Shown piece by piece: positions 1 to 64,000 of a DNA stretch of 64,000 nucleotides. Within the stretch, counting starts at the first letter, position 1, and every line of letters begins with the position of its first letter. The stretch lies in assembly GCA_031763025.1 (NCBI GenBank), contig JASSKH010000032.1, positions 3,551,001 through 3,615,000 of the forward strand, in the 5' to 3' direction. A program made the translations under genes and the position numbers. A model generated the notes under the pieces. The model searched no databases. It worked only from the letters and a program-made list of their open reading frames with translations, and was not told the origin of the DNA. Origin of the DNA: Macrocystis pyrifera (Eukaryota; Sar; Phaeophyceae; Laminariales; Laminariaceae).

Positions 1-208
1 CTCGTCGCCGTCCCTTCAACTCGCAGTGCCCTTACCTATCCCATCAGCCGGAAGGAGTCACTCACGGCCCCCCGAACCAACACCACCCACTACCACCACC
101 ACCATAACTCGACAAATATGATGTTCCAGCAGCACCAGCACCAGCACCAGCACCAGCCCCCCCCATGGAACGACAGCACCGGCACCGACGACGAGGATAA
201 CCGCGGCT
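1..208. repeat. 5' flank of first exon with CAC/CAG microsatellites
   Basis: The 5' flank of the first exon holds CAC and CAGCAC triplet and hexamer runs at about 100-160. A further CAC run at 233-258 lies inside the exon, where it is read as a run of Thr. No TATA box or other promoter element stands out. Confidence 0.5.
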
Positions 209-469
209 TTGGTCGGAAGAAGGCCCTCGCCGCCCACCACCACCACCACCACCACCGCTGTTCGCCGCATAGTGTCGTCCTCCGTGACACTCTTGCTCGT
301 TGTTCTCCTCTCGTGGGGCCCTCAGCTCGCCAGCGGCTCGTCGAGCTCTTCTAGCCTAGGGCTCTGCATGGGCAAGTCCCAGGCTTGCTTCTTAGACGAG
401 GTATGCAAGGCGTGCCTCGGCTCGTGGACCCTCGATAATGTGGACACCTGCATGGCCGACGTTGCGGAG
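209..469 (+). CDS. First exon of a secreted Cys-rich protein, unrecognised family
   Basis: The exon encodes 87 residues: a basic N-terminus, a Thr run, then a hydrophobic stretch (about residues 24-42) followed by ASG, a good signal peptide with a likely cut near residue 43. The mature part opens with six Ser and then five Cys spaced CxxxxxxCxxxxxCxxC...C (residues 53-81). A strong donor (GTGAGT at 470) directly follows GCGGAG. The frame stays open to 688, but 538-585 matches a dispersed repeat, so that extension is probably intron. The start is the first ATG after an in-frame stop at 119-121. Later exons were not found within 1 kb. The family is not recognised; a secreted cell-wall or extracellular role is inferred only from the signal peptide. 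Confidence 0.5.
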
Positions 470-537
470 GTGAGTCCTGCCATGGCACCCGTGCAATGCG
501 TGGCCTCAGTCGTATGGCTATTAGATCCGACCTGTAC

Positions 538-585
538 ACAATGCCGGGACGAAGCCCGTCGGGTTTTCAGCAACCAGGCAGGCGT
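538..585 (-). repeat. Fragment of 520-bp repeat family A
   Basis: The sequence here (ATGCCGGGAC..., then CGGGTTTTC and CCAGGCAGG) matches the minus-strand form of the 520-bp family seen in full at 55398-55917. It argues that the open frame running through it is not coding. Confidence 0.6.
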
Positions 586-980
586 GTACCGGGGCTACCG
601 AGCACCCTGGCAGCGTTGGTCAAATAATCACCTCTGCGAACCGTGTGACCCTATCCCCGGTCACCCTCGGCTCCACCGTTATCACTAGTGTTACCAATCG
701 TGGTTCACTCCTCGACGGGAGCTCAACCTACGGCGGAAAAAAAAAAAAAAAACACCGGACCCCATGGCCTGGCTGCGTCCACGCGATGCACACCGACGTA
801 CACCCGCACACGCACCAATGGTTGAGACAAACCCGCTTGCCCGGTAACAGACCCCTCCTTTCCTCCTATCCTTCCCCATTTGCTGTTTTATGATGGTAGC
901 ATTTGTTTTAGCAATTTATTCGCTAAGTAGCAAGAAACTTGCCAAATATTCTTGGGGGACCCTAAACGACTACTACAATT
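586..980. other. No gene seen; A-tract at 737-752
   Basis: No exon-like open frame, RNA gene or clear repeat was seen apart from a run of A at about 737-752. Confidence 0.4.
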
Positions 981-1079
981 ACGGGGGGGCATAGGAAATG
1001 GATCTACGGTATAGACAAAAACCTATACATGCTCCTATTTTTACTAAAAATATTGGTCCTCTTTACCATGGTCCCCCGT
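981..1079 (+). mobile_element. MITE family M1, copy 1
   Basis: About 100 bp, bounded by inverted ends ACGGGGG... and ...TGGTCCCCCGT. The interior holds ACAAAAACCTAT and TTTTTACTAAAAATATT. It matches six other copies in the window. The ends pair imperfectly, so the whole can fold as a hairpin. No coding capacity; likely a non-autonomous DNA transposon. Confidence 0.7.
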
Positions 1080-1100
1080 GTTGCTACTGTTCCTGATATT

Positions 1101-1208
1101 ACTTTAATGGGGATCCATAGTTTACGAGACCAAATTTTGTTGGGAAAAATAGTTGAATATATAGGTTTTTTATGTATCCCATAGGTCCTATTAACTATGG
1201 ACCCCCGT
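1101..1208 (-). mobile_element. MITE family M1, copy 2
   Basis: Same family as 981-1079 in the opposite orientation, only about 20 bp away. Its right end reads TAACTATGGACCCCCGT. The two neighbouring copies in opposite orientation could pair with each other. Confidence 0.65.
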
Positions 1209-1261
1209 AATACTCCTGTAACTTCCACTTGAGGTACTATCTCTTCTCCTACGACCACCGT

Positions 1262-1330
1262 TTTTTTTCAGCGTTTCTCTTATTTCGAGCTTTCTTGAAT
1301 CGTACCCCACCCCCCCCCCCCCCCCCCCCT
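1262..1330 (+). repeat. 3' end of repeat family C plus poly(C)
   Basis: The stretch GCGTTTCTCTTATTTCGAGC, followed by CTTGAATCGTACCCC and about 17 C, closely matches the reverse complement of 5144-5180. The shared motif ends in GTACCCC and then a C run. Confidence 0.55.
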
Positions 1331-1650
1331 GCCCAAATGGAAACATACACACCCCGAAAAAAGCACGATCGGGAAGCATCGCACCAAGTTTGCAAAAGAT
1401 CAATCGGTCTTATTGATATATTGTTCGATGTAATTAATAGCTTCTGTGTATGTTTACTTCCATGTATTTCTGCCCTTGACATACCACTCCGTTGCTTTTT
1501 AACGTTTCCGTAGCCTGTAATAAGTCCTCAGAGTTGAGTTTTGTACGAGAGTTCGAGCTGTCGATGATAGGATCCCTGACAACAACTAAGAACGGTCTCC
1601 CTCTACTTGCTGCGGCAACACTCAACCTATTGAATACCCCCCCCCCCCCC

Positions 1651-2173
1651 TATATTATATACCTGGTACATAGGTTGGGTTGGCGTCGGTTGGCGACGAC
1701 GTTGTAAATCACGCCTCCCACTGCGTTATCTAGACAGCCAGGGTACGTACCGTTTTTTTTTTCTTTTTTCTTTTTGAGTTACCACAGCTGGCGGTCAAGT
1801 TAGATCATTTTTGTGCGGGGAGAACCTTTGCTCCGCGCAAGGGGGATGATCGTATCACGTAGCGTGTATATGGTGAGGCGCCCACGAGGCAGTTACATAG
1901 TAAACCCATTGCTGTCTCCGGACGTGGCCACACCAGAAAAAATCCCAATTCAATGACGCTGTCATCCATATGCAAGAAGCTCCGCCTCTAAAGCGGTTCT
2001 CAGTAGGTTGCAGCTCACCCTTCATGCGACCCGCCCAATACCTCACGGCGCTTCGCGCTTGGTGCAAGCAATGTCTGCCTGGTCGGTGAAAACCCGACAT
2101 GCTCCGACCCGGCATTGTAGGGATGAGAGGGTCTATGGCCATACGACTACGGTCACGCATGATAATGAGTACA
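1651..2173 (+). mobile_element. Repeat family A, full-length copy 1 (523 bp)
   Basis: Preceded by 14 C (1637-1650) and followed by a C-rich run (2178-2185). It matches 43111-43632 along its whole length and the minus-strand copies at 20320-20852 and 55398-55917. Landmarks are GGTTGGGTTGGCGTCGGTTGG near the start (written here as the first 20 or so bases of the homologous head), CACGAGGCAGTTACATAG in the middle and CATGATAATGAGTACA at the 3' end. No protein is encoded. The 5'-truncated relatives elsewhere suggest target-primed retroposition (a SINE-like element), though no tRNA-type A and B boxes are visible. Confidence 0.7.
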
Positions 2174-2185
2174 GCCACCCCCCCC

Positions 2186-4367
2186 GACTACGGAACTCAC
2201 GGAAATCAACGCGTGGGCAGAGGCGAACGTAGATACGTCAGAAAGGGAAGACAGCGGTTCGGGAGGGTTACAGAGAGAGTTCACAAGGGAAGAAGTAAAG
2301 AAGTGTGTATCTAAACTCGAGAATAGAAAGGCAGCGGGGCCAGACCAAATAGTGAATTAATTTTTGAAGTACGAGGGAGAAGGAATGCTTACCATGATGG
2401 TTATGTTGTATAACTGGATACGGAAAACGAGTACGCACCTAGGAGGTGGAGAAAAGGAGTATTAATAGTAGTAAAGTTATTCAAGGAAGGAGATACGGCT
2501 GACCCGGGGAACTATAGGGGGATAACGCTACCAAGCACAGCAGTAGGCAAAACATTTTGAAAGATTTTGAGTGACAGAATGGGAGCGATAATGGAGAAGG
2601 AAGACAAAATATGCGAAGCGCAAGCAGGGTTTAGGAAAAAAAAAAAAAAACCGTAGCTGCGTAGACCATGTGTACACCTTTGGAGAGATTATTCAAGGTA
2701 GGAAAGACGCGGGACTGGCAACGTACCGTTTCTTTCCAGATGTGCAGAAAACCTACGACACAGTATAGAGAAATCGATTGTGGAAAAAAATGTGGGAAAT
2801 AGGAATCAGAGGAAAGATGTGGAGAATGGTGAAAGAGATTACGGAATGTGCGACAAGTGCTGTGATGCTGGACGGGGAAATTTCGAAGTATGTTGATATT
2901 TTCAAGGAGTTGCACAGGGATGTACGTTGTCACCTAACCTATTCAAGATACATATATATTATCTACCTGTTAGTAACAGTCGAGGCAGCAAGGCAGAGAG
3001 TCACGGTAGGGGAAGATACGGTGTCGGGATTGATGTTTGCGGGTGACTTCTCGTGGGGATATCAGAAACACCCGAACGATTGCAGAAACAAATAGAGAAG
3101 GCGCTAAAATACGCCAGGAAATGGAGGGTGACGGCGAACGTCAAGAAATGCGCAGTAGTTGTTTTTAACGAAGATAAGGTAAACCCGATAAGTTTCGGTT
3201 GGAGGTGGGGAGAAGATGAATTGCCGATCGTAGACCACTATACATACCTTCGCGTAGAGATTTCAAAGGATTGCTCTTGGGATACACATATAGCAAAAGA
3301 AGTAGGAAAGGGCAAATCACACGTGGGCAAGATGGATGCGATCCTAATAGACTCGCACCTTGACACCAGGATTACGAGATGTACCCTGATGAATGTGATG
3401 GTGCCAAAGCTAAAGTATGCAGGAGAAGTATGGGAAGGGAACGCGAAAATCGTGAAACAGTTGGAAACAGAACAAATGACAGCAGCTAAAAAAAGTCATA
3501 AGATGCTCAAGTACGAGTAGTAACACAGTATTAAGAGCAGAACTGGGACTGCACCCACTCAAGACAAATAGAGACATGGAGAGTTGAAATGGCTGTACAA
3601 AGTAAGGAACATGCTTAAAAAGAGGTTGCCAGCCATAGTTGATAGAGCTGTATTGGAGAAAGTAACAAAAGGGAGAGCTGGAAAAAGGTGGGATAGTGTA
3701 GTTGAGAAAGTATGGAAGGATATAGGGGGAAACCAAGAAGAGATTATGTCCGCCGGGAAGTGTAGGAGGTATAGAAGAAAGGACAGAAAGAAGGGAAAGG
3801 CTAGCGCTAAGAAACAAGGTGGAATCGTGAAACACTTGGAGATGTACGGGGGATTGAGGGAAGGAATAGGAGTGAAAACGTATTTTCACGGCCCAATGGA
3901 CTTCGCGCATACGCTGAAACTGCGCTTTCGTGTAAGTGACCTGGACCTGCCAGAAGAAAGAGGAATACCAGTATCTGGGAGGAGGAGGAAGTAGATGCAC
4001 AGATGTGCCCGTGTGGCAAAGCAATAGAGAGTAGAACTCACATAGTAGAAGAATGTGAAATATGCAAAGAGGAACGGGATGTGTTGGGAAGAGGAGATCA
4101 GGGAAATAGACGAATGTGACATGGAGGAGTTTGATACACTGAATAGCAGCGAGAAAACGATCGCTACCCTAAGAGACAGATGGTGGCCACAGGAGGCCAA
4201 ACAGGAAGGGGACAAGCTTCGCAAAAAGTTCCTATGTGATATATGGAAAACCACGTAATGAGCGCCCAATTGTTGTGGGTGTCTCTATTCGGAGTAGGGA
4301 CGGTGCTCCGTCTCGAAAGGGATGCGTGGTCAATGGTCAAATGACTAAGGCAAGCAACGAATGAGTA
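2186..4367 (+). mobile_element. Broken LINE (reverse transcriptase and C-terminal zinc knuckle)
   Basis: A degenerate non-LTR retrotransposon in which RT blocks can be read across changing frames: KAAGPDQIV at 2331-2354, then GNYRGITLPS near 2515 and GFR near 2630. The catalytic box reads FAGD at about 3036-3047 instead of the usual FADD. The thumb region follows (3060-3520). A C-terminal zinc knuckle, CPCGK...H....C, lies at 4005-4055. Stops, frame changes and an A-tract inside the RT (about 2637-2650) show it is dead. No endonuclease domain is present, so it is 5'-truncated. It begins straight after a C run and ends ACGAATGAGTAC followed by 14 C, the same tail style as repeat family A. Confidence 0.85.
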
Positions 4368-4381
4368 CCCCCCCCCCCCCC
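4368..4381 (+). repeat. Poly(C) tail of LINE
   Basis: Fourteen C directly follow the LINE end GAATGAGTA. Poly(A) or short non-homopolymer tails are usual for LINEs, so a C tail is notable. Confidence 0.6.
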
Positions 4382-4603
4382 TCAAACTAGGGTGACAGGA
4401 GACCAAATATCAGGAGGTTCCGCCCTGAGAAAATGTATTACTAGGTTCCCCCTCTAACTGCTGCCGTGGCTGCTAAAAGTCTATTATTAGTATTGGGTAG
4501 GTTCCCCCTTTACGAAATCGGCATGAGATGTCCTATGAAAAAGCCCCCCCCCTCTCACTACTATATATAAGTGCCTGAGGTGGCCCCTCCACTACTCTCA
4601 ACT
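4382..4603. other. No gene seen
   Basis: AT/GC-mixed sequence with repeated AGGTTCCCCCT motifs (about 4440 and 4500) and a short C run; no exon or RNA gene recognised. Confidence 0.4.
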
Positions 4604-4715
4604 GCTATTACGGTGGACCGTAGTAAATAGGACCTACGGTACACACAAAAACCTATTTATTTACCTATTTTTACTAACAATATTTGGTCCTATTTACTAC
4701 GGCCCCCCGTAATAG
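4604..4715 (+). mobile_element. MITE family M1, copy 3
   Basis: The best palindromic copy: the left end CTATTACGGTGGACCGTAG mirrors the right end CTACGGCCCCCCGTAATAG. The interior carries the family signature CACAAAAACCTATTTATTT. Flanking CTATTA/TAATAG suggests the inverted repeats extend beyond the ACGGGGG core. Confidence 0.75.
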
Positions 4716-4719
4716 TAAC

Positions 4720-4801
4720 GCTACCATTGCTACTACGTCACAATAGTACTACTGATAGGCTCCCCTCTATCAGTAGAGCTACTGTGACGTAGTAATGTAG
4801 C
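4720..4801. repeat. Hairpin-forming inverted repeat
   Basis: The left arm (4720-4758, containing CTACTACGTCAC) and right arm (4767-4801, containing GTGACGTAGTA) are complementary with few mismatches and an 8-base loop. It directly abuts a MITE and may be a second small MITE family. Confidence 0.6.
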
Positions 4802-5064
4802 ATGATGCACCCGTAAATAGGTACTGCAGGCACGGCACAAAGGCTTTAATAGGTCCCGCGTCCCTCTACTACTCTTGCTTTGGCGTGGTTCAGGTGCAGT
4901 CGACTTCTACTGGGGATTGCGGAACCGAGGGGATTCAGACCTGCTGCGGGTTTCGAGGCCGGGACGTCGGAGGCGTGCATGGAAAACGCCCTCATGGTGG
5001 AATACTGGTAAGATAGACGAGAGTAGGCCAAGACAAAGACAGTTAGGAGCGCATGCAGCGGGGT

Positions 5065-5143
<79 letters not shown>
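5065..5143 (+). repeat. 79-base poly(G) tract
   Basis: An uninterrupted run of 79 G. Read on the minus strand it is a poly(C) tail following ...GAATTGTAC. Its exact length may be an assembly estimate, because such tracts are hard to sequence. Confidence 0.8.
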
Positions 5144-5144
<1 letters not shown>

Positions 5145-5397
5145 ACAATTCGAGACAGCTCGATTTATGAGAAACGCCGACGTAAGGAAGGTCAAATGGG
5201 TGGGCACGGGCAAACGTGTCAGATCTAACAGGAACATAGAATCCATTCCGGTCACAAAATATGTACTGGTTCAATCCTTTTGGATTGCAGTCCCGGTGCG
5301 GAGACAAACTACTTAAAATTAGTGGAGTTTGTCCCCAACGCGGGACTGCAGTCTTGAAATGGTCCATGGGTCTACTTGCCCGTCTCTTAAATCGCAG
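5144..5397. mobile_element. Repeat family C segment between poly(G) and poly(C)
   Basis: A 254-bp segment bounded on the left by 79 G and on the right by about 85 C. Its two ends are weakly inverted copies of each other (left, reverse-complemented, CTCATAAATCGAGC; right CTCTTAAATCGCAGC). A further hairpin lies inside at 5280-5346, where GATTGCAGTCCCG pairs with CGGGACTGCAGTC around TACTTAAAATTAGT. It is best read as a non-autonomous element, or two head-to-head elements, with C tails pointing outward. Confidence 0.5.
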
Positions 5398-5456
<59 letters not shown>

Positions 5457-5483
5457 ACCCCCCCCCCCCCCCCCCCCCCCCCC
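5398..5483 (+). repeat. Poly(C) tract, about 85 bases
   Basis: Fifty-nine C, one A (5457), then 26 C. It is complementary to the G tract at 5065-5143, only 254 bases away. Confidence 0.8.
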
Positions 5484-5910
5484 TGATTCGGGTAAAACGA
5501 TAAAAAATGGCATATGTTTCCCCCCCGTTTTAGTGCAAGCAATATCTGCGTGGCCGGTGAAACCCGACGTGCTCCGTTCCGGCATTGTAGGGATGCGAGG
5601 GACTACAGTCATAAATGCCACTACGTTAATGTGTTACTTGACCCCTTTACCCCGCCCTTCTATTCGTGGTGGGCCCTGGGGTCATCGCTTTATCCCCATT
5701 TAAAAGCGTGGCCACATGCGTGTGCGGCTGGCTCACTCAGACTACCCCCCCCCGCCCCCCGCAGTAGTAGGCCCGAGGGCCATCGCGCTATCAATCTCTA
5801 TTTCGTGTTCTCAATATTGTTTGAGACGAGCCCCCTCTCCTGCTAGTAGGGAGCGTGCGAGCCATTTCCCGCTGCCGCCATTGCGGGACCCGACCGCGTC
5901 CACATGCAAA

Positions 5911-6008
<98 letters not shown>

Positions 6009-6905
6009 TAGCGGTAGACGCGATATCCATCGCATCGCATGCATGGTCGCCATTTCGGAGCCTGACCGTTTCTATACGTATCACCCCCCCCCTCCCCCCC
6101 CCCGTCCTTCTCACCGCAAGCAATTGTCCGCTTGGTTGGTGGAAATCCTATTTGCTCCGCTCGACATTGTAGGAGTGCAAAGGTCTAAGGTCATGCGTAC
6201 GACTACGGCCATTCATGATTTGAGCACATCCCTCCCTCTTACCTCAACCCCACCCCCCCCCCGCCCTAGTGGTGTGCCCGACGGCCCTCGCTCGCCGTCC
6301 CGCCATTTCAGATGCCGGCCTTTTACATGCGCATATCATCCCACCTTCTCTTGGGGCCATGCTTCTCGAACCGCGTTGTCCCTAATATTTCTCTTACGCT
6401 TGGAAAAAAAAAAAAAAAACGAAAAGAGATACAACGTTTCCTAGAACAGATTGACAGAGGGCAGGACACCAGGCACGTTTGGAATACCTCTTCGAGGAAA
6501 CAAGAAACGGAAACTCAGGAAAAATATCATGCCGGAAGAAGAAATCTGAGGAAAAATCAGGAGTTTTGAGACAGAACACTCGCTTCGATAAAAGGCGCCC
6601 TTAATATTAATAGTAGGCCCAAGGACCCTCATGCGATCGCAAATTCAGATTCCAACCATTTCATATATGTATCTCCCCCCCCCCCCCCCCCCCCCCCCGG
6701 CGCCGAGGGCCATCGCACTATTTACATATCTGAGCCTGGCCATTTACACATGCATCGCATCCTCTCTCCCCTATGATGCCGGGCCGCAAGGCCGCCGTGT
6801 TGTCACCAATTCAGGGCCTGGCCATTGTTTTATTTTTTTCATCCTCCCGAGGACTGATAAAAATAAAGCTTAACCCTACCATACTCCCTTTTGTCAATGC
6901 CCCAT

Positions 6906-6936
<31 letters not shown>

Positions 6937-7640
6937 CTTATCGTAACAGTAGACCCTGGGGGCCATCGCACGATCGCCATTCCTGAGCCTGACCATTAAA
7001 GTATGCATCTCAGTTCCCCCCCGCCCCTTCGTGGTTGGTGCAACCAATTTCTGCCTAGTCGTAGAAAACCCGACTTGCTCCGTTCTGGCATTGTAGGGAT
7101 GCGAGAATCTATGTGCATATGTGCATACGACTGCGGTCACGCATGGTATCGAGTACTTTACCCCCCCCCCCCCCCCCGTCCCCCCCCCCGTCCCCTAACC
7201 ATTGACTAGCACAAGCAATAAACGACCCCACATGGTCATACGATGACGGCCACGCATGATATCGAGTACACACACACACCCTTAGTATTTGCCCCGAAGG
7301 CCATCGTACTACACCCCGGGCCTGACCATTTAGGTGCGCATCTCTAACCTTTTGATTAGGAGGTTCGAGTGCGCCATCGCACCATACATGACCAACTCGG
7401 ACCCTGGCCATTTTAAGGATGCATCTCACCCCCCCCCCCCCCGTCTCCGCTCTTGAAAGCAAGCCCAGGAGCCATCGCGCTATCGCCATTGCAGAGTCTG
7501 ATCAATTCAGGTTTTGCGTCTCAACTCCTCCCTTCCTGGCAATAGGACCGAGGGCTATGACACTATCTATCGCTGTGTCAGAGCCAGGCCAATTATACAT
7601 GCCTCTCACCACCGCCTTGGCCCCCCCCCTCTCGCCCCCC
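5484..7640 (+). repeat. Cluster of C-tailed repeat units (families A and B)
   Basis: About a dozen copies of a ~75-bp unit (family B) read roughly AGTAGGCCCGAGGGCCATCG, then GCCATT, GAGCCTGGCCATTT and CATGCATCTCA, followed by a C run. Copies start near 5765, 6010, 6268, 6610, 6700, 6945, 7285, 7365, 7455 and 7535. Between them sit 5'-truncated pieces of family A at 5527-5644, 6106-6232, 7027-7160 and 7198-7272. Nearly every unit is bounded by C runs, and all share the plus orientation. The open frames rich in Pro or Gly here are homopolymer artefacts. Confidence 0.65.
5912..6008 (+). repeat. 97-base poly(C) tract
   Basis: An uninterrupted run of 97 C following CACATGCAAAT, the 3' end of a family B unit. 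It is the longest homopolymer in the window. Confidence 0.8.
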
Positions 7641-8049
7641 CTGGTGTTTTATTTTGGACAACCGTGCAACTGAGTTTGCCACCCGTGACGTCCATTTTAG
7701 TCAACCATGGCAAACGTTTGTCAAGCAACCACACGGCATCGGTTTTTCAAGCGTGGTAGCCTTTGTGCGAACCATGTGCAGTAGAGTTCTGCATGTTGTA
7801 GATGAATAAGTTTCTCGGAATATTCTCCATTAAGCCGGGAAAATAAAAACAGGCCCCTGCTTGGCTCTCCTGGTACCACACGGACCTGACCCCACCCGGA
7901 TGTGATCCCATGTGGCATCCTTCTCCCACCCACGAGGTGCAGAAATAAATATGCCGTCGAGGGCCATGAGCGCGAAACGCGAACCGCAAACGGTCAGGAA
8001 TCGTCGGTAGGTAAAACGTCGTCGGATCCAAATAAAAAAGAAAGAAGCG
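7641..8049. other. No gene seen
   Basis: Mixed-composition sequence with no exon, RNA gene or repeat that I can support. Confidence 0.4.
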
Positions 8050-8126
8050 TAGCAACCCGGGAATCGAACCCAGCATCGTAATCATGGTGCTGGTCACCAT
8101 AGACCGCGGAGCTCGACCACCTTCCA
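8050..8126 (-). ncRNA. tRNA-like sequence, probably SINE- or pseudo-tRNA
   Basis: On the minus strand there is an A-box-like TGGTCGAGCTCCGCGG, a 5-bp stem with 7-base loop (ATGGT/ACCAT), and a good T arm (CTGGG TTCGATT CCCGG, B box). The anticodon loop GACCAGC lacks U33 and the acceptor strands do not pair, so it is not a working tRNA by eye. It could be a tRNA-derived retroposon head or a decayed tRNA gene. Confidence 0.4.
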
Positions 8127-8356
8127 CCCCCCCCACCCCATATGCGTTGTTTGTAGGCTATTTAGAGTGGCAGTCAGGACCTGTGCGTACAAGCATGTAC
8201 AGAACATAGGAATATTCCTCGAAAATTATTTTATGTGCGAGGCGGTGAACCCAGCTCGAACCATGTAACTCATTCGTCAACGAACAGTGATGCCCTTTTG
8301 TCAACCAACCAAGCATCACATCTTTTCGTCATCCTCAACCCGAAAACCATGAAAAA

Positions 8357-8642
8357 ACGTCCTCCTCTTCCGCCTCCTCCTCCTCCTCCTCCTGCTCCCC
8401 CTCCTTTTTCGTTTTTTTCAACCATGCAACAAAAAATCCATGGCGCACACACAGGAGGTGCATTCAGAGCGGAAACGGGTGCGACCTGGACGACATACCG
8501 TGCTACGGAACCGTGGCGGAAGACGAAATCCAGGCGGTCGCCAACGGCGCATCAGCCGGAAAAACGTCTTCCTCCGGCCTGCTGCTGTTGGCCTCAGCAA
8601 GCGCTGCTGCCGCTGCTGCTGCTGCTGCTGCTGTCGCCGCTA
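8357..8642 (+). repeat. CCT and CTG trinucleotide runs
   Basis: A CCT run at about 8357-8405 and a GCTGCT run at about 8600-8640, separated by non-repetitive sequence. Open frames across them are explained by the triplets. Confidence 0.6.
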
Positions 8643-9509
8643 CCGCCGCCCTGGTGTAGGCTCTTCTGCCTTAAGGCCACGGCGGGGGGTGGTGTGATCG
8701 AGGTTTGCCCGAAAATAGAACGTTTCCACTCTGAGAGGAAGCGAAGGGATCGCGTGGTTGTTCGGATTAATGCCCCAACCAATATGGTCCTTACATACCT
8801 TTCCGGAGTGGATGTGGGTTTGCATGAAGATAGGGCGTTTTTTTTCAGGTTCGTTTTCTTGTTCGTCTTTCGTTTTTTTTTGTAGCAACAGCGCGGGATT
8901 TTTTTTATCTGTTTTCATGTGTTCCTATGCTTGTACCATACCTGATATATATATTTAGACGAGAACGGTGTTTTTAAAAGCTATGGGAGGACGGACGGAC
9001 GGACGGACGCCTTGTCGGGTATTTTGTTTTCCCTCTAGTAAAGACACACACGCAATATTCTACACCTCGCGGCAGATCATCGATTATTGCTTCGTGACTT
9101 GGATCAATCAGGTCAGATGGATCCCTGATCTCTCATGATCTATTGCAGCTCATGATGTTGCTGTGTGAGCGCCGGCCGTATATAGCCTGCATGATCTAGT
9201 GTCGCAAGACGTGATTCCTGGGTTGGATCTGTACTACACGGATCCTGCAACAAATATGTTAACGGCAGGTTAGCTCGGATCTAGATGGCCTACAGATAGT
9301 TGCGCAAAATTCGACAGTTGCAGGGGTAGGTACTTTGCTCGCGGAAGGGCACCCACGGGGCGAGACGAATGTGCCTCGATTTAGCTTGTTTTCTCGATGT
9401 TGTTGATAACACTCTGGCGCCCCCCAGAGAAGACGTATGGAGAAACGAAACGAGTCTTTTTTTTTGTTTTTGTTTTTTTTGTTTCTTGTTTCGTCTTTTT
9501 GTGTAAGCA
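8643..9509. other. No gene seen; short GGAC repeat
   Basis: Contains four GGAC units at about 8993-9008, a stretch rich in GATC words at about 9070-9290, and T-rich DNA at 9454-9500. No exon recognised. Confidence 0.4.
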
Positions 9510-9905
9510 AGTGAATGTCTTGGCGCCAAGACGTGTCGGCGGGAGGCGTTCCTCTGTCGTTGGCGCCAAAAGTAGCTTTAGCGTCAACCTTGGCGTCGGC
9601 GGTAGCGTTGCCGCTAGGTCCAGACAGCGCTAGTGTGGGCGCTATTAATAGCTTTAGCGTCAAAGCTAGCGTTGGCGCTAGCTAAAGTGTTAGTGTCGAC
9701 GGTAGAGTTTTCGTTGGCCGTAACGGCAGCGTCAGCGTTTGTTTGAGTGTTGATGTTAGCGCTAGCCTTAGCGTTAGCGTTAGCTTCAGTGTTAGCGGTA
9801 GCGTTGCCGCTAGGGTCAGCGTCACCGTGGGTGTAAGCGTTGGGGCTGGCGATAGCGTGAAGAGTTGGCGTTGGCCTTAACGTAGTGTTAGTCGTGGTCC
9901 TTCAG
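9510..9905 (+). repeat. Degenerate hexamer array (GTTAGC/GTTGGC-like)
   Basis: About 390 bp built from diverged six-base words such as GTTAGC, GTTGGC, GCTAGC and GTCAGC. The cleanest stretch is TTAGCGTTAGCGTTAGC near 9769. Heavy decay suggests an old array. The word resembles, but is not, the TTAGGG telomere repeat. Confidence 0.65.
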
Positions 9906-10325
9906 TACTACGCTCAAGCCTTGAGCTTGAGGATGCAAGGGTGCGTGGTGCGCGCCTTTTGAGGCGCGTCGAAGAACGTTTTCGTCTTATTTAGAATTGC
10001 ATTGTCCCACCCACGCTGTCGCGGGGGCGAGCGAGAGGAAACAGGGAGCAGGAGAGGGGGTGGGGGGTCGTCGCAATTATCCGGTGTGAGCCTTAATTTA
10101 CGTGCAGTACGTGTTGTTTCGGTGGTGCAGTGGACTGGGACGGAGAGTCGGGGGGCATTGTGCTCGCGTGACGGCCCTGTGGTGTCAGCGGAGTGAAATT
10201 CCCAGCCTTTCGGAGCGTTTCGTAATGTACAAGTAACTTATCGTTTTTTTGAGCGTTTCATAAATTTACTACTTTCGTATGTGTTTCCGAGCGAACCCTT
10301 TGTGCACCAGATGGGCGGGGGGGGG
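9906..10325. other. No gene seen
   Basis: GC-rich sequence without a supported exon, RNA or repeat. Confidence 0.35.
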
Positions 10326-10490
10326 TACTCATTGTCACGCATGGCTGTGCTCATTTGGCCATAGACCCTCATTGCCGGGACGGAGCGGCGTCCGGTTTTC
10401 ACCCGCCCAAGCAGGCATTTTTTTCTGCACCATAGTGCCAAGCAAAACCTGAGGCTGTCGGCGAGTTGCATGGATGGTGAGCTGCAGAAT
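10326..10490 (-). mobile_element. Repeat family A, 5'-truncated copy
   Basis: The 3' end (minus strand) reads ...CATGCGTGACAATGAGTACC and abuts a G-rich run at 10315-10325. Similarity fades near 10490, so only the 3' third is present. Confidence 0.6.
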
Positions 10491-11159
10491 GCTTGGAATT
10501 TTGGTGTGCTTGAATCATCTTGACGGCGGTGAAGAGGGCGGAGAAAACTGTTGTGCGGCAGGGAGTGACGTTATGTGTCCTGCACAATTTTCGGTGAAAC
10601 TAGACATTTGGTGAAATTATTGTTGAAAATCTTGTTGTAATTTCTTTTTGCCCTCCGACAAAGTGTCGTACGACGTACATGACAACAACAAAACAGAAAC
10701 AAAACATAAACAAGAACAAGAACGAAAATGTTCCAGTACGACATGAATAATATCATCTGTCTAGTACGTAAGTATACCGCTATTTATACTGTACACCTCT
10801 TTTCTTGCAGATGTTCGTGCAAAAATCGAGCCAACAACTACTATGAATACTCGTATTTAGGAACTTCCAATGCTTCATAAAACGCTTTATCCGGAAATAT
10901 CCTCCTTGTGTTGGTTGACAATCACCCTCCTTTGGCACAAGACGCGGAAATGGACAAGGATCATTTCTGGAGTTGGAAAAGGAATACAATACAGACCTCC
11001 GATTTATCGACTGACTCAGGGCACATCAATCACCCTTCATCCAACATTTCATCATGATGCTCACAGAGGGTATAGCGGTAGACAATTGCACCAGTATTTA
11101 TGGAATAACAGCAACAGTCATAATCAGAATACAGAGGTATACGTACACCTAGTTATACG
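10491..11159. other. No gene seen
   Basis: AT-richer sequence with no supported exon or repeat. Confidence 0.35.
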
Positions 11160-12045
11160 GTGCAAACGGGCCATCGTCAGAAGAAAAACGCCTACCGAGG
11201 AAAAGAAACCCCAGGGGACACCAAGGGGACACCAACGGTCCATTCCCGAGCAAAACCCCACCATAAAAACGAAAGCTTCAACCAGGGGACACAACAAGCG
11301 GTCCATTCCCGGAGGAAAAACGCCCATGAAATTAGCAGGAACCCCCAACCAGAGCATTCAAACGGATCATCCCTAGAGATACAACCTCAATCTGAAATAG
11401 TGAAAACCCCAGCCAGGTGACAAACTGTCTCTTCCCGGATTAAAACACCTACCAAATAATGGAAATCCGAAGCAGGGACACAAAACGACCGTCCCAGGAG
11501 GAAAAAAAAAAAAACGCCTACCGGAGTAACGGGAACCCCCTGAACAGGAGATTCAAACGAATCATCACCGGGGGAGAACACAAACCAGGGGACACAAACG
11601 GTCCAACACCGCAGAAAAACCGCCTACCGAAATAAATGAATCCCCAAACAGGGGAATCTAACGACGCATCCCAGGAGAAGAAACGCCTACTGAATCAACA
11701 TAATCTTCCGGCCAGGGGACATAAACCGATCATACCCGGAGTAAACCGCCCGGCAGTATTACAGATGGTTCCAAACAGGAGATACGAGCGGACCTTCACA
11801 GGAAAAATACGCCTACTGACAATATGAATTCCCAACCAGCGGACACGAACGGACCACCCCCGGATGAAAAAAAGCCTGCTGATTTCACGCAAATCGCCAA
11901 CCAGGGCACACAAGTTATCCAATCGCCGTAAACAGGCCTACTCAAAAATAGAACGCCGAACCATGGGAAAAATACGGATCATCCCCAGAATAAAAACGCT
12001 CACTGAGTCAACGGAAACCCCGACCCCGGGACAGCACCAAACCAT
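11160..12045 (+). repeat. Minisatellite, ~65-bp unit, about 14 copies
   Basis: Units recur about every 60-68 bp, recognised by the phase marker CCAGGGGACACAAACGG, followed by ATCATCCC, GGAGGAAAAACGCCTAC and a GAAACCCC end. Markers lie near 11212, 11281, 11349, 11413, 11476, 11543, 11585, 11649, 11713, 11776, 11837, 11902, 11962 and 12023. Copies differ at many sites, so the array is old. It sits just downstream of the 3' end of epimerase gene 1. Confidence 0.75.
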
Positions 12046-12388
12046 TACCATGGAATCGTGCCGTGCCTTCTAGAGCATTAGAATCGGCCCATTGGGGCCC
12101 CGTTCAGATATTGGAAACATACTAATAGCGATCCTGGCTCTACATGTCCTGGCTCTACATGTCTGGAATAACCCCGGTTCAAAACATATATGTAGATGTT
12201 ACAGCAGAATCAGCCGGAAACCCGGGGATGGGGGGCGGATATTATCCTTCGTGGCTTTCTAAGGCGTATGTCTTACCCTTTTTCTACTACGAAAGGACCT
12301 TACCAGGGACACTAAATCCAAGTAACCCGCCCCGCCCCGCCCAATCGGCTTAGTTTTTAGGGGGGTGACGGCTAACTGCTGAATAGAG

Positions 12389-12698
12389 TTAGACACAAGC
12401 GGGGGTGTAGTCCGCGTCGGAATTCTCGTCGAAACATGCACCGTGACGAACCTTCAGCTTGGCGCCATCGAGGCCGGTGTTGCCTAACATGAGGGTCGCC
12501 GTCGAATCGTCGAAGCGGATCAATGCCGTCACGTTTTCGAACGTGTTGCCGATGAACTGGGTGCCGTCGGCTTCCTTGACCTTGATGCTCTCGGAGCCCC
12601 CGTTGATGATGGTATTGTTCTGGAAAGTGTTGTTTGTGGACCGTCCGGAGTCGACGACGGTGGGAGGGTCGGAGCCGAGATACGTGAAGGTGCTGTAC
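12389..12698 (-). CDS. Epimerase gene 1, exon 7 and stop
   Basis: Codes YSTFTYLGSDPPTVVDSG to the C-terminal ...DADYTPACV and a TAA stop (12389-12391). The acceptor is GGTCAG|GTAC. It closes the helix and carries a Cys near the C-terminus. Confidence 0.85.
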
Positions 12699-15600
12699 CT
12701 GACCATGGAAGGCGTTGCCGGTGGGATAAAGTGTTTATATGTACAAGCAAGGATTTTCCCTTTTAAGTGATTGTGAAGACGGAGTCGTTTTCTTGTACTA
12801 ACAGAAAACAGTACTATTTTATTGCAGTTGACGGAATGGCCCAAACCTGACTGCTAATAATACACGAAAATGCGTGTAACTGGCACGTGAAACACATGGT
12901 GAAATCATGCTTTATTTCGCACGTATACAGTCAATATTGCTTTTCAATTGGCCATTTGGCGATGTTCAGCGCTCATTCCAATCATCCCATCCACACGTCA
13001 AAAGGTAACTACAGTAGAATCCAATAGCTTACAACGCAGAAGAAGGTGAATTAATCGGATCATAATGCTCGGCAAACATTTACCGGTACTATTGCCGTCC
13101 CCTTTACGGATGACCCTACCGACTCTCAACCAACGTTCCACCAATCAATCAAATTAGAAAGTGGACATTTCCAGACTAAGCGTGTGGCGCGAGTAGGTGA
13201 GCCTTGAACACACGACGAAACCTTCACGGTACATAGCAAAAAAGACAATCAACATCGGACAATGTGCAGCGCGAGCATGAACCCCCAAAAATGACGGTAG
13301 AAGCAGAAAATGAAGGAACGACACTGCTGTTCGTTTGATTTCGGACAATCAACGTACTGCGGTATAACACGGCTAACGGCAGGGAAAAGGGAGGACGGCG
13401 CGAGCGCGCTTTGAGCTTTGAAGGTCTTGGGCGTGCTGACATGAGGCACGAGGTTTAAATTGTGTCTGGCATACACACATCCCTTGTTGCGACCACACAC
13501 AGCGCTTTCACGTTGTCGTGCGCTCGCGGGTGAGTTGGGTGTGCTGCAAGGACAGACGGATTTCGATCTCGATCCTCGACATCCTAACCTGCCGTTTTGG
13601 GTCGCTGTGCTCAGGATATGTGTAGCACGAATCCAACTCACAGGAAACATGCCCCACAGTAGAATATATGCAGAAAATACTGCTCCCACCCGGCAATGTG
13701 AGCTATTTACGGGGGACCATATTGAATAGGACGTACGGTAAAAAAAACAAAAACCTGGTATATATCTACCTATTTCTACTAACAATGTTGGGTCCTATGC
13801 CCGGCGTCCCCGGTGGCTTGGTAGGTGGTCCGCGTGCCTATCAAGATCAATTTCGTGGGTTCAAGTCTCACCGAGCGCATGCTCGTAGGGGCTTTTTCTT
13901 GCTTAAAAGAGATTGAATAGCGGAAAGCCCGAGAGCGTGAGTTAGCTACATTCGATGAAAATCGACGAGCAGTGGGAATGCTGCACCCTATGCGCGATAA
14001 AAAAATAAAGGCACGTACCGGGGGGGAGAAGGGAAGACACCTGTGACCACGGCTTGTCCAGAAGGTTGTCGAGGGTAAAACCTCTTACGAATTAGGCTGG
14101 AAAGTGAAAGTGATGACTAAAAAAAAATAAAATAAAGTAAAAAAATACGATGATCCCCCGTAAATAGATCATGCGGTCAGGGAGTATATTCCTTAGAACA
14201 CCTTGAGTATCAAATTGGAATAGAAAAAGATGTGTCCGAATTCTGTAGACTGGTTTCGAACAATTCGTCCCCGAAACGATATCGTGGCAACAGTTTCGTG
14301 ATCGGTCAAACACCGCGTCCGGGAGTATGTACATCCAAAAGGAACAGGAAAATGATTGCGGTCTCACTTCGTGGTGTTGCTGATGACGTTGTCGCAGAAA
14401 AAGTTCGCCCCGCACCCCACGGACATTCTGATGCCGTACTTGTTGCTGTCGAAGGTGTTGTTGCTCACGGTGACGTTGAAAGTCTCCAGCATCGCCATTC
14501 CAGAGTTGCCGTTGTCGTGGACGTAGTTGCCTGTATTTCGGTGTCGTTGGTGGTATGGTTGCGGAAACACAACAACAAAAAAAAAAAACGCGAAACGCCG
14601 TCACGGCGACAACGAAAGCGTGTTACCTTAACGCGCCCAAACGCCAGTGGTAACAGCAGCCTGTTCTGATGTTGCAACGGGAGCTATGTGTGGACGAAAT
14701 TGACACACGACACGAAATTGGAGCGCGGAAGTGTGGTGAACTTGAGATTTATTTTTACCAATCCGCTGGAGGATTGAAAAAAAAAATCAGTAATGATAAT
14801 AGATAGTTGTTATGGAAAAGTGAGTTCCCCTAAATTTCATCGTTTTCCTGTTTTTGTTTTTCCCCCCCTTCCCGAAAGAAGATTGCTACATGGGCGTTCT
14901 TGATTTTTAGCCTTCCTAGTGATTTTCCTGAGTTCGGGAACATTTCTCAACTTTTTCATCATTTTCCTGTTACTTTTTGTTTTCGAGAGAATCGAAAATT
15001 TAGAAAAAGGTCGTTCGATATTAACAACAGCCCTTATCATGAATAGACAGACACAAAGACAGACACACAGACAGACTGACGAGTTGACGCGGGCTATGTA
15101 CGACACTGATATACTTTTTCTGAGACTACCGGCTGGAGGAGGGCTATGGTTTAAAGTAAGTCAAAGCTGACTTTCGAGAAAAAAGGGCTACAAAACGCTA
15201 TTCGACAAGCAATCCCAAAGCTTGCAGTAGGTGTACACCGTACCAGGGAAGCACGACCAAAGAAAAGAAAAAAAAGAACGACACTCTACGAAACCCTTTT
15301 CCGAGAGCTAGACAGGGGGGGGGGGGTTCTATTCTAAAACAAATAAATCAAAACATGAAAAGATAAGTCGTTTTGAGTGAGGCGTGAGAGTTTAACGGTC
15401 GCAGTCTTTTGTTTTCGGCCAATATGTTTCTGAATTGACCGGGATCCTTAACCCGATATCGTCGGAATGTGGTGTTTTACCGTACGTTTTCGCGATACAG
15501 TGCTTGTCGGTTGCACTTTTAGCGTTAATCTTGTTAATCTAAATCCGTTCTCAGGGTGACTTGGTAATCGTGTAGAGTTCCTCATGCGAGTAGCCTCAGA

Positions 15601-18600
15601 AACCAGAGGTACCGTCCCCACCATACTTGTAGAACGCGCTTTTCTATCGATTCGTACATGGACGGGGATGGCACGCAACTACCGTAAGAAGGGAGGGACA
15701 AGGCGGGCGTTCTTGATAGGGTGGGCGGGTTTTTTTTTTTCCCCGGTACCCTCCTGACCACGCAATCGCCTAATAATCTTGAACCAACCATCAGCGCCCT
15801 GTTTCCACAATGACCGTAGACACCATCGCTTGGAGACGAACCCACCATGTATTCCATGGCGGCAGTAATGCGGGTTAGTTCGGACTGGAAAAGCGGTGGG
15901 ACCAGAGTCCCTTCCGACCGAGTTACTGGAAGTCGACCACCCCTAATTTATCCCGGTACTTTTACAATTTACTTGTCAATGCGTGGAGACCGGGTATTGC
16001 CCCTCAGCGATGGAAAAATGTGACCAAAAACTCCCTTGATGGAATCAATGATCGTTCTTATTGCATCAACTACCGAGGAACTCCACTGGTTGCTTATCCA
16101 GGCAAAGAACAGCTTAAAATAGTCGAGTCCCACCTCAGCAACTACTCCTAGACTGATGGGATGCTCCCCGAGGAACAGTGCGGCCTTTGCCCAGCACGAT
16201 CAACAGTCGACAAGCTGCTCGTCGTGCGTCGACTACAAGAGCTCGGACGAGCAAAACCTCCCCCCTGCACATGTGCTTTATTCAAACTGCAGAAAGCGTA
16301 TGGTTCCGTCAACCGAGACCTGTTTGGAGTGCTACGCTTCGGCGTGCCAGATAATAGGTTAACCGTTATCCGCCAATTCCACGAAAGCATGCGCGCTCGC
16401 GTGCGCACGGATGACGATGGGCGCTTGAAATGGTTTGGCGTCAGTCAGGGGCTGCGGCAAGGATGTGTGCTGTCGTCGCTTCCGTTCAATGTTTCCTCCG
16501 CTTCTGTAATACACGCCGTGCAGGCACGTGTCGGCGAGACCCAGACATTTTAGGGACTTAGTTCACCTCGGGCAGGACCCCGGGGAGGATCGTGTGAAGG
16601 TTGACCCGCTACCATGTGTACGGAGGACATTGTGGGATATGCGGTACGCCGACTATGCAGGCATTGTATCTAAGGCCGCGGAAGGCCTTGCGAAGATGAC
16701 GACCGTTATTGTGATCGTTTCCGGAGCGGCAGGCCTCACCGTGTCCGAAACGAAAACGGAGATCATCCCGCCGCGGGCACCGAACCAGGTACTCCGGGCG
16801 TGACCGCTAGTCATCGAAGCAGCGGGACAGAGGTATATACAGACGATGCAGTGTTTGTACGTGTGCGCTCTGGTCATCGTTGAGCGCTGACCTTATACCA
16901 GAGGTCAAGCGACGGCTCCGACTCGCATGGGGAGCTATACGACTTGGAGGATGCCCCTTTCACTCTAAAGCCGCGCATGCTAAAGGCCGAGGTGGTGCCG
17001 TCCCTGTTGTACGGGTGTGTGACGTAGATTCTCGGCTAGGAGCACTTCGCTGACTCCGAACGGCACACCACAAACTCCTCCTACGGATCATTGGCTTCGA
17101 GCGCCGACAACGCACCGACAAGATTAAGTCGTACGCCAAGGCCCTCAAAAAGACACAATGCGAGAGCGTTCCATCCGCAAACGACGCCTCCTCTTTGCGG
17201 GGGGTCGTACAGCGGACAACCCATGGTCGGTTGATCCGTCGGGTGATGTCTGGGGCGATGGCTGGTGGGGTGAAACCGAGACCAAGCCGACCAGAAAAGA
17301 ACTGGGCCCAATGTCTAGCAAGACTGCTCCCAAGAGGCTGATCCGACTCATGACAACAATACCTCACCCAAAGCAAACTGACTTTTGATAAATCGAACAG
17401 AAATGTACGCTAAACTCAATGGATAATTCCATACCCTACGGGTGTAACGAACAACTCTACTGTAAAACACGAGTGCTATTTGCAACGATATTACGATGTT
17501 GCGTACCAGGTACAATGTAGCTCTAAAGCTGAGAAGACTCGTCAGTCAGAAATATTTCGGTGAAACCGTGCTACCCCCATATGAAGCACCCCTCCGTACA
17601 GTGAACTCCTCACCTTTAACAATGGCGTCATTGCAGCTCCGGTGAAGAAAAATGCCAACGGATATCGCGCTACCGCCGTAGACCTCGTTTCCCTGAGGAA
17701 AACGCGAGTCGAGGGGGGGCACGACAATACTTTCGTGTGGTGTTAAGCCCAAAGGTAGGAGCGGAACGGAGTTAGACCACGAGGTTAAGGTTATTTTTGG
17801 TGTTGTTCTTCCCTGGGATGCTTACGACTGTAAAGCTCATCGTGCTGCACACTACTGGTTTGAAAAATAAGTGAAGGTGCACCACAGGATAGCGAAGCAA
17901 CCCGAAATAAAAAAACTCAACGGCCAGGTATTGCTGTAAAATCAGAGTAGTAGTAGTACTGCAGTATCAACAGTAGCAGTAGTATAGTAGGAGGAGGGGA
18001 GTGGGGGGGGAGGCCAAGACGAGCATAATGTGGATAAGGAGGACAATAATCAGGAGGAGCAGGAGAAGGCGGTGCAGAAGAAGGAGGGGGAGAAGGAGGG
18101 GGAGAAGGAGGAGCAACAGGAGGAGGACGAGGAAGACGGCGAGGGGGAACCGGAGGGGGGGGGGGGGAGGAGGAAGGAGAAAGAGGAGTATATCTTGAAG
18201 AGTGAACAACATAATAACGAGCGGGAGTTTAAACCGCGATGCGGTACAGCCGTGGTATTTCACCTGTATGGACACTCCGTTACAGCGCTTGGAGGCGATG
18301 ATCCCGTGCCACCCGTTGTTGTAGACGGTGTTGTCGTGGATGGTCAAGAAGTCGCTGTCGTCGTGGGGATCAAAGCCGTACCCCGAGTTGTCGTGTATCT
18401 GGTTCCTCCTCCAGTCTCCCTGCTGGTGGCCGTACGAGTAAAGCCCGAAGTTGTTGTGGTGAACGTGCGAGTCGTAAAGGTTGCCGTAGACGTTTACATC
18501 GTCGAACAGCTCAGGATTACTCGAGTCCGTGCAGAACCCGCGGACCTGGACCGGTGATATGTTCGAGGGGAACAGGTAATGGTTGGTGCAAAAAATGTTT

Positions 18601-21600
18601 TAGCCAGATGGTTGGTGTATCAGGTGATAGGTACGCCAGGTGTCGGGTTTAGGGGATAGTTGGTATCCCAAATGGTTGCTATGTAAGATGGTTTGGTACT
18701 TGAAATATCTGCTCTGTTCCGATGGTGGTCAAAGGCAGGGTGGGCACAGGCAGACACGGAAAGAAGAAGAAGAAGAAGTGAATACGCAGTTATGGGCAAC
18801 ATACACTAACAGACCCTCGGACACCTGACCATGGCACGGATTAGTTTGGCGATGCGCGTACATGAAAAATCTTGATGTTCATGCCCCCATCATCATCACG
18901 ATAACAACAGCAGCAGCAATGCTTATCGATGCGATCGGCTTATGGGTTCCCTTCATCTGTGCGGAAGACATCTTTCTCGAGTCATTCCGTGAAGAAGGCG
19001 GGCAAGATGAAGGCGCTCACGGCTCATCACGAGCCTACTGAAAAATATATACGGCCAGTCGATTCCGGGGCGGGGTGACGACGAACCGCGTGGTGACGCG
19101 TTTGGGGTACAAGTGATTTAGGGAGAAGGCACAGCTGGAGGCTCGTAGACTGTTGACAGGGAATACTTCATCAAGCATTTAATGAAGTCATCACAACTGA
19201 GTCAGCTATGAGTTCGATCGATTGAGTGGTTGGTACTCAACTTTGAAAGCTGCGCGATACGTCGAGCTTACGTTCTCCTATATAAATTATTGGAGTACGC
19301 TCGAAAAAATTGAAGATATTTTGTGAATTCGACCGAAGCAGTAAGCATTTCGACAAGACTGAAATGGCGTTTGGATACAAACACCAGTACTCGTACGTAT
19401 ACACGTGTACGTGTGCACCATAACTATTATTTCTTCAGATTAAATTGCATAGGGAGCTCAGTCTCCAAATTATAATACACTACGTCAAACGCTTCGCTCC
19501 GCCCGAAACACAATAGAACTGTAATCGTGGTCCTCGACGTGCGCAGAATCGTTTCTTCGTGCCCTGCGGAGCAGACATATTCACCCCCGCTCCTCCTCCC
19601 CCACCTTCCACGTGAGGCCGTAGCTCTCGGTGTCGTGAAACCCAAGGTAAGCCATTTCGGTGTCCTCGATGTCCATCCGAGCCTCGCCCATATTGCTCTT
19701 GGCTCTGCCCTCGCACGTCTCGCCCTCGTCGGTGATGACCTCCGAGACGGCGCTGATATACGACCGTCCATCGGCTTCGTAATCGTCAACGGTGTTCCTG
19801 TCGGTATCCCACGCGAATACCTGACAGGCGTCAAGGGGGGGTGGGGCGGGGGGCGGGGAGGAAATATACTCATGATCATGCATGGCGGTAGTCGTATGGC
19901 CATAGGCCCTCGCGTCCCCACAATGACGGGACCGAGCACGTTGGGTTTTCACCGATCAGGCAGGCACTGCTTGCACCAAGCGGGAGGCCCCATGAGATGT
20001 TCGGTGAGCCACATGAAGGGTGGGGGTGTACTCGATATCATGCATGGCCGTAGTCGTATGACCATAGGGGGGGGGGGGGGGGGGGGGGGGGGGATTCGTG
20101 GATTTTTCCACGTGAATTTCTGATAGGTCTCGAGGGGAGAGGTCGTGGAATTGTCTCACGCAAATACCTGATAAGTATGGAGGGGGAGAGGAGAGGGGTG
20201 GATTTGTTCGGAACTGCCCCAAGCGAGTATCTGGCAAAAATGGAGCGGGGGCGGGGATGTAAGACGAAATTGCGGAATTGCCTAACGCAAATACCTGATC
20301 GGCTTCGACGGGGGGGGGGTGCACGTTGCTATCCATGGACGTAGTCGTAGTAAATGACCATAGACCCTCGCATCTCTACTACAACCCTCGTACCCCTTCT
20401 ATGCCGGGACGGGGTACTTCGGGGCTACACCGACCAGGCAGACATTGCTTGCACCAAGCGCAGCGCACCGTGAAGTCGTGAAATATTTGGTGAGTCGCAT
20501 GGTGGGTGAGCTGCATCCAACCAAGAACCGCTTGTGGGGGAGCCTTTTGTACATAGACATGTTTTATTTTCTGGTTTGGTCACTTCCAGTGACAGCAATA
20601 TGTATTTTATGTATCTGCCATGTGGATACCTTACAATATTTTTACAACATCTTACGGCCATCCCACGTTTGTGCAGTTAAGGTCCTCCGCCCCGCACAAA
20701 CTACTTAACTCGGTCGCGAGCCACGGCAGCCGCCGAAAACCTAAAAACCAGTCCCCTGGGTGTCTAGCTCACGCAGCCATTGGCGTGCTTAACAGCATCA
20801 CTGCCAGCCGACGCCAACCCGGCTTATTTCACGATCACAGGCATAACTGATCGGGGGCGGGGCGGGGGGGGGGTTATAAATAAAACCGCAGCAAACTTCA
20901 ATTGCATGTGGGGAAGGCACTGTAGTTTCAGCAGTTTTTGCAGAAAGAGTCATTGAATATATTGCACGCTGCACACAACTACCAATCTTGTAGACTGGGT
21001 CATGCCCAGCTTGTTACGTTGGGCACGGTGCTTCCTATACCGAGTCGGACCCGCGTGGTACGATGTCACAGTAAGGAACACAGGCATACCCTCAAGATCA
21101 ACAAACAGTGACTGGACAGCACAGAAAACGTGCGTGCGGTTGTTTGTAGGCGTCGCTTGTACCCTTTGCCGCAGAGCTATTAATAGGTGCCGTCAACGCT
21201 GGGGCTTGTATCGATAGCGCGGTCGGATCAACTCTTCTGATGGACTGAATGGAAACCAGTAAACCAAGCACATCATCAACAGCCCCTCGCGTCGCAGTTA
21301 CAGAGAAGTGAACATGTTTTTTTTCGGTTCATGAGAACAATCGAGCCAATTTTCACTTTTACTCTCAACCTGGAGTGCCGCCGTTCACTGTTGTACCTGG
21401 TAGGATGCACCCCAACTTTTAGTGGAAAAAATAACAAGTAGGAACAGAAGCTCTGGCCTCTGACGAAAATATAAGACCCGTTTGGACTCTGATGTAAATA
21501 TCGAACGGCCATTATTTTTACGGCCTTACGTAGATGCACTTAGAGAGGGGGAGAAGCAGATGTCCACCGAGCGAGTGAGCCAACGGGGACGGGAGAGGAA

Positions 21601-24600
21601 CCGTCAGGAAAGCCATGAGGACAATATGTAAAAGAGAGAGGAACGCCTGTGACGATAGCTCCAGGTGGGTATTCCGCTGTAAACTGGCTCAACGCGTCTA
21701 CGCACTGTATCTCCAGTGGATGGGGGAGTCCTTCCGCGTCACGTCAGTTATTTATATCGCTTGGACAGCCCATGGCCCAGTCCGCGGGCCAACCCGTAGT
21801 TAACCATCGTAGAATCACCATTATGCTGTGGTTAAACTTATCAACCATGGGACAACCCGCGGACAATCGCCATCGAACGACTTGAGTGGCATCGTTCATG
21901 GCTGAGCCCATGGAGTATGACACGGTTAAAAGGGTAGGCGTCACAGTTCACTGCACGGACTGACCCATAGGTCGACCTATGGGACGCCTCGTGAGGTATC
22001 CCGTGATGCTCACCATGGGGTCTACATCGCATATAGCATGTCATACCCCATGGATGATCATCAAAGAAATGCTTCATGGTACACGTACCATGGGACCAAC
22101 CGTGGGACATATCGTGGTACATTCCGTGGAACGTACCATGGGTAGCCATGACATTTACCATGAAAGCAAGCACTGTTGTTGGTTGGGTTATGTATGCAAT
22201 GTCCACCCTGGCCTCGTCCAGCACCATGGAATAAACCATGGCGTGTTTATTGGTGCTCCATGACCCAAACCACGGCTCACGTAAACGCCATGGGATTTTC
22301 ACCGTAAAAACCATTGGCTCATGAGACTGTACCATGGTCCATTCCATGGGGAACGATTGTTCCATGGATTTCTTCAAGGCTCAACTATAGTTGGCTCCAT
22401 GGCGATCCCAATGGTCTGTTTAACCAATGAACACCCCTCCAACGCCACCACCACCACCGCCACCGCATCACATGATAACCCGAACAACAACATCAACATC
22501 CGAGAACGGAACAGAAAGGACGGCCCAGTTTGGGTTTTCTACTCGGGAGCTGGTGCGTTCTATAGGCACAGTTGAGGCTGCGAGTAGGCCGGACTTGACG
22601 GGTAGTTATCACTGTTGCCGGGTGTTGTGTGTTCAATGAGGACTGATACTCGATGGATGAATAGACTCCCAACAACCGCACTTGGCTATGAGCTAGGCAC
22701 TGCGACAAACAAGCGTAAAGAAGGATAGTTCATCATGTCGCTGTATCGTCGGCCCCGGAAGGGGTAGACAGATGCAGGGGGAAACGTGGAGTGAATATGT
22801 GCGTCAACGCTCCACTGTGCTCAGCAACAGCCGTTCGTAGCCGACTACGAAAACCATTCTCTCGTATACAGGGCATGCTCGCACCTACCCGTGAGACTCC
22901 TCGTATATAGGTATCACGTGATACCTCGAGACAAACAGGGTGTAACAGTAGCTCCCTGGCACAACGTATGGAAACCGTAATGTGTTGGCATGTGCTGTTT
23001 GGTTAGACAAACTACTGCATATCGAACACCCTCCCTTGCGCCAGAACACCTAAAACTCCTCTATAAAAGAAACATTAGCCACCGATAACAAAGAGCTATA
23101 CTTTGTATCGAACATTCTTTGCGTAATTTATTTATGTTAGTAACAACTAAACACGACTCGAGCCACAGAAAAGGGCGCCAGTCGGGCGCAAAAAAGTCCA
23201 ACTCTGCAAATTCCGCACTCGATTATAGAAATTGTAATACCTAGCCGACTGATGACACGTCGGTGACTAATAGTCAGCCAACCCACAGGCCTAAGATACT
23301 TCGGGGTTGCCATCGTAAACCTTCCTACAACGTCTTAGGCTGGAGGACTGCCTGGTGGCGGTTTGCTTGGATGTTAATCTAGGTGTTTTGTACTGTACCA
23401 GTGTGTACCTTGGTGCTCAGGAAGTCGAGGCTTCCTCCGTAGGCGCGCAGGTTGATGTACGTATCGTTCGTGCTCAGCAGGCGAAGTTCGTCGGCGTCGC
23501 CCCCGGCCGAGGTACCGTACACCTGAACCGAAACAAGCAACCCGCGACAGCAGCGGCGAGCCATGGGGCGGGGACAGTAAAGGCAATTCTTCGGTTATTA
23601 TTAGCTGAAACGAATCGTATCTATACCAAGGTATGCTTATGAGCAATGATCGACGTTGAAGCTCATCATCAAGTTGAATCATCATCGGATGGCAAACATA
23701 TCAATCAATGTTATATCAATAGTCTCACGCATCGGGCAGATCGCAACCACTGTACCCGCTACATTATCTACAATAGATCTGCAAGGGCGGACACGTTCGT
23801 GATTTATACGAGCATGATCTAGCTCACCATCGTGCCGGGCATGGAATACGTACAATCTGCATTACGATCTACATCTTTGTGAAAAGTAGGATCTATTTTT
23901 TTTTTCAAAGTATTATCACGGGGGACCATAGTAAATAGGACCAAATATTGTTAGTAAATATAGGTAAATGTATAGGTTTTTGTATGTACGATAGGTCGTA
24001 TTAACTATGGACCCCCGTAATAGCACGTGTTTTTTCCTGGGTTGGATGCGTACTTTGCGAGGAAGTGTTCAATAGGTTGTCTGGGTCTTTATCTGTCTGA
24101 AGTTGTTAGTACGGGGGACCATAGTAAACAGGTCCTACGACGGTACAAACAAAAACCTTTATGGTTCACTATTTTTTCCGAAAAATATTTGGTCCCCTGT
24201 TTACTATGGTCCCACGTAAGAATGTTTTTTTCCAATACCGTTTTCGAAATGGTTCAACACTAACTCTGAGTAGTTTTTTCTAGTGCAGGTTGACAGGGGT
24301 TACCGATAGCAAAAAAAAAACGAAGTTGCCCCTGGCTTCTTCAAACGCACGAAGGAACCGACAGATGGAGAAGAACCACGAAAATTATAAATGAAGCAGA
24401 AAAAAACGTAAAACGTCATCTATTTCAAGGTTAGTGATGTTTGCGGCGCGGTACATACACCTGGGGGGGGAATAAATTTGTGCAGCAGTGCACCGACCGG
24501 CGGCTGCTTCTTGTTTGTGCGTAGTCGGTGCCGCTTAATCCACGCGAATGATATGGTACATACGGCATATTATCACAAAATGACCACGTTTGCCGTAACA

Positions 24601-25719
24601 AAATGAGCGGCATGGATGAGCCTCAACGTTGATTACTCATTAACTCCTTTGTCATGCCTATGGCTAGTGACACTATCGTTTGCCGTCCGACAACGAGACA
24701 TGAAAAACATATAATCATCCTTCGAAGAAGACACGCAGTATTAATATGTATGCTCAGACTACTATAATAACACACACAAACCACTGCGATCTGGTTCGAC
24801 GAGGTCGACGTCGGATAAGAGAGAGGTTGTTCCGCCTCTGTCTTTAATGTATAGGCATATGATAGCACGAGAAACTTGGGGGCAGTACGTACGTAGTGCT
24901 ACTACGGCGGTATCTAAGAATGATAGCGGTATCGTAGTAACATCACAGTGGTAGTGGTGATCTTCATCTGCCCAGCTTCTTCTGCTACCAGGGTGTTTGG
25001 GTGAACGGACTGGCAACGGCAGCACTCTCCTCCGACTGTAAGCAAGACGCGGGGATGAAAGCAGACCAGTGTTCACAGCAGCGACAACACACACACCAAT
25101 CTTCAAGCAGTAGTACTTCGTGCAGTAGCAGTATTAGTTCGAGGGAGTATATTATACTACTACAACACAGTTGTACTGTACAGCAGTAGTACTGTAAAAG
25201 TAATTAAAACCAAACAATGTGGTGAACATATGGTTTATATTAGGATTTTGGGTTTTTCGTCGGTAAATGAAAACTATCTCCCCCTCGAGTATATACTAGC
25301 AGTACCTGAAGAGTAATCCCGTCTTCCACGTAGAGTGCCTCAGTCAACAGCCACGTCCCCGTAGGCACGTCGCTCACATTGCCGGTGTCTGGGTCGACGG
25401 CGTACAAAGGAGCCTTGCCGTTCCGGTCGTCCCAGATCTCGGTGAGGTTTACGCAGCCGCCCCGAGTCCTTCCGTCCGCGGACTCCAGGTACAGCCGCTC
25501 GGAAGTCGAGGAGTATCGGAATGAGACCGACATGCTCGAGTTGCAGTCAGGCTTGGGTATCGCTTCGTTCGGTGACGCTGTATCTGCCGCTGCCGCCGCC
25601 ACCGCCGCCGCCGCTGCTGCTGCTGCTCCTGTTGTATCTGCTATCTTGATCGCTAGCAGCGCGCTCGTTAGAGCTGCACGCAGGGGTTGGAGTGTAATCG
25701 ATCTTCTTGTTGTTGCCAT
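12389..25719 (-). CDS. Mannuronan C-5-epimerase gene 1 (seven exons)
   Basis: Converts beta-D-mannuronate to alpha-L-guluronate within alginate, in the secretory path or cell wall. Predicted exons, 5' to 3': 25719-25306, 23522-23409, 19820-19605, 18545-18264, 17692-17614, 14530-14368 and 12698-12389. They total 1578 bases with one continuous frame (525 residues), and every intron is GT-AG. A signal peptide is followed by a poly-Ala linker, a Cys-bearing N-terminal domain, then a right-handed parallel beta-helix with many N-x-V-x-x-N coils. The catalytic YGFDPHDD lies at about residues 304-311. The start ATG at 25719 was preferred over the upstream one at 25812 because it puts the signal peptide at the N-terminus. 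The coding part is open, but introns of up to 3.6 kb are full of repeats. Gene 2 lies 26 kb upstream on the same strand. The family call rests on the catalytic motif and coil pattern. Confidence 0.88.
12850..13708. other. Intron 6 of epimerase gene 1, proximal part: no repeat recognised
   Basis: Non-coding sequence inside the gene's last intron. Apart from a repeat-E-like word near 13250 (GGACAATGTGCAGC) nothing is recognised. Confidence 0.4.
13709..14163 (+). mobile_element. MITE family M1, copy 4, split by a SINE
   Basis: The left part (13709-13797) has the M1 start ACGGGGGACCATATTGAATA and reaches GGTCCTATG; the last bases of the right end (GATCCCCCGTAA) resume near 14151. The SINE at 13801-14146 sits between them, so the MITE is the older of the two. 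Both lie in the last intron of epimerase gene 1. Confidence 0.65.
13801..14146 (+). mobile_element. tRNA-derived SINE family S, copy 1
   Basis: The head CCCCGGTGGCTTGGTAGGTGG resembles an A box and GGGTTCAAGTCTCACC a B box, the internal pol III promoter of tRNA-derived SINEs. The body runs through GAAAATCGACGAGCAG and GGCACGTACCGGGGGG to an A-rich tail. It matches 31851-32165 and 57098-57444. Confidence 0.8.
14368..14530 (-). CDS. Epimerase gene 1, exon 6
   Basis: A 163-base exon coding NYVHDNGNSGMAMLETFNVT and on to CDNVISNTT, further beta-helix coils. The acceptor is TACAG|GCAAC and the donor ACGAA|GTGAGA. Confidence 0.85.
15430..15545 (+). repeat. Dispersed repeat D, copy 1
   Basis: Shares GAATTGACCGGGATCCTTAA, a CGTCGGAAT-like word and GTCGGTTGCACTTTTAGC with 34975-35130. 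Confidence 0.5.
15940..17360 (+). mobile_element. Broken LINE (second family) in intron 5 of epimerase gene 1
   Basis: RT blocks are recognisable: NYRGTPLVA near 16060, LPEEQCGLCPARSTVDKLLV near 16162, LQKAYGSVNRD near 16290, GLRQGCVLS near 16450, and the catalytic box MRYADYAGIVS near 16640 (YADD in living relatives). The C-terminal part TQCESVPS and WAQCL follows near 17150-17330. Several stops and frame changes show it is dead. Neither an endonuclease domain nor a tail is seen. It lies opposite to the host gene's direction. Confidence 0.85.
17614..17692 (-). CDS. Epimerase gene 1, exon 5
   Basis: A 79-base exon coding GNEVYGGSAISVGIFLHRS and on to DAIVK, ending in phase 1 at AAAG|GTGAGG. 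The acceptor is CCTCAG|GGAAAC. Confidence 0.85.
17985..18195 (+). repeat. Polypurine tract (GGA/GAG-rich) in intron 4
   Basis: About 200 bases almost all A and G, including runs of G at 18002-18010 and 18157-18168, directly beside exon 4. It could form triplex DNA. The Glu/Gly-rich open frame is a composition effect. Confidence 0.6.
18264..18545 (-). CDS. Epimerase gene 1, exon 4 (catalytic)
   Basis: Codes 94 residues, including GYGFDPHDDSDFLTIHDN, the active-site coil of the AlgG/AlgE-type epimerases, and HGIIASKRCNGVSIQ. The acceptor is CCAG|GTCC and the donor CAG|GTGAAA. By eye it is about 84% identical in protein to the matching exon of gene 2. Confidence 0.92.
19605..19820 (-). CDS. Epimerase gene 1, exon 3
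   Basis: Codes 72 residues from VFAWDTDRNTVDDYEADGRS to ESYGLTWK, leading into the beta-helix. The acceptor is TGTCAG|GTA and the donor AAG|GTGGGG. No counterpart was found near gene 2. Confidence 0.85.
19862..20029 (-). mobile_element. Repeat family A, 5'-truncated copy
   Basis: Minus-strand 3' end next to a G-rich run (19838-19860). The body matches the last ~165 bp of the family, up to the CACATGAAGGG region. It sits in intron 2 of epimerase gene 1, just upstream of exon 3. Confidence 0.65.
20030..20093 (-). mobile_element. Tiny repeat A 3' end between G runs
   Basis: Only the last ~35 bp of family A (GTACTCGATATCATGCATGG...GACCATA on the plus strand) are present, bounded by a G-rich run on the left and 27 G (20067-20093) on the right. 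Confidence 0.6.
20320..20852 (-). mobile_element. Repeat family A, full-length copy
   Basis: Matches the whole 520-bp family in minus orientation, from the 3' end near 20320 to the head GCCAACCCGGC near 20820. It is bounded by G runs at 20310-20319 and 20853-20873. More diverged than the copies at 1651 and 43111. Lies in intron 2 of epimerase gene 1. Confidence 0.65.
20880..21764. other. Intron 2 sequence, nothing recognised
   Basis: Mixed-composition intron DNA without supported repeats or exons. Confidence 0.4.
21765..22410. repeat. Degenerate array with CCATGG palindrome core
   Basis: About 14 CCATGG sites occur in ~640 bp (for example near 21769, 21845, 21908, 22013, 22049, 22088, 22136, 22224, 22237, 22289, 22333, 22345, 22363, 22399). 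They are joined by related words (CCGTGGGAC, TCGTGGTAC, CCGTGGAAC) at roughly 10-12-base spacing. The core matches that of the array at 44.8-48.1 kb. It lies in intron 2 of epimerase gene 1. Confidence 0.65.
22909..22926. repeat. Perfect 18-bp palindrome
   Basis: AGGTATCACGTGATACCT is self-complementary along its whole length with CACGTG at its centre. It may be a protein-binding site or chance; it lies inside an intron. Confidence 0.4.
23409..23522 (-). CDS. Epimerase gene 1, exon 2
   Basis: Codes 38 residues from VYGTSAGGDADELRLLS to LDFLSTK. The acceptor is TTCAG|GTG and the donor AAG|GTACAC. Both ends are phase 0. Confidence 0.8.
23640..23700 (-). repeat. Dispersed repeat E, copy
   Basis: Shares GACGTTGAAGCTCAT and CGGATGGCAAAC with the minus-strand copy at 30395-30505 and, reversed, with 28884-28985 and 35438-35530. 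Another partial match lies near 24620-24690. Confidence 0.5.
23918..24020 (-). mobile_element. MITE family M1, copy 5
   Basis: Ends ACGGGGGACCATAGTAAATA and TTAACTATGGACCCCCGTAA, with the family interior reversed. Lies in intron 1 of epimerase gene 1. Confidence 0.75.
24111..24217 (+). mobile_element. MITE family M1, copy 6
   Basis: Ends ACGGGGGACCATAGTAAACA and TGTTTACTATGGTCCCACGT. It sits about 90 bp from copy 5 in the opposite orientation. Confidence 0.75.
25306..25719 (-). CDS. Epimerase gene 1, exon 1
   Basis: Encodes residues 1-138: a basic N-terminus, hydrophobic signal segment (LRAALTSALLAIKIA), a run of Ala coded by GCC/GCT triplets, then a domain with two Cys (PKPDC..., GGCVNL). 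It ends ...GITLQ at CAG|GTACTG, phase 0. Confidence 0.8.
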
Positions 25720-25819
25720 TTCTTCAAGTGTGCCGCGGGCCCCCGTATGGGTGTGTCGCGTCTGGCTCCGTTTGTGCAGCAGAAGGGGTGGTGGTGGGTC
25801 GGGAGGGATCAAGGGTGTG

Positions 25820-26070
25820 GTGTGCGTCGCCTGATGATGCGGTCGCTTGAGAGGTAGGAGTCGTCTGAGAGGACAAGGGGAGAGGGGTGGAGGGTGGGGG
25901 TACTACTACAGGACAGTAACTATTAATTATGAATACTCGCGTCGTAGAAAAACCGTTCGCGTGTTTGTATGAAGGAGTGGCTGGGAACACAAGCGAATCG
26001 TTGTGAATGACCCATGTATGTATGTTGCAGCTCGGTCAACATAACGTATGTAATACGTTCCCGTGAAATT
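25820..26070. promoter_or_regulatory. Upstream region of epimerase gene 1
   Basis: The presumed promoter of the minus-strand gene lies here. It is G-rich next to the start codon (25790-25910), but no TATA box or known brown-algal element can be named from the sequence. Confidence 0.25.
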
Positions 26071-26139
26071 GCGGACGGAACTTTAAGGACCGCTGGGGTA
26101 TATGTATGAATTCCGAACGGTCCTTATACTTCCGTCCCG
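26071..26139. repeat. Hairpin-forming inverted repeat
   Basis: GCGGACGGAACTTTAAGGAC at 26071 pairs with GGTCCTTATACTTCCGTCCC ending near 26138, separated by a 25-base loop. It may be a small MITE or a transcript hairpin upstream of epimerase gene 1. Confidence 0.55.
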
Positions 26140-28581
26140 AATGGTGCCTGGTACAGCAGTAGTATGATATACCAGGTACCAGGTTAAAAAATATCTGCAT
26201 GTAGTAAGTGCGTACGTACGTGCCTCGTAAAGAACGATTGAGCGTATACGCGTATATACTGCTTGCTCTTCACCGAGACCTGCATTTTTTCTCCTTGTTT
26301 TTCTCTCTCCATTTATTATCTTCGCACTTATTACTTCCTCTCTCCCGCCTATTTAAATTACCAGTAGTCTTGAGTCAGGTCCGGGATCTCACAGGAAAGC
26401 AAGTTTTTTTTGTCCTACCCTCCTCCCCACCCCACAATAGGAAGGTATATATACCGGTAGAGCTCATACATTGTACTGCTGGTATTCATATTTATATATG
26501 TACCTGGTACCTGGAATATATTTTTGAAAGCTGAAATGGTGCTAACTGGATCGGCGTTTGAGCGTTATTTTAGCTTCCTGTAGACTAAGTACGCCCACCA
26601 CAGGGTATTAACGTACCGATTACTGTGAATGCGTACGGCACACACGTACTGCTGAAATATAGAGAGTCAGCCAATCGGAGCAACGGATATTGTACAGGCA
26701 GGCGTGGTTCCAATAATAGCTGAAACCGAAATTTTCGTTGGAAGTATGCACGTGAATGTTTTCTCTTTTTTTGGGCGCCTAAAAGAGAAGCATCGAGACT
26801 TTTGAAGGAGAATGGACCAAATGGTTTTAGCAGGAGGTCTCAACTAATAATCCAACATTTACTCCAAAATGCCGATGAATGTGCTGAAGAATGCTACTAC
26901 CGGGTAACCGCTGTATGAGTACAACTCTACCAGGTAGACAACAGCAGTACTGCTGTAGCAATAGTATAGTAGTTTCCTCCCTTTCTTTCGTGCGTGTGAA
27001 AAAAAATGCCTCTCAACGTCTTTGCGCGCTCGTTCGCCGTTTGAGCTTGTTGGAACTTCATGACATCATTCGGCGGAGGAAGAGGATCCCAGCTAGTTGC
27101 TGCTTTCATCGTGTCCTTTGCGAGCTGTGGTGATACTGAATACATACATACATACATAGCATGCTTCACGCTGCGAAATATACATGCTGCATGAAGTGTG
27201 ATCTGGTCCAAAGTTCAAAGGGTATATCGCACGGCACACAAACAAACAAGGATTGCTTTACACAGACAGACGCACTTTGTTGGTTGCCTCTTTGTATCTA
27301 CCCTCATTTTGTTTTCTTCTTGCCCCCCGTCTCGTCTTCTTGTGACGTCCCTTTGCTGGTCCATCAGCTGGCTATATCATAGGACAGGACTGATCGTACC
27401 AGCAAGCATGGCCCAGCAAGCAGCAACCTTGTCCTCGGGATTCGGCCTGCGCCCTGAGCGCATGTTTTTTGTTTGCTTCGTTTTCCTTTCGTTTTTTTTT
27501 TTCCCGTTCTTTCCTCTTTTCGTGTCCTTCTTTTTCCCTTTTCCCTTTTTCCTTTGACTTTTTCGAGTGTACGTCCAATACGGTATCCGTGGATCCGATG
27601 TGTTCCTGGGTGAAATTTGGTTGCTAGTGATACGGGATGGTACCGTTTTCCTTACGGATTGGAGGTATCCTGCCGTGTGCACTATTTCGTAGATGTACGT
27701 TTTTTTGCCATCGAGATGCATCTTGTTTCAGATTGCTTTGTGGCCACAGGCACGATTCCAGGGAAGACAGCTATTAATAATAGTGTGAGAACATAATTCA
27801 TCAGTACCCAGCGCTCACCAACTCAACGCAGGAGGTATATAGGGGATTGCAGTGCGCCACAGCAGCGTAGGGGATTGGTCGGATTGGCGCCCTCAAGTGG
27901 TACTGCAACAGCAGCACGGTGGTAGAACTATAGTACAACGCAATGCGGAAAACGATGCAGCACACATACATGCACCTAGATCGCATCGGGCGGACGAGCT
28001 GATCACAACCGGTAGTTCGCCGGCCAGCCACCTCGCGGCCACCTGCGAGCTACCACTCCGGGTGCCTGTCAGTGTGAGGATCGCTTGGTTTCCTTATTGG
28101 TGTTCAAAGGGCTCTTCTAATTCCGACCAGATATAACAGCCATATATGTGTAGAAGATTGAAAAGAGCGGTGGGGGTGCTGTCCAAGCGAATCTTCTATC
28201 GGCACACGATATCATTGAAAAGTATCGAGCACCGCAGCAGCAGGTGTGCCGTGACGCTCATGATCCATGGTGTGATAGTGTACATACAGCAGTTTCAACT
28301 TTTATGTGTAGGGGTGTGCGGCTCGAAATAGCGAGAAATACGACACGCCACCGCCGGTTAGTAAATAAAACCAACGCCGCATTGGAGGCGATAGAGGTTC
28401 TCACCCTAAGACTCCAATGTCCCCCCAAGGTATGTGATGCAGTACTCAACGGGACAAACATATGAATACCTCACTTTTTTTCCCCCCCAAATGTGATACC
28501 TCTATCGCAGAACGCCTCCGGGATGCCATCCTGACAAAATGAGGATATCCCAAGAATACTGAAAGCTCAATATATGCTATC
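26140..28581. other. No gene seen; T-rich tract and short repeats
   Basis: Contains scattered TACCAGGTACC and CAGCAGTACTGCTG words (26150-26510, 26941), a polypyrimidine tract (27478-27560), and a possible but unidentified open segment at 28320-28429 ending in AAG|GTATGT. None is recognised as a known protein. Confidence 0.35.
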
Positions 28582-28682
28582 ACGGGGGTCTATAGTTAAC
28601 AGGACCTATGGCATACATAAAAACCTATATATTTAGGTATTTTTACTAACAATATTTGGTCCTGTTTACTATGGTTCCCCGT
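28582..28682 (+). mobile_element. MITE family M1, copy 7
   Basis: Ends ACGGGGGTCTATAGTTAACA and TGTTTACTATGGTTCCCCGT. The interior holds ATAAAAACCTATATATTTAG as in other copies. Confidence 0.75.
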
Positions 28683-28883
28683 AATAGTAATAGGGAAAAA
28701 AACGCCCCCCCGCCCCCACGTCGGTGGGATCACAGTGAAGGAGGTATTAATAGTACTGAAACGAATGTAAGAGGCCGGAGATAAATCGAATGGAGAGGCT
28801 TGCGAACTAATGAAATAACTTTTTATTCGGGCAGACTGACAGGAAAGCATGCATGTGAAGACAAGGGAATGAACGTGGGCTTT

Positions 28884-28985
28884 TGCCATCCGACAATGTG
28901 CAGCATGTATGTGGGCTTCACCGTTGATCAATAAAAAATCAAATTCTGAAAGAACAAATCCCTCGATACATAGGAAAACCTTCTA
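28884..28985 (+). repeat. Dispersed repeat E, copy
   Basis: GCCATCCGACAATGTGCAGC, then GTTGATCA and CTGAAAGAACAAA, shared with 35438-35530. Confidence 0.55.
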
Positions 28986-29988
28986 TGTACCGCCAAAGAC
29001 GGGGACCCACATGAAACGAATACTTGGTGTGTAATCAGATCACACCTAAATGTGATAGCGGAGCAGAGAAGACTAAATCTGGTAAATATTATCTCGCCCC
29101 ACACGAGACCATGGCAGCAATAGAAATTACTTGTGTGCTCAAATTCCATGTTGTTGGTATGACGTCTGCGACCATTTATTTCGTGCTTTGCGGTGGCCTG
29201 TGTGAGATTCTTTTTTCGCTATCGCCTGGACTCAAATTCGACGAGCCTATTTTATAAGAAACTAAGAAAGCCTATTATAATTGAAGCCCTCTCCAGCCTC
29301 CGGAACACAAGGTATTGGAGTACACAAATTATATACCATAAAATAATACCGAAAATACCGCCAGTAGATCCAGTAAGTAGAAGGGTAGGAATGAGGAGAG
29401 CGCAACATATGCCTTGAGGTGGTCTAACTCCAGACTGCGTTTGGCTACTACGGCGTTGGCGGTTCTTTCATTGGAGGAGATGTATAGGTTGTATGCATGT
29501 GTTGAGCTTGACTGCTTGGGACCATACTTCGCGCTCCTCATTATTACCGTTCTTGTAGCGATCGCTTTACAACTGCTCCCACGTCTGTGGGCAAACACTG
29601 AACGGAAAAACAGTGGGACATAAACAGACACGTCATATTATTCCCACCATATAGGCCTACGAGTACAACAACAGCAACACACACTATTAATAACAATATG
29701 TACGACAGCAATTTTTGCCAATTCAATACATATGTACATGGACAAGTTGCTTGCTATTAGTGTGGGACAGCAAGATCACGCGTAGGATTCTCTCACCCTT
29801 CGCAGCCCAGGCCAACAACAATACTACAAGTAGTTTTATTAGTGAAACGCGGCCGCGGTCAGGAGTCAGTTGACAGCAGTAGAACCATTATGTAAGGGGG
29901 AATGAATGCATTGTTGGTATAATTTTGTGCCAAGTGTTCAGATCTGCGATTGAAAGAACCTTCCATGTTTCATGTCATTGAATTCTAA

Positions 29989-30279
29989 TTATTTCTTCAT
30001 GTATATGTGGATGATACTATTCGAATAAGAGCTGCACGCTGTATGGTGGCAAAAGGAATATCAACACTCCCAAAAAAGGTGAACACTATTGGTAGTGAAA
30101 AACGAACCAGTGGGGAGGGTTTCTTGGCGTATTTTGATTCTGGGAAAGTGTATTTACTTGATTTAAGTAAGCTCCCTGAAGCAAACCCTCCTTGTCTGGT
30201 CTCAAAAATGTGCAGTGGGGTGTCGATTGTTTTACCTCGGTTCGATGAAGCGATTGTGCTCAATTTGGAGGCGGCTTAA
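29989..30279 (+). CDS. Unrecognised open segment, about 90 codons
   Basis: Open from a stop at 29986-29988 to a TAA ending at 30279. The first ATG is at 30043 (MVAKGISTLPKKV). The composition is AT-richer than the epimerase exons and looks protein-like, with an even residue mix and the stretch GFLAYFDSGKVYLLDLS. No family is recognised, no splice sites decide its limits, and it could be a decayed mobile element or chance. Neighbours are non-coding. Confidence 0.25.
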   Translation, partial: LFLHVYVDDTIRIRAARCMVAKGISTLPKKVNTIGSEKRTSGEGFLAYFDSGKVYLLDLSKLPEANPPCLVSKMCSGVSIVLPRFDEAIVLNLEAA

Positions 30280-30394
30280 AAATGGAATGTAAAAAGCACG
30301 TACCAGGTACATCTTGAGACGGAGGAGGAAGCAAGGATAACAAAATAGAGTATTGCAGATAAAGCATATGGCGGGAAGTGACATAGAATGTAGC

Positions 30395-30505
30395 TAGACC
30401 TCAGCATAGGTTTCCTTTATTTCCGTCGTATTCTTCTCTCAGGAATTTGTTGAGTGATCACAACGTTGAAGCTCATGTTGTACCCTGCCGGATGGCAAAC
30501 CCAAT
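30395..30505 (-). repeat. Dispersed repeat E, copy
   Basis: Minus-orientation copy with CAGGAATTTGTTGAGTGATC, ACGTTGAAGCTCATG and CCGGATGGCAAAC. Confidence 0.55.
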
Positions 30506-30892
30506 AACGGGTTTTTGGTACGTGCTTGCTAGGGAGTGCTCAAGGAGAGGGGAGTGGTCGTTTTTTGGTGCATGAGATGGAGGGGGGTGTTGGTTGTGGT
30601 AGTCTTCATGTGCGTCACATGGGTTTTGATTTGTCGTATGATCCTGCTGCGCTTTGGTTCTGGAGAGTTGTTCACTTTCTGTTCCTCAGTCTTTTTTCGA
30701 ACAACACTACATATTTTCGGATGGCAAGTATTATTATTATAGTTATAATTGTGCAATAGTCTTGGTATATCGCTTTCGTGGTTAAGCGATGCGAGTCAGT
30801 GCAAAACCTATTTTCCTGGCACCAAGCTACGTCATGTAAAATATTAAAACGACCACGACAACAAGTCTGACAATAGCAACATATATAGTGTT

Positions 30893-31142
30893 CACATCGC
30901 CACCACCATAACCAATAGCAGCAACCACCACCACCGCCATCACCACAGCAATAACCTTCTGCTGCTGCCGCATAGCTGCTGGCGGGGGTGAGGACGATCA
31001 TCTCTGGTACCTTGCTGGGACCTGGTACCTGGTACTTACCTGGCTTTCCAGTGAACATACAGCAAATATATTACTATGGATGCCCACAACCACCACCATA
31101 ACCAGAAGAAACAACCACAACCACCACCGCCATCACCAGCAG
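30893..31142 (+). repeat. Direct duplication of a CCA-rich ~65-bp segment
   Basis: 30896-30960 and 31085-31142 both read CACCACCATAACCA, then ACCACCACCGCCATCACCA. Between them lie repeated ACCTGGTACCTGGTAC words (31018-31040). Confidence 0.5.
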
Positions 31143-31850
31143 CGACAAGTTTCTGCTACACTTGATGGTGCTTGGCTGGTGGTGGAGGTGGTGGTGCTTG
31201 GCTTGAGTATGGTTGTTAGTGCTCTTCGGTCACCACCTGCTACCTGGTTTGCTGTGGAATAGGTGTGCTTGCTTCTCCCAGGACGACACACCTTGTACCT
31301 GATAAGTAGACCATTCAACATGACCAAGCTTGGCGAACTCGAGAGACAGCTTTGAACACGAGCAAAGGAGGATGAATATGCTTTTGTCGGGGCTTCAGAG
31401 ACCCCACCCGCTACTAAATCAGTGGTGTTTTTAGTCGCGCATGGTGACAGCAGGCGACTTATGGATCATGTGATACGAGTATCAGAGCGAGGGTGAATGA
31501 TATATGCTCAGAAAAGATTAAACGTAGCAACCGCACTGCCACTATAGATCAGCCGCAAATTGTTGCGGCCACGACGACCAGCTCGGCGCAAGTACAAGCT
31601 GCAATACCGTATGCCAACATGTGAAACAAGGGTGCCGGACATGCAGGCGCGGGGAGAAGAGTGCGTTTGGAGTTAGAATGGCATTTGCGCCACTCCAACT
31701 TGCTATGATAAACTGGCCATCAAGTGTTCTTTGGGCATCATACAATCTACAGCACGGTATGTTAAAATCGATAGATATTCAATGTGTTTCAGGTTCACTT
31801 CAACCTGTGCGAATGTGCCAGCACAGACGCGTGCTACGATGGGGAGATGC
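31143..31850. other. No gene seen
   Basis: No supported exon, RNA gene or repeat. Confidence 0.35.
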
Positions 31851-32165
31851 CGGCGTCCCCGGTGGCTTGGGAGGTGGACGGCGTGCCCATTAAAATCAAT
31901 TTTATGGGTTCGTGTCTCACTGATTACATACTCGTAGTGACTTTTTCTTGCGTACGAATTGATTAACGGAAAGCGCAAGAAGAGCGTGAGCAACATTCGA
32001 TGAAAATCGACGAGCAGCGGGAATACTGAACCCTACCAGCGAAAACAATGAAGGCACGTACCGGGGGGAAGAAAAGACGACGTCTGTGACCACGGCTTGC
32101 CCAGAAGAAGATTGGTGAGGGTAAAGCCTCCTACAAGTCAAGGTGGAAAGTAAAAGTGAGGACAA
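31851..32165 (+). mobile_element. tRNA-derived SINE family S, copy 2
   Basis: Head CGGCGTCCCCGGTGGCTTGG, B-box region GGGTTCGTGTCTCAC, then the shared body. The A tail is short or lost. More diverged than the copies at 13801 and 57098. Confidence 0.75.
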
Positions 32166-32739
32166 ATACATGTAAGTACGATTTTTCGATGCCAGCACCC
32201 AGTTCGCACTCTTCTCCTTATGCCGAAACGGGAAAGGCTACACTACTCCGCGGCGTTTGACAGCCCATGGCGGTAAGAGTGTGGGAATATGGGCTGGGGT
32301 GGCCGGTCTCATTCTCCGCTGTAGCGCGTGCGGTGAGGGTTGGGCGGTGCACAAAGGGAACTACCGACTCCGGCTATTTTGCGTTCGAAAACACGAGTTT
32401 TCCGCAAAAACGTTGAGATTCGTAGGCTCGCATATGGTCGCCAAACGAGCGTCGCGAGCCTCTTTGGCTGCCGTACACGGCGGGCAACCAGGCTCCGTGA
32501 GGTAGAGAAGATGGAGTCGTCGGTTTCGACCGAGATGAAGGAGCTTTCGCCGCAGGAGGACAGGTACGGTGTTGTAGGTACAAACAGTGTCCACGATTTT
32601 GTTTTTGTACGCGCAGCACGCAGTGTCACATGAAGCGTGGAGGTCCGGTTGTGTTGTGAAGGCCTTTTTGTTTTTGCTCATGCAACTGCCAAGAAAACAA
32701 GACGTTACAAACGAGCACGCGTGCGAGTCACAAAGAGGA
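32166..32739. other. No gene seen
   Basis: Several open frames overlap here on both strands, none with a recognisable product or splice sites. Confidence 0.35.
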
Positions 32740-34245
32740 GCGACGACGTCGTCGTGTTTAGTTTACACCCTCACGCAGCTTCCCTCACGGAGTAGATCAG
32801 CCTGCAGTATGTTTCGTTGCTGACCCTCGAGTGTGGGTTTATGCCTTTCCTCGTCGTGCCCCACCGAACTCCCTTGTCCCGACTGCTGTGCCGGAGCGGC
32901 CTCGGGCGTGCGTGATGTACTGCTTGTATCTGCTGCTGCCGCAGCTGCTGCTCTGCTGCCACTGCTGCTGCTACGTACCACCGCTGCTGTGCTGTTCTGA
33001 TGTTGCTGCGCACGCAGCTCTCCTCATGGAGTAGGTCAGCCTGCGATATGTTTCGTAGCTGAACCTCGAGGGCGCGGCTTTTCATTCCTTTATTTTCATT
33101 TATTTATTTCAATATCATTTTTACGTTCCAGCTTCTGGAGAAGCCGTGGCCACAGGTGTCGTCCCTCTGCCCCTTCCGGGTAGTGCCCTTTTTATCGCGC
33201 AAAGAGTTCAGCATTCCCAACGCTCACGATTACATATTGAATTTTGCGGACTCACGCTCTCGCGGTTTGGACTCGTCAAGGATTTCCGCAATAAAACGTC
33301 CCTACGAGCACGAGCACACACCCGATGAGACCCCAACCTACAAATGGATTATAGTAGGGACAAGAGTCACCCACGACATAGTAACTCCATCGGGTGCGCC
33401 ATTATACCTTTCTTCATCGTGACCCACCGTGCTCCGCTGCCTCGACTGTTGTGCCGAGGGGGGCCTCGGGCAGGCGTGATGTGGTACTGCTGCTGCTGCT
33501 TCTCCCGCTGCTCTGCTGTTCTGCTGCTCAGTTGCCACGCTGCTTCTGCTCCGCCGCTGCCCTGCTGCTGCTCCGCTGCTGCCCTGCTGCTGCTCTGCTG
33601 CTGCCCTGCTGCTGCTGCTTCTGGGCGTTGTGTTTCTTCTGATGTAACCGATGGCAAAAAAATAAGTTAAGAACGAGTACGTGTACGGATTACGACGAGG
33701 TACGTCGATGACGTCGTGCTGGTTCTACACCCTCACGCAGTTCTCCTCACGGAGTATGTCAGCCTGTAATATGCTTCGTGTTTGACCCTCGAGGGTGTAA
33801 TTATGCCTTTCCTCGTCGTGCCCCACCGTGCTTCCCTGCCCCGACTGCTGTACCGGGGCCCCCTCGGGTGTGCGTGATGTACTGTTTGCTGTTGCTGCTA
33901 CTGCCGTGGCTCTGCTGCTGCTGCTCTGCTGCTGCTGCTGCGGCTGCTACGTGCAGCTGCAGTGTTCTGTTCTTGCTGTTGTTGTTGTTGCTGCTGCTGC
34001 TGCAGCTGCTCACGCAGTCCCCCTCACGGAGTAGGTCGGCCTGAGATGCATTATCAGACCTTTCTGTGTCGTGCGTCACCGGGATTCCTTGCCTCGACTG
34101 TTGTGCCAGACGCAGCCTCGGGCGTGCACGATATGCGAGCGCTGCTGCTCCTGCCGCTGTTCTGCCGCTGCTCTGGTGCTGCTACTATGCATGTGTTGAT
34201 GCTGTGCTGTGCTGTTCTGCTGCTGGTGCTATGTCTGCGATATAC
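32740..34245 (+). repeat. CTG-cored tandem repeat, about four units
   Basis: Units of roughly 250-330 bp share CTCACGGAGTAGGTCAGCCT, TGACCCTCGAGGG, TATGCCTTTCCTCGTCGTGC, GACTGCTGTGCCGG and CGGGCGTGCGTGATGTACTG, then a variable CTG/GCTG stretch. Units start near 32764, 33380 (partial), 33728 and 34010. A non-matching 290-bp segment (33085-33375) interrupts the array. Confidence 0.7.
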
Positions 34246-34974
34246 TTTTACTGCTGACCTCCGTGAGCATGCTTACTACGTAAGTCAACCCCTCTCGGTG
34301 TCGTGTTTCCCCATCTTAACGCTGAAGACGAATCAATCTGCTTCGGAAGCTGCGCGAGTATCGTCTCGCAATTGACATGTATTTAGCGTCTCGGCGGAGG
34401 TCTCGAGCCAGCGTAGGTTTCGTATGACAGGTACCTGTATAACATCCTATTACGCTGCTGTTACAGCTGAGCTTACTGCACCAACGTAGTCGTCGGTGTT
34501 TCGCACTGCTGATTAACCGTATCGACTGCTGCTCAACTAACTGTTTTATGTCCATTATATCTGTATGCGAGGTATACAATACGAACGCTGAGCGTCTCGT
34601 ACGTAGTACTTCGTCGTGCTGCTTGCTGCTGTACGAACGAGTCATGCCTTGTAGTGGAATACAGGGAAGGGCAAAGTTTGTTTTTCTTGTGTTTTGAGCG
34701 TTTTCTTTCTCTCCACTCAATATTGTTTTTTTTTTAGTGCACCCCTCGGAAATACTGTCGCACTTACAGCCTGGAGTTGCGTACCGGTACGCCCTCGGCC
34801 ATTTCGGGCATGCGCGGAGCCGCAGGCGGGCGTTAGCCTGCAGCGACGAAGTTCCTCTTGTATATATATAGCACGTTTTGATAGACAAGTTTCTAACCGA
34901 TCAGGCGGGCGTTAGCTCGGAGCGGCGAAGCCCCTCGTTGTATATAAATGGCACGCGTTGGTAGATACGTTTCT
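34246..34974. other. No gene seen; short duplicated word
   Basis: The words GGCGGGCGTTAGC, CGACGAAG or GCGAAG, and TATATA recur about 80 bp apart (34826 and 34905). Nothing else is recognised. Confidence 0.35.
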
Positions 34975-35130
34975 AATTGACCGGGTTCCTTAACCCAATC
35001 AATAACGTTGGAATACAACCAGACTATCTCTCTATATACGTTTTTTTTATCTTATTCGTGATATAACTTTGGGTCTGGGGTTGTTCATCGGGTTGCACTT
35101 TTAGCAGTGTTGTTCGAAATCAATTTCTGG
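34975..35130 (+). repeat. Dispersed repeat D, copy 2
   Basis: TAATTGACCGGGTTCCTTAA, ACGTTGGAATAC and GGGTTGCACTTTTAGC match 15430-15545. Longer than copy 1. Confidence 0.5.
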
Positions 35131-35437
35131 GAAACGTAAAGAAAAGCCTCCTCCCAAGTGAGAACCCCCCCCCCCCCGAAAAACTGCGTGCTATATCTAC
35201 CGTAGGACGCGTCGACCAAAACCGTCAATCAGCCACAAAATAGTCTGCAATAAAATACGGATGTGTCCGAATCGAACGTACATGCTACAGGTATTCATAC
35301 TGGTATGTTTTCTATACGCTGGTACATATACCTGTTGTAACACAAAAACACAGTATGGTGCTGTATTTTGCTGCTGTATTTCTGTGTTTCTTGTCCGTTC
35401 TGTAGTCCATGTATGAATATTAATATTAAGCGTGCCA

Positions 35438-35530
35438 TCCGACAATGTGCAGCATGAGCCTCAACGTTGATCACTCAGAACATTCCTGAAAGAACAAAAC
35501 CACGGTAATATAGAAAAACTATGCACAAGG
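35438..35530 (+). repeat. Dispersed repeat E, copy
   Basis: GCCATCCGACAATGTGCAGC, CAACGTTGATCACTCA and CATTCCTGAAAGAACAAAAC; the most complete copy of this family. Confidence 0.55.
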
Positions 35531-35599
35531 TCTAGCTACCCTCTATGTCTATTTCCCGCTATGCTTCATCTACAACACTCCGTTGTTGTCCTTGCTCCC

Positions 35600-38500
35600 T
35601 CCTGCATCTCAAGATGTGCTCTTTATATTCTATTCTTGGGTCCTAAGCCACCTCCAAGCTCCATTCCCACGCCATCGGTGTGGGTCTGTCATCCCCTCCT
35701 GCGTGCTCCTTCTTGCTTTCTGGTGGTCCCTAACTTGGAGTTTGAAGCGCGACAGCCTCCTCGAAATGGCAACCTGTGTAGTCACCGAGGGGGTTTGAAG
35801 CAAGTGTTCCTTCACCACCCCTTTCCTTCCCATCGATCCACCATCCCTCCCCCCCAACGAAACTAACTTACGGCTGGTCGATGAACTCAATGCCTTGTAC
35901 CCCTAACGCCCAAAGCTCCCCCCTGCTGGAGTGGCAAGTTTGTGACTCCGTTCGTCAAATGACACATGTCCCGGACGATCGTAGTGTTGGTGCTTGCGCG
36001 CCGCGGGGGTAGAGGTGGTTGATCCATCGTGAGCACCACTGCCTCCTCGCAGGTGTATCTGTGCTTGTGGGTCGGCATGGGTGACGTCCAGCAGGATGAA
36101 CGTCTACCTATACTCCCTGTTTGGAGCGTCTCGGAGACCTCCTCTTCTGACGACAATTTCCATCCGCAGATTTCGGTCTACGGTGAACGGTTCGCCGTTC
36201 TCCACTTGGTGTCAGATACCTAGCCACTTCAACGTACTGGACTTCTCGTGGACAAGCGGTTGGTGCTGGGTAACCTGCGCCTCTAGATGCGTGCGTGGCG
36301 GGTGTCGACGTCAACTGCATCGTAACAGGGGCACCTCACCGTCACGTGCTCCTCGATCCCCATGCAGCGCCTATGCATACCCACAAGCTCTGGTGTGGGT
36401 ATGATACGGAGTGGGTCCGTTGGCCTCGCCAAAGACATGCCGTGGCTCCTGTCCCCTGTAGACTCCTATGGCGAGCCTTCGCGAAAGCTTTGGTCTCGGT
36501 CGCATCCAGTGAGTCACTCGGTCCGGGGGTGCGTGCCGTCTCCGGTAGCTCCTCCGACGAAACAGTGTGGGCGGCGTGCCGACCTTGATTCACCGGGTTG
36601 CCCAACTTCTGTTGAGCTTTGCGCAAATTAGTGGTTACGACGGCGTGCGCAGCCAGCATTTCGGCCTCGGAGAGCCTTGGGGCCAGATGCCCCTCTGCGC
36701 CTAGACCCCATTCCAGCCAAGATTCAGGGACGATATCCGCCATCGCTTCCTTCGTCACCCCCCATATGTCTCGAACCTGCCGCAAGCTGCCTCCCAGCTG
36801 AGCAATGATGCTCGATTCCGGGAGCCCCCTCCTCACTTTATCTCCTAGTGGGCCTGTGAGGTCTGCTAGAACCTCCGGCAAGATCCCCACCCTGCTCCCA
36901 ATGGAGGCCGACATTTTCCTCGCTTCTGTCGACAGTAGCCTTAACCCTCCTGCCCCCGTACAAAGACGTACTTGGGCCTGTTGGTAAGGTTTGAGAGTCA
37001 GTCGACTGTCAGGCCACCCCTCCGGGAAGAACGACTGTGCCTCCGCCGCTCCCGGTAGCTCGAGGAATTTCTCGTACGCCCACTGCGCCCCGTTGTCGGT
37101 CTTTCCACTCGCTTTAAGGGACAGCCCCGGATCCAGAGCCCTATCCAGGTAGCTCGTCCGTTGCCCGAGAGGTTCGACGGTGATGAGGGCCGCTGCTTGT
37201 TTGTCGGGTATGTTAACGAGGCAGCGCGCACGCCGGTCCCGCACTACTTCCATTGCTCGCCCCCGCACGTATTCCCCCGTGCCGATCAGGACACTCACCA
37301 ATGTCACCCCTTCTTCGTCTGCGATGCAGACCTCAAGGATTTCAACGCTTTTCAGGAGCGAAATCTCCAACGCCGTCGGGGCATACACTTTGGGTGGTAG
37401 TGCCACTGTTTTGGCGGCGTTGACCACAATATCGATATCATCTAGCTCTCGCCGGAGGAAGGCAAATGCTCAAACCGTGTTGGCCGTGATCACCGTAAGA
37501 CCGAGAGAGATATCGTCCATTTGCGCGAAAGCTTCCACTCCTTCTCTCTCGGACTCCTGTCGATACGGCTTTAGCCCTGGTCACGACGCCAGACAGAACA
37601 TTGCTGGTCCCATGGGGTCCTCTTCCTGGACACATCCGGAGTTTGTGACCGTCCGGGTCTCCGCCGAGTCAATCCCGAAGAACACGTCGGCTGGTCTTGT
37701 ACCGAAGCACTTCGCCACTAACGGCGTGAGCGCTCGCACGCAGTTTGCCACCTCTTTTAGCACTGCCGTCCTTTGCACGGCGTTGAAGGCGTTGGGGGCA
37801 GTCTGTGAGAATGAGCTAGTCGCCCGTCTCGTGTAGCGTCCTATTAGTAGCCCCCAACCCGACATGCGCCACTCCGCCGGGTACGGTGCCCCAAACTGCT
37901 TCACTTTCCGGTTTACATCCGCCAACCGCGACCGCCACTGTCGCATAGCCCCTAAGGTGATGAGCCTCCTCCGAAACATGGCCACGCAAACCGGCCGGCA
38001 CTTTTCCATTAACGCGGTGAGGCTCGACTGTAAGAAGAGCTGCCAGAACTCTTTCGGGAACGCGTCCGGCTCGTCGACGATTCTCCGCCAAGGCTGGTCA
38101 TACCACTTCCGGAGTCCTCTCTGCCGATGTCGGTGTGAATGATGGATTGTAGATGAGCAAATCATCGATCGTCGTTTCTGGGGCCATCGAGGGCCCTTCG
38201 GGGCCTGATGACGTCGACGAGCACCTCGGAGGCGTACTCATCGTCAGGGCCCCACGGGGGGGCATTTCCGTCTTTCGCCTCGGTAGCGTTCGCCAACACT
38301 GCAGCAGGGGAGCTTGACCACCAATATATGTTCCACGTTTCCTGATTCCCCGCTGATCGTAGTTTGGCCAGAAGGTTGCGTGCTGCCACTTTGACCCCTC
38401 CCGCGTGGCGACACGCCGACGACGCTCGTTCAAGCTTCGCCTCGTCCGAAGCTTCCTGGGCGGCATCCCCTTGTCTCAAGTCGCCTCTTCTGGTACACGC

Positions 38501-38620
38501 TATCAGCCATTGGAGCAGGAGCACGATGACCCCGCTATCCACCAGCGCGAACTCTGTCGCCTCTTGATCCGGCCGTCCGGTGAGTGGAGCATGGCTGACA
38601 TGAGGTACCATGTCTTTATT
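35600..38620 (-). mobile_element. Broken non-LTR retrotransposon with restriction-like endonuclease
   Basis: Reading the minus strand, an RT region carries the block EDPMGPAMFCLA (about 37590-37625) and the catalytic box QMDDISLGL (about 37500-37530). A thumb region with PDKQAAALITVEPLGQRTSY follows (about 37140-37220). Next come a zinc knuckle RCPCYDAV...RHAR (about 36270-36340) and an endonuclease-like stretch RMEIVVRRGGL and LLDVTHADPQ (about 36080-36180). This RT-CCHC-endonuclease order is that of the CRE/R2/NeSL group of LINEs. In-frame stops and frame changes show it is not active. The N-terminal part upstream of the RT (to about 38620) is unrecognised. Confidence 0.8.
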
Positions 38621-39189
38621 GCCCGCAGGAGCGAGGTCGGCGTCGTTCCGGTTCGGCCGGTGCTCTCCTATAACGTGGTTGGGGATATCAAGGACGTGAA
38701 CGCTCAGGCGCGCGTGTGCTCCCGCCAGTTACGACTGCACGTGTTCTCGGTTGCGAAACGTTGCCCCAGGTTATCTAAGGAAACTGCATCGAGTGGTGGC
38801 CCCATGCCCAGGCTATTTTAGTTCCATCCGTGCCAACGCCCCCGGCTGCAAAGCTCCTCGTCACCTATGGTCCCCTCTCTCACCCGCGCCGCCCGACTGC
38901 GAAGACCCAGGTCGGCATGGACCGCTGCCTCCAGCGCATCCCTTCTGGGATGCAGGGCTCCACAGTCGACCGCTGGACAGCGGAGTGGTGCCGATGCCGT
39001 GCCTCTCGCAAGGACCTCAACTCACGTGGAGCCCTTGCCCACATGGAAAACGTATCGTCCGATGCCCGAGCTGAAACGTCACACCGCAGATCCCGCACGC
39101 CACGCCACCTGTAGTTTCGCCAAAGATGACACGAGGACGCGTTACGTTCCCTGTTCTCCTCGCCTGTGCTCTGGGATATCCTTCTGCCT
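38621..39189. other. Unassigned, possibly 5' part of the 35.6-38.6 kb element
   Basis: Open on both strands and GC-rich; residues on neither strand match a family I know. It may belong to the adjacent element. Confidence 0.3.
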
Positions 39190-39560
39190 GAGCCTTGCCG
39201 TTGGATGTCCGAGCCCCCCTCTCGTTTATTTCTTCTCCTCTCCCTTCTCTTCCCTCTCCACCACTAGTTCGCGTCCGGTTTCCACGTCTCCTCTACCCTC
39301 CCAATACCCCCCCCCCCCCCCCCCGCTAGGTTCGCTCCTTGTACCCGTCCCCGCCCCTCCCCCCCTCTCCATCTCCCCCGATTCCCCGGGCCGTCTTGCT
39401 CTCTCCGCTCCTCACTCTCTCCCCGATCCCCCTGTTCTCTCCACTACCCCCGCCCCTCCCGCTCCCTCTGCCCCCCCTGCTCCCCCCGCTCCCCGCTTTT
39501 CCCCCGCTTCCCCTGCCTCCCCCTCCCCCCTCGTCCCCGTCTCCCTCTCTCGACCTGCTA
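39190..39560 (+). repeat. Polypyrimidine (C/T) tract with poly(C)
   Basis: About 370 bases made almost only of C and T, with 18 C at 39307-39324. The Pro/Ser-rich open frames here are composition effects. Confidence 0.6.
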
Positions 39561-39654
39561 GCGATGGCGCCGCCCTATCTCTTCTCGCCGCTTCCCTCGG
39601 TCCATTCGCTTTCTCCGCTTCTTGAAAGAGTGGAGTGCGCACATACGTACTGTT

Positions 39655-40340
39655 CATTTATCCAGGTGCACGGGTGCTTGACGCGCTACCTTGCTCATAC
39701 GGAGGGGTGGGAGACGATGCAGAACGCCATGAGGCTGGTAGATAGAGATAAAGAAATAGGATTGGCCAGGTATGTGTGTTCCAGGTGCTCGACCAGACTG
39801 TCGCATGGGTATTGTCCCGCGGAGGTCTGAGCATTCGCCGAGGTCGTGGATGTCCGTATATCGGATGTATACGACGGTGGCTACCCATATTCCTGGAGTA
39901 TTAGTTGTCGTTAGCCGTGACACTGTCCCGTGACAAGTAAGCACCTCAGAAGGAAACAAGGCCCGTTCCCCGCACACAGCTCCATCATCATTGATGATCG
40001 CTTCGTGGGATCGACCATACCGGTCCTATGTCAAAACATGGCGTGTCCTACACGCTTACTCTCTAAGAAAGGGAAGTGCCATAGATGCCGAGTCAACTGG
40101 GGGTCCTCCCCACAAGTATATTACGAAACGAATGTACAATTGAGAATGAGTTTCACATCCCCTTGTTGTTGGAGCCTTAGACGTCATCCACATGTCAATG
40201 CGCATCCCATCCGGAGAAACTTAACTCTCTCTGCGATATCTGTAAATGAATTGCAACTACATGAATCACAACGATCAGCCAATCACACTACATCATACGT
40301 TGGCGCGACTATGAGCAACTGTCATGACAAGAGTATCTAC
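39655..40340 (+). repeat. Direct repeat F, left copy
   Basis: TCCAGGTGCACGGGTGCTTG, GACGATGCAGAACGCCATGA and later GCGCATCCCATCCGGAGA are shared with 41412-41760 in the same order. The left copy has about 300 bp of extra sequence inside. Confidence 0.55.
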
Positions 40341-41411
40341 GCTGTACGATCTCCACAATCATCCAACACATAAATGCATCCTCTTGTCGTGACACTACAA
40401 GTAGTAGTGCTATCATTCCAAACACATAAACTCCAAAAGCCCGCACTTAATAGAAACCAAACAATTGCCTCCCTGCTGTGAAAACACCGAGCTCATCCAG
40501 AATTCAAAAACAAACAAGAATAAGCTCAATTATCAAATACATACTGGCGTAAACTTCAGCAATCTCGTCAATACTCAACTACTGTATCTAAGGAATTCCG
40601 TCAGCGATAGTCAATGGCCACCAGCTCTATGAAATAGGGCGAAATAAATCAGGCACATCAGTTTCAAAACTAACTACAGGATCACATGCACAACCGCCTC
40701 CCGGCTGTGTAGGCAACACCCTTTCAAATCCTAAAAGCTCAAATTCCAATTACGGTACTCTTCCAAGTCATTACATTACCATCTGAACCTCTCGACCTTT
40801 CAGCAGTGACCAGTTCAGCTTATCGAGCGTATGCTGCCCTTACAAGTGAACCACGAAGCCACAGATGGTATCAACCGCGGTTGATCATCTCGACATCCGG
40901 CTTCCAATATTTAACCACCAAACCACCACAGACAACATTAGCTGCAGTTGAGCATGTTGACTTCAGTCTCCCGAAATTTTAACAAGTCAAGCACCCAAAC
41001 TATCCATGGCAGAGCGCTAAACCTTAAAGCAGCAATGAAATATGCGTGGGTGCGTGCATACAGTAAACATTTAACCTATAGAGTTCCTCCCTACGTACGT
41101 GAGAAAACCTTGCGATGACGTAAGAGCAGTATCAGCCAAAAACCTGTACGACGGGAAGGGGGGGGAAGAGGTATCCGAACGCAGTCCAGTTGCTATGTCG
41201 AAAAATCAAACTTTTTTCAACCCACCAAACTTGTAAAGAATTCAAGCGAACTAATTTATTGATGTATACCGTACTAAAACGCACGCCCGGGGTGGGGTGA
41301 AGGGGGGTGAACGTCCAGACACAATCCAGTTACCCCGTAGCAAATATCGAACATCTTCCAGCGTACCAAGCACCTGAAAATCCGAGTATAAAACTGCGTT
41401 GATAATACATC
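40341..41411. other. AT-rich spacer, nothing recognised
   Basis: AT-rich DNA between the two F repeats, without open frames or RNA genes. Confidence 0.4.
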
Positions 41412-41760
41412 CTGTCCATCTCCGGAACATCCAGGTGCACAGGTGCTTGGCGCGTTGTCTCCTTCATTCCGAACGGTGGGCGATGATACAGAAAGCCATG
41501 AGACTGGTAGAAAAAGCTAGAGAAATATCAATAATACCAATATACAATTTTGCATGTAAGAAAGGGGCTCGCACCCCCCTGCTTTGGGACCCTTAGAAGT
41601 AATCTATATGCAAATATGCATCCCATTCGGAGATCAATTACTCTTGTGCGATCTCCATTGAGGAATTGCAGCTACACGAATCACACCAATCATCCGACCA
41701 AACCACATCAGCCGTTAGCGCGACTTTTAAGCAACTGGCACGTACATGCAGATGCTTGTT
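41412..41760 (+). repeat. Direct repeat F, right copy
   Basis: ATCCAGGTGCACAGGTGCTT, CGATGATACAGAAAGCCATG and TGCATCCCATTCGGAGATCA pair with the left copy at 39655-40340. Confidence 0.55.
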
Positions 41761-42385
41761 GCCTCATGAAACTGGAATATATATTTTAAAGAGTAAGCTA
41801 AAGCTCAGCTCTTGAGACCGAAAATCCCCTCGAAACCCATCTGCTACATGTTGTAGGTTACAGGTAGCATGTGCGTGATGTCACGGTAGCATCTACAGTA
41901 GCCAGACGACGCAGTTCACAACAACACTGCTGAACATATTACACCTGGCAATGTACAACGAGGTTAGAATATACCTGGTACGTACAGAGGCATTTCCGCT
42001 GTTCTTATCAAAACAAGTATGAGATTATAAGCCGCTCAGTCCGTTCAGTCAGCCGTTCCACTGAGCGGTCTCGTCTTCTCTTGTTAAGTACTCCACCTGG
42101 GTCTGAGTAACAAAACTGTTCGCCCGCTGTTGAACCTGAGCATACTGACTGTATCACGAAACTGTTCATCGTAGTAACAAGTCACCACCTGAGGCTATGT
42201 TTCCCATCTCCCTAACGTGTATATACCAGGTTTTTTTGAGGCGTTCTACGATAGAGGTTAACCTTAACTTTCTGAGGCTCCTAACTTGACTTGAAGGAGC
42301 TCCACACCTCACCCCAAAACTGACTTTAGCAAAAAATCGAATTTCACCCCGATGAATTACCCCATGGCTCAACTATACGAAAACG
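41761..42385. other. No gene seen
   Basis: No supported feature. A short inverted repeat (CCGCTCAGT / ACTGAGCGG) lies at about 42032-42068. Confidence 0.35.
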
Positions 42386-42652
42386 TCATTTTTCGAAACA
42401 AGATTGGCATTCCGGCGATTTTGTGTTAAGGAACCCCGTCATTCTGAACAAACATAGCGGAAATGTGCTACCTATATCGTAGATCGCGTCTATGTTCAGA
42501 TATCCACTTTCCGTTTCGCGCGGAAACCAACACCGTATCCAGTAGAAGAGCATGTCAGTATACCACATATGTTTACCGTGATCTCCTACTAGATATGATA
42601 TACCAAATATTGCACCTGTTCCAAGTATGATGCGTCGCATGAAAGGTAACAT
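42386..42652 (-). CDS. Unrecognised 88-codon open frame
   Basis: Starts MLPFMRRIILGTGAIFGISY with a hydrophobic N-terminal stretch, continues with Trp/Tyr-rich WYTDMLFYWIRCWF, and ends at a stop. The residue mix looks protein-like, and the start could be a signal or targeting segment or a single membrane span. It may be a first exon or a decayed gene. No family can be named and neighbours are non-coding. Confidence 0.25.
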   Translation of the reverse strand: MLPFMRRIILGTGAIFGISYLVGDHGKHMWYTDMLFYWIRCWFPRETESGYLNIDAIYDIGSTFPLCLFRMTGFLNTKSPECQSCFEK

Positions 42653-43086
42653 GTCGAATGGACGAACTGTATCTTTCGGATGATCTCAAGCGTCGTTTTC
42701 CTGAGAATACAAAAAACTCAATCTATACAAACGGTGATAGTCATTCATACAATCAAGGCAGACGTTTGACATAGCGCCGGACACAACTAAAAAAAACTGT
42801 CGACACGGCTGGGAATAAGAATTTTAGCACCGAAATGAAAAACAAAGCGGAAATGAAAATGCATCGTAACCAAAAGGATGAAAGGATATCACAGAAAGCA
42901 CGCCAAGTACGAGATTTTGGGAACATGCTCGTAGACCGGTGGGAGACTCTTATGGGCCTACGCTAGTGTGGCCAGGTGCGGCATATATTACGATGAAAAT
43001 GCCTGATCGAGACTTGAGTCTAATCTGCGGGAGTCACAATGGCGTTGGCATCCTGATCACCCCGCTCTTCTCCCCTTCCCTCTTTC
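42653..43086. other. No gene seen
   Basis: AT-rich, then mixed sequence leading into a C-rich run at 43073-43110. Confidence 0.35.
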
Positions 43087-43110
43087 TCCCCCCCCCCTCC
43101 CCCCCCCCCC

Positions 43111-43632
43111 TACACATAGTATACCTGGTGTATATATAGGTTGGGTTGACGTCGGTTGGCGACGTCGCTGGAAAACACGCCTCTCACTGCGTGAGATAGA
43201 CAGCCAGGGCACTGTTTTGATTTTTTTTTCTTGGCGGTTACCACGGCTGCCAGTCAAGTTTGATAAGTTTGGTGCGGGGAGCACTTTTACTTCGCACAAG
43301 GGCGATGATCGTGTCACGTAGTGTGTATAAGATGAGGCACCCACGAGGCAGTTACATAGTAAACCCATTGCTGTCTCTGGAAGCGGCCACACCACAAATC
43401 AAATCAATTCATTGATGCTGTTATCCGTAAACAAGAAAATCCGCCTCCAAACCGGTTCTTAGTAGGATGCGGCTCACCTTTCAAGCGACTCGCCCAACAC
43501 CTCACGGCGCTTCGCGCTTGGTACAAGCAATGTCTGCCTGGTCGGTGAAAACCCGACTCGCTCCATACCGGCATTGTAGGGATGCGAGGGTCTATGGTCA
43601 TACGACTACGGCCATGCATGACAATGAGTACA
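43111..43632 (+). mobile_element. Repeat family A, full-length copy 2 (522 bp)
   Basis: Collinear with 1651-2173 over its whole length, preceded by about 20 C and T (43087-43110) and followed by GTACACCCCTCTCACC. Few gaps separate the two copies, so they are the youngest pair in the window. Confidence 0.75.
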
Positions 43633-43849
43633 CCCCTCTCACCCTCTCCCCGCCTCCCGCGCGCCTCTACCTCGCCTCCCCACTATCTCTTATGCCCCCC
43701 CCTCGCTGTCACCCCCCGTCGCGATGTCCTCGCCGTAGGAGAGCGGAGGGCCGAGCACGATAGAGCGCGCTTCCGACCGTACTTTGGTGCATACTCAAGA
43801 ACACAGCATCCCTCGTGAGATGTAGGGCGAGCTAATCGTCACTGAACAT
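43633..43849. other. C-rich spacer
   Basis: Pyrimidine-rich sequence with no supported feature. Confidence 0.35.
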
Positions 43850-44500
43850 GTTTGGTCTCAAACATTTCCGCCGAAGCACTTGGAAGAAGCGCCTATCTTG
43901 AAGCATTGTACGGCAACGATGCACCTATGTGGGATCTAAGCTCTTTGGGTCATGGGGGCATTTGTGCACATCAAAACATACACGACGACTCTGAGGGACA
44001 AGGCCTGGGTGAGCATGCTCTGTCCATTCAGCCGGAACAGCAGAACTCTTCGCATCTACAATCCGGAAAAGGGGGCCGTTGTGAAACGTCGGAGGGGACA
44101 CAGGGACTCGGCTACCGCGACCACGATGAATAGATCCACGCCCGAGATGTCGTCGATCGTACACTTCATTCCCCGAAAGCATCACAGTTCAACTCGCACG
44201 CCTATACACGGTGCGAGGACCCGAGAGATGAGAAGATAATAGAAGAGCAGGATGTCGACTGACGGAGGGTCGGGGCTGTCGGAGCGTCGTCAAACGAGGT
44301 TGCCAAAGAACCATTGCCTAGTCGGATCCTGGGGTTGACGGATGGACATCGCCTATTTCACCTGTGGATGCACCGGTTGCTGGTGAACCGTTCGTCGCTC
44401 GCGCCCCCACACGAGCCAACCCTGACGCCGAAGGCATCTGCTACGGCGCCTTCACCGATTGTTCACTATGGGAAAATCGACCGTTCATCCCAGTAACATC
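43850..44500 (+). mobile_element. Ty1/copia fossil, end of integrase region
   Basis: A broken remnant whose translation resembles the segment that follows the copia integrase core (the conserved kWvGml...SrnSrtYRIynPek type region, about 43960-44070) and then a variable linker. It is clearly broken, with several disruptions. No LTR was seen beside it. The RT remnant at 48420-49040 may come from the same insertion. Confidence 0.6.
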
Positions 44501-44829
44501 CCTGCACCATCGCGGGTGAGCGTTTTGCGGTATGGTCTGTAGACTACCCTCGAGGACGCAGCCACTCATGACGCCAACCGCCATCATGTTAGGCCACCGA
44601 CAGCTTCAGCCAGACAGGGTGTTCGGCAGAACAGAAGGAGGAGTGTGTAATCAACCTCCTGCAACAAGTATGAAGATGAAATCAACTCCCGGCCGGGCAA
44701 GCAGTGGGTAGGCGCAACAAAAAAAGGAAATTTAGAGCATACAGAAGCCCGAGATATATAGTACAATTTAGTGACCATCATTATCGATACCATTTCTTTA
44801 CTTTGGGTTAGGCACTATACCGTCCTTTT
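44501..44829. other. No gene seen
   Basis: Sequence between the copia remnant and the decamer array; nothing recognised. Confidence 0.35.
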
Positions 44830-47800
44830 TATGGGCACTTCAACGTCTACCCATGGATTGCACACGAACACCACTGACACCACATTGACATCCCACAGAC
44901 CACACGCACCCCAGAGATATCACACGGGCGCCCCACAAATGTCCTACGGACGCCCCACGGTCGATCCACAGGCGACATTCATGTGACCCGCGGGCACCCC
45001 CCCCCCAAGGACACCCAAGGACACCCCACGGACGCCCACAGTCACCTGATCGGCCTCTCACTGAAACCCCTTAGACACCCCACGGACACTCCACGCACAA
45101 CCCACGCACACCCCACGGGGGGTAGATATGAGGTGTTTGTGGGGTATCCGTGGGGTTCCTATGGGTAGTCCGTGGGGTGTCCGTGGAGTGTGCTTGGGGC
45201 GTCCGTTGGGTGTACTTGGGACGTCCATGGGGTGTCGGTGGTGTGTGCATGGGGCACCCATGTGGTGTGCTTGGGGCATCCTTAGGACGGTGATGGTGTC
45301 TGTGCGGTGTCCGTGGCGCGCCCATGGAGCGTCCGTGGGGTGTTCGTCGGTAGTCTGTGGGGTGTCAGTGATATGTCCGTGGGTTGTGCGTGGGGTTTCC
45401 GTGGATCTATGGGGCGCTCATGGGGCGTGCGGGCTGTGTCCGTCGGGCGTCCGTGGGGCGTCCCCGGGGTGTCCATGAGCTGAGCGTGTGAGTCGCACGC
45501 CGGTCGCAGATGCATCGCTCGTGGGGCGCCCGTGAGGAATCGACGGGGCGTCCGTGGGATGTGCATGGGGCGCCCATGGCGTGTGCTTGGGGCGTCCGTT
45601 AGGTGTCCTTGGGGCGTCCATGGGGCATCCGTGGGGTGTGCGTTGGGTGCCCATGAGGTGTCCGTGGGACGTCCGTGGGGTGGTCGTGGGGCGCTCATGG
45701 GACTCCCGTGAGCTGTCCGTGGGATGTCCGTCGGTAGTCGTGGGGTTCCCGTGAGGCGTCCTGGAGGTGTCTTTGGGGTGCTTCTGGGGTTTGATTGGGG
45801 CTGTCAGTGGGGTGTGTTGGCCGTTCCAGTAGGATGCCTGTAGACACTCATGTGGCGTCCGTGGGGTGTCCTTGGGCGATCCATGATCCGTCTGCTGGTA
45901 GTCTGTGGGGGCTCTATGGGGTACCTATCGGATGTCCGTGGGCCCACGATGTGCTCATGGGTGTGCGTCGTGTTCTCGTGGGGTGTCCATGGGGCGTCGG
46001 TGCGGTGTTCATGGTGTGGGTGTAGCGGGGTGTCGATAGGTCGCACGCGAGTCGCACGTAGGTCACCTCTGGGGCGTCCGTGGAGCGTCCGTGGGGCGTT
46101 CGCGAGATGTCCATGTGGAGTCCATAGGGTGTGTTTGGGGCGTCGAATGGATGTCCGTGCGGTGCCCACGGGGCGTCCGGGGTGTCCGTGAGGAGTCCGT
46201 GCGTTGCTCCTGATGCGCCCTTGGGGCATCCGTGGGGTGTCCGTCGGGTGTTAGTCGCTAGTCCGTGGGATATTCGTGGGGTGGGTGTACCGCGCCGTCT
46301 GTGGGATGTCCGTGGGGTTTCCCAAGGAGCATCCGTGGAGTGTTCGTGGAGTATCCATGGGGGCTCCATGGGGCGTCCGTGGGGTGCCCGTGGGGCGCTC
46401 ATAAGTCGTTCATGGGGTGTCTGACAATAGGCCGTGGGGCGACCACGGGGGAGGTTTTGCAAGACTTTTTGTTGGTTGCACCTTGATTACACATGGGTCG
46501 GACATGGGTCGCAAGTAAGGCGTCCGTGTGGGGTCTGTGAAGCGTCTGTGGGATGTCCGTCGTGGGACCATGGCGTGTTATTGGGGAATCCGTCGGTTGT
46601 TCGTGGAGTGCCCATGAAGTGCTGGTGGGGCATCCGTGGGGTACCCGGATTGCGCTCGTGGGTCGATGAGGCGCCCATGGGTTGGGCATAGTGTGTCCGT
46701 GGGACGTCCGACGGTCTGTAGGGTGTCCGTTTAGGGTCCGAAAGGCATCCATGGGGTGTCCATGGGGCGCCCATGGCGTGTTCGTCAGGTGTCCATGGGG
46801 CGTCTGTTGGTAGCGCGTGGGATGTCCGTGGGGTACCTGTCGGGGGCCCGGGGGGTCCACGGGGCGCTCACGGGGTGTACGCCGTGTACTCGTCGGGTGT
46901 CCGTGAAGCGTCCGTGGGATGCTAGTGGGGCAGGTGTGGTGAGATGTCTTTGGGTCGCACGTGGGTCGTGCGTGCGTCGCACGTGGGTCAACATGGGGCT
47001 TCCGATGGGCGTGCGGGGGGCATCCTCGAGGTGCCTGTGTGAAACCCATGGGGTGTGTTCGGGGCATCTATGGAGTGTTTGTGCGGTGCCCACGGGGCAT
47101 CTGTGCGGTGTCCGTGTGGTCTCCATGGGATGCCCGTGTGGCCTCCGTGGGGTGTTTGCGGGGCGTCTGTAGCGTGTTCGTGGGACACCCTTGGGGTATC
47201 CGTGGGGTGTCCGTGGGGTGTCCGTCGGCTGTCGATCGGTAGTCCATGGGGTATTCGTGGGTTGGGTGCACCGGGCCGTTCGTGGGGCGTTCCTGGGGTT
47301 GCCCACGTGGCGTCCGTGGGGCGTCCGCGAAGTGAGTTTCGCGGGATCTCTGTGGGTAGCACGTCGATCACTTTTGGGGCGTTCGTGGGGTGTCTGTAGG
47401 GCATGTCTGTGGGGAGCCCATGGGGTGTTTTTGGGGCGTCCGTGGGGTGTTCGTGGAGTGCCCATGAGGTGTCCGTGGGGCGTCTGTGGGGTACCCGTAA
47501 TAGGCCTGCGGGGCCGCGGGGCTCCCATGGGTTGTGCGTGGATTGTCTGTGGGACGTTCGTCGGTTGTCCGTGAGGTGTCCGTGGAGTGTTCGTGAGGCG
47601 CCCGAGGGGTGTCCGTAGGGCGTTCTTGTGACGTTAACGGGGTGCGCGTGGTGTGTTCGTGGGGGTCGGTTAGTGTCCGGGGAGCGGCCGTGGGGTGTCC
47701 ATAGGGTGCCCGTGGGGCTTGTGTGGGGTGTCGGTGAGACGGGCGCAGTGGGGTCCATGTGGGTCGAGCATTGATTGCACGTGTGTCGTCAGTGGGGCGC

Positions 47801-48140
47801 CTGTAAAGCGTACATCGGGTATGCTTATGGTGTGCGTGGGGCGTCCGTGGGGTGTCCGTGGGTCTTCGTTGGGGAGCCATGCGGTGGGCTTTGGACCTCC
47901 GTGAGGTGTCCGTCGAGCGCTCATTGGGCATGCGTGTGTTGTCTGTGGGACGCCCATTGGGTATCCATGGGGTGTTCTTGGGGGAGGGGTCTCGTGCAAG
48001 TGCAGTGGGGTGTTCTTGGGGGAGGGGCCTCGTGCAAGTGCAGTGGGGTGTTTACGGGTTGAGCGTGACACCCGTTGGGCATCATTGGTGCGTCTGTAAA
48101 GAGTCTGTGGGGCCGTCAGGGAGACGCTCGTGGGCATTAT
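44830..48140. repeat. 3.3-kb degenerate decamer array (GTCCGTGGGG-like) with strand switch
   Basis: Built of 10-11-base units such as GTCCGTGGGGT, GCCCATGGGGC and GTTCGTGGGGT. From about 44870 to 45118 the C-rich strand is on top (CCCACGGACACC); from about 45125 on the G-rich strand is on top, so the array changes orientation once. A second-level marker with GTCGCACGTGGGTCGCACG-like words recurs near 45490, 46035, 46485, 46953, 47357 and 47759, about every 400-550 bp. Long open frames on both strands arise because the unit seldom makes a stop codon. One exact ~45-bp duplication ends the array (about 47965-48045). Confidence 0.8.
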
Positions 48141-48419
48141 GTCCCATGGGGTGACTACAGAGATTCGTCGAAAGGTTAATCCTGTAGGTCAGCCATGAGC
48201 CACTATAGCGTACCGCCGGCAAATAAAGTCCTCGTTTTGCGCTACGTTTCTAGGAATGCACGCGAACCGTACGTATAATACTTGACGTGCCGTGTTAATC
48301 TATTCGTTCAGAACCCTGGCACTGTAAATGAAACGTCGCTTGTATCAGTGCGTCGCCTTGACAGCCGGCGTGTACTGCTGGTAGTTATGTAGCAGCATGT
48401 TCACATGGATATCCGGTCT
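48141..48419. other. No gene seen
   Basis: Spacer after the array; no supported feature. Confidence 0.35.
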
Positions 48420-49040
48420 ACCAGTTGTGTTGCACAAGTGACGTTGGCCCCGAGCGATATCGATCCCGAGATGTACTTCAAAGTAGCTCGGGGACAAGAG
48501 GCGAGGGATCACAAGACTGGAGAGCCTTTGGTGGTGCTGAAGATCAGCTTATCCGACATACAGTAGCATAGTCGCCTGTTATATGGCACGGCGTCACCGA
48601 GGCGGCACTACTGGACAGCGGCTTTACGCCTGCTTTGTCGCATCCATGTGTCTACGCTCATGCAAGCGACGAGACGTTCGCGATCCTAAGCCTGTACATC
48701 GACGGCATCCTGAAAACCGGGAGGGGTCACACGGTGGTGAAGCACCTGAATGTGGCCCTCATCGGCCGAATAGTGGCGTCAGGAGTCGTGAGGGTAGCTT
48801 TATGCTTGAAATGGCTACAGCTCGAGATTACTCTAGGCCAGAACCCTCATTTTTCATCAAAATACCTTCGTGCTGAAAATATATATTGGAGTGGTTCATA
48901 GGGCCAGACCGCAACTCCACGCTCGTCCCGGGCTACGGATCGCAGTTGCTTAACGAACAGCAGCGGGAAAAGGGGCCCGACCGCGGCAAACCAACTGGTC
49001 CGCTACCCAAAGGGACCGCCTGACCTAGTAACCGGTTGAG
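48420..49040 (+). mobile_element. Ty1/copia fossil, reverse transcriptase fragment
   Basis: The translation matches the copia RT stretch around the DPCVYxH and LYVDDIL-type blocks (about 48570-48720) and the region after it. It is broken in several places and lacks the remaining domains and LTRs, so it is an old remnant. Confidence 0.7.
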
Positions 49041-50090
49041 AGAGAAAACATTCGAACCCGAGTGACGACGACAGTATCGCGTCGTGGGGTTGGGGGTGCG
49101 CCCAACGAGCAATATAAAAAGCTGTACCATATACGCGCAACATGATAATGGTCGTACTACCCCACGCTCTCCTTTCTGGGTAGATCGATGATAGGATCGC
49201 CCCACTCGTTGTTTAGGCCGCAGTCGTATAGTGCCAAAGGGTTTAAATGAGTTTTTTTCCCACCAGACTTGATCCCGGCGATTGGGCCCTCTGCAGACGC
49301 AGTCTACAGCAGTTGCGTGTGGCTTGAAAACATGTCAATCACAGCAGTGGTGGTTCGAGCGCGTTACCGTACAAATACCAGTCGCGTGTAAATATCTTCA
49401 TGCTGCTTCGCTGGACTCCAGATACAAGTATAAACAACGTAACATATCCAATCCACCGATCAACAACCGCTCAATCAAAATGATATGGATGACTTTGTAT
49501 GTTTACTGTCGTTCGAGTCAAGAACTGCTTTAAATGAGGCGTTTCTCCCACCTAATGCAGAGTCCTAGCGGTACAACATGTGTACATCAATATATACTGC
49601 GTCAACGTATTCTGTTCTGTGCGCGACATAGACTACACCATGCCGCTTCGATAGTACTTGTTGGGTCTACACCGAAGATGTCCTCCATTTGATCATTCAC
49701 TATGTGGAACTGCCTACGACCTCCGCTCAAGGCGGTTTTCAACGTTAGGGCCCTCTTGTATATTGACCACAGATAAAGTTTCAACGGCTTTACTTACACC
49801 CTCCGAAAGATAAGACGCAAAACGACCTGTGGTCGCAGCCTGGTACTGGTGGCCGGTGGGGGGCCATAACCTCAAACACGGGCCAGCAACGTTTAGGCCC
49901 TTGCACTCGTTCCAACCCGGCAAAGCAAGAAACCCGTGCATGCGTCCACGGCATGTGCCGCGCCGTTTGTTTCTAGCCTTGATAAAAGTAGAATGAAAAC
50001 TAGCGAAAAAGTGCGTCAATCAGCGGGCTACGACGGGTGTGCTAAGTGTATCGTAGGTAGAACACCTGATACAAGGCGACGACATGGCTT
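49041..50090. other. No gene seen
   Basis: Mixed sequence without supported exon, RNA gene or repeat. Confidence 0.35.
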
Positions 50091-50260
50091 ACCCTCCACC
50101 ATTTGCTACATATGACACGTTGGTACGGTATGGTAAGGCGTACCGTATTACTCGCTAGCTACAACATACCCTCATACCCTCCACCATTTGCTACATATGG
50201 CACGTTGGTACGGTACGGTAAGGCGTACCGTATCACTAGCTATAACATGCCCTCTTCGAC
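50091..50260 (+). repeat. 85-bp tandem duplication
   Basis: Two near-identical 85-bp units start at 50091 and 50176 (ACCCTCCACCATTTGCTACA), each containing a small inverted repeat TACGGTA...TACCGTA. They differ by a few bases. Confidence 0.7.
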
Positions 50261-52104
50261 AAATTTCCGAGCCGAGTTTCTCCAACGTACGGGGGGCACA
50301 CGTACAACAAGAACGATGTCTATGGAAAGGAATACCGCGTCGAGATTTGTCCATACACGCATCCCTCGGCGTTCACACCTTTCCCCCGTTGTCGAGAGAC
50401 ACAGCGTAGAAAGTCGTCCGAGGGGATGCGTTAGTTCATCACCCGTGTGATGCGGCAAATAGGCTCCTTACCACTTGACAGGCCAACAAGCGACTTGCGA
50501 GAAACATTGGAACTTGAGCCTGGTTCACGATCGCACGGGCTTGGTGCTCGGCAGAAATAACCTTGGAAGAATAGACATATAAATCCAAAGTTATTCGGTA
50601 GCTCTTTAGCTGGGGACTTGGGCCAGTGAAGAACGTTTGGGGGCAAAAGAAGCAAGGTTACCCGGAGAAAAAACACAAAGACGCTCCACCGTTGTTTTCG
50701 AGTCCCAGACATGGGAGGGGGGTATTCTAAAATCAAGTAAAACAACACTGCAAAAATATCATGTTCCACTCTTTTTTTCGTCTACCTTTCGCAAACGTGC
50801 AACCAACCTACCTGACGTAGAACGGCTCACACGCTCAGCGCGGATACGGCCGGCCTGTCAAGCGCCACGCACGTGCTTTTGAACCCGTAGCTATCGGGAT
50901 TTCAGGTTGGTCTCTCAAAAAGGGTTTAACCGACGAGACGGTAACTCACCCCGCCATCCCGGCCGGTTTCGGAACACGTCAAAACATTGGCTGAACCACC
51001 CCCCAACAAAACTACGACACGGGTACGCTTACAGCAACAGCAAGCAGCGCCTTTGCACTGCTTGTTCGTCCCTGTCCCGACAGGAACCGAACACTCGGAA
51101 CCCACATTCGTACGTAGGCTAAAATACGTTAGAACAGGTAATACTAAAATAAATATAGAGCTCTGCGCGGAAATTTGAGAACCGATTGAGCGTTATAACA
51201 GTATTGAAAACAACTAGTCCGCGAAACACCCGGACAGGGTATTCCTCAACACCACAGGTATAGCAGGATATATAATGGCTTCAACACACAAATCTACAGC
51301 GCGTGCTCAGTGCCAGTGTATATCCATGTATCGACCACGCCCCACAATGTATCAATTTTCCCAGACCACGTGGCATGGCGTGCAACTTCAACTGTCTGTA
51401 TGCTTGCACAGCAAGGGCGACAAAAACGAAGCCGTAGGGCGGGGAAAGTTCTCTGTGGACCGGAGCCCTTTCTCGTCCAGAAAAACACGAACCAGAGATG
51501 AAAAAATCGACAGACGAAAGAACGGCGCTCGTTCGAAAAACACAACAATAATCGTTGCGCGTGCGTTCGTGTGCGACTGCAGACCCTGGCGATGAAACAA
51601 AGGTCATCGTCAAGGGTAAAACTAATTGGCGACGACGCAACAAAACGAATATCCACGTGTAGCCCAAGGACTCCGCGGAAGACGGACGGAACCGACTGAG
51701 GCACGGAGGAGTGAAGGCCTGCACCCAGGGGCGGCGAGACCAATTCGATGGCACACCAACAATAAAATCCGAACCTTCCAGAAAATCACAAAATCACCAA
51801 CCCGTACACAAATCCTACGTATACAGTGCGGAAGCGATTAATGCGGGAATGATTCCGGTTGATGATTCTCCCAGTTACAAATATGTGGGGGCATCACCGT
51901 CCAACTTATTCATGCCCGAGATCCACACGAGGGGCACGAAGAAAGAGATGTGTGGTTTCTATAAACACGAATACAACGGCCCACTTGGGCGCGTTACGCG
52001 GCTTGGCTAAACACGAATTCCACGCACCCACTAACAGTGAGGCAAGGCTTTTGGTTGGTTGGATGGGGAGGTACGGCGAGCACTCATTGCCCATTCGCCG
52101 CTAC
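50261..52104. other. No gene seen; 3' flank of epimerase gene 2
   Basis: Overlapping open frames on both strands but none recognisable and none with a supported splice pattern. The part nearest 52105 will include the 3' UTR of epimerase gene 2. Confidence 0.35.
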
Positions 52105-52405
52105 CTAGCAAATGACGTCGAACGCATCGTCGGAATCTTCGTCGAAACAAGCAGAATTTCTCATTTTCAGCTCCACGTCGTTAAGGCCAGAGTTTCCCGA
52201 CATGAGGGTTTCCGTAGAATCGTCGAAGCGGATCGTCGTGGTATCCTCGAACTTGTTGTCGATGAACTGGGTGCCGTCAGCCTCCTTGAGCTTGATGCTC
52301 TCGAGACCACCGATCAGGGTGTTGCCCTCGAAAATGTTGCCGTACGGCCGCCCGGATTCGACCACGTCGGGACCGTCGGAGCCAAGGTACGAGAATACGT
52401 TGTAT
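52105..52405 (-). CDS. Epimerase gene 2, exon 7 homologue and stop
   Basis: Codes YNVFSYLGSDGPDVVESGRP to ...DDAFDVIC and a TAG stop (52105-52107). The acceptor is GCTCAG|ATAC. Confidence 0.85.
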
Positions 52406-54254
52406 CTGAGCAGGGAAGAGGTTTGACACGAGGGAGTCATGTACGTTGTGAATCACGCGACGAATCATGCCGTGCGCTAAGGTTCAAGGTTTATTTTCCC
52501 CGCGCCAAACGAAAGAAACATGACCATATGGAAACAAAGGTATATTCCAGTAAGAGGGAACCGCAAACGCTCGCGATGGGCCTTCAAAGGGGTGGGAAAG
52601 AGCGGGGAAAGTAAAACATCGCGATGGGTACAGGAGGGAAAGGAGAAGGAGGGGGGTCAAACGGAAACGTAAACGTTTGTGATGAACTATCAAGGAGGGG
52701 GGGGGGGGGGGGGGGGGGGGTGAGCGTCGACGCTTTCTAGTTCCGGAAGCAAACCCGGGAATGCACTTCTCTCACTTGCTAGAGCCGCTGATGACATTGT
52801 CGGAAAACTCGTTGTTTCCCGTCCCCACGGAGAACCTGATGCCGTACTTGTTGTCCTCGAACACGTTGCCGGACACCTCGGCGCCGAACGACTCCAGCAA
52901 CGCCATCCCAGCGTCGCCGTTGTCGTGGACATAGTTATCTGGGGTGTGAGAGACAAGTGTGCACGATCACCGGCAACACCGATCGGTTTAGGTTATGGTA
53001 GGCGAGGTGTGCTGTAGGTGAACAAGACGATTGAGATAGAAACGAACGAGAGCGTTGTGACCCTCCGGCAGTAACCGAATGTTGCCCCCCACACCGGGAC
53101 GAACGGCCGAACGGCGTCTGCGCTCTACAATGTGTGCCAGATGTACACCGTGAACGCTGTGTTAGGCGTCAGCGCTGGTCGCTGTAGCTTAGTGACTTAT
53201 GGCGTATCCACGGTAACAAAACAAGTCTCCCTGGCTGTCCAGCCTCGACCTCATGCTTGAGTTGAAAACAATTTCAATTCTAGTATGGGACTCAGGTTCC
53301 TCAGCGACCATTGTATATCTGAGGAGCGTTGATATAGGGGTAAATTGGTCTCACCCTTGACAATCGCGTCGTCGCTGCTTCGGTGCAGGAATATCCCGGC
53401 GGACGTGGGCCCCCCGCCGTACACCTCGTTCCCCTGTATTCCGGGCAGGAAACCAAGAGGAAATAGGAACAGACCATGAAGTGCGTGATATATACACGGG
53501 GAGAAACACGCGATAGGGTTTCTACTGTGTAACTGTGGTGCGTTTTCCAGGAATGCGGGTGGGGTAAGGGGAACCAATCATTCTCCGCGAAGATGGCCCT
53601 AAAGACCACTTAAGGGGATGGACGAACTCATGCGGCATGCTTTCAACGAAATCATGACGCGCCCCTGATCGAATCACGAGACATCTCGCAAAGTTCTAAC
53701 CCGGGGCGAGGCTAGATACAGAATATATAGGGTGAGGCTACTTGGTCTTCGTGAATGATACACTGTCCTTCGAGATGTGACCAGCGCATCTAGGCACGGT
53801 TCTATTTGTACCCAGCTCCAGGCCGGGGCGACTCATAGTCTTACCAACATGCAAGGGGCACGGCACACACGCTATCATACCAGTCACTACGTCGCGAACA
53901 TACTCATCCTACACGAACGCAGCGTGTCACCGACTTCCAAGTAAATAATAGCTGTGCTCTGTAGTATCGTGCCTGGATGGACACTCCGTTGCAGCGCTTG
54001 GAGGCGATGATGCCGTGGTACCCGTTGTCGTACACCTCGTTGTCGTGGATGGTCAAGAAGTCGCTATCGTCGTGGGGGTCAAAGCCGTACCCCGAGTTGT
54101 CGTGGACCTTGTTGTTCCTCCAGTCTCCCTGCTGGTGGCCGTACGTGTAGATCCCGAAGTTCATGTGGTGGATGTCCGAGTCGTAAATGTTGCCGTAGAC
54201 GTTGACGTCGTCGAATATTTCCGGGTTGCTCTTGTTTGTACAGAACCCACGGAC
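52105..54254 (-). CDS. Mannuronan C-5-epimerase gene 2, 5'-incomplete (exons 4-7)
   Basis: Same enzyme as gene 1. Four exons are found: 54254-53973, 53433-53355, 52938-52776 and 52405-52105. The first three have exactly the lengths of gene 1's exons 4-6 (282, 79, 163) and the last is 301 instead of 310. They join in frame and carry GYGFDPHDDSDFLTIHDN and HGIIASKRCNGVSIQ. The first intron would need a GC donor (CAG|GCACGA); gene 1 has GT at this point. No copy of exons 1-3 was seen up to 58.6 kb, where a retroelement begins. So either an intron over 9 kb leads to exons outside the window, or this is a 5'-truncated duplicate. All 275 codons shown are open, which argues against long-standing decay. 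Confidence 0.8.
52697..52720 (+). repeat. 24-base poly(G) tract in intron of epimerase gene 2
   Basis: A homopolymer G run (C on the gene's strand) about 55 bp past the donor of exon 6. Confidence 0.7.
52776..52938 (-). CDS. Epimerase gene 2, exon 6 homologue
   Basis: Codes NYVHDNGDAGMALLESFGAE to SDNVISGSS. The acceptor is CCCCAG|ATAAC and the donor AGCAA|GTGAGA. Confidence 0.85.
53355..53433 (-). CDS. Epimerase gene 2, exon 5 homologue
   Basis: Codes GNEVYGGGPTSAGIFLHRSS and DDAIVK. The acceptor is TACAG|GGGAAC and the donor AAGG|GTGAGA. Confidence 0.85.
53973..54254 (-). CDS. Epimerase gene 2, exon 4 homologue (catalytic)
   Basis: Codes VRGFCTNKSNPEIFDDVNVY through the YGFDPHDD motif to KRCNGVSIQ. 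About 15 of 94 residues differ from gene 1, mostly conservative. The acceptor TCCAG|GTCC is intact; the donor reads GC. Confidence 0.88.
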
Positions 54255-55274
54255 CTGGACCAGTCAGATGTTCGATGAATATACAACATGGTTCAGGTCG
54301 GGTATCAAAGGAAGGCGGTGGGGTCAGACGGACGAGGTAGAAGGCACGTTTGAAACTGACTGCTGACGTTGTCACACCTTGGATAAATCACGATTTAGAT
54401 TCTCTAGATCCTAATCTGCCGTTGTGAGGTGCCGTGCAGGGTCTGTGTTCAGCAGTGGTACAGGTCCGATCCAAGAAACGTGTCCTGGATCACAAGACTT
54501 TGCTTCTCCCATCCTCCAACGTGAGCTAGATCATACAAAAACCATGGTCCATGTGTTTTTCCTGAAAGGTCTGGATCACCAAGTGGGAATCAATGATCTG
54601 TGTGAGGTGTGGATTTGTTCGTTGGGTAGCTCAGAACTGCCGGGAAAATACAGTGCAGACCCTATCAGCGGTGCATCCTTCCACACGTGGCCTCGTGCTG
54701 GACGTTGTGGTCCACAGGCTTCGCGCGAGTCGCTGGTAGCCGGGCTCATGTAGCCAGACGGAATATAGCATGCTCAAGAGATGGCTCTCTTGGGCCCAAC
54801 CTTCGCGGTAAAAATGGATGCAAGTACGAGGAAAGAAACCGAAGATTGACACCTCTTGCTACCACGGCTTGTACAGCACGCCTGATGAAGGCAAGACCTC
54901 CCGCGGGGTTGACATAGAGAGTAAACGTGATTGCTACGGAATTATATACCAAACAAAACGTCGTACTCATCGCAACCTTGAGCGACGTAGGCCACGTACT
55001 TATCTCACCGGACGGTCAGCTGCTGCAGCCTGCAGAAAAATCAAAACTGAGATGGGCTGGGAACAGTGTTGGAAGATATTCAGCGGAGGAAACGAAGTTT
55101 GAGAAGCCACGACAAGGGGTGAAATCAACTTCGTGCTCAAGGTCTCCCGGGTAGACCGTGACGCCGGGTAAGATGACACGGATGCCTGGTGCAAGGCACA
55201 GTACCCGACACCGTATGCATCTCGGGAATAGTCGAGATGCGTTTTCTTCTTTTTCATGATGGGGAAGGGAGGGG
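54255..55274. other. No exon 1-3 homologue seen upstream of epimerase gene 2
   Basis: Searched by eye on the minus strand for the exon 3 signature (DTESYGLTWK) and found none. Some open stretches are unrecognised. Confidence 0.4.
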
Positions 55275-55380
55275 TTATACTCGATATCATGCATAGTCGT
55301 AGTCGAATGACCATAGACCCTCCCAGCATCCTACAATGCCGGGACGGGGCACGTCGGGTTTTCACTGACCAGGCATGCTT
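55275..55380 (-). mobile_element. Repeat family A, 5'-truncated copy
   Basis: The last ~105 bp of the family in minus orientation (ATACTCGATATCATGCATAG to GACCAGGCATGC), bounded by G-rich runs at 55261-55274 and 55382-55397. Confidence 0.65.
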
Positions 55381-55397
55381 TGGGGGAGGAGGGGGGG

Positions 55398-55917
55398 TGT
55401 ACTCATTATCATGTATGGCCTTCATCGTATGATCATAGACGCTCGCATTTCCATAATGCCGAGACGGAGCACGTCGGAGTGTCAACGACCAGGCAGACAA
55501 CGCTGAATCAAGCGCGAAGCACCGTGAAGAGTTGGGCGAGTCACATGAAGGGTGAGCTGCATCCTACCAAGAACCGCTTTTGACGCGGATTTTGTTGCAT
55601 ATGGATGGCAGCGTCAATGGACTGATATAGTTTCTGGTGTGGTCACTTCCAGAGACAGCAATGGGTTGACTATTTAACTCCCCCGTGGGTGTCTTACAAT
55701 ATACCCTGACACACATTACGCGATACGATCACCCCCTTTGTGCAGAGTTAAGCTTCTCTTCGCCCTAAAATGATCTATCTCGATCGCCAGCCGTGGTGAC
55801 CGTAAAAATAAAACGAAGTATTCTCGTTGTCTAGCATACGCAGTGAGAGGAGCGCTTTACAGCGTCGTTGCCAACCGACGCCAACCCAACCTCTATCTTC
55901 CCTAGGCATATGACATC
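55398..55917 (-). mobile_element. Repeat family A, full-length copy (520 bp)
   Basis: Collinear with 1651-2173 reversed: 3' end TGTACTCATTATCATG at 55398, head GCCAACCGACGCCAACCCAA near 55870. Bounded by G runs on both sides (55391-55397 and 55918-55934). Confidence 0.7.
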
Positions 55918-55934
55918 GGGGGGGGGGGGGGGGC

Positions 55935-57097
55935 AAACCTGTGAGAATGCCTCACCTGTAGACAACATCACCAACATCGACAAAGTTCCTGATTATTCAT
56001 ATCAGCTTTTTGAGAAGAACACCGCCTAATAAACCAGAAAATGAACAGCAAGCACGGTCGATCGTGATCCAATCATTCGTATATATCATGGTATACAACA
56101 CGTATCACACCAGGTGCAACATCAAACAGCAGCAGCAGTGGTATTTGATATACAAGGTACCGCTTATTATATATATACTAGTATTGATCGTATCATACCC
56201 GGTACGTACATATTTTATGTACGAGGTACATGCGGTCCAGGCAGAACAATTCTTTGCAAAGGGGGTACCGTTTTTTTCTCCGCCATTTTTGAGACTTCAA
56301 AAGTGAAACAAAGTGCTCCAGAATCCCGCGGCCGAGAGGAATCCGAAACCGGTCTTCAAAAACAAATGCATGAACAATGACCATTTTCTGAAAAATAAGA
56401 AAATTTAACCCGAAATTACACCGAAATGTTGATAAAACAATTATCCGAATCGAAATGATTTTTACAGACGACGCCCAACGAATATATACCTGATTTGTCG
56501 AGAAGACACATGTACGTATACAGGAGCAGGTAAATAATGTATGATATATATCCACAATGATACATATCATGTCCACATACATACATGATAATATACATGT
56601 CATATACAATATGAAGATTCATGAACACGATTTTCTAAACCCACAGATTTTTTCGACGAGCCAAACAAAATGGTCCTGGATTCAGTTCCAATTCATCTGA
56701 ATCCGAGGAATTTTTCGACATCCATCGTGTCAGTTTTGCGCTATAATCTCCACAGCTGGAACCGAGAAAAAACTGAGTTCTTCGCCTATATCTCGCTTCA
56801 AAACTCGATAAAAATAAAATCTGCATCCACAGGAATTTGCCCCTCGACGAAATACGTTCGAAACCGGCGTCAGAGAGAAAACATGACAACCTCTGTGTCA
56901 ACTCCAAAATCTCAACAAAGTTTAGTCGGAAAAAAACGAATTACTCTGAAGCAACGACGAGAAAAAAAATCTGACAGGATGGTTCGATCCGTCTGGAACA
57001 GAGCTTTCCGGCAACATATTTCATGTCTTCTGAAAATAAGTGTACACAGCAGAAAAATCAGTATATGAAGGAAGATCTACTATCAAGGTTTATCCAC
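55935..57097. other. AT-rich region, no gene supported; possible 2A-like relic
   Basis: AT-richer than its surroundings. An open minus-strand frame (56635-56907) includes ELELNPGP at 56672-56695, reminiscent of the 2A peptides that open some LINE reading frames, but no RT follows. Otherwise nothing is recognised. Confidence 0.3.
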
Positions 57098-57408
57098 TCC
57101 CCGGTGGCTTGGTAGGTGGTCCGCGTGCCTGTCAAGATCAATTTCGTGGGTTCGAGTCTCACCGAGTGCATGCTCGTAGGGGCTGTTTCTTGCATTACAG
57201 AGATTGATTAGCGGAAAGCGCGAGAGCGTGAGTTAGCTGTACATTCGATGAAAATCGACGAGCAGTGGGAATGCTGAACCCTATGCGCGATAAAAAACTA
57301 AAGGCACGTACCGGGGGGGAGAAGGGAAGACACCTGTGACCACGGCTTGTCCAGAAGGTCGTCGAGGGTAACACCTCTTACGAAGTAGGCTGGAAAGTGA
57401 AAGTGATG

Positions 57409-57444
<36 letters not shown>
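57098..57444 (+). mobile_element. tRNA-derived SINE family S, copy 3 with poly(A) tail
   Basis: Head CCCCGGTGGCTTGGTAGGTG, B box GGGTTCGAGTCTCACC, shared body, and a pure A tail of about 31 bases (57412-57444). The clean boxes and long tail make it the youngest S copy here. Confidence 0.85.
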
Positions 57445-57446
<2 letters not shown>

Positions 57447-58640
57447 GGAGGCGAATTCTTGGAAAAAGTGTTGTGCCTGGACTTTACGTACCTGACATAT
57501 ATCGCATCTACGTACAAAAAGATGAAAAGCATGCATATGATTTCTAAATATCTTCATCATTGCAAATATCTGGGCGTACGATCAACTATAAATACTTAAT
57601 CAGTCGAACTCACGGGCGGAGTATTTCATAATATTAATATATTAATTGTTCCGAAAGGTAAATAATTTAGGGCCAATAATATACTGCTGTTATACTGCTG
57701 AACCCAGGGATACTTTTTTCGCGCCGCCGCTACCTGGTTTCAGGGGCTGAGGGTCATCATGGCCATTTCCCTTTTTCTACTCTTAATATTAATACCAGAA
57801 CAAAAACAACGCAACTACGAGTACACCCATGATAACAGAAGCCTGATAACTGATACCTGGTAACTGGTAATTGTTGTTGTTGTTGTTCTCGTTGTTTTCT
57901 TCACATTAAACCGTTCTTTCTTCGTACCCGTCGACATCCAGCACAACCAGTGTCCGTGCCGATTCTTCAATCCTAGAGAGATACAAGTTCTGTGATCACA
58001 AAGCTACGCCAGAGAGATACTACGGTACGTTGCCACCTACCAGGTATCAGGTATTCAGTAAGAACAACTGTAGTGGGCAATTCAATGCCATGTCATCTCC
58101 CGCATATGACAGGCACGACATACACATTCCAAGAAATAGTGAAACAAAACGAAACAAAGAGAAACAAAGAAGACAATTCAAAAAGAAAAAGAGACAAGAA
58201 AAAAATATAAGAAACACACCATCGTGCCCCCACCGCAGGGGATCTGGCAGACACTTGAAAAGAACGAGCTGGAAAAAAAAGAAAAAATAAGAAAAAAAGA
58301 AAAAACACCACTGTTAATAGTCGTCGTCAACAGAGTAAGAGTAAGACTAAGAACCAAAGGGAAAATAACGGGCAAACCAACGCACAAAGCATCCTCCAGG
58401 TAGCGGCAGCAGTTTATGGTACGAGTAGCACAGCATGGGTCTGTGAACAACAACAAACCGCAGCAGGCAGTATAGTATGCGAACGAAAGCAATACCGTAC
58501 GTATGAGAAACTCACATACCCATTTCCGGGCAAAAATAACAATAATGTGAGTCAAGTACTATCTGTATAATCTGCACCTGGTACATGTAGTGAACTGGGA
58601 GCCCATGTTTTCTACTGCTGTTTATTGTTTTGTTGTTGTT
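57445..58640. other. No gene seen; A-rich purine tract
   Basis: Contains an A-rich purine stretch (58135-58315) and GTT triplets at 57866-57890. No exon recognised. Confidence 0.4.
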
Positions 58641-59270
58641 TGTTAGATCAAGCTCGGGACACTTTGTATCCCTGGGCACAGGTTTGCCTATTAAGTCGGC
58701 ATTCGTTGGTACTCACGTGTGTTGCTTGCTTAGAGATAGAAGCAGAGCAGCTTTTCCCCTTTGGTCTACGCGGAGACTAGCTTTGTTCCAGAATTTTCAA
58801 AGTTTGGAAATAAGTGGAAATATGTATCAATATACGGAGGAGGCGTTCTGTCACGATTCGTGAAAATCAAGCAAAAAAATAATGTTTGTTAAATTTCATA
58901 GGTAGGTTTGGAAAAAACTATCAGGAAAATCTGGGAGATAAAAAAAAACGTTGCGCGAAAAAAAACCATGGAAATTATGGGGAAAAAGCTCTCCGGTAAG
59001 AATGACTCTAGGAGACGAGCTCGTGCCTCTCTGGGATAAAAACCCTGGTTTTCCATCTACGAAACGCCTCCCAAGCAATACCAATACAATCTCAATAGTT
59101 GAACCCAGAGTTCCTGTTGAGAGTAATTACTGGGCTTTCAGCCTCTATATTGTTATTAGATGCCAGCCTCATTCAAGGCAGTATCATAGCACTAGCCCAC
59201 TCTGATGAGCCGTATATGATATGCAGAGTTATGCAAAAATTTCGTGGAAACCCCGATTCCACGAACTAGA
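58641..59270 (+). repeat. Left LTR of the Ty3/gypsy fossil
   Basis: Begins TGTTAG and ends in the region CACGAACTAGA. Longer than the inverted copy at 63375-63730, so it probably carries a foreign insertion of roughly 250 bp in its middle. Confidence 0.65.
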
Positions 59271-59536
59271 TCCCGAAAGGCACTGGACACCGTTGGACCT
59301 TGAGGCTGGCAGCATTGTCTGGGTTCCTGTTGAGAGTAATTACTGGGCTTTCAGCCTCTATATTGTTATTAGATGCCAGCCTCATTCAAGGCAGTATCAT
59401 AGCACTAGCCCACTCTGATGAGCCGTATATGATATGCAGAGTTATGCAAAAATTTCGTGGAAACCCCGATTCCACGAACTAGATCCCGAAAGGCACTGGA
59501 CACCGTTGGACCTTGAGGCTGGCAGCATTGTCTGGG
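59111..59536 (+). repeat. Perfect 213-bp tandem duplication
   Basis: 59111-59323 and 59324-59536 are identical by eye. The duplication overlaps the inner edge of the left LTR. Identity means it is either very recent or an assembly artefact. Confidence 0.75.
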
Positions 59537-62500
59537 CCATCAAACGACTCCGAGGTTACCTGTGGGGCACAAAGTTTCGAATATTTTCGGACCACAAAGC
59601 ACTTGAGAGTATCGGCTAAGTAGGGGACCACAACGCGCGAGTCCAGCGGTGCGGGCTTCGCACTCGCTCTTCGCCGACCCCTGGTGTCGGTTTGGGTGGG
59701 CTGGTGTCTCGCAGTGAAGTGCCGTCTTGGGTGGGCTACCTTTCGCCTCGTCGGATTTCTGCGATTTTCGCACACACGGGCCATGTATGAGGATTGACGA
59801 CCTCTCTGCTCCTCCGGGGAGATTCGTCGCTCGTGTAACTGCTTCCGCCGCCACCGTCGACCGCCATCCTGGCGTGGGGTTTTTTTTCACCCCCCGCCAC
59901 GCCGCTTTCGCTTCGGTTTTTGTCGTTCCCTCTGGGGACGACCAGGGCTCTGCAGAAGCCCCCGCTGCAGCGATGATTGTCGCTCAGCGCGCTCCTCCTC
60001 CGACGAGCACTCTAGGTCGAAGATTCCGTCGTGAGCACTGCTCCGGCCGCGTCTTCCCTCTCAGGCCAGGACTCTGCAAAAGCCCCCGCTGCAGCGATGA
60101 TTGTCGCCCAGCGCGCTCCTCCCTCGACAGGTCGAAGATTCCGTCGTGAGCACCACTCCGACCGCGTCTTCCCTTTCATGCCAGGGCTCTGCAGAAGCCC
60201 CCGCTGCAGCGGCGATTGTCGCCCAGCGCGTTCCTCCCCCCCGACGAGCACTTAACAGGGAAAATATTCCGCTGTGATCACTGATCCGGCCGCGTCTACC
60301 CCATCGCCGCTTGGCAACCCAGCGCCTCCGAACGTTTTGCCGTCTTCAGGCCGCATCTCAACTCCGACGCGCCGTCGAACAGCCGCCGCCGCTGGTACCG
60401 TGCCGCCTGCTGTTGATTATGGCTTCGGGCTCGGCGGGGTCCCTAGACCATCAGCCCGGCGTGCTATCACCCGGTCGCGAGCCCCACGGCCGCGACCGCC
60501 CGCACCCGTCGTTTTGGCCCCGACTCCTGCCGCCTCGTCCGTCCCGACGGTACCCATCCCGTCCGGTCGAGACCGCATCGAGCCCGTGGGAACTCCTCTT
60601 TTACGACCTCCGCCGCCAACTGACGCACCTCCCGTCACCTCGACCGACTTGGACGCCCTCGGCGCAGCTGCCGAGTTTTAGTTTGGTGATTCCGCAGCGC
60701 GCTATTCGGATGCCGACTGGGCGCGGGAACAACAGGCTTAGCCCGCATGCAACGCCGCCATGCGCTACATAGCCTTTGGCCGACCGGTATTTTTACCAGA
60801 CGACTTTTTATCGGGTTTCACTTCCCACCAGCGTCCTCCCTTTTCGGAGGTTCAGGAGCTCGTCAACATAAGCCGCTTGCACACCACCGACGCGGGCATC
60901 GTTCTACTTGTCCGACAGCCGCCCCCACCCCCCCCCTGCGTTGGATACGCCACGCCCGGTGGGTCGTACGGCCTGCTTATTGAACGACGAGCCTATTCGC
61001 ATTTATGTTCCGCTGCCCATGCGCCCCTGGGTCATGCAGGCTTGCCATTCCACGGCTTCCTGCCACCTAGGAACCGCGCGCACCCTGCGTATGCTCGAAC
61101 GTTTCTACTGGTGGATCGGCATGAGTTCTGCACCCGGTGGTGGCTACGCAACTGCTTATAGTGCTAGGCACGGAAAACGTCGTGGCACACGGTCCGGTGG
61201 CCCTCCATCACGTTACCCTTGCCAGAAGGGCCCGGCATCGCCGTCAGCATCGGCTATTTCGGCCCCCTCCCGGTGACGCCTCGAGGGAATATACCTACAT
61301 CTTGCTTTTCACTGATCGTTTCAGCCGCCGAGCTGACATGTACGCCGTCACAGCGGCAGAGTTCACCGCTGAGGGCACAACTAACATTCTCATCAACCGG
61401 TATATCCCTCTTTGGGGGTGCCCGCGCAGCATCCTCTCGGACAACGGCCTCCAGTTCTGCTCCAAGCTTTCGCACGCCGTATGTCAGCTTCTCGGGGTTC
61501 GAAAAATTTCCACCAGCTCCCACCACCCAAACGGCAACGGTGGGGTGGAACGTGTAAACCACACGATGGCTCAGATGTTGGCAGTGGTCGTCAACGAGCT
61601 CCAAAACAACTGGGATGAACAGCTCCCTCACGTCGAATTTGCGTACAACAATTCCGTCAGTGCCGCTACGGGTCTGGCTCCCAACGAGGTACATATGGCT
61701 CAGCTCCCACGCCTCCCTCTCACGATTTTCGAGAGTGCTGGAGTCACCGGCCACCAGAGCTCGGCCCGCGACCACCTCGCCTGTTGCGACTTGGCGACGG
61801 ACCGCCTGCAGCGCGCGTACGATATCGTTCGAGAACACCACGCTCTCACTGTCACTCGCGTGAACCGCCGCAACTCCGCCCTCTCCGACGCTCTGCGTCC
61901 GGTCCCCAAATTTGACGTTGGTGGTTGGGTGTGGGTGTACAATACGGCGGCCACCATCCGCCAGGGCGCGAAACCAGACACGGACGCCAAGGTCCTCAAG
62001 GCCAAACTCTCATTCAACTGGACGGGCCCCTACAAAGTTCTCGTAGTTGGCCGCTGTTCCTCAGCAGACACCCCGGATGGGTCTCCTCTCGGAACAAAGC
62101 TCCAGTATTAGGAGCTTCTTTCCGATATGCCCGGCGCTGAGGCTCGCTGGCGCGTAACTGTTCAACGCTGCAAGCGCTGTGCCAGCCCCCACGACCGTGG
62201 CGACATGCCGAAGTATTTGCCGGCAGGTTGACGCAATACGTGCTCAATCATTTCTCCAAGAACACTCCCCTCCGTACCACGTCACCGAGGACGACGTTGC
62301 GACCCCTCTTGAACGACTCGAAGTGGAAAAGATTACTGGACATCAATCGGTTGGAGGTCGAGGTGGCGTCATCGCGGTGATGTACGAGACGCACTAGACA
62401 GGACTATCCCGGCCATCCCGGAACGGGAAATGGACCTTCAGCTTTCTCGCCACGCAATTTTGCGCTACTGGGTCGGCACCCCGAACCAATACCGCCAAAC

Positions 62501-63374
62501 CAACCGCCTGTACCGCCGAATGCGAATTGGCGCGGCACAACGGGAGATTTTCCGGAGTGACGGCGAGCGGTTTCTGGCACCCGGCTATGGCTGCGCATCG
62601 CACGCCGATTGGCTCTGCCGATACAGCAACACTGTACTCCTCAACGGGGCCCACGTTTGGTACAAGGGCGACGACGGTCTGTGGTGGCTCGGGAAAATCA
62701 GCGGAACCACACCGACGGATGGCGTATAATTGGTTCGATTTTTGGACGACCCGGGACCAATCAAGCTTCCTCTTTCTCCGGCGCGCTGCACGACTTCGAC
62801 GAGAGCTGTACGAGGTTCTTGGTGTCTGCAAATTCACTTGGCTAGCGCGTTTGCACTGGGGGCGTAGATGAATCTCGAGGTGCCGCCGTGGGTAGCTGAG
62901 TTTCGCTTCTTGACTGCACTCGACATTTTCTTTTTTTGTCGTCTTCCTGGACTTTGGGGGTTGAATTTTCGTCTGCTCGATATGTTCTTGGTGTGTTTTC
63001 TTTTTTTTGGGCTGGGTTGGAGATGTGTTTTTGCGTATTTTGTCCTGCCTACCCCCCCCTCGCTTAGTGTCGGGACTGGTCTGGGCAATCGGCCGCTCAA
63101 TTGCGGCTTAGGACGCGCTTTCAGAGTTGTGGACTGGGTTTATGTGGTTCTTGTCGTCTTCCGTGTTATTTTTCTTTTGGTTCCCGTACTCACTTTTCGC
63201 TTTTCCATGCATCTTTCCCGGGCGGGCGGCATGGCGATGTCTTTCCTTGACGATTTCTTCCTGCCCCATTAAGGCTAGGTCTTCCCATTGTTGTTTTTAG
63301 CACTTTGCCGGCTTCGTTGCCTCGCCGTTCAGAGGTGTGGGAGTGGGGGTCTGAAGAGCCGCATCTTCGACTCA

Positions 63375-63730
63375 TGTTCTAGTTCGTGGAATCGGGGTTT
63401 CCACGAATTTCCCATAATTCTGCATATACGGCTCATCAGGGTGGGCTAGTGTTATGATACTGCTTTGTATGAGGTTGAAAGCCCGGTAATTACCCGGGTT
63501 CAGTCACTGGGAACGTATTTGTAGTACTTGGAAGGCATATCGTAGATGGAAAACCAGGGGTTTTCCAGAGGCGCACGAGCTTGGTCTCAGTCTCCGCGTG
63601 CACGAAAGGAATAAAACTGCTCTGCTTCTATAGCTAAGCAAGCAACGCACGTGAGTACCAACGATTAACGACTTAAAAGGCAGACCTGTCCAGGGATACA
63701 AAGAGTCCCGCGACCTTGATCTTAGCAACA
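63375..63730 (-). repeat. LTR copy in inverted orientation
   Basis: About 356 bp, the reverse complement of the element's LTR (TGTTCTAG...CTTAGCAACA). On its right, 63731-63897 is the reverse complement of 3' internal sequence (compare 63240-63374). It is a second, inverted end fragment of the same family lodged before the right LTR. Confidence 0.65.
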
Positions 63731-63897
63731 TGCTATTGAGGCGAAGATGCGGCTCCTCAAAACCCACTCCCACACCTCTGAACGGCGAGCCGACAAGGTA
63801 CATAAAAAAATTAAAGGAAGGAAGGCCTAGCCCTAAGGGGCAGGAACAAATCGTCAAAAAGGCAAAAAAGCCCTAAGCCGAAGACGCCATTAGGTCT

Positions 63898-64000
63898 TGT
63901 TAGAATCAAGGTCGGGGCACTTTTTTTGTATTCCTTTCGTCATGCTCGTGCCTCGCTGAGAAACCCCCTGGTTTTCTATCTACGAAAGGCCTCAAGCACA
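63898..64000 (+). repeat. Start of right LTR, cut by window edge
   Basis: TGTTAGAATCAAGGTCGGGG matches the beginning of the left LTR, and CCCTGGTTTTC and CTACGAAA words follow in order. Confidence 0.6.

Follow-up and report, generated by a model that had tools for sequence, protein, structure and literature searches.

Family A and the local arrays

The 64-kb stretch of Macrocystis pyrifera DNA analysed here, referred to as the window, contains 13 copies of a repeat termed family A. These were found by a search with a model of 518 positions, which was built solely from four of the copies. As the initial annotation had claimed, four full copies are present, namely A1 (1651-2173, plus strand, model 2-517), A2 (43111-43633, plus), A3 (20850-20319, minus) and A4 (55917-55396, minus), and in all four a C-rich stretch of the sense strand lies on both sides. 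The fraction of C in the adjoining 25 bases, given as 5'/3', is 0.60/0.56 for A1, 0.84/0.68 for A2, 0.80/0.52 for A3 and 0.68/0.60 for A4. A run of 14 C (1637-1650, plus) is located immediately 5' of A1, while C10-T-C12 lies ahead of A2 and C16 ahead of A4. The BLAST homology of A1, A2 and A4 extends into the upstream C tract and ends within it. The 5' ends of the model seeds were placed by the analyst at the C tracts, so that a sharp 5' boundary at A3 has no independent support; there the BLAST homology is first seen at 20820, some 30 bases into the element. The copies of family A differ from one another by 16-34% (BLAST), and the pure C tracts may therefore have regrown after insertion.

The remaining nine of the 13 copies are truncated at the 5' end, with starts at model positions 351, 359, 393, 402, 407, 415, 416, 476 and 478, and the 3' end (model 515-518) is kept in 11 of the 13. 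On the plus strand, a copy that has lost its 3' end (5530-5631, model 402-500) lies just ahead of an array of units of about 75 bp, termed P. Two others are found between P units (6116-6228, model 407-516, and 7026-7156, model 393-515), and a fourth (7232-7270, model 478-516) shares the P spacer of the latter. On the minus strand, the copy at 10487-10325 has a C run on its 3' side only, and the copy at 20026-20067 (model 476-517) has C27 at its 5' junction. Directly behind the tail of the latter is another copy (19865-20022, model 359-516), and in a similar manner a copy at 55276-55378 (model 416-516) directly follows the C-rich tail of A4. The fragment at 584-492 is a counterexample, with C runs absent from both of its flanks.

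The P array (5665-7608, plus) consists of units in one orientation, several of which are spaced by C. The initial annotation had read the region at 5.7-7.6 kb as unrelated elements between C tracts; the better reading is that the 75-bp unit forms a local array here, partly C-spaced, into which fragments of family A have been inserted. Two of the four short spacers between P units are not C tracts. A second region (19789-20305, minus) holds five units of about 48 bp, termed Q, with C-rich spacers and with two truncated copies of family A between the fourth and fifth units. In both arrays, some C-rich spacers are empty and other spacers hold copies of family A; among the P units, C24 (6675-6698, plus) and C14 (7429-7442, plus) each separate two units without any insert. 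The presence of empty C-rich spacers beside filled ones makes the tract itself look like the target.

The LINE and its shared 3' end

A decayed and apparently 5'-truncated LINE extends from the reverse transcriptase (RVT_1) to the 3' end at 2186-4367 (plus). It is the single copy in the window, and its 5' limit is inferred, as there is no second copy to define it. The copy begins just ahead of the reverse transcriptase, and the endonuclease region is missing. It was correctly described earlier as preceded by C and ending in 14 C: a C8 at the end of A1 (2178-2185, plus) is followed immediately by LINE sequence, and a C14 (4368-4381, plus) lies behind it. The LINE is thus apparently nested in the tail of A1. 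When the reading frames were picked by eye and joined with X, the RVT_1 match had E=1.5e-16; nine pieces of the LINE taken singly gave just two weak RVT_1 matches, below the cut-off. The best PDB matches were to 8c8j, an 'RNA-directed DNA polymerase' (5.7e-11), to LINE-1 ORF2p (from 1e-10) and to R2 (1.6e-4). By these RVT_1 and PDB matches, on pieced frames, the reverse transcriptase is of the non-LTR type.

The proposal that the LINE and family A have a common 3' end is borne out. Positions 442-515 of the 518 in the A model match 4303-4368 (plus), the last 66 bases of the LINE, with E=1.2e-4 over the window, and the homology is also seen in the alignment. When 4281-4372 was dinucleotide-shuffled 100 times, no shuffle matched the model at a reportable level. 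With its LINE-like 3' end and its 3'-anchored 5' truncation, family A has the features of a LINE-dependent non-autonomous retroposon. Family C had been placed in the same 3'-end group, and this placement was rejected, since just GTAC (about four bases) is common to them. There is also no clear enrichment of GTA ahead of C runs, as it precedes 3 of 93 runs of 6 or more vs 31 of 1569 runs of 3-5.

C runs around the insertions

A strict C run was defined as 6 or more C within 20 bases, and the 13 copies of family A together with the LINE were counted as 14 insertions. A strict run is present on the 5' side of 10 of the 14, on the 3' side of 6 and on both sides of 4, while G runs occur on neither side of any of the 14, and two copies of family A clearly break the C-tract rule. 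The claim of C runs on both sides was overstated, as under this definition it holds in 4/14 only. All four full copies have the 5' run. Among the truncated copies, of which at least seven had been described as bounded by C, the run is 5' in five, 3' in three and on both sides in just one of the nine. No C run is found on either side of 584-492 (minus), none 5' of 10487-10325 (minus) and none 3' of 5530-5631.

The background rate of a strict C run is 1.4% (0.0143) of positions, and none of 13 control repeats has such a run upstream. The 5' enrichment over all 14 insertions corresponds to a binomial P of ~4e-16, for which independence is assumed but not fully valid: of the truncated copies, three belong to a single local array (5.66-7.61 kb) and a fourth sits just ahead of it, and these are not independent. 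Outside this cluster, 7 of 10 insertions have the 5' run vs 0 of the 13 controls. The copy at 20067 (minus) starts at C27 even though it is truncated at model position 476, so that the 5' C there is not the element's own head. Stacking is also observed, as the LINE lies behind the C8 of A1, and at 20.02 and 55.38 kb copies of family A directly follow the tails of others.

Family D, a separate tRNA-like SINE whose tRNA-like head was read by eye, has no C tracts at any of its four copies. An RNA polymerase III head (tRNA, 5S or 7SL), which defines a SINE in the narrow sense, was looked for in family A. Rfam gave no match above chance on copy A2 and, at gathering scores, none over the whole window, and ARAGORN found no tRNA. 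Both methods also missed the head of family D and are hence of low sensitivity for decayed heads. A conserved 3' stem-loop was rejected, as covariation was convincing in neither of two hairpins among the tails of eight family A copies and of the LINE (nine of the 14 insertions). In the first, no pair has changes in both partners, and the covariation score was reached by 345 of 500 shuffles; in the second, which is weak, both partners changed in 2 of 9 pairs (30/500 shuffles). The folding z of four family A tails lies between -1.09 and 0.06, about like shuffles, and that of the LINE tail is -2.16. Searches of prokaryote and viral contigs, where little was expected, with DNA patterns and with protein pieces of the LINE gave no relatives.

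Insertion mechanism and rival explanations

The common 3' end, the 3'-anchored truncation, the 5' C that is never G, the stacking and the empty C-rich spacers are all directly observed in the window. It is probable, on this evidence, that the LINE and its parasite family A insert by target-primed reverse transcription into C/G homopolymer. Poly(C) retroposition, as first proposed, is therefore supported within the window for the LINE/short-element pair, the 5' truncation and the C tract as target, and not for the membership of family C. Family A would be a non-autonomous retroposon of about 520 bp, moved by a LINE that has left a decayed copy at 2186-4367, and approximately the last 70 bases, common to both, would allow the LINE enzyme to pick family A RNA. 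The target, we infer, would be chosen by the enzyme, which would nick the G strand within a C/G homopolymer or C-rich tract that is already in place. The G-rich 3' end so released would pair with the RNA at its C-rich 3' end and prime reverse transcription. Insertion inside the tract would leave copies that lie in the tract, with the sense strand parallel to the C strand and often with a truncated 5' end. The C tail of each copy would become a new target, which would give the A-C-A and A-C-LINE stacks. The C tail may be brought by the RNA or come from the target, and the window data are compatible with both.

If the LINE and family A were instead an ordinary autonomous/non-autonomous pair whose 3' tail is C-rich and which inserts without choosing a target, the upstream C would derive mostly from neighbouring tails and from later growth by slippage. 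The tails of other copies do explain a part of the 5' C (at the LINE, 20022 and 55378), pure C tracts beside divergent copies suggest regrowth, and 5' C is wholly absent at two copies. However, each full copy has a C-rich 5' tract with no match to family A or the LINE directly upstream, and the 7/10 insertions outside the cluster with a 5' C run stand against 0/13 controls; such a pair is rather unlikely. It is less probable still that tandem arrays account for the pattern, with C-rich minisatellites having caught and amplified fragments of family A without any target preference. This would suit the P and Q units, which are local arrays with C-rich spacers, and the fragments in or beside the P array, which begin at similar model positions (402, 407 and 393, with one at 478), but it leaves unexplained the LINE, the absence of G runs and the full copies that lie away from the arrays (1.6, 43.1 and 55.9 kb).

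The 5' C run could also be produced during insertion, by untemplated nucleotides, a template jump or twin or dual priming, and not by the target. Homopolymers at the 5' end are known from L1 insertions, where poly(T) heads are read as inverted poly(A) tails (PMC2837659). Inverted tails would be expected to put G on the sense strand, and G runs are found at 0/14 flanks; C spacers without an insert also exist. Untemplated addition of C was rejected on these strand grounds, which are inferential, and an origin during insertion is very improbable as a whole. The reading of family A as a DNA transposon whose ends are C-rich is scarcely credible. The ends of A1, A2 and A4 are similar, and A2 alone has a loose inverted match of about 18 bases between its 5' and 3' ends, but 222 of 500 shuffles were as good; over the four full copies, for which 45 bases of each end were compared with shuffles, 198-500 of 500 were as good. 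Transposase-type ends, which the initial annotation had named as grounds against retroposition, were thus not found, there being no significant terminal inverted repeats in any full copy. The 5' truncation with a fixed 3' end and the homology of that end to the LINE also speak against a transposon. No target duplications were seen outside the tracts, an observation made with no control run and one that counts against target-primed insertion.

Relation to known elements

Returning to insertion into C/G homopolymer, a comparable pair is described in another brown alga. RTEX-N1_Ec32 of Ectocarpus is a non-autonomous element of about 600 bp that has its 3' end in common with an RTE-X LINE and a 5' region of unknown origin (PMC12477816). 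It resembles family A as a short non-autonomous brown-algal element with a LINE-type 3' end; it differs in that its section there names no poly(C) target or tail, the words poly-C and homopolymer being absent from the main text (PMC12477816). Any link between the present LINE and the RTE-X clade is one of analogy. As in the stringent LINE/SINE pairs, the common 3' end covers tens of bases (PMC3747384). The tails described for such pairs consist of (A)n, poly(T) or short repeats, and those of green-algal RTEX elements are (CA)n, (CAA)n, (CCAT)n, (ACAATG)n and (CTTGTAA)n; no poly(C) tail is among those described, whereas here the tail is of C (PMC3747384).

Non-LTR retrotransposons targeted to simple repeats are also known, with Togen inserting in (TG)n, some HERO families in microsatellites and others in telomeric repeats (PMC4640811). 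The present LINE would similarly insert in a simple repeat, but the named target of Togen is a two-base repeat (PMC4640811), and here it would be a C/G homopolymer that is also the target of a short parasite. Among the literature matches listed, none has a LINE targeted to C/G homopolymer, a weak negative since bracketed words such as poly(C) escape a text search. L1 insertions with 5' poly(T) likewise have a homopolymer at both ends of a truncated insertion, and the 5' and 3' stretches were proposed as future targets there too; their ends are complementary (T and A), in contrast to C and C on one strand here (PMC2837659).

A broader proposal can be advanced only tentatively, with somewhat less than even confidence. 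A brown-algal LINE lineage and its short parasites may be specific for C/G homopolymer. The C tract would then act at once as target, as primer site and as the tail of the RNA, and every insertion would create a target for another, so that unrelated elements come to lie head to tail in a common orientation, much like the LINE arrays of telomeres. If true, this would add a repeat of a single base to the targets of simple-repeat elements and would provide a reason for the C/G runs in the genome of Macrocystis pyrifera, where the C tract would act as a self-renewing, harmless landing site.

Common 3' End of the LINE and Family A

Family A, the ~520-bp retroposon with 13 copies in the window, and the decayed LINE at 2186-4367 (+) were compared through a profile of 518 positions. 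It was built only from the aligned full copies: A1 (1651-2173, +), A2 (43111-43633, +), A3 (20850-20319, -) and A4 (55917-55396, -). A search of the 64-kb window at E<1e-3 returned 14 matches, namely the 13 A copies, these four seeds included, and the LINE end. LINE 4303-4368 aligns co-terminally with model positions 442-515, and none of 100 dinucleotide shuffles of the LINE end gave a reportable match. As the model holds A copies only, the common 3' end proposed in the initial annotation is confirmed independently. The 5' truncation described there for family A is also borne out; nine of the 13 copies lack the 5' part, and 11 of the 13 reach positions 515-518. The full copies are only 66-84% identical in pairwise BLAST, so these four are old. 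The short family C (1268-1329; 5180-5119, -; BLAST), by contrast, had been placed in the same 3'-end group, which is not supported, as only GTAC is common. Although both of its copies extend into long C tracts, neither has a C run where its homology stops on the 5' side.

The LINE copy is full of stops and frame breaks, and its endonuclease region is missing. Its frames, picked by eye and joined with X, match RVT_1 at E 1.5e-16; two of nine unpieced segments match it, both below the cut-off. Against PDB, the N-terminal 431 residues match chain 8c8j, an RNA-directed DNA polymerase (5.7e-11), LINE-1 ORF2p (from 1e-10) and R2 (1.6e-4). Family A has no significant terminal inverted repeat, no outer target duplication was seen, and convincing covariation was not found for an A/LINE 3' stem-loop. 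An RNA polymerase III head was not found in A by searches that also missed the head of family D, a SINE-like control. A LINE with a non-autonomous partner sharing its 3' end is well supported.

C Tracts at the Insertions

Counted on both strands, the window holds 40 runs of at least 8 C, against 34 of A or T. At lengths of at least 10 the figures are 26 and 13, and at 12 or more 19 and 6; the C/G excess thus sits in the long runs. Many tracts adjoin family A, the LINE or the P array, and several (e.g., 15315, 35165, 39307, 52697) have no identified element alongside. Three very long ones, G79 (5065-5143), C59-A-C26 (5398-5483) and C97 (5912-6008), may have uncertain lengths in the assembly; the first two flank 254 bp with an inverted repeat seen by eye (5144-5397).

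Under a strict rule of at least 6 C within 20 bases of an insertion end (background 0.0143 per position), the 14 insertions show a C run on the 5' side in ten cases, on the 3' side in six and on both in four; no flank carries a G run. Among 13 control copies of the window's repeat families D, M and E, with ends as given by BLAST, the counts are 0 (5') and 1 (3'). The C runs claimed for both sides are overstated, the strict two-sided pattern holding for only 4/14. Without the 5.0-7.8 kb cluster, 7/10 insertions have the 5' run and 5/10 the 3' run; 7/10 against 0/13 gives about 5e-4 (hypergeometric, calculated by hand). The copies at 584-492 (-) and 10487-10325 (-) have no C tract whatever on the 5' side, and the strict 5' run is also absent at 7232-7270 and at 20022-19865 (-), the latter preceded by the short C-rich tail of another A copy. 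The fragment at 492-584 lies antisense within an open frame (122-688).

Family D (13801-14145, 57098-57444 and 31850-32166, +; 33349-33132, -) has a tRNA-like head in all three copies extending that far, with A- and B-box-like stretches seen by eye. Two of its four copies have an A-rich tail (A33 in one), and none has C runs. The tracts thus accompany the A copies and the LINE rather than every retroposon present here. A palindromic MITE-like family of ~115 bp (six copies: 972-1212, 4601-4718, 23898-24025, 24104-24223, 28575-28702) also served as a control; C7 lies downstream of one copy.

Two arrays serve as a natural experiment and bear on the counting. At 5.66-7.61 kb there are 12 matches to the ~75-bp unit P (all +, E<0.02, nine of them seeds); elsewhere the window matches only at E 0.48 or more. 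Of the four P-P spacers of at most 25 bases, two are C tracts (C23G and C14GTCTCCGC) and two, TAACCTTT and CAACTCCTCCCT, are not; two longer spacers contain A copies with C-rich stretches around them. At 19.79-20.31 kb, five ~48-bp Q units, all seeds, have C-rich spacers, and two A copies follow C27 between Q4 and Q5; other window matches are at E 1.5 or more. Because the arrays grew, the A copies in them are not independent events.

Origin of the Upstream C

The C tract ahead of the full copies could be the element's own head. BLAST alignments of A1, A2 and A4 enter the upstream tract and end inside it, and that of A3 begins ~30 bases within the element (20820); the model is no proof of the 5' boundary, its seeds having been trimmed at the C tracts. 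However, the copy at 20067 (-), cut at model position 476, opens at C27, which there is not the element's own head, and the LINE, at the 5' limit we infer for it, starts directly behind C8. A 5' homopolymer can also come from an inverted tail or twin priming (PMC2837659), but this would place G on the 5' side, where all 14 insertions lack a G run. The first bases of A3 (20853-20840, -; CGATCAGTTAT) resemble by eye the start of Q1 (20305-20290, -; CGATCAGGTAT), possibly a remnant of target duplication or chance.

Other Sequences

Frames at 12.4-12.8 kb (just under the cut-off) and 18.0-18.6 kb match Beta_helix and presumably resemble mannuronan C5-epimerases, in keeping with a probable brown-algal origin. 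Frame 61125-62111 resembles an integrase core; its rve match (E 7.9e-7) narrowly misses the curated threshold. At 36342-38237 (-), frames resemble by eye another reverse-transcriptase element; no Pfam match at 0.001 was found in 36342-37469 (-). A tRNA-like relic was seen by eye at 8040-8115 (-), with T-arm-like GGTTCGATTCC; ARAGORN gave no call. About 3 kb (45003-48052) is an 11-bp minisatellite of GTGGGGTGTCC-like units, with 38-bp repeats at its end.

Relation to Known Systems

LINEs specific for microsatellites and telomeres are established (PMC4640811), as are LINE/SINE pairs, with none of the tails seen in that source being poly(C) (PMC3747384). In Ectocarpus, a ~600-bp non-autonomous element shares its 3' end with RTE-X LINEs, its 5' part being of unknown origin; the section describing it mentions no poly(C), and poly-C and homopolymer are absent from the main text (PMC12477816). 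A self-renewing, poly(C)-specific lineage may exist across the Macrocystis genome; within this window, the C/G homopolymer is supported, with moderate confidence, as the preferred target.
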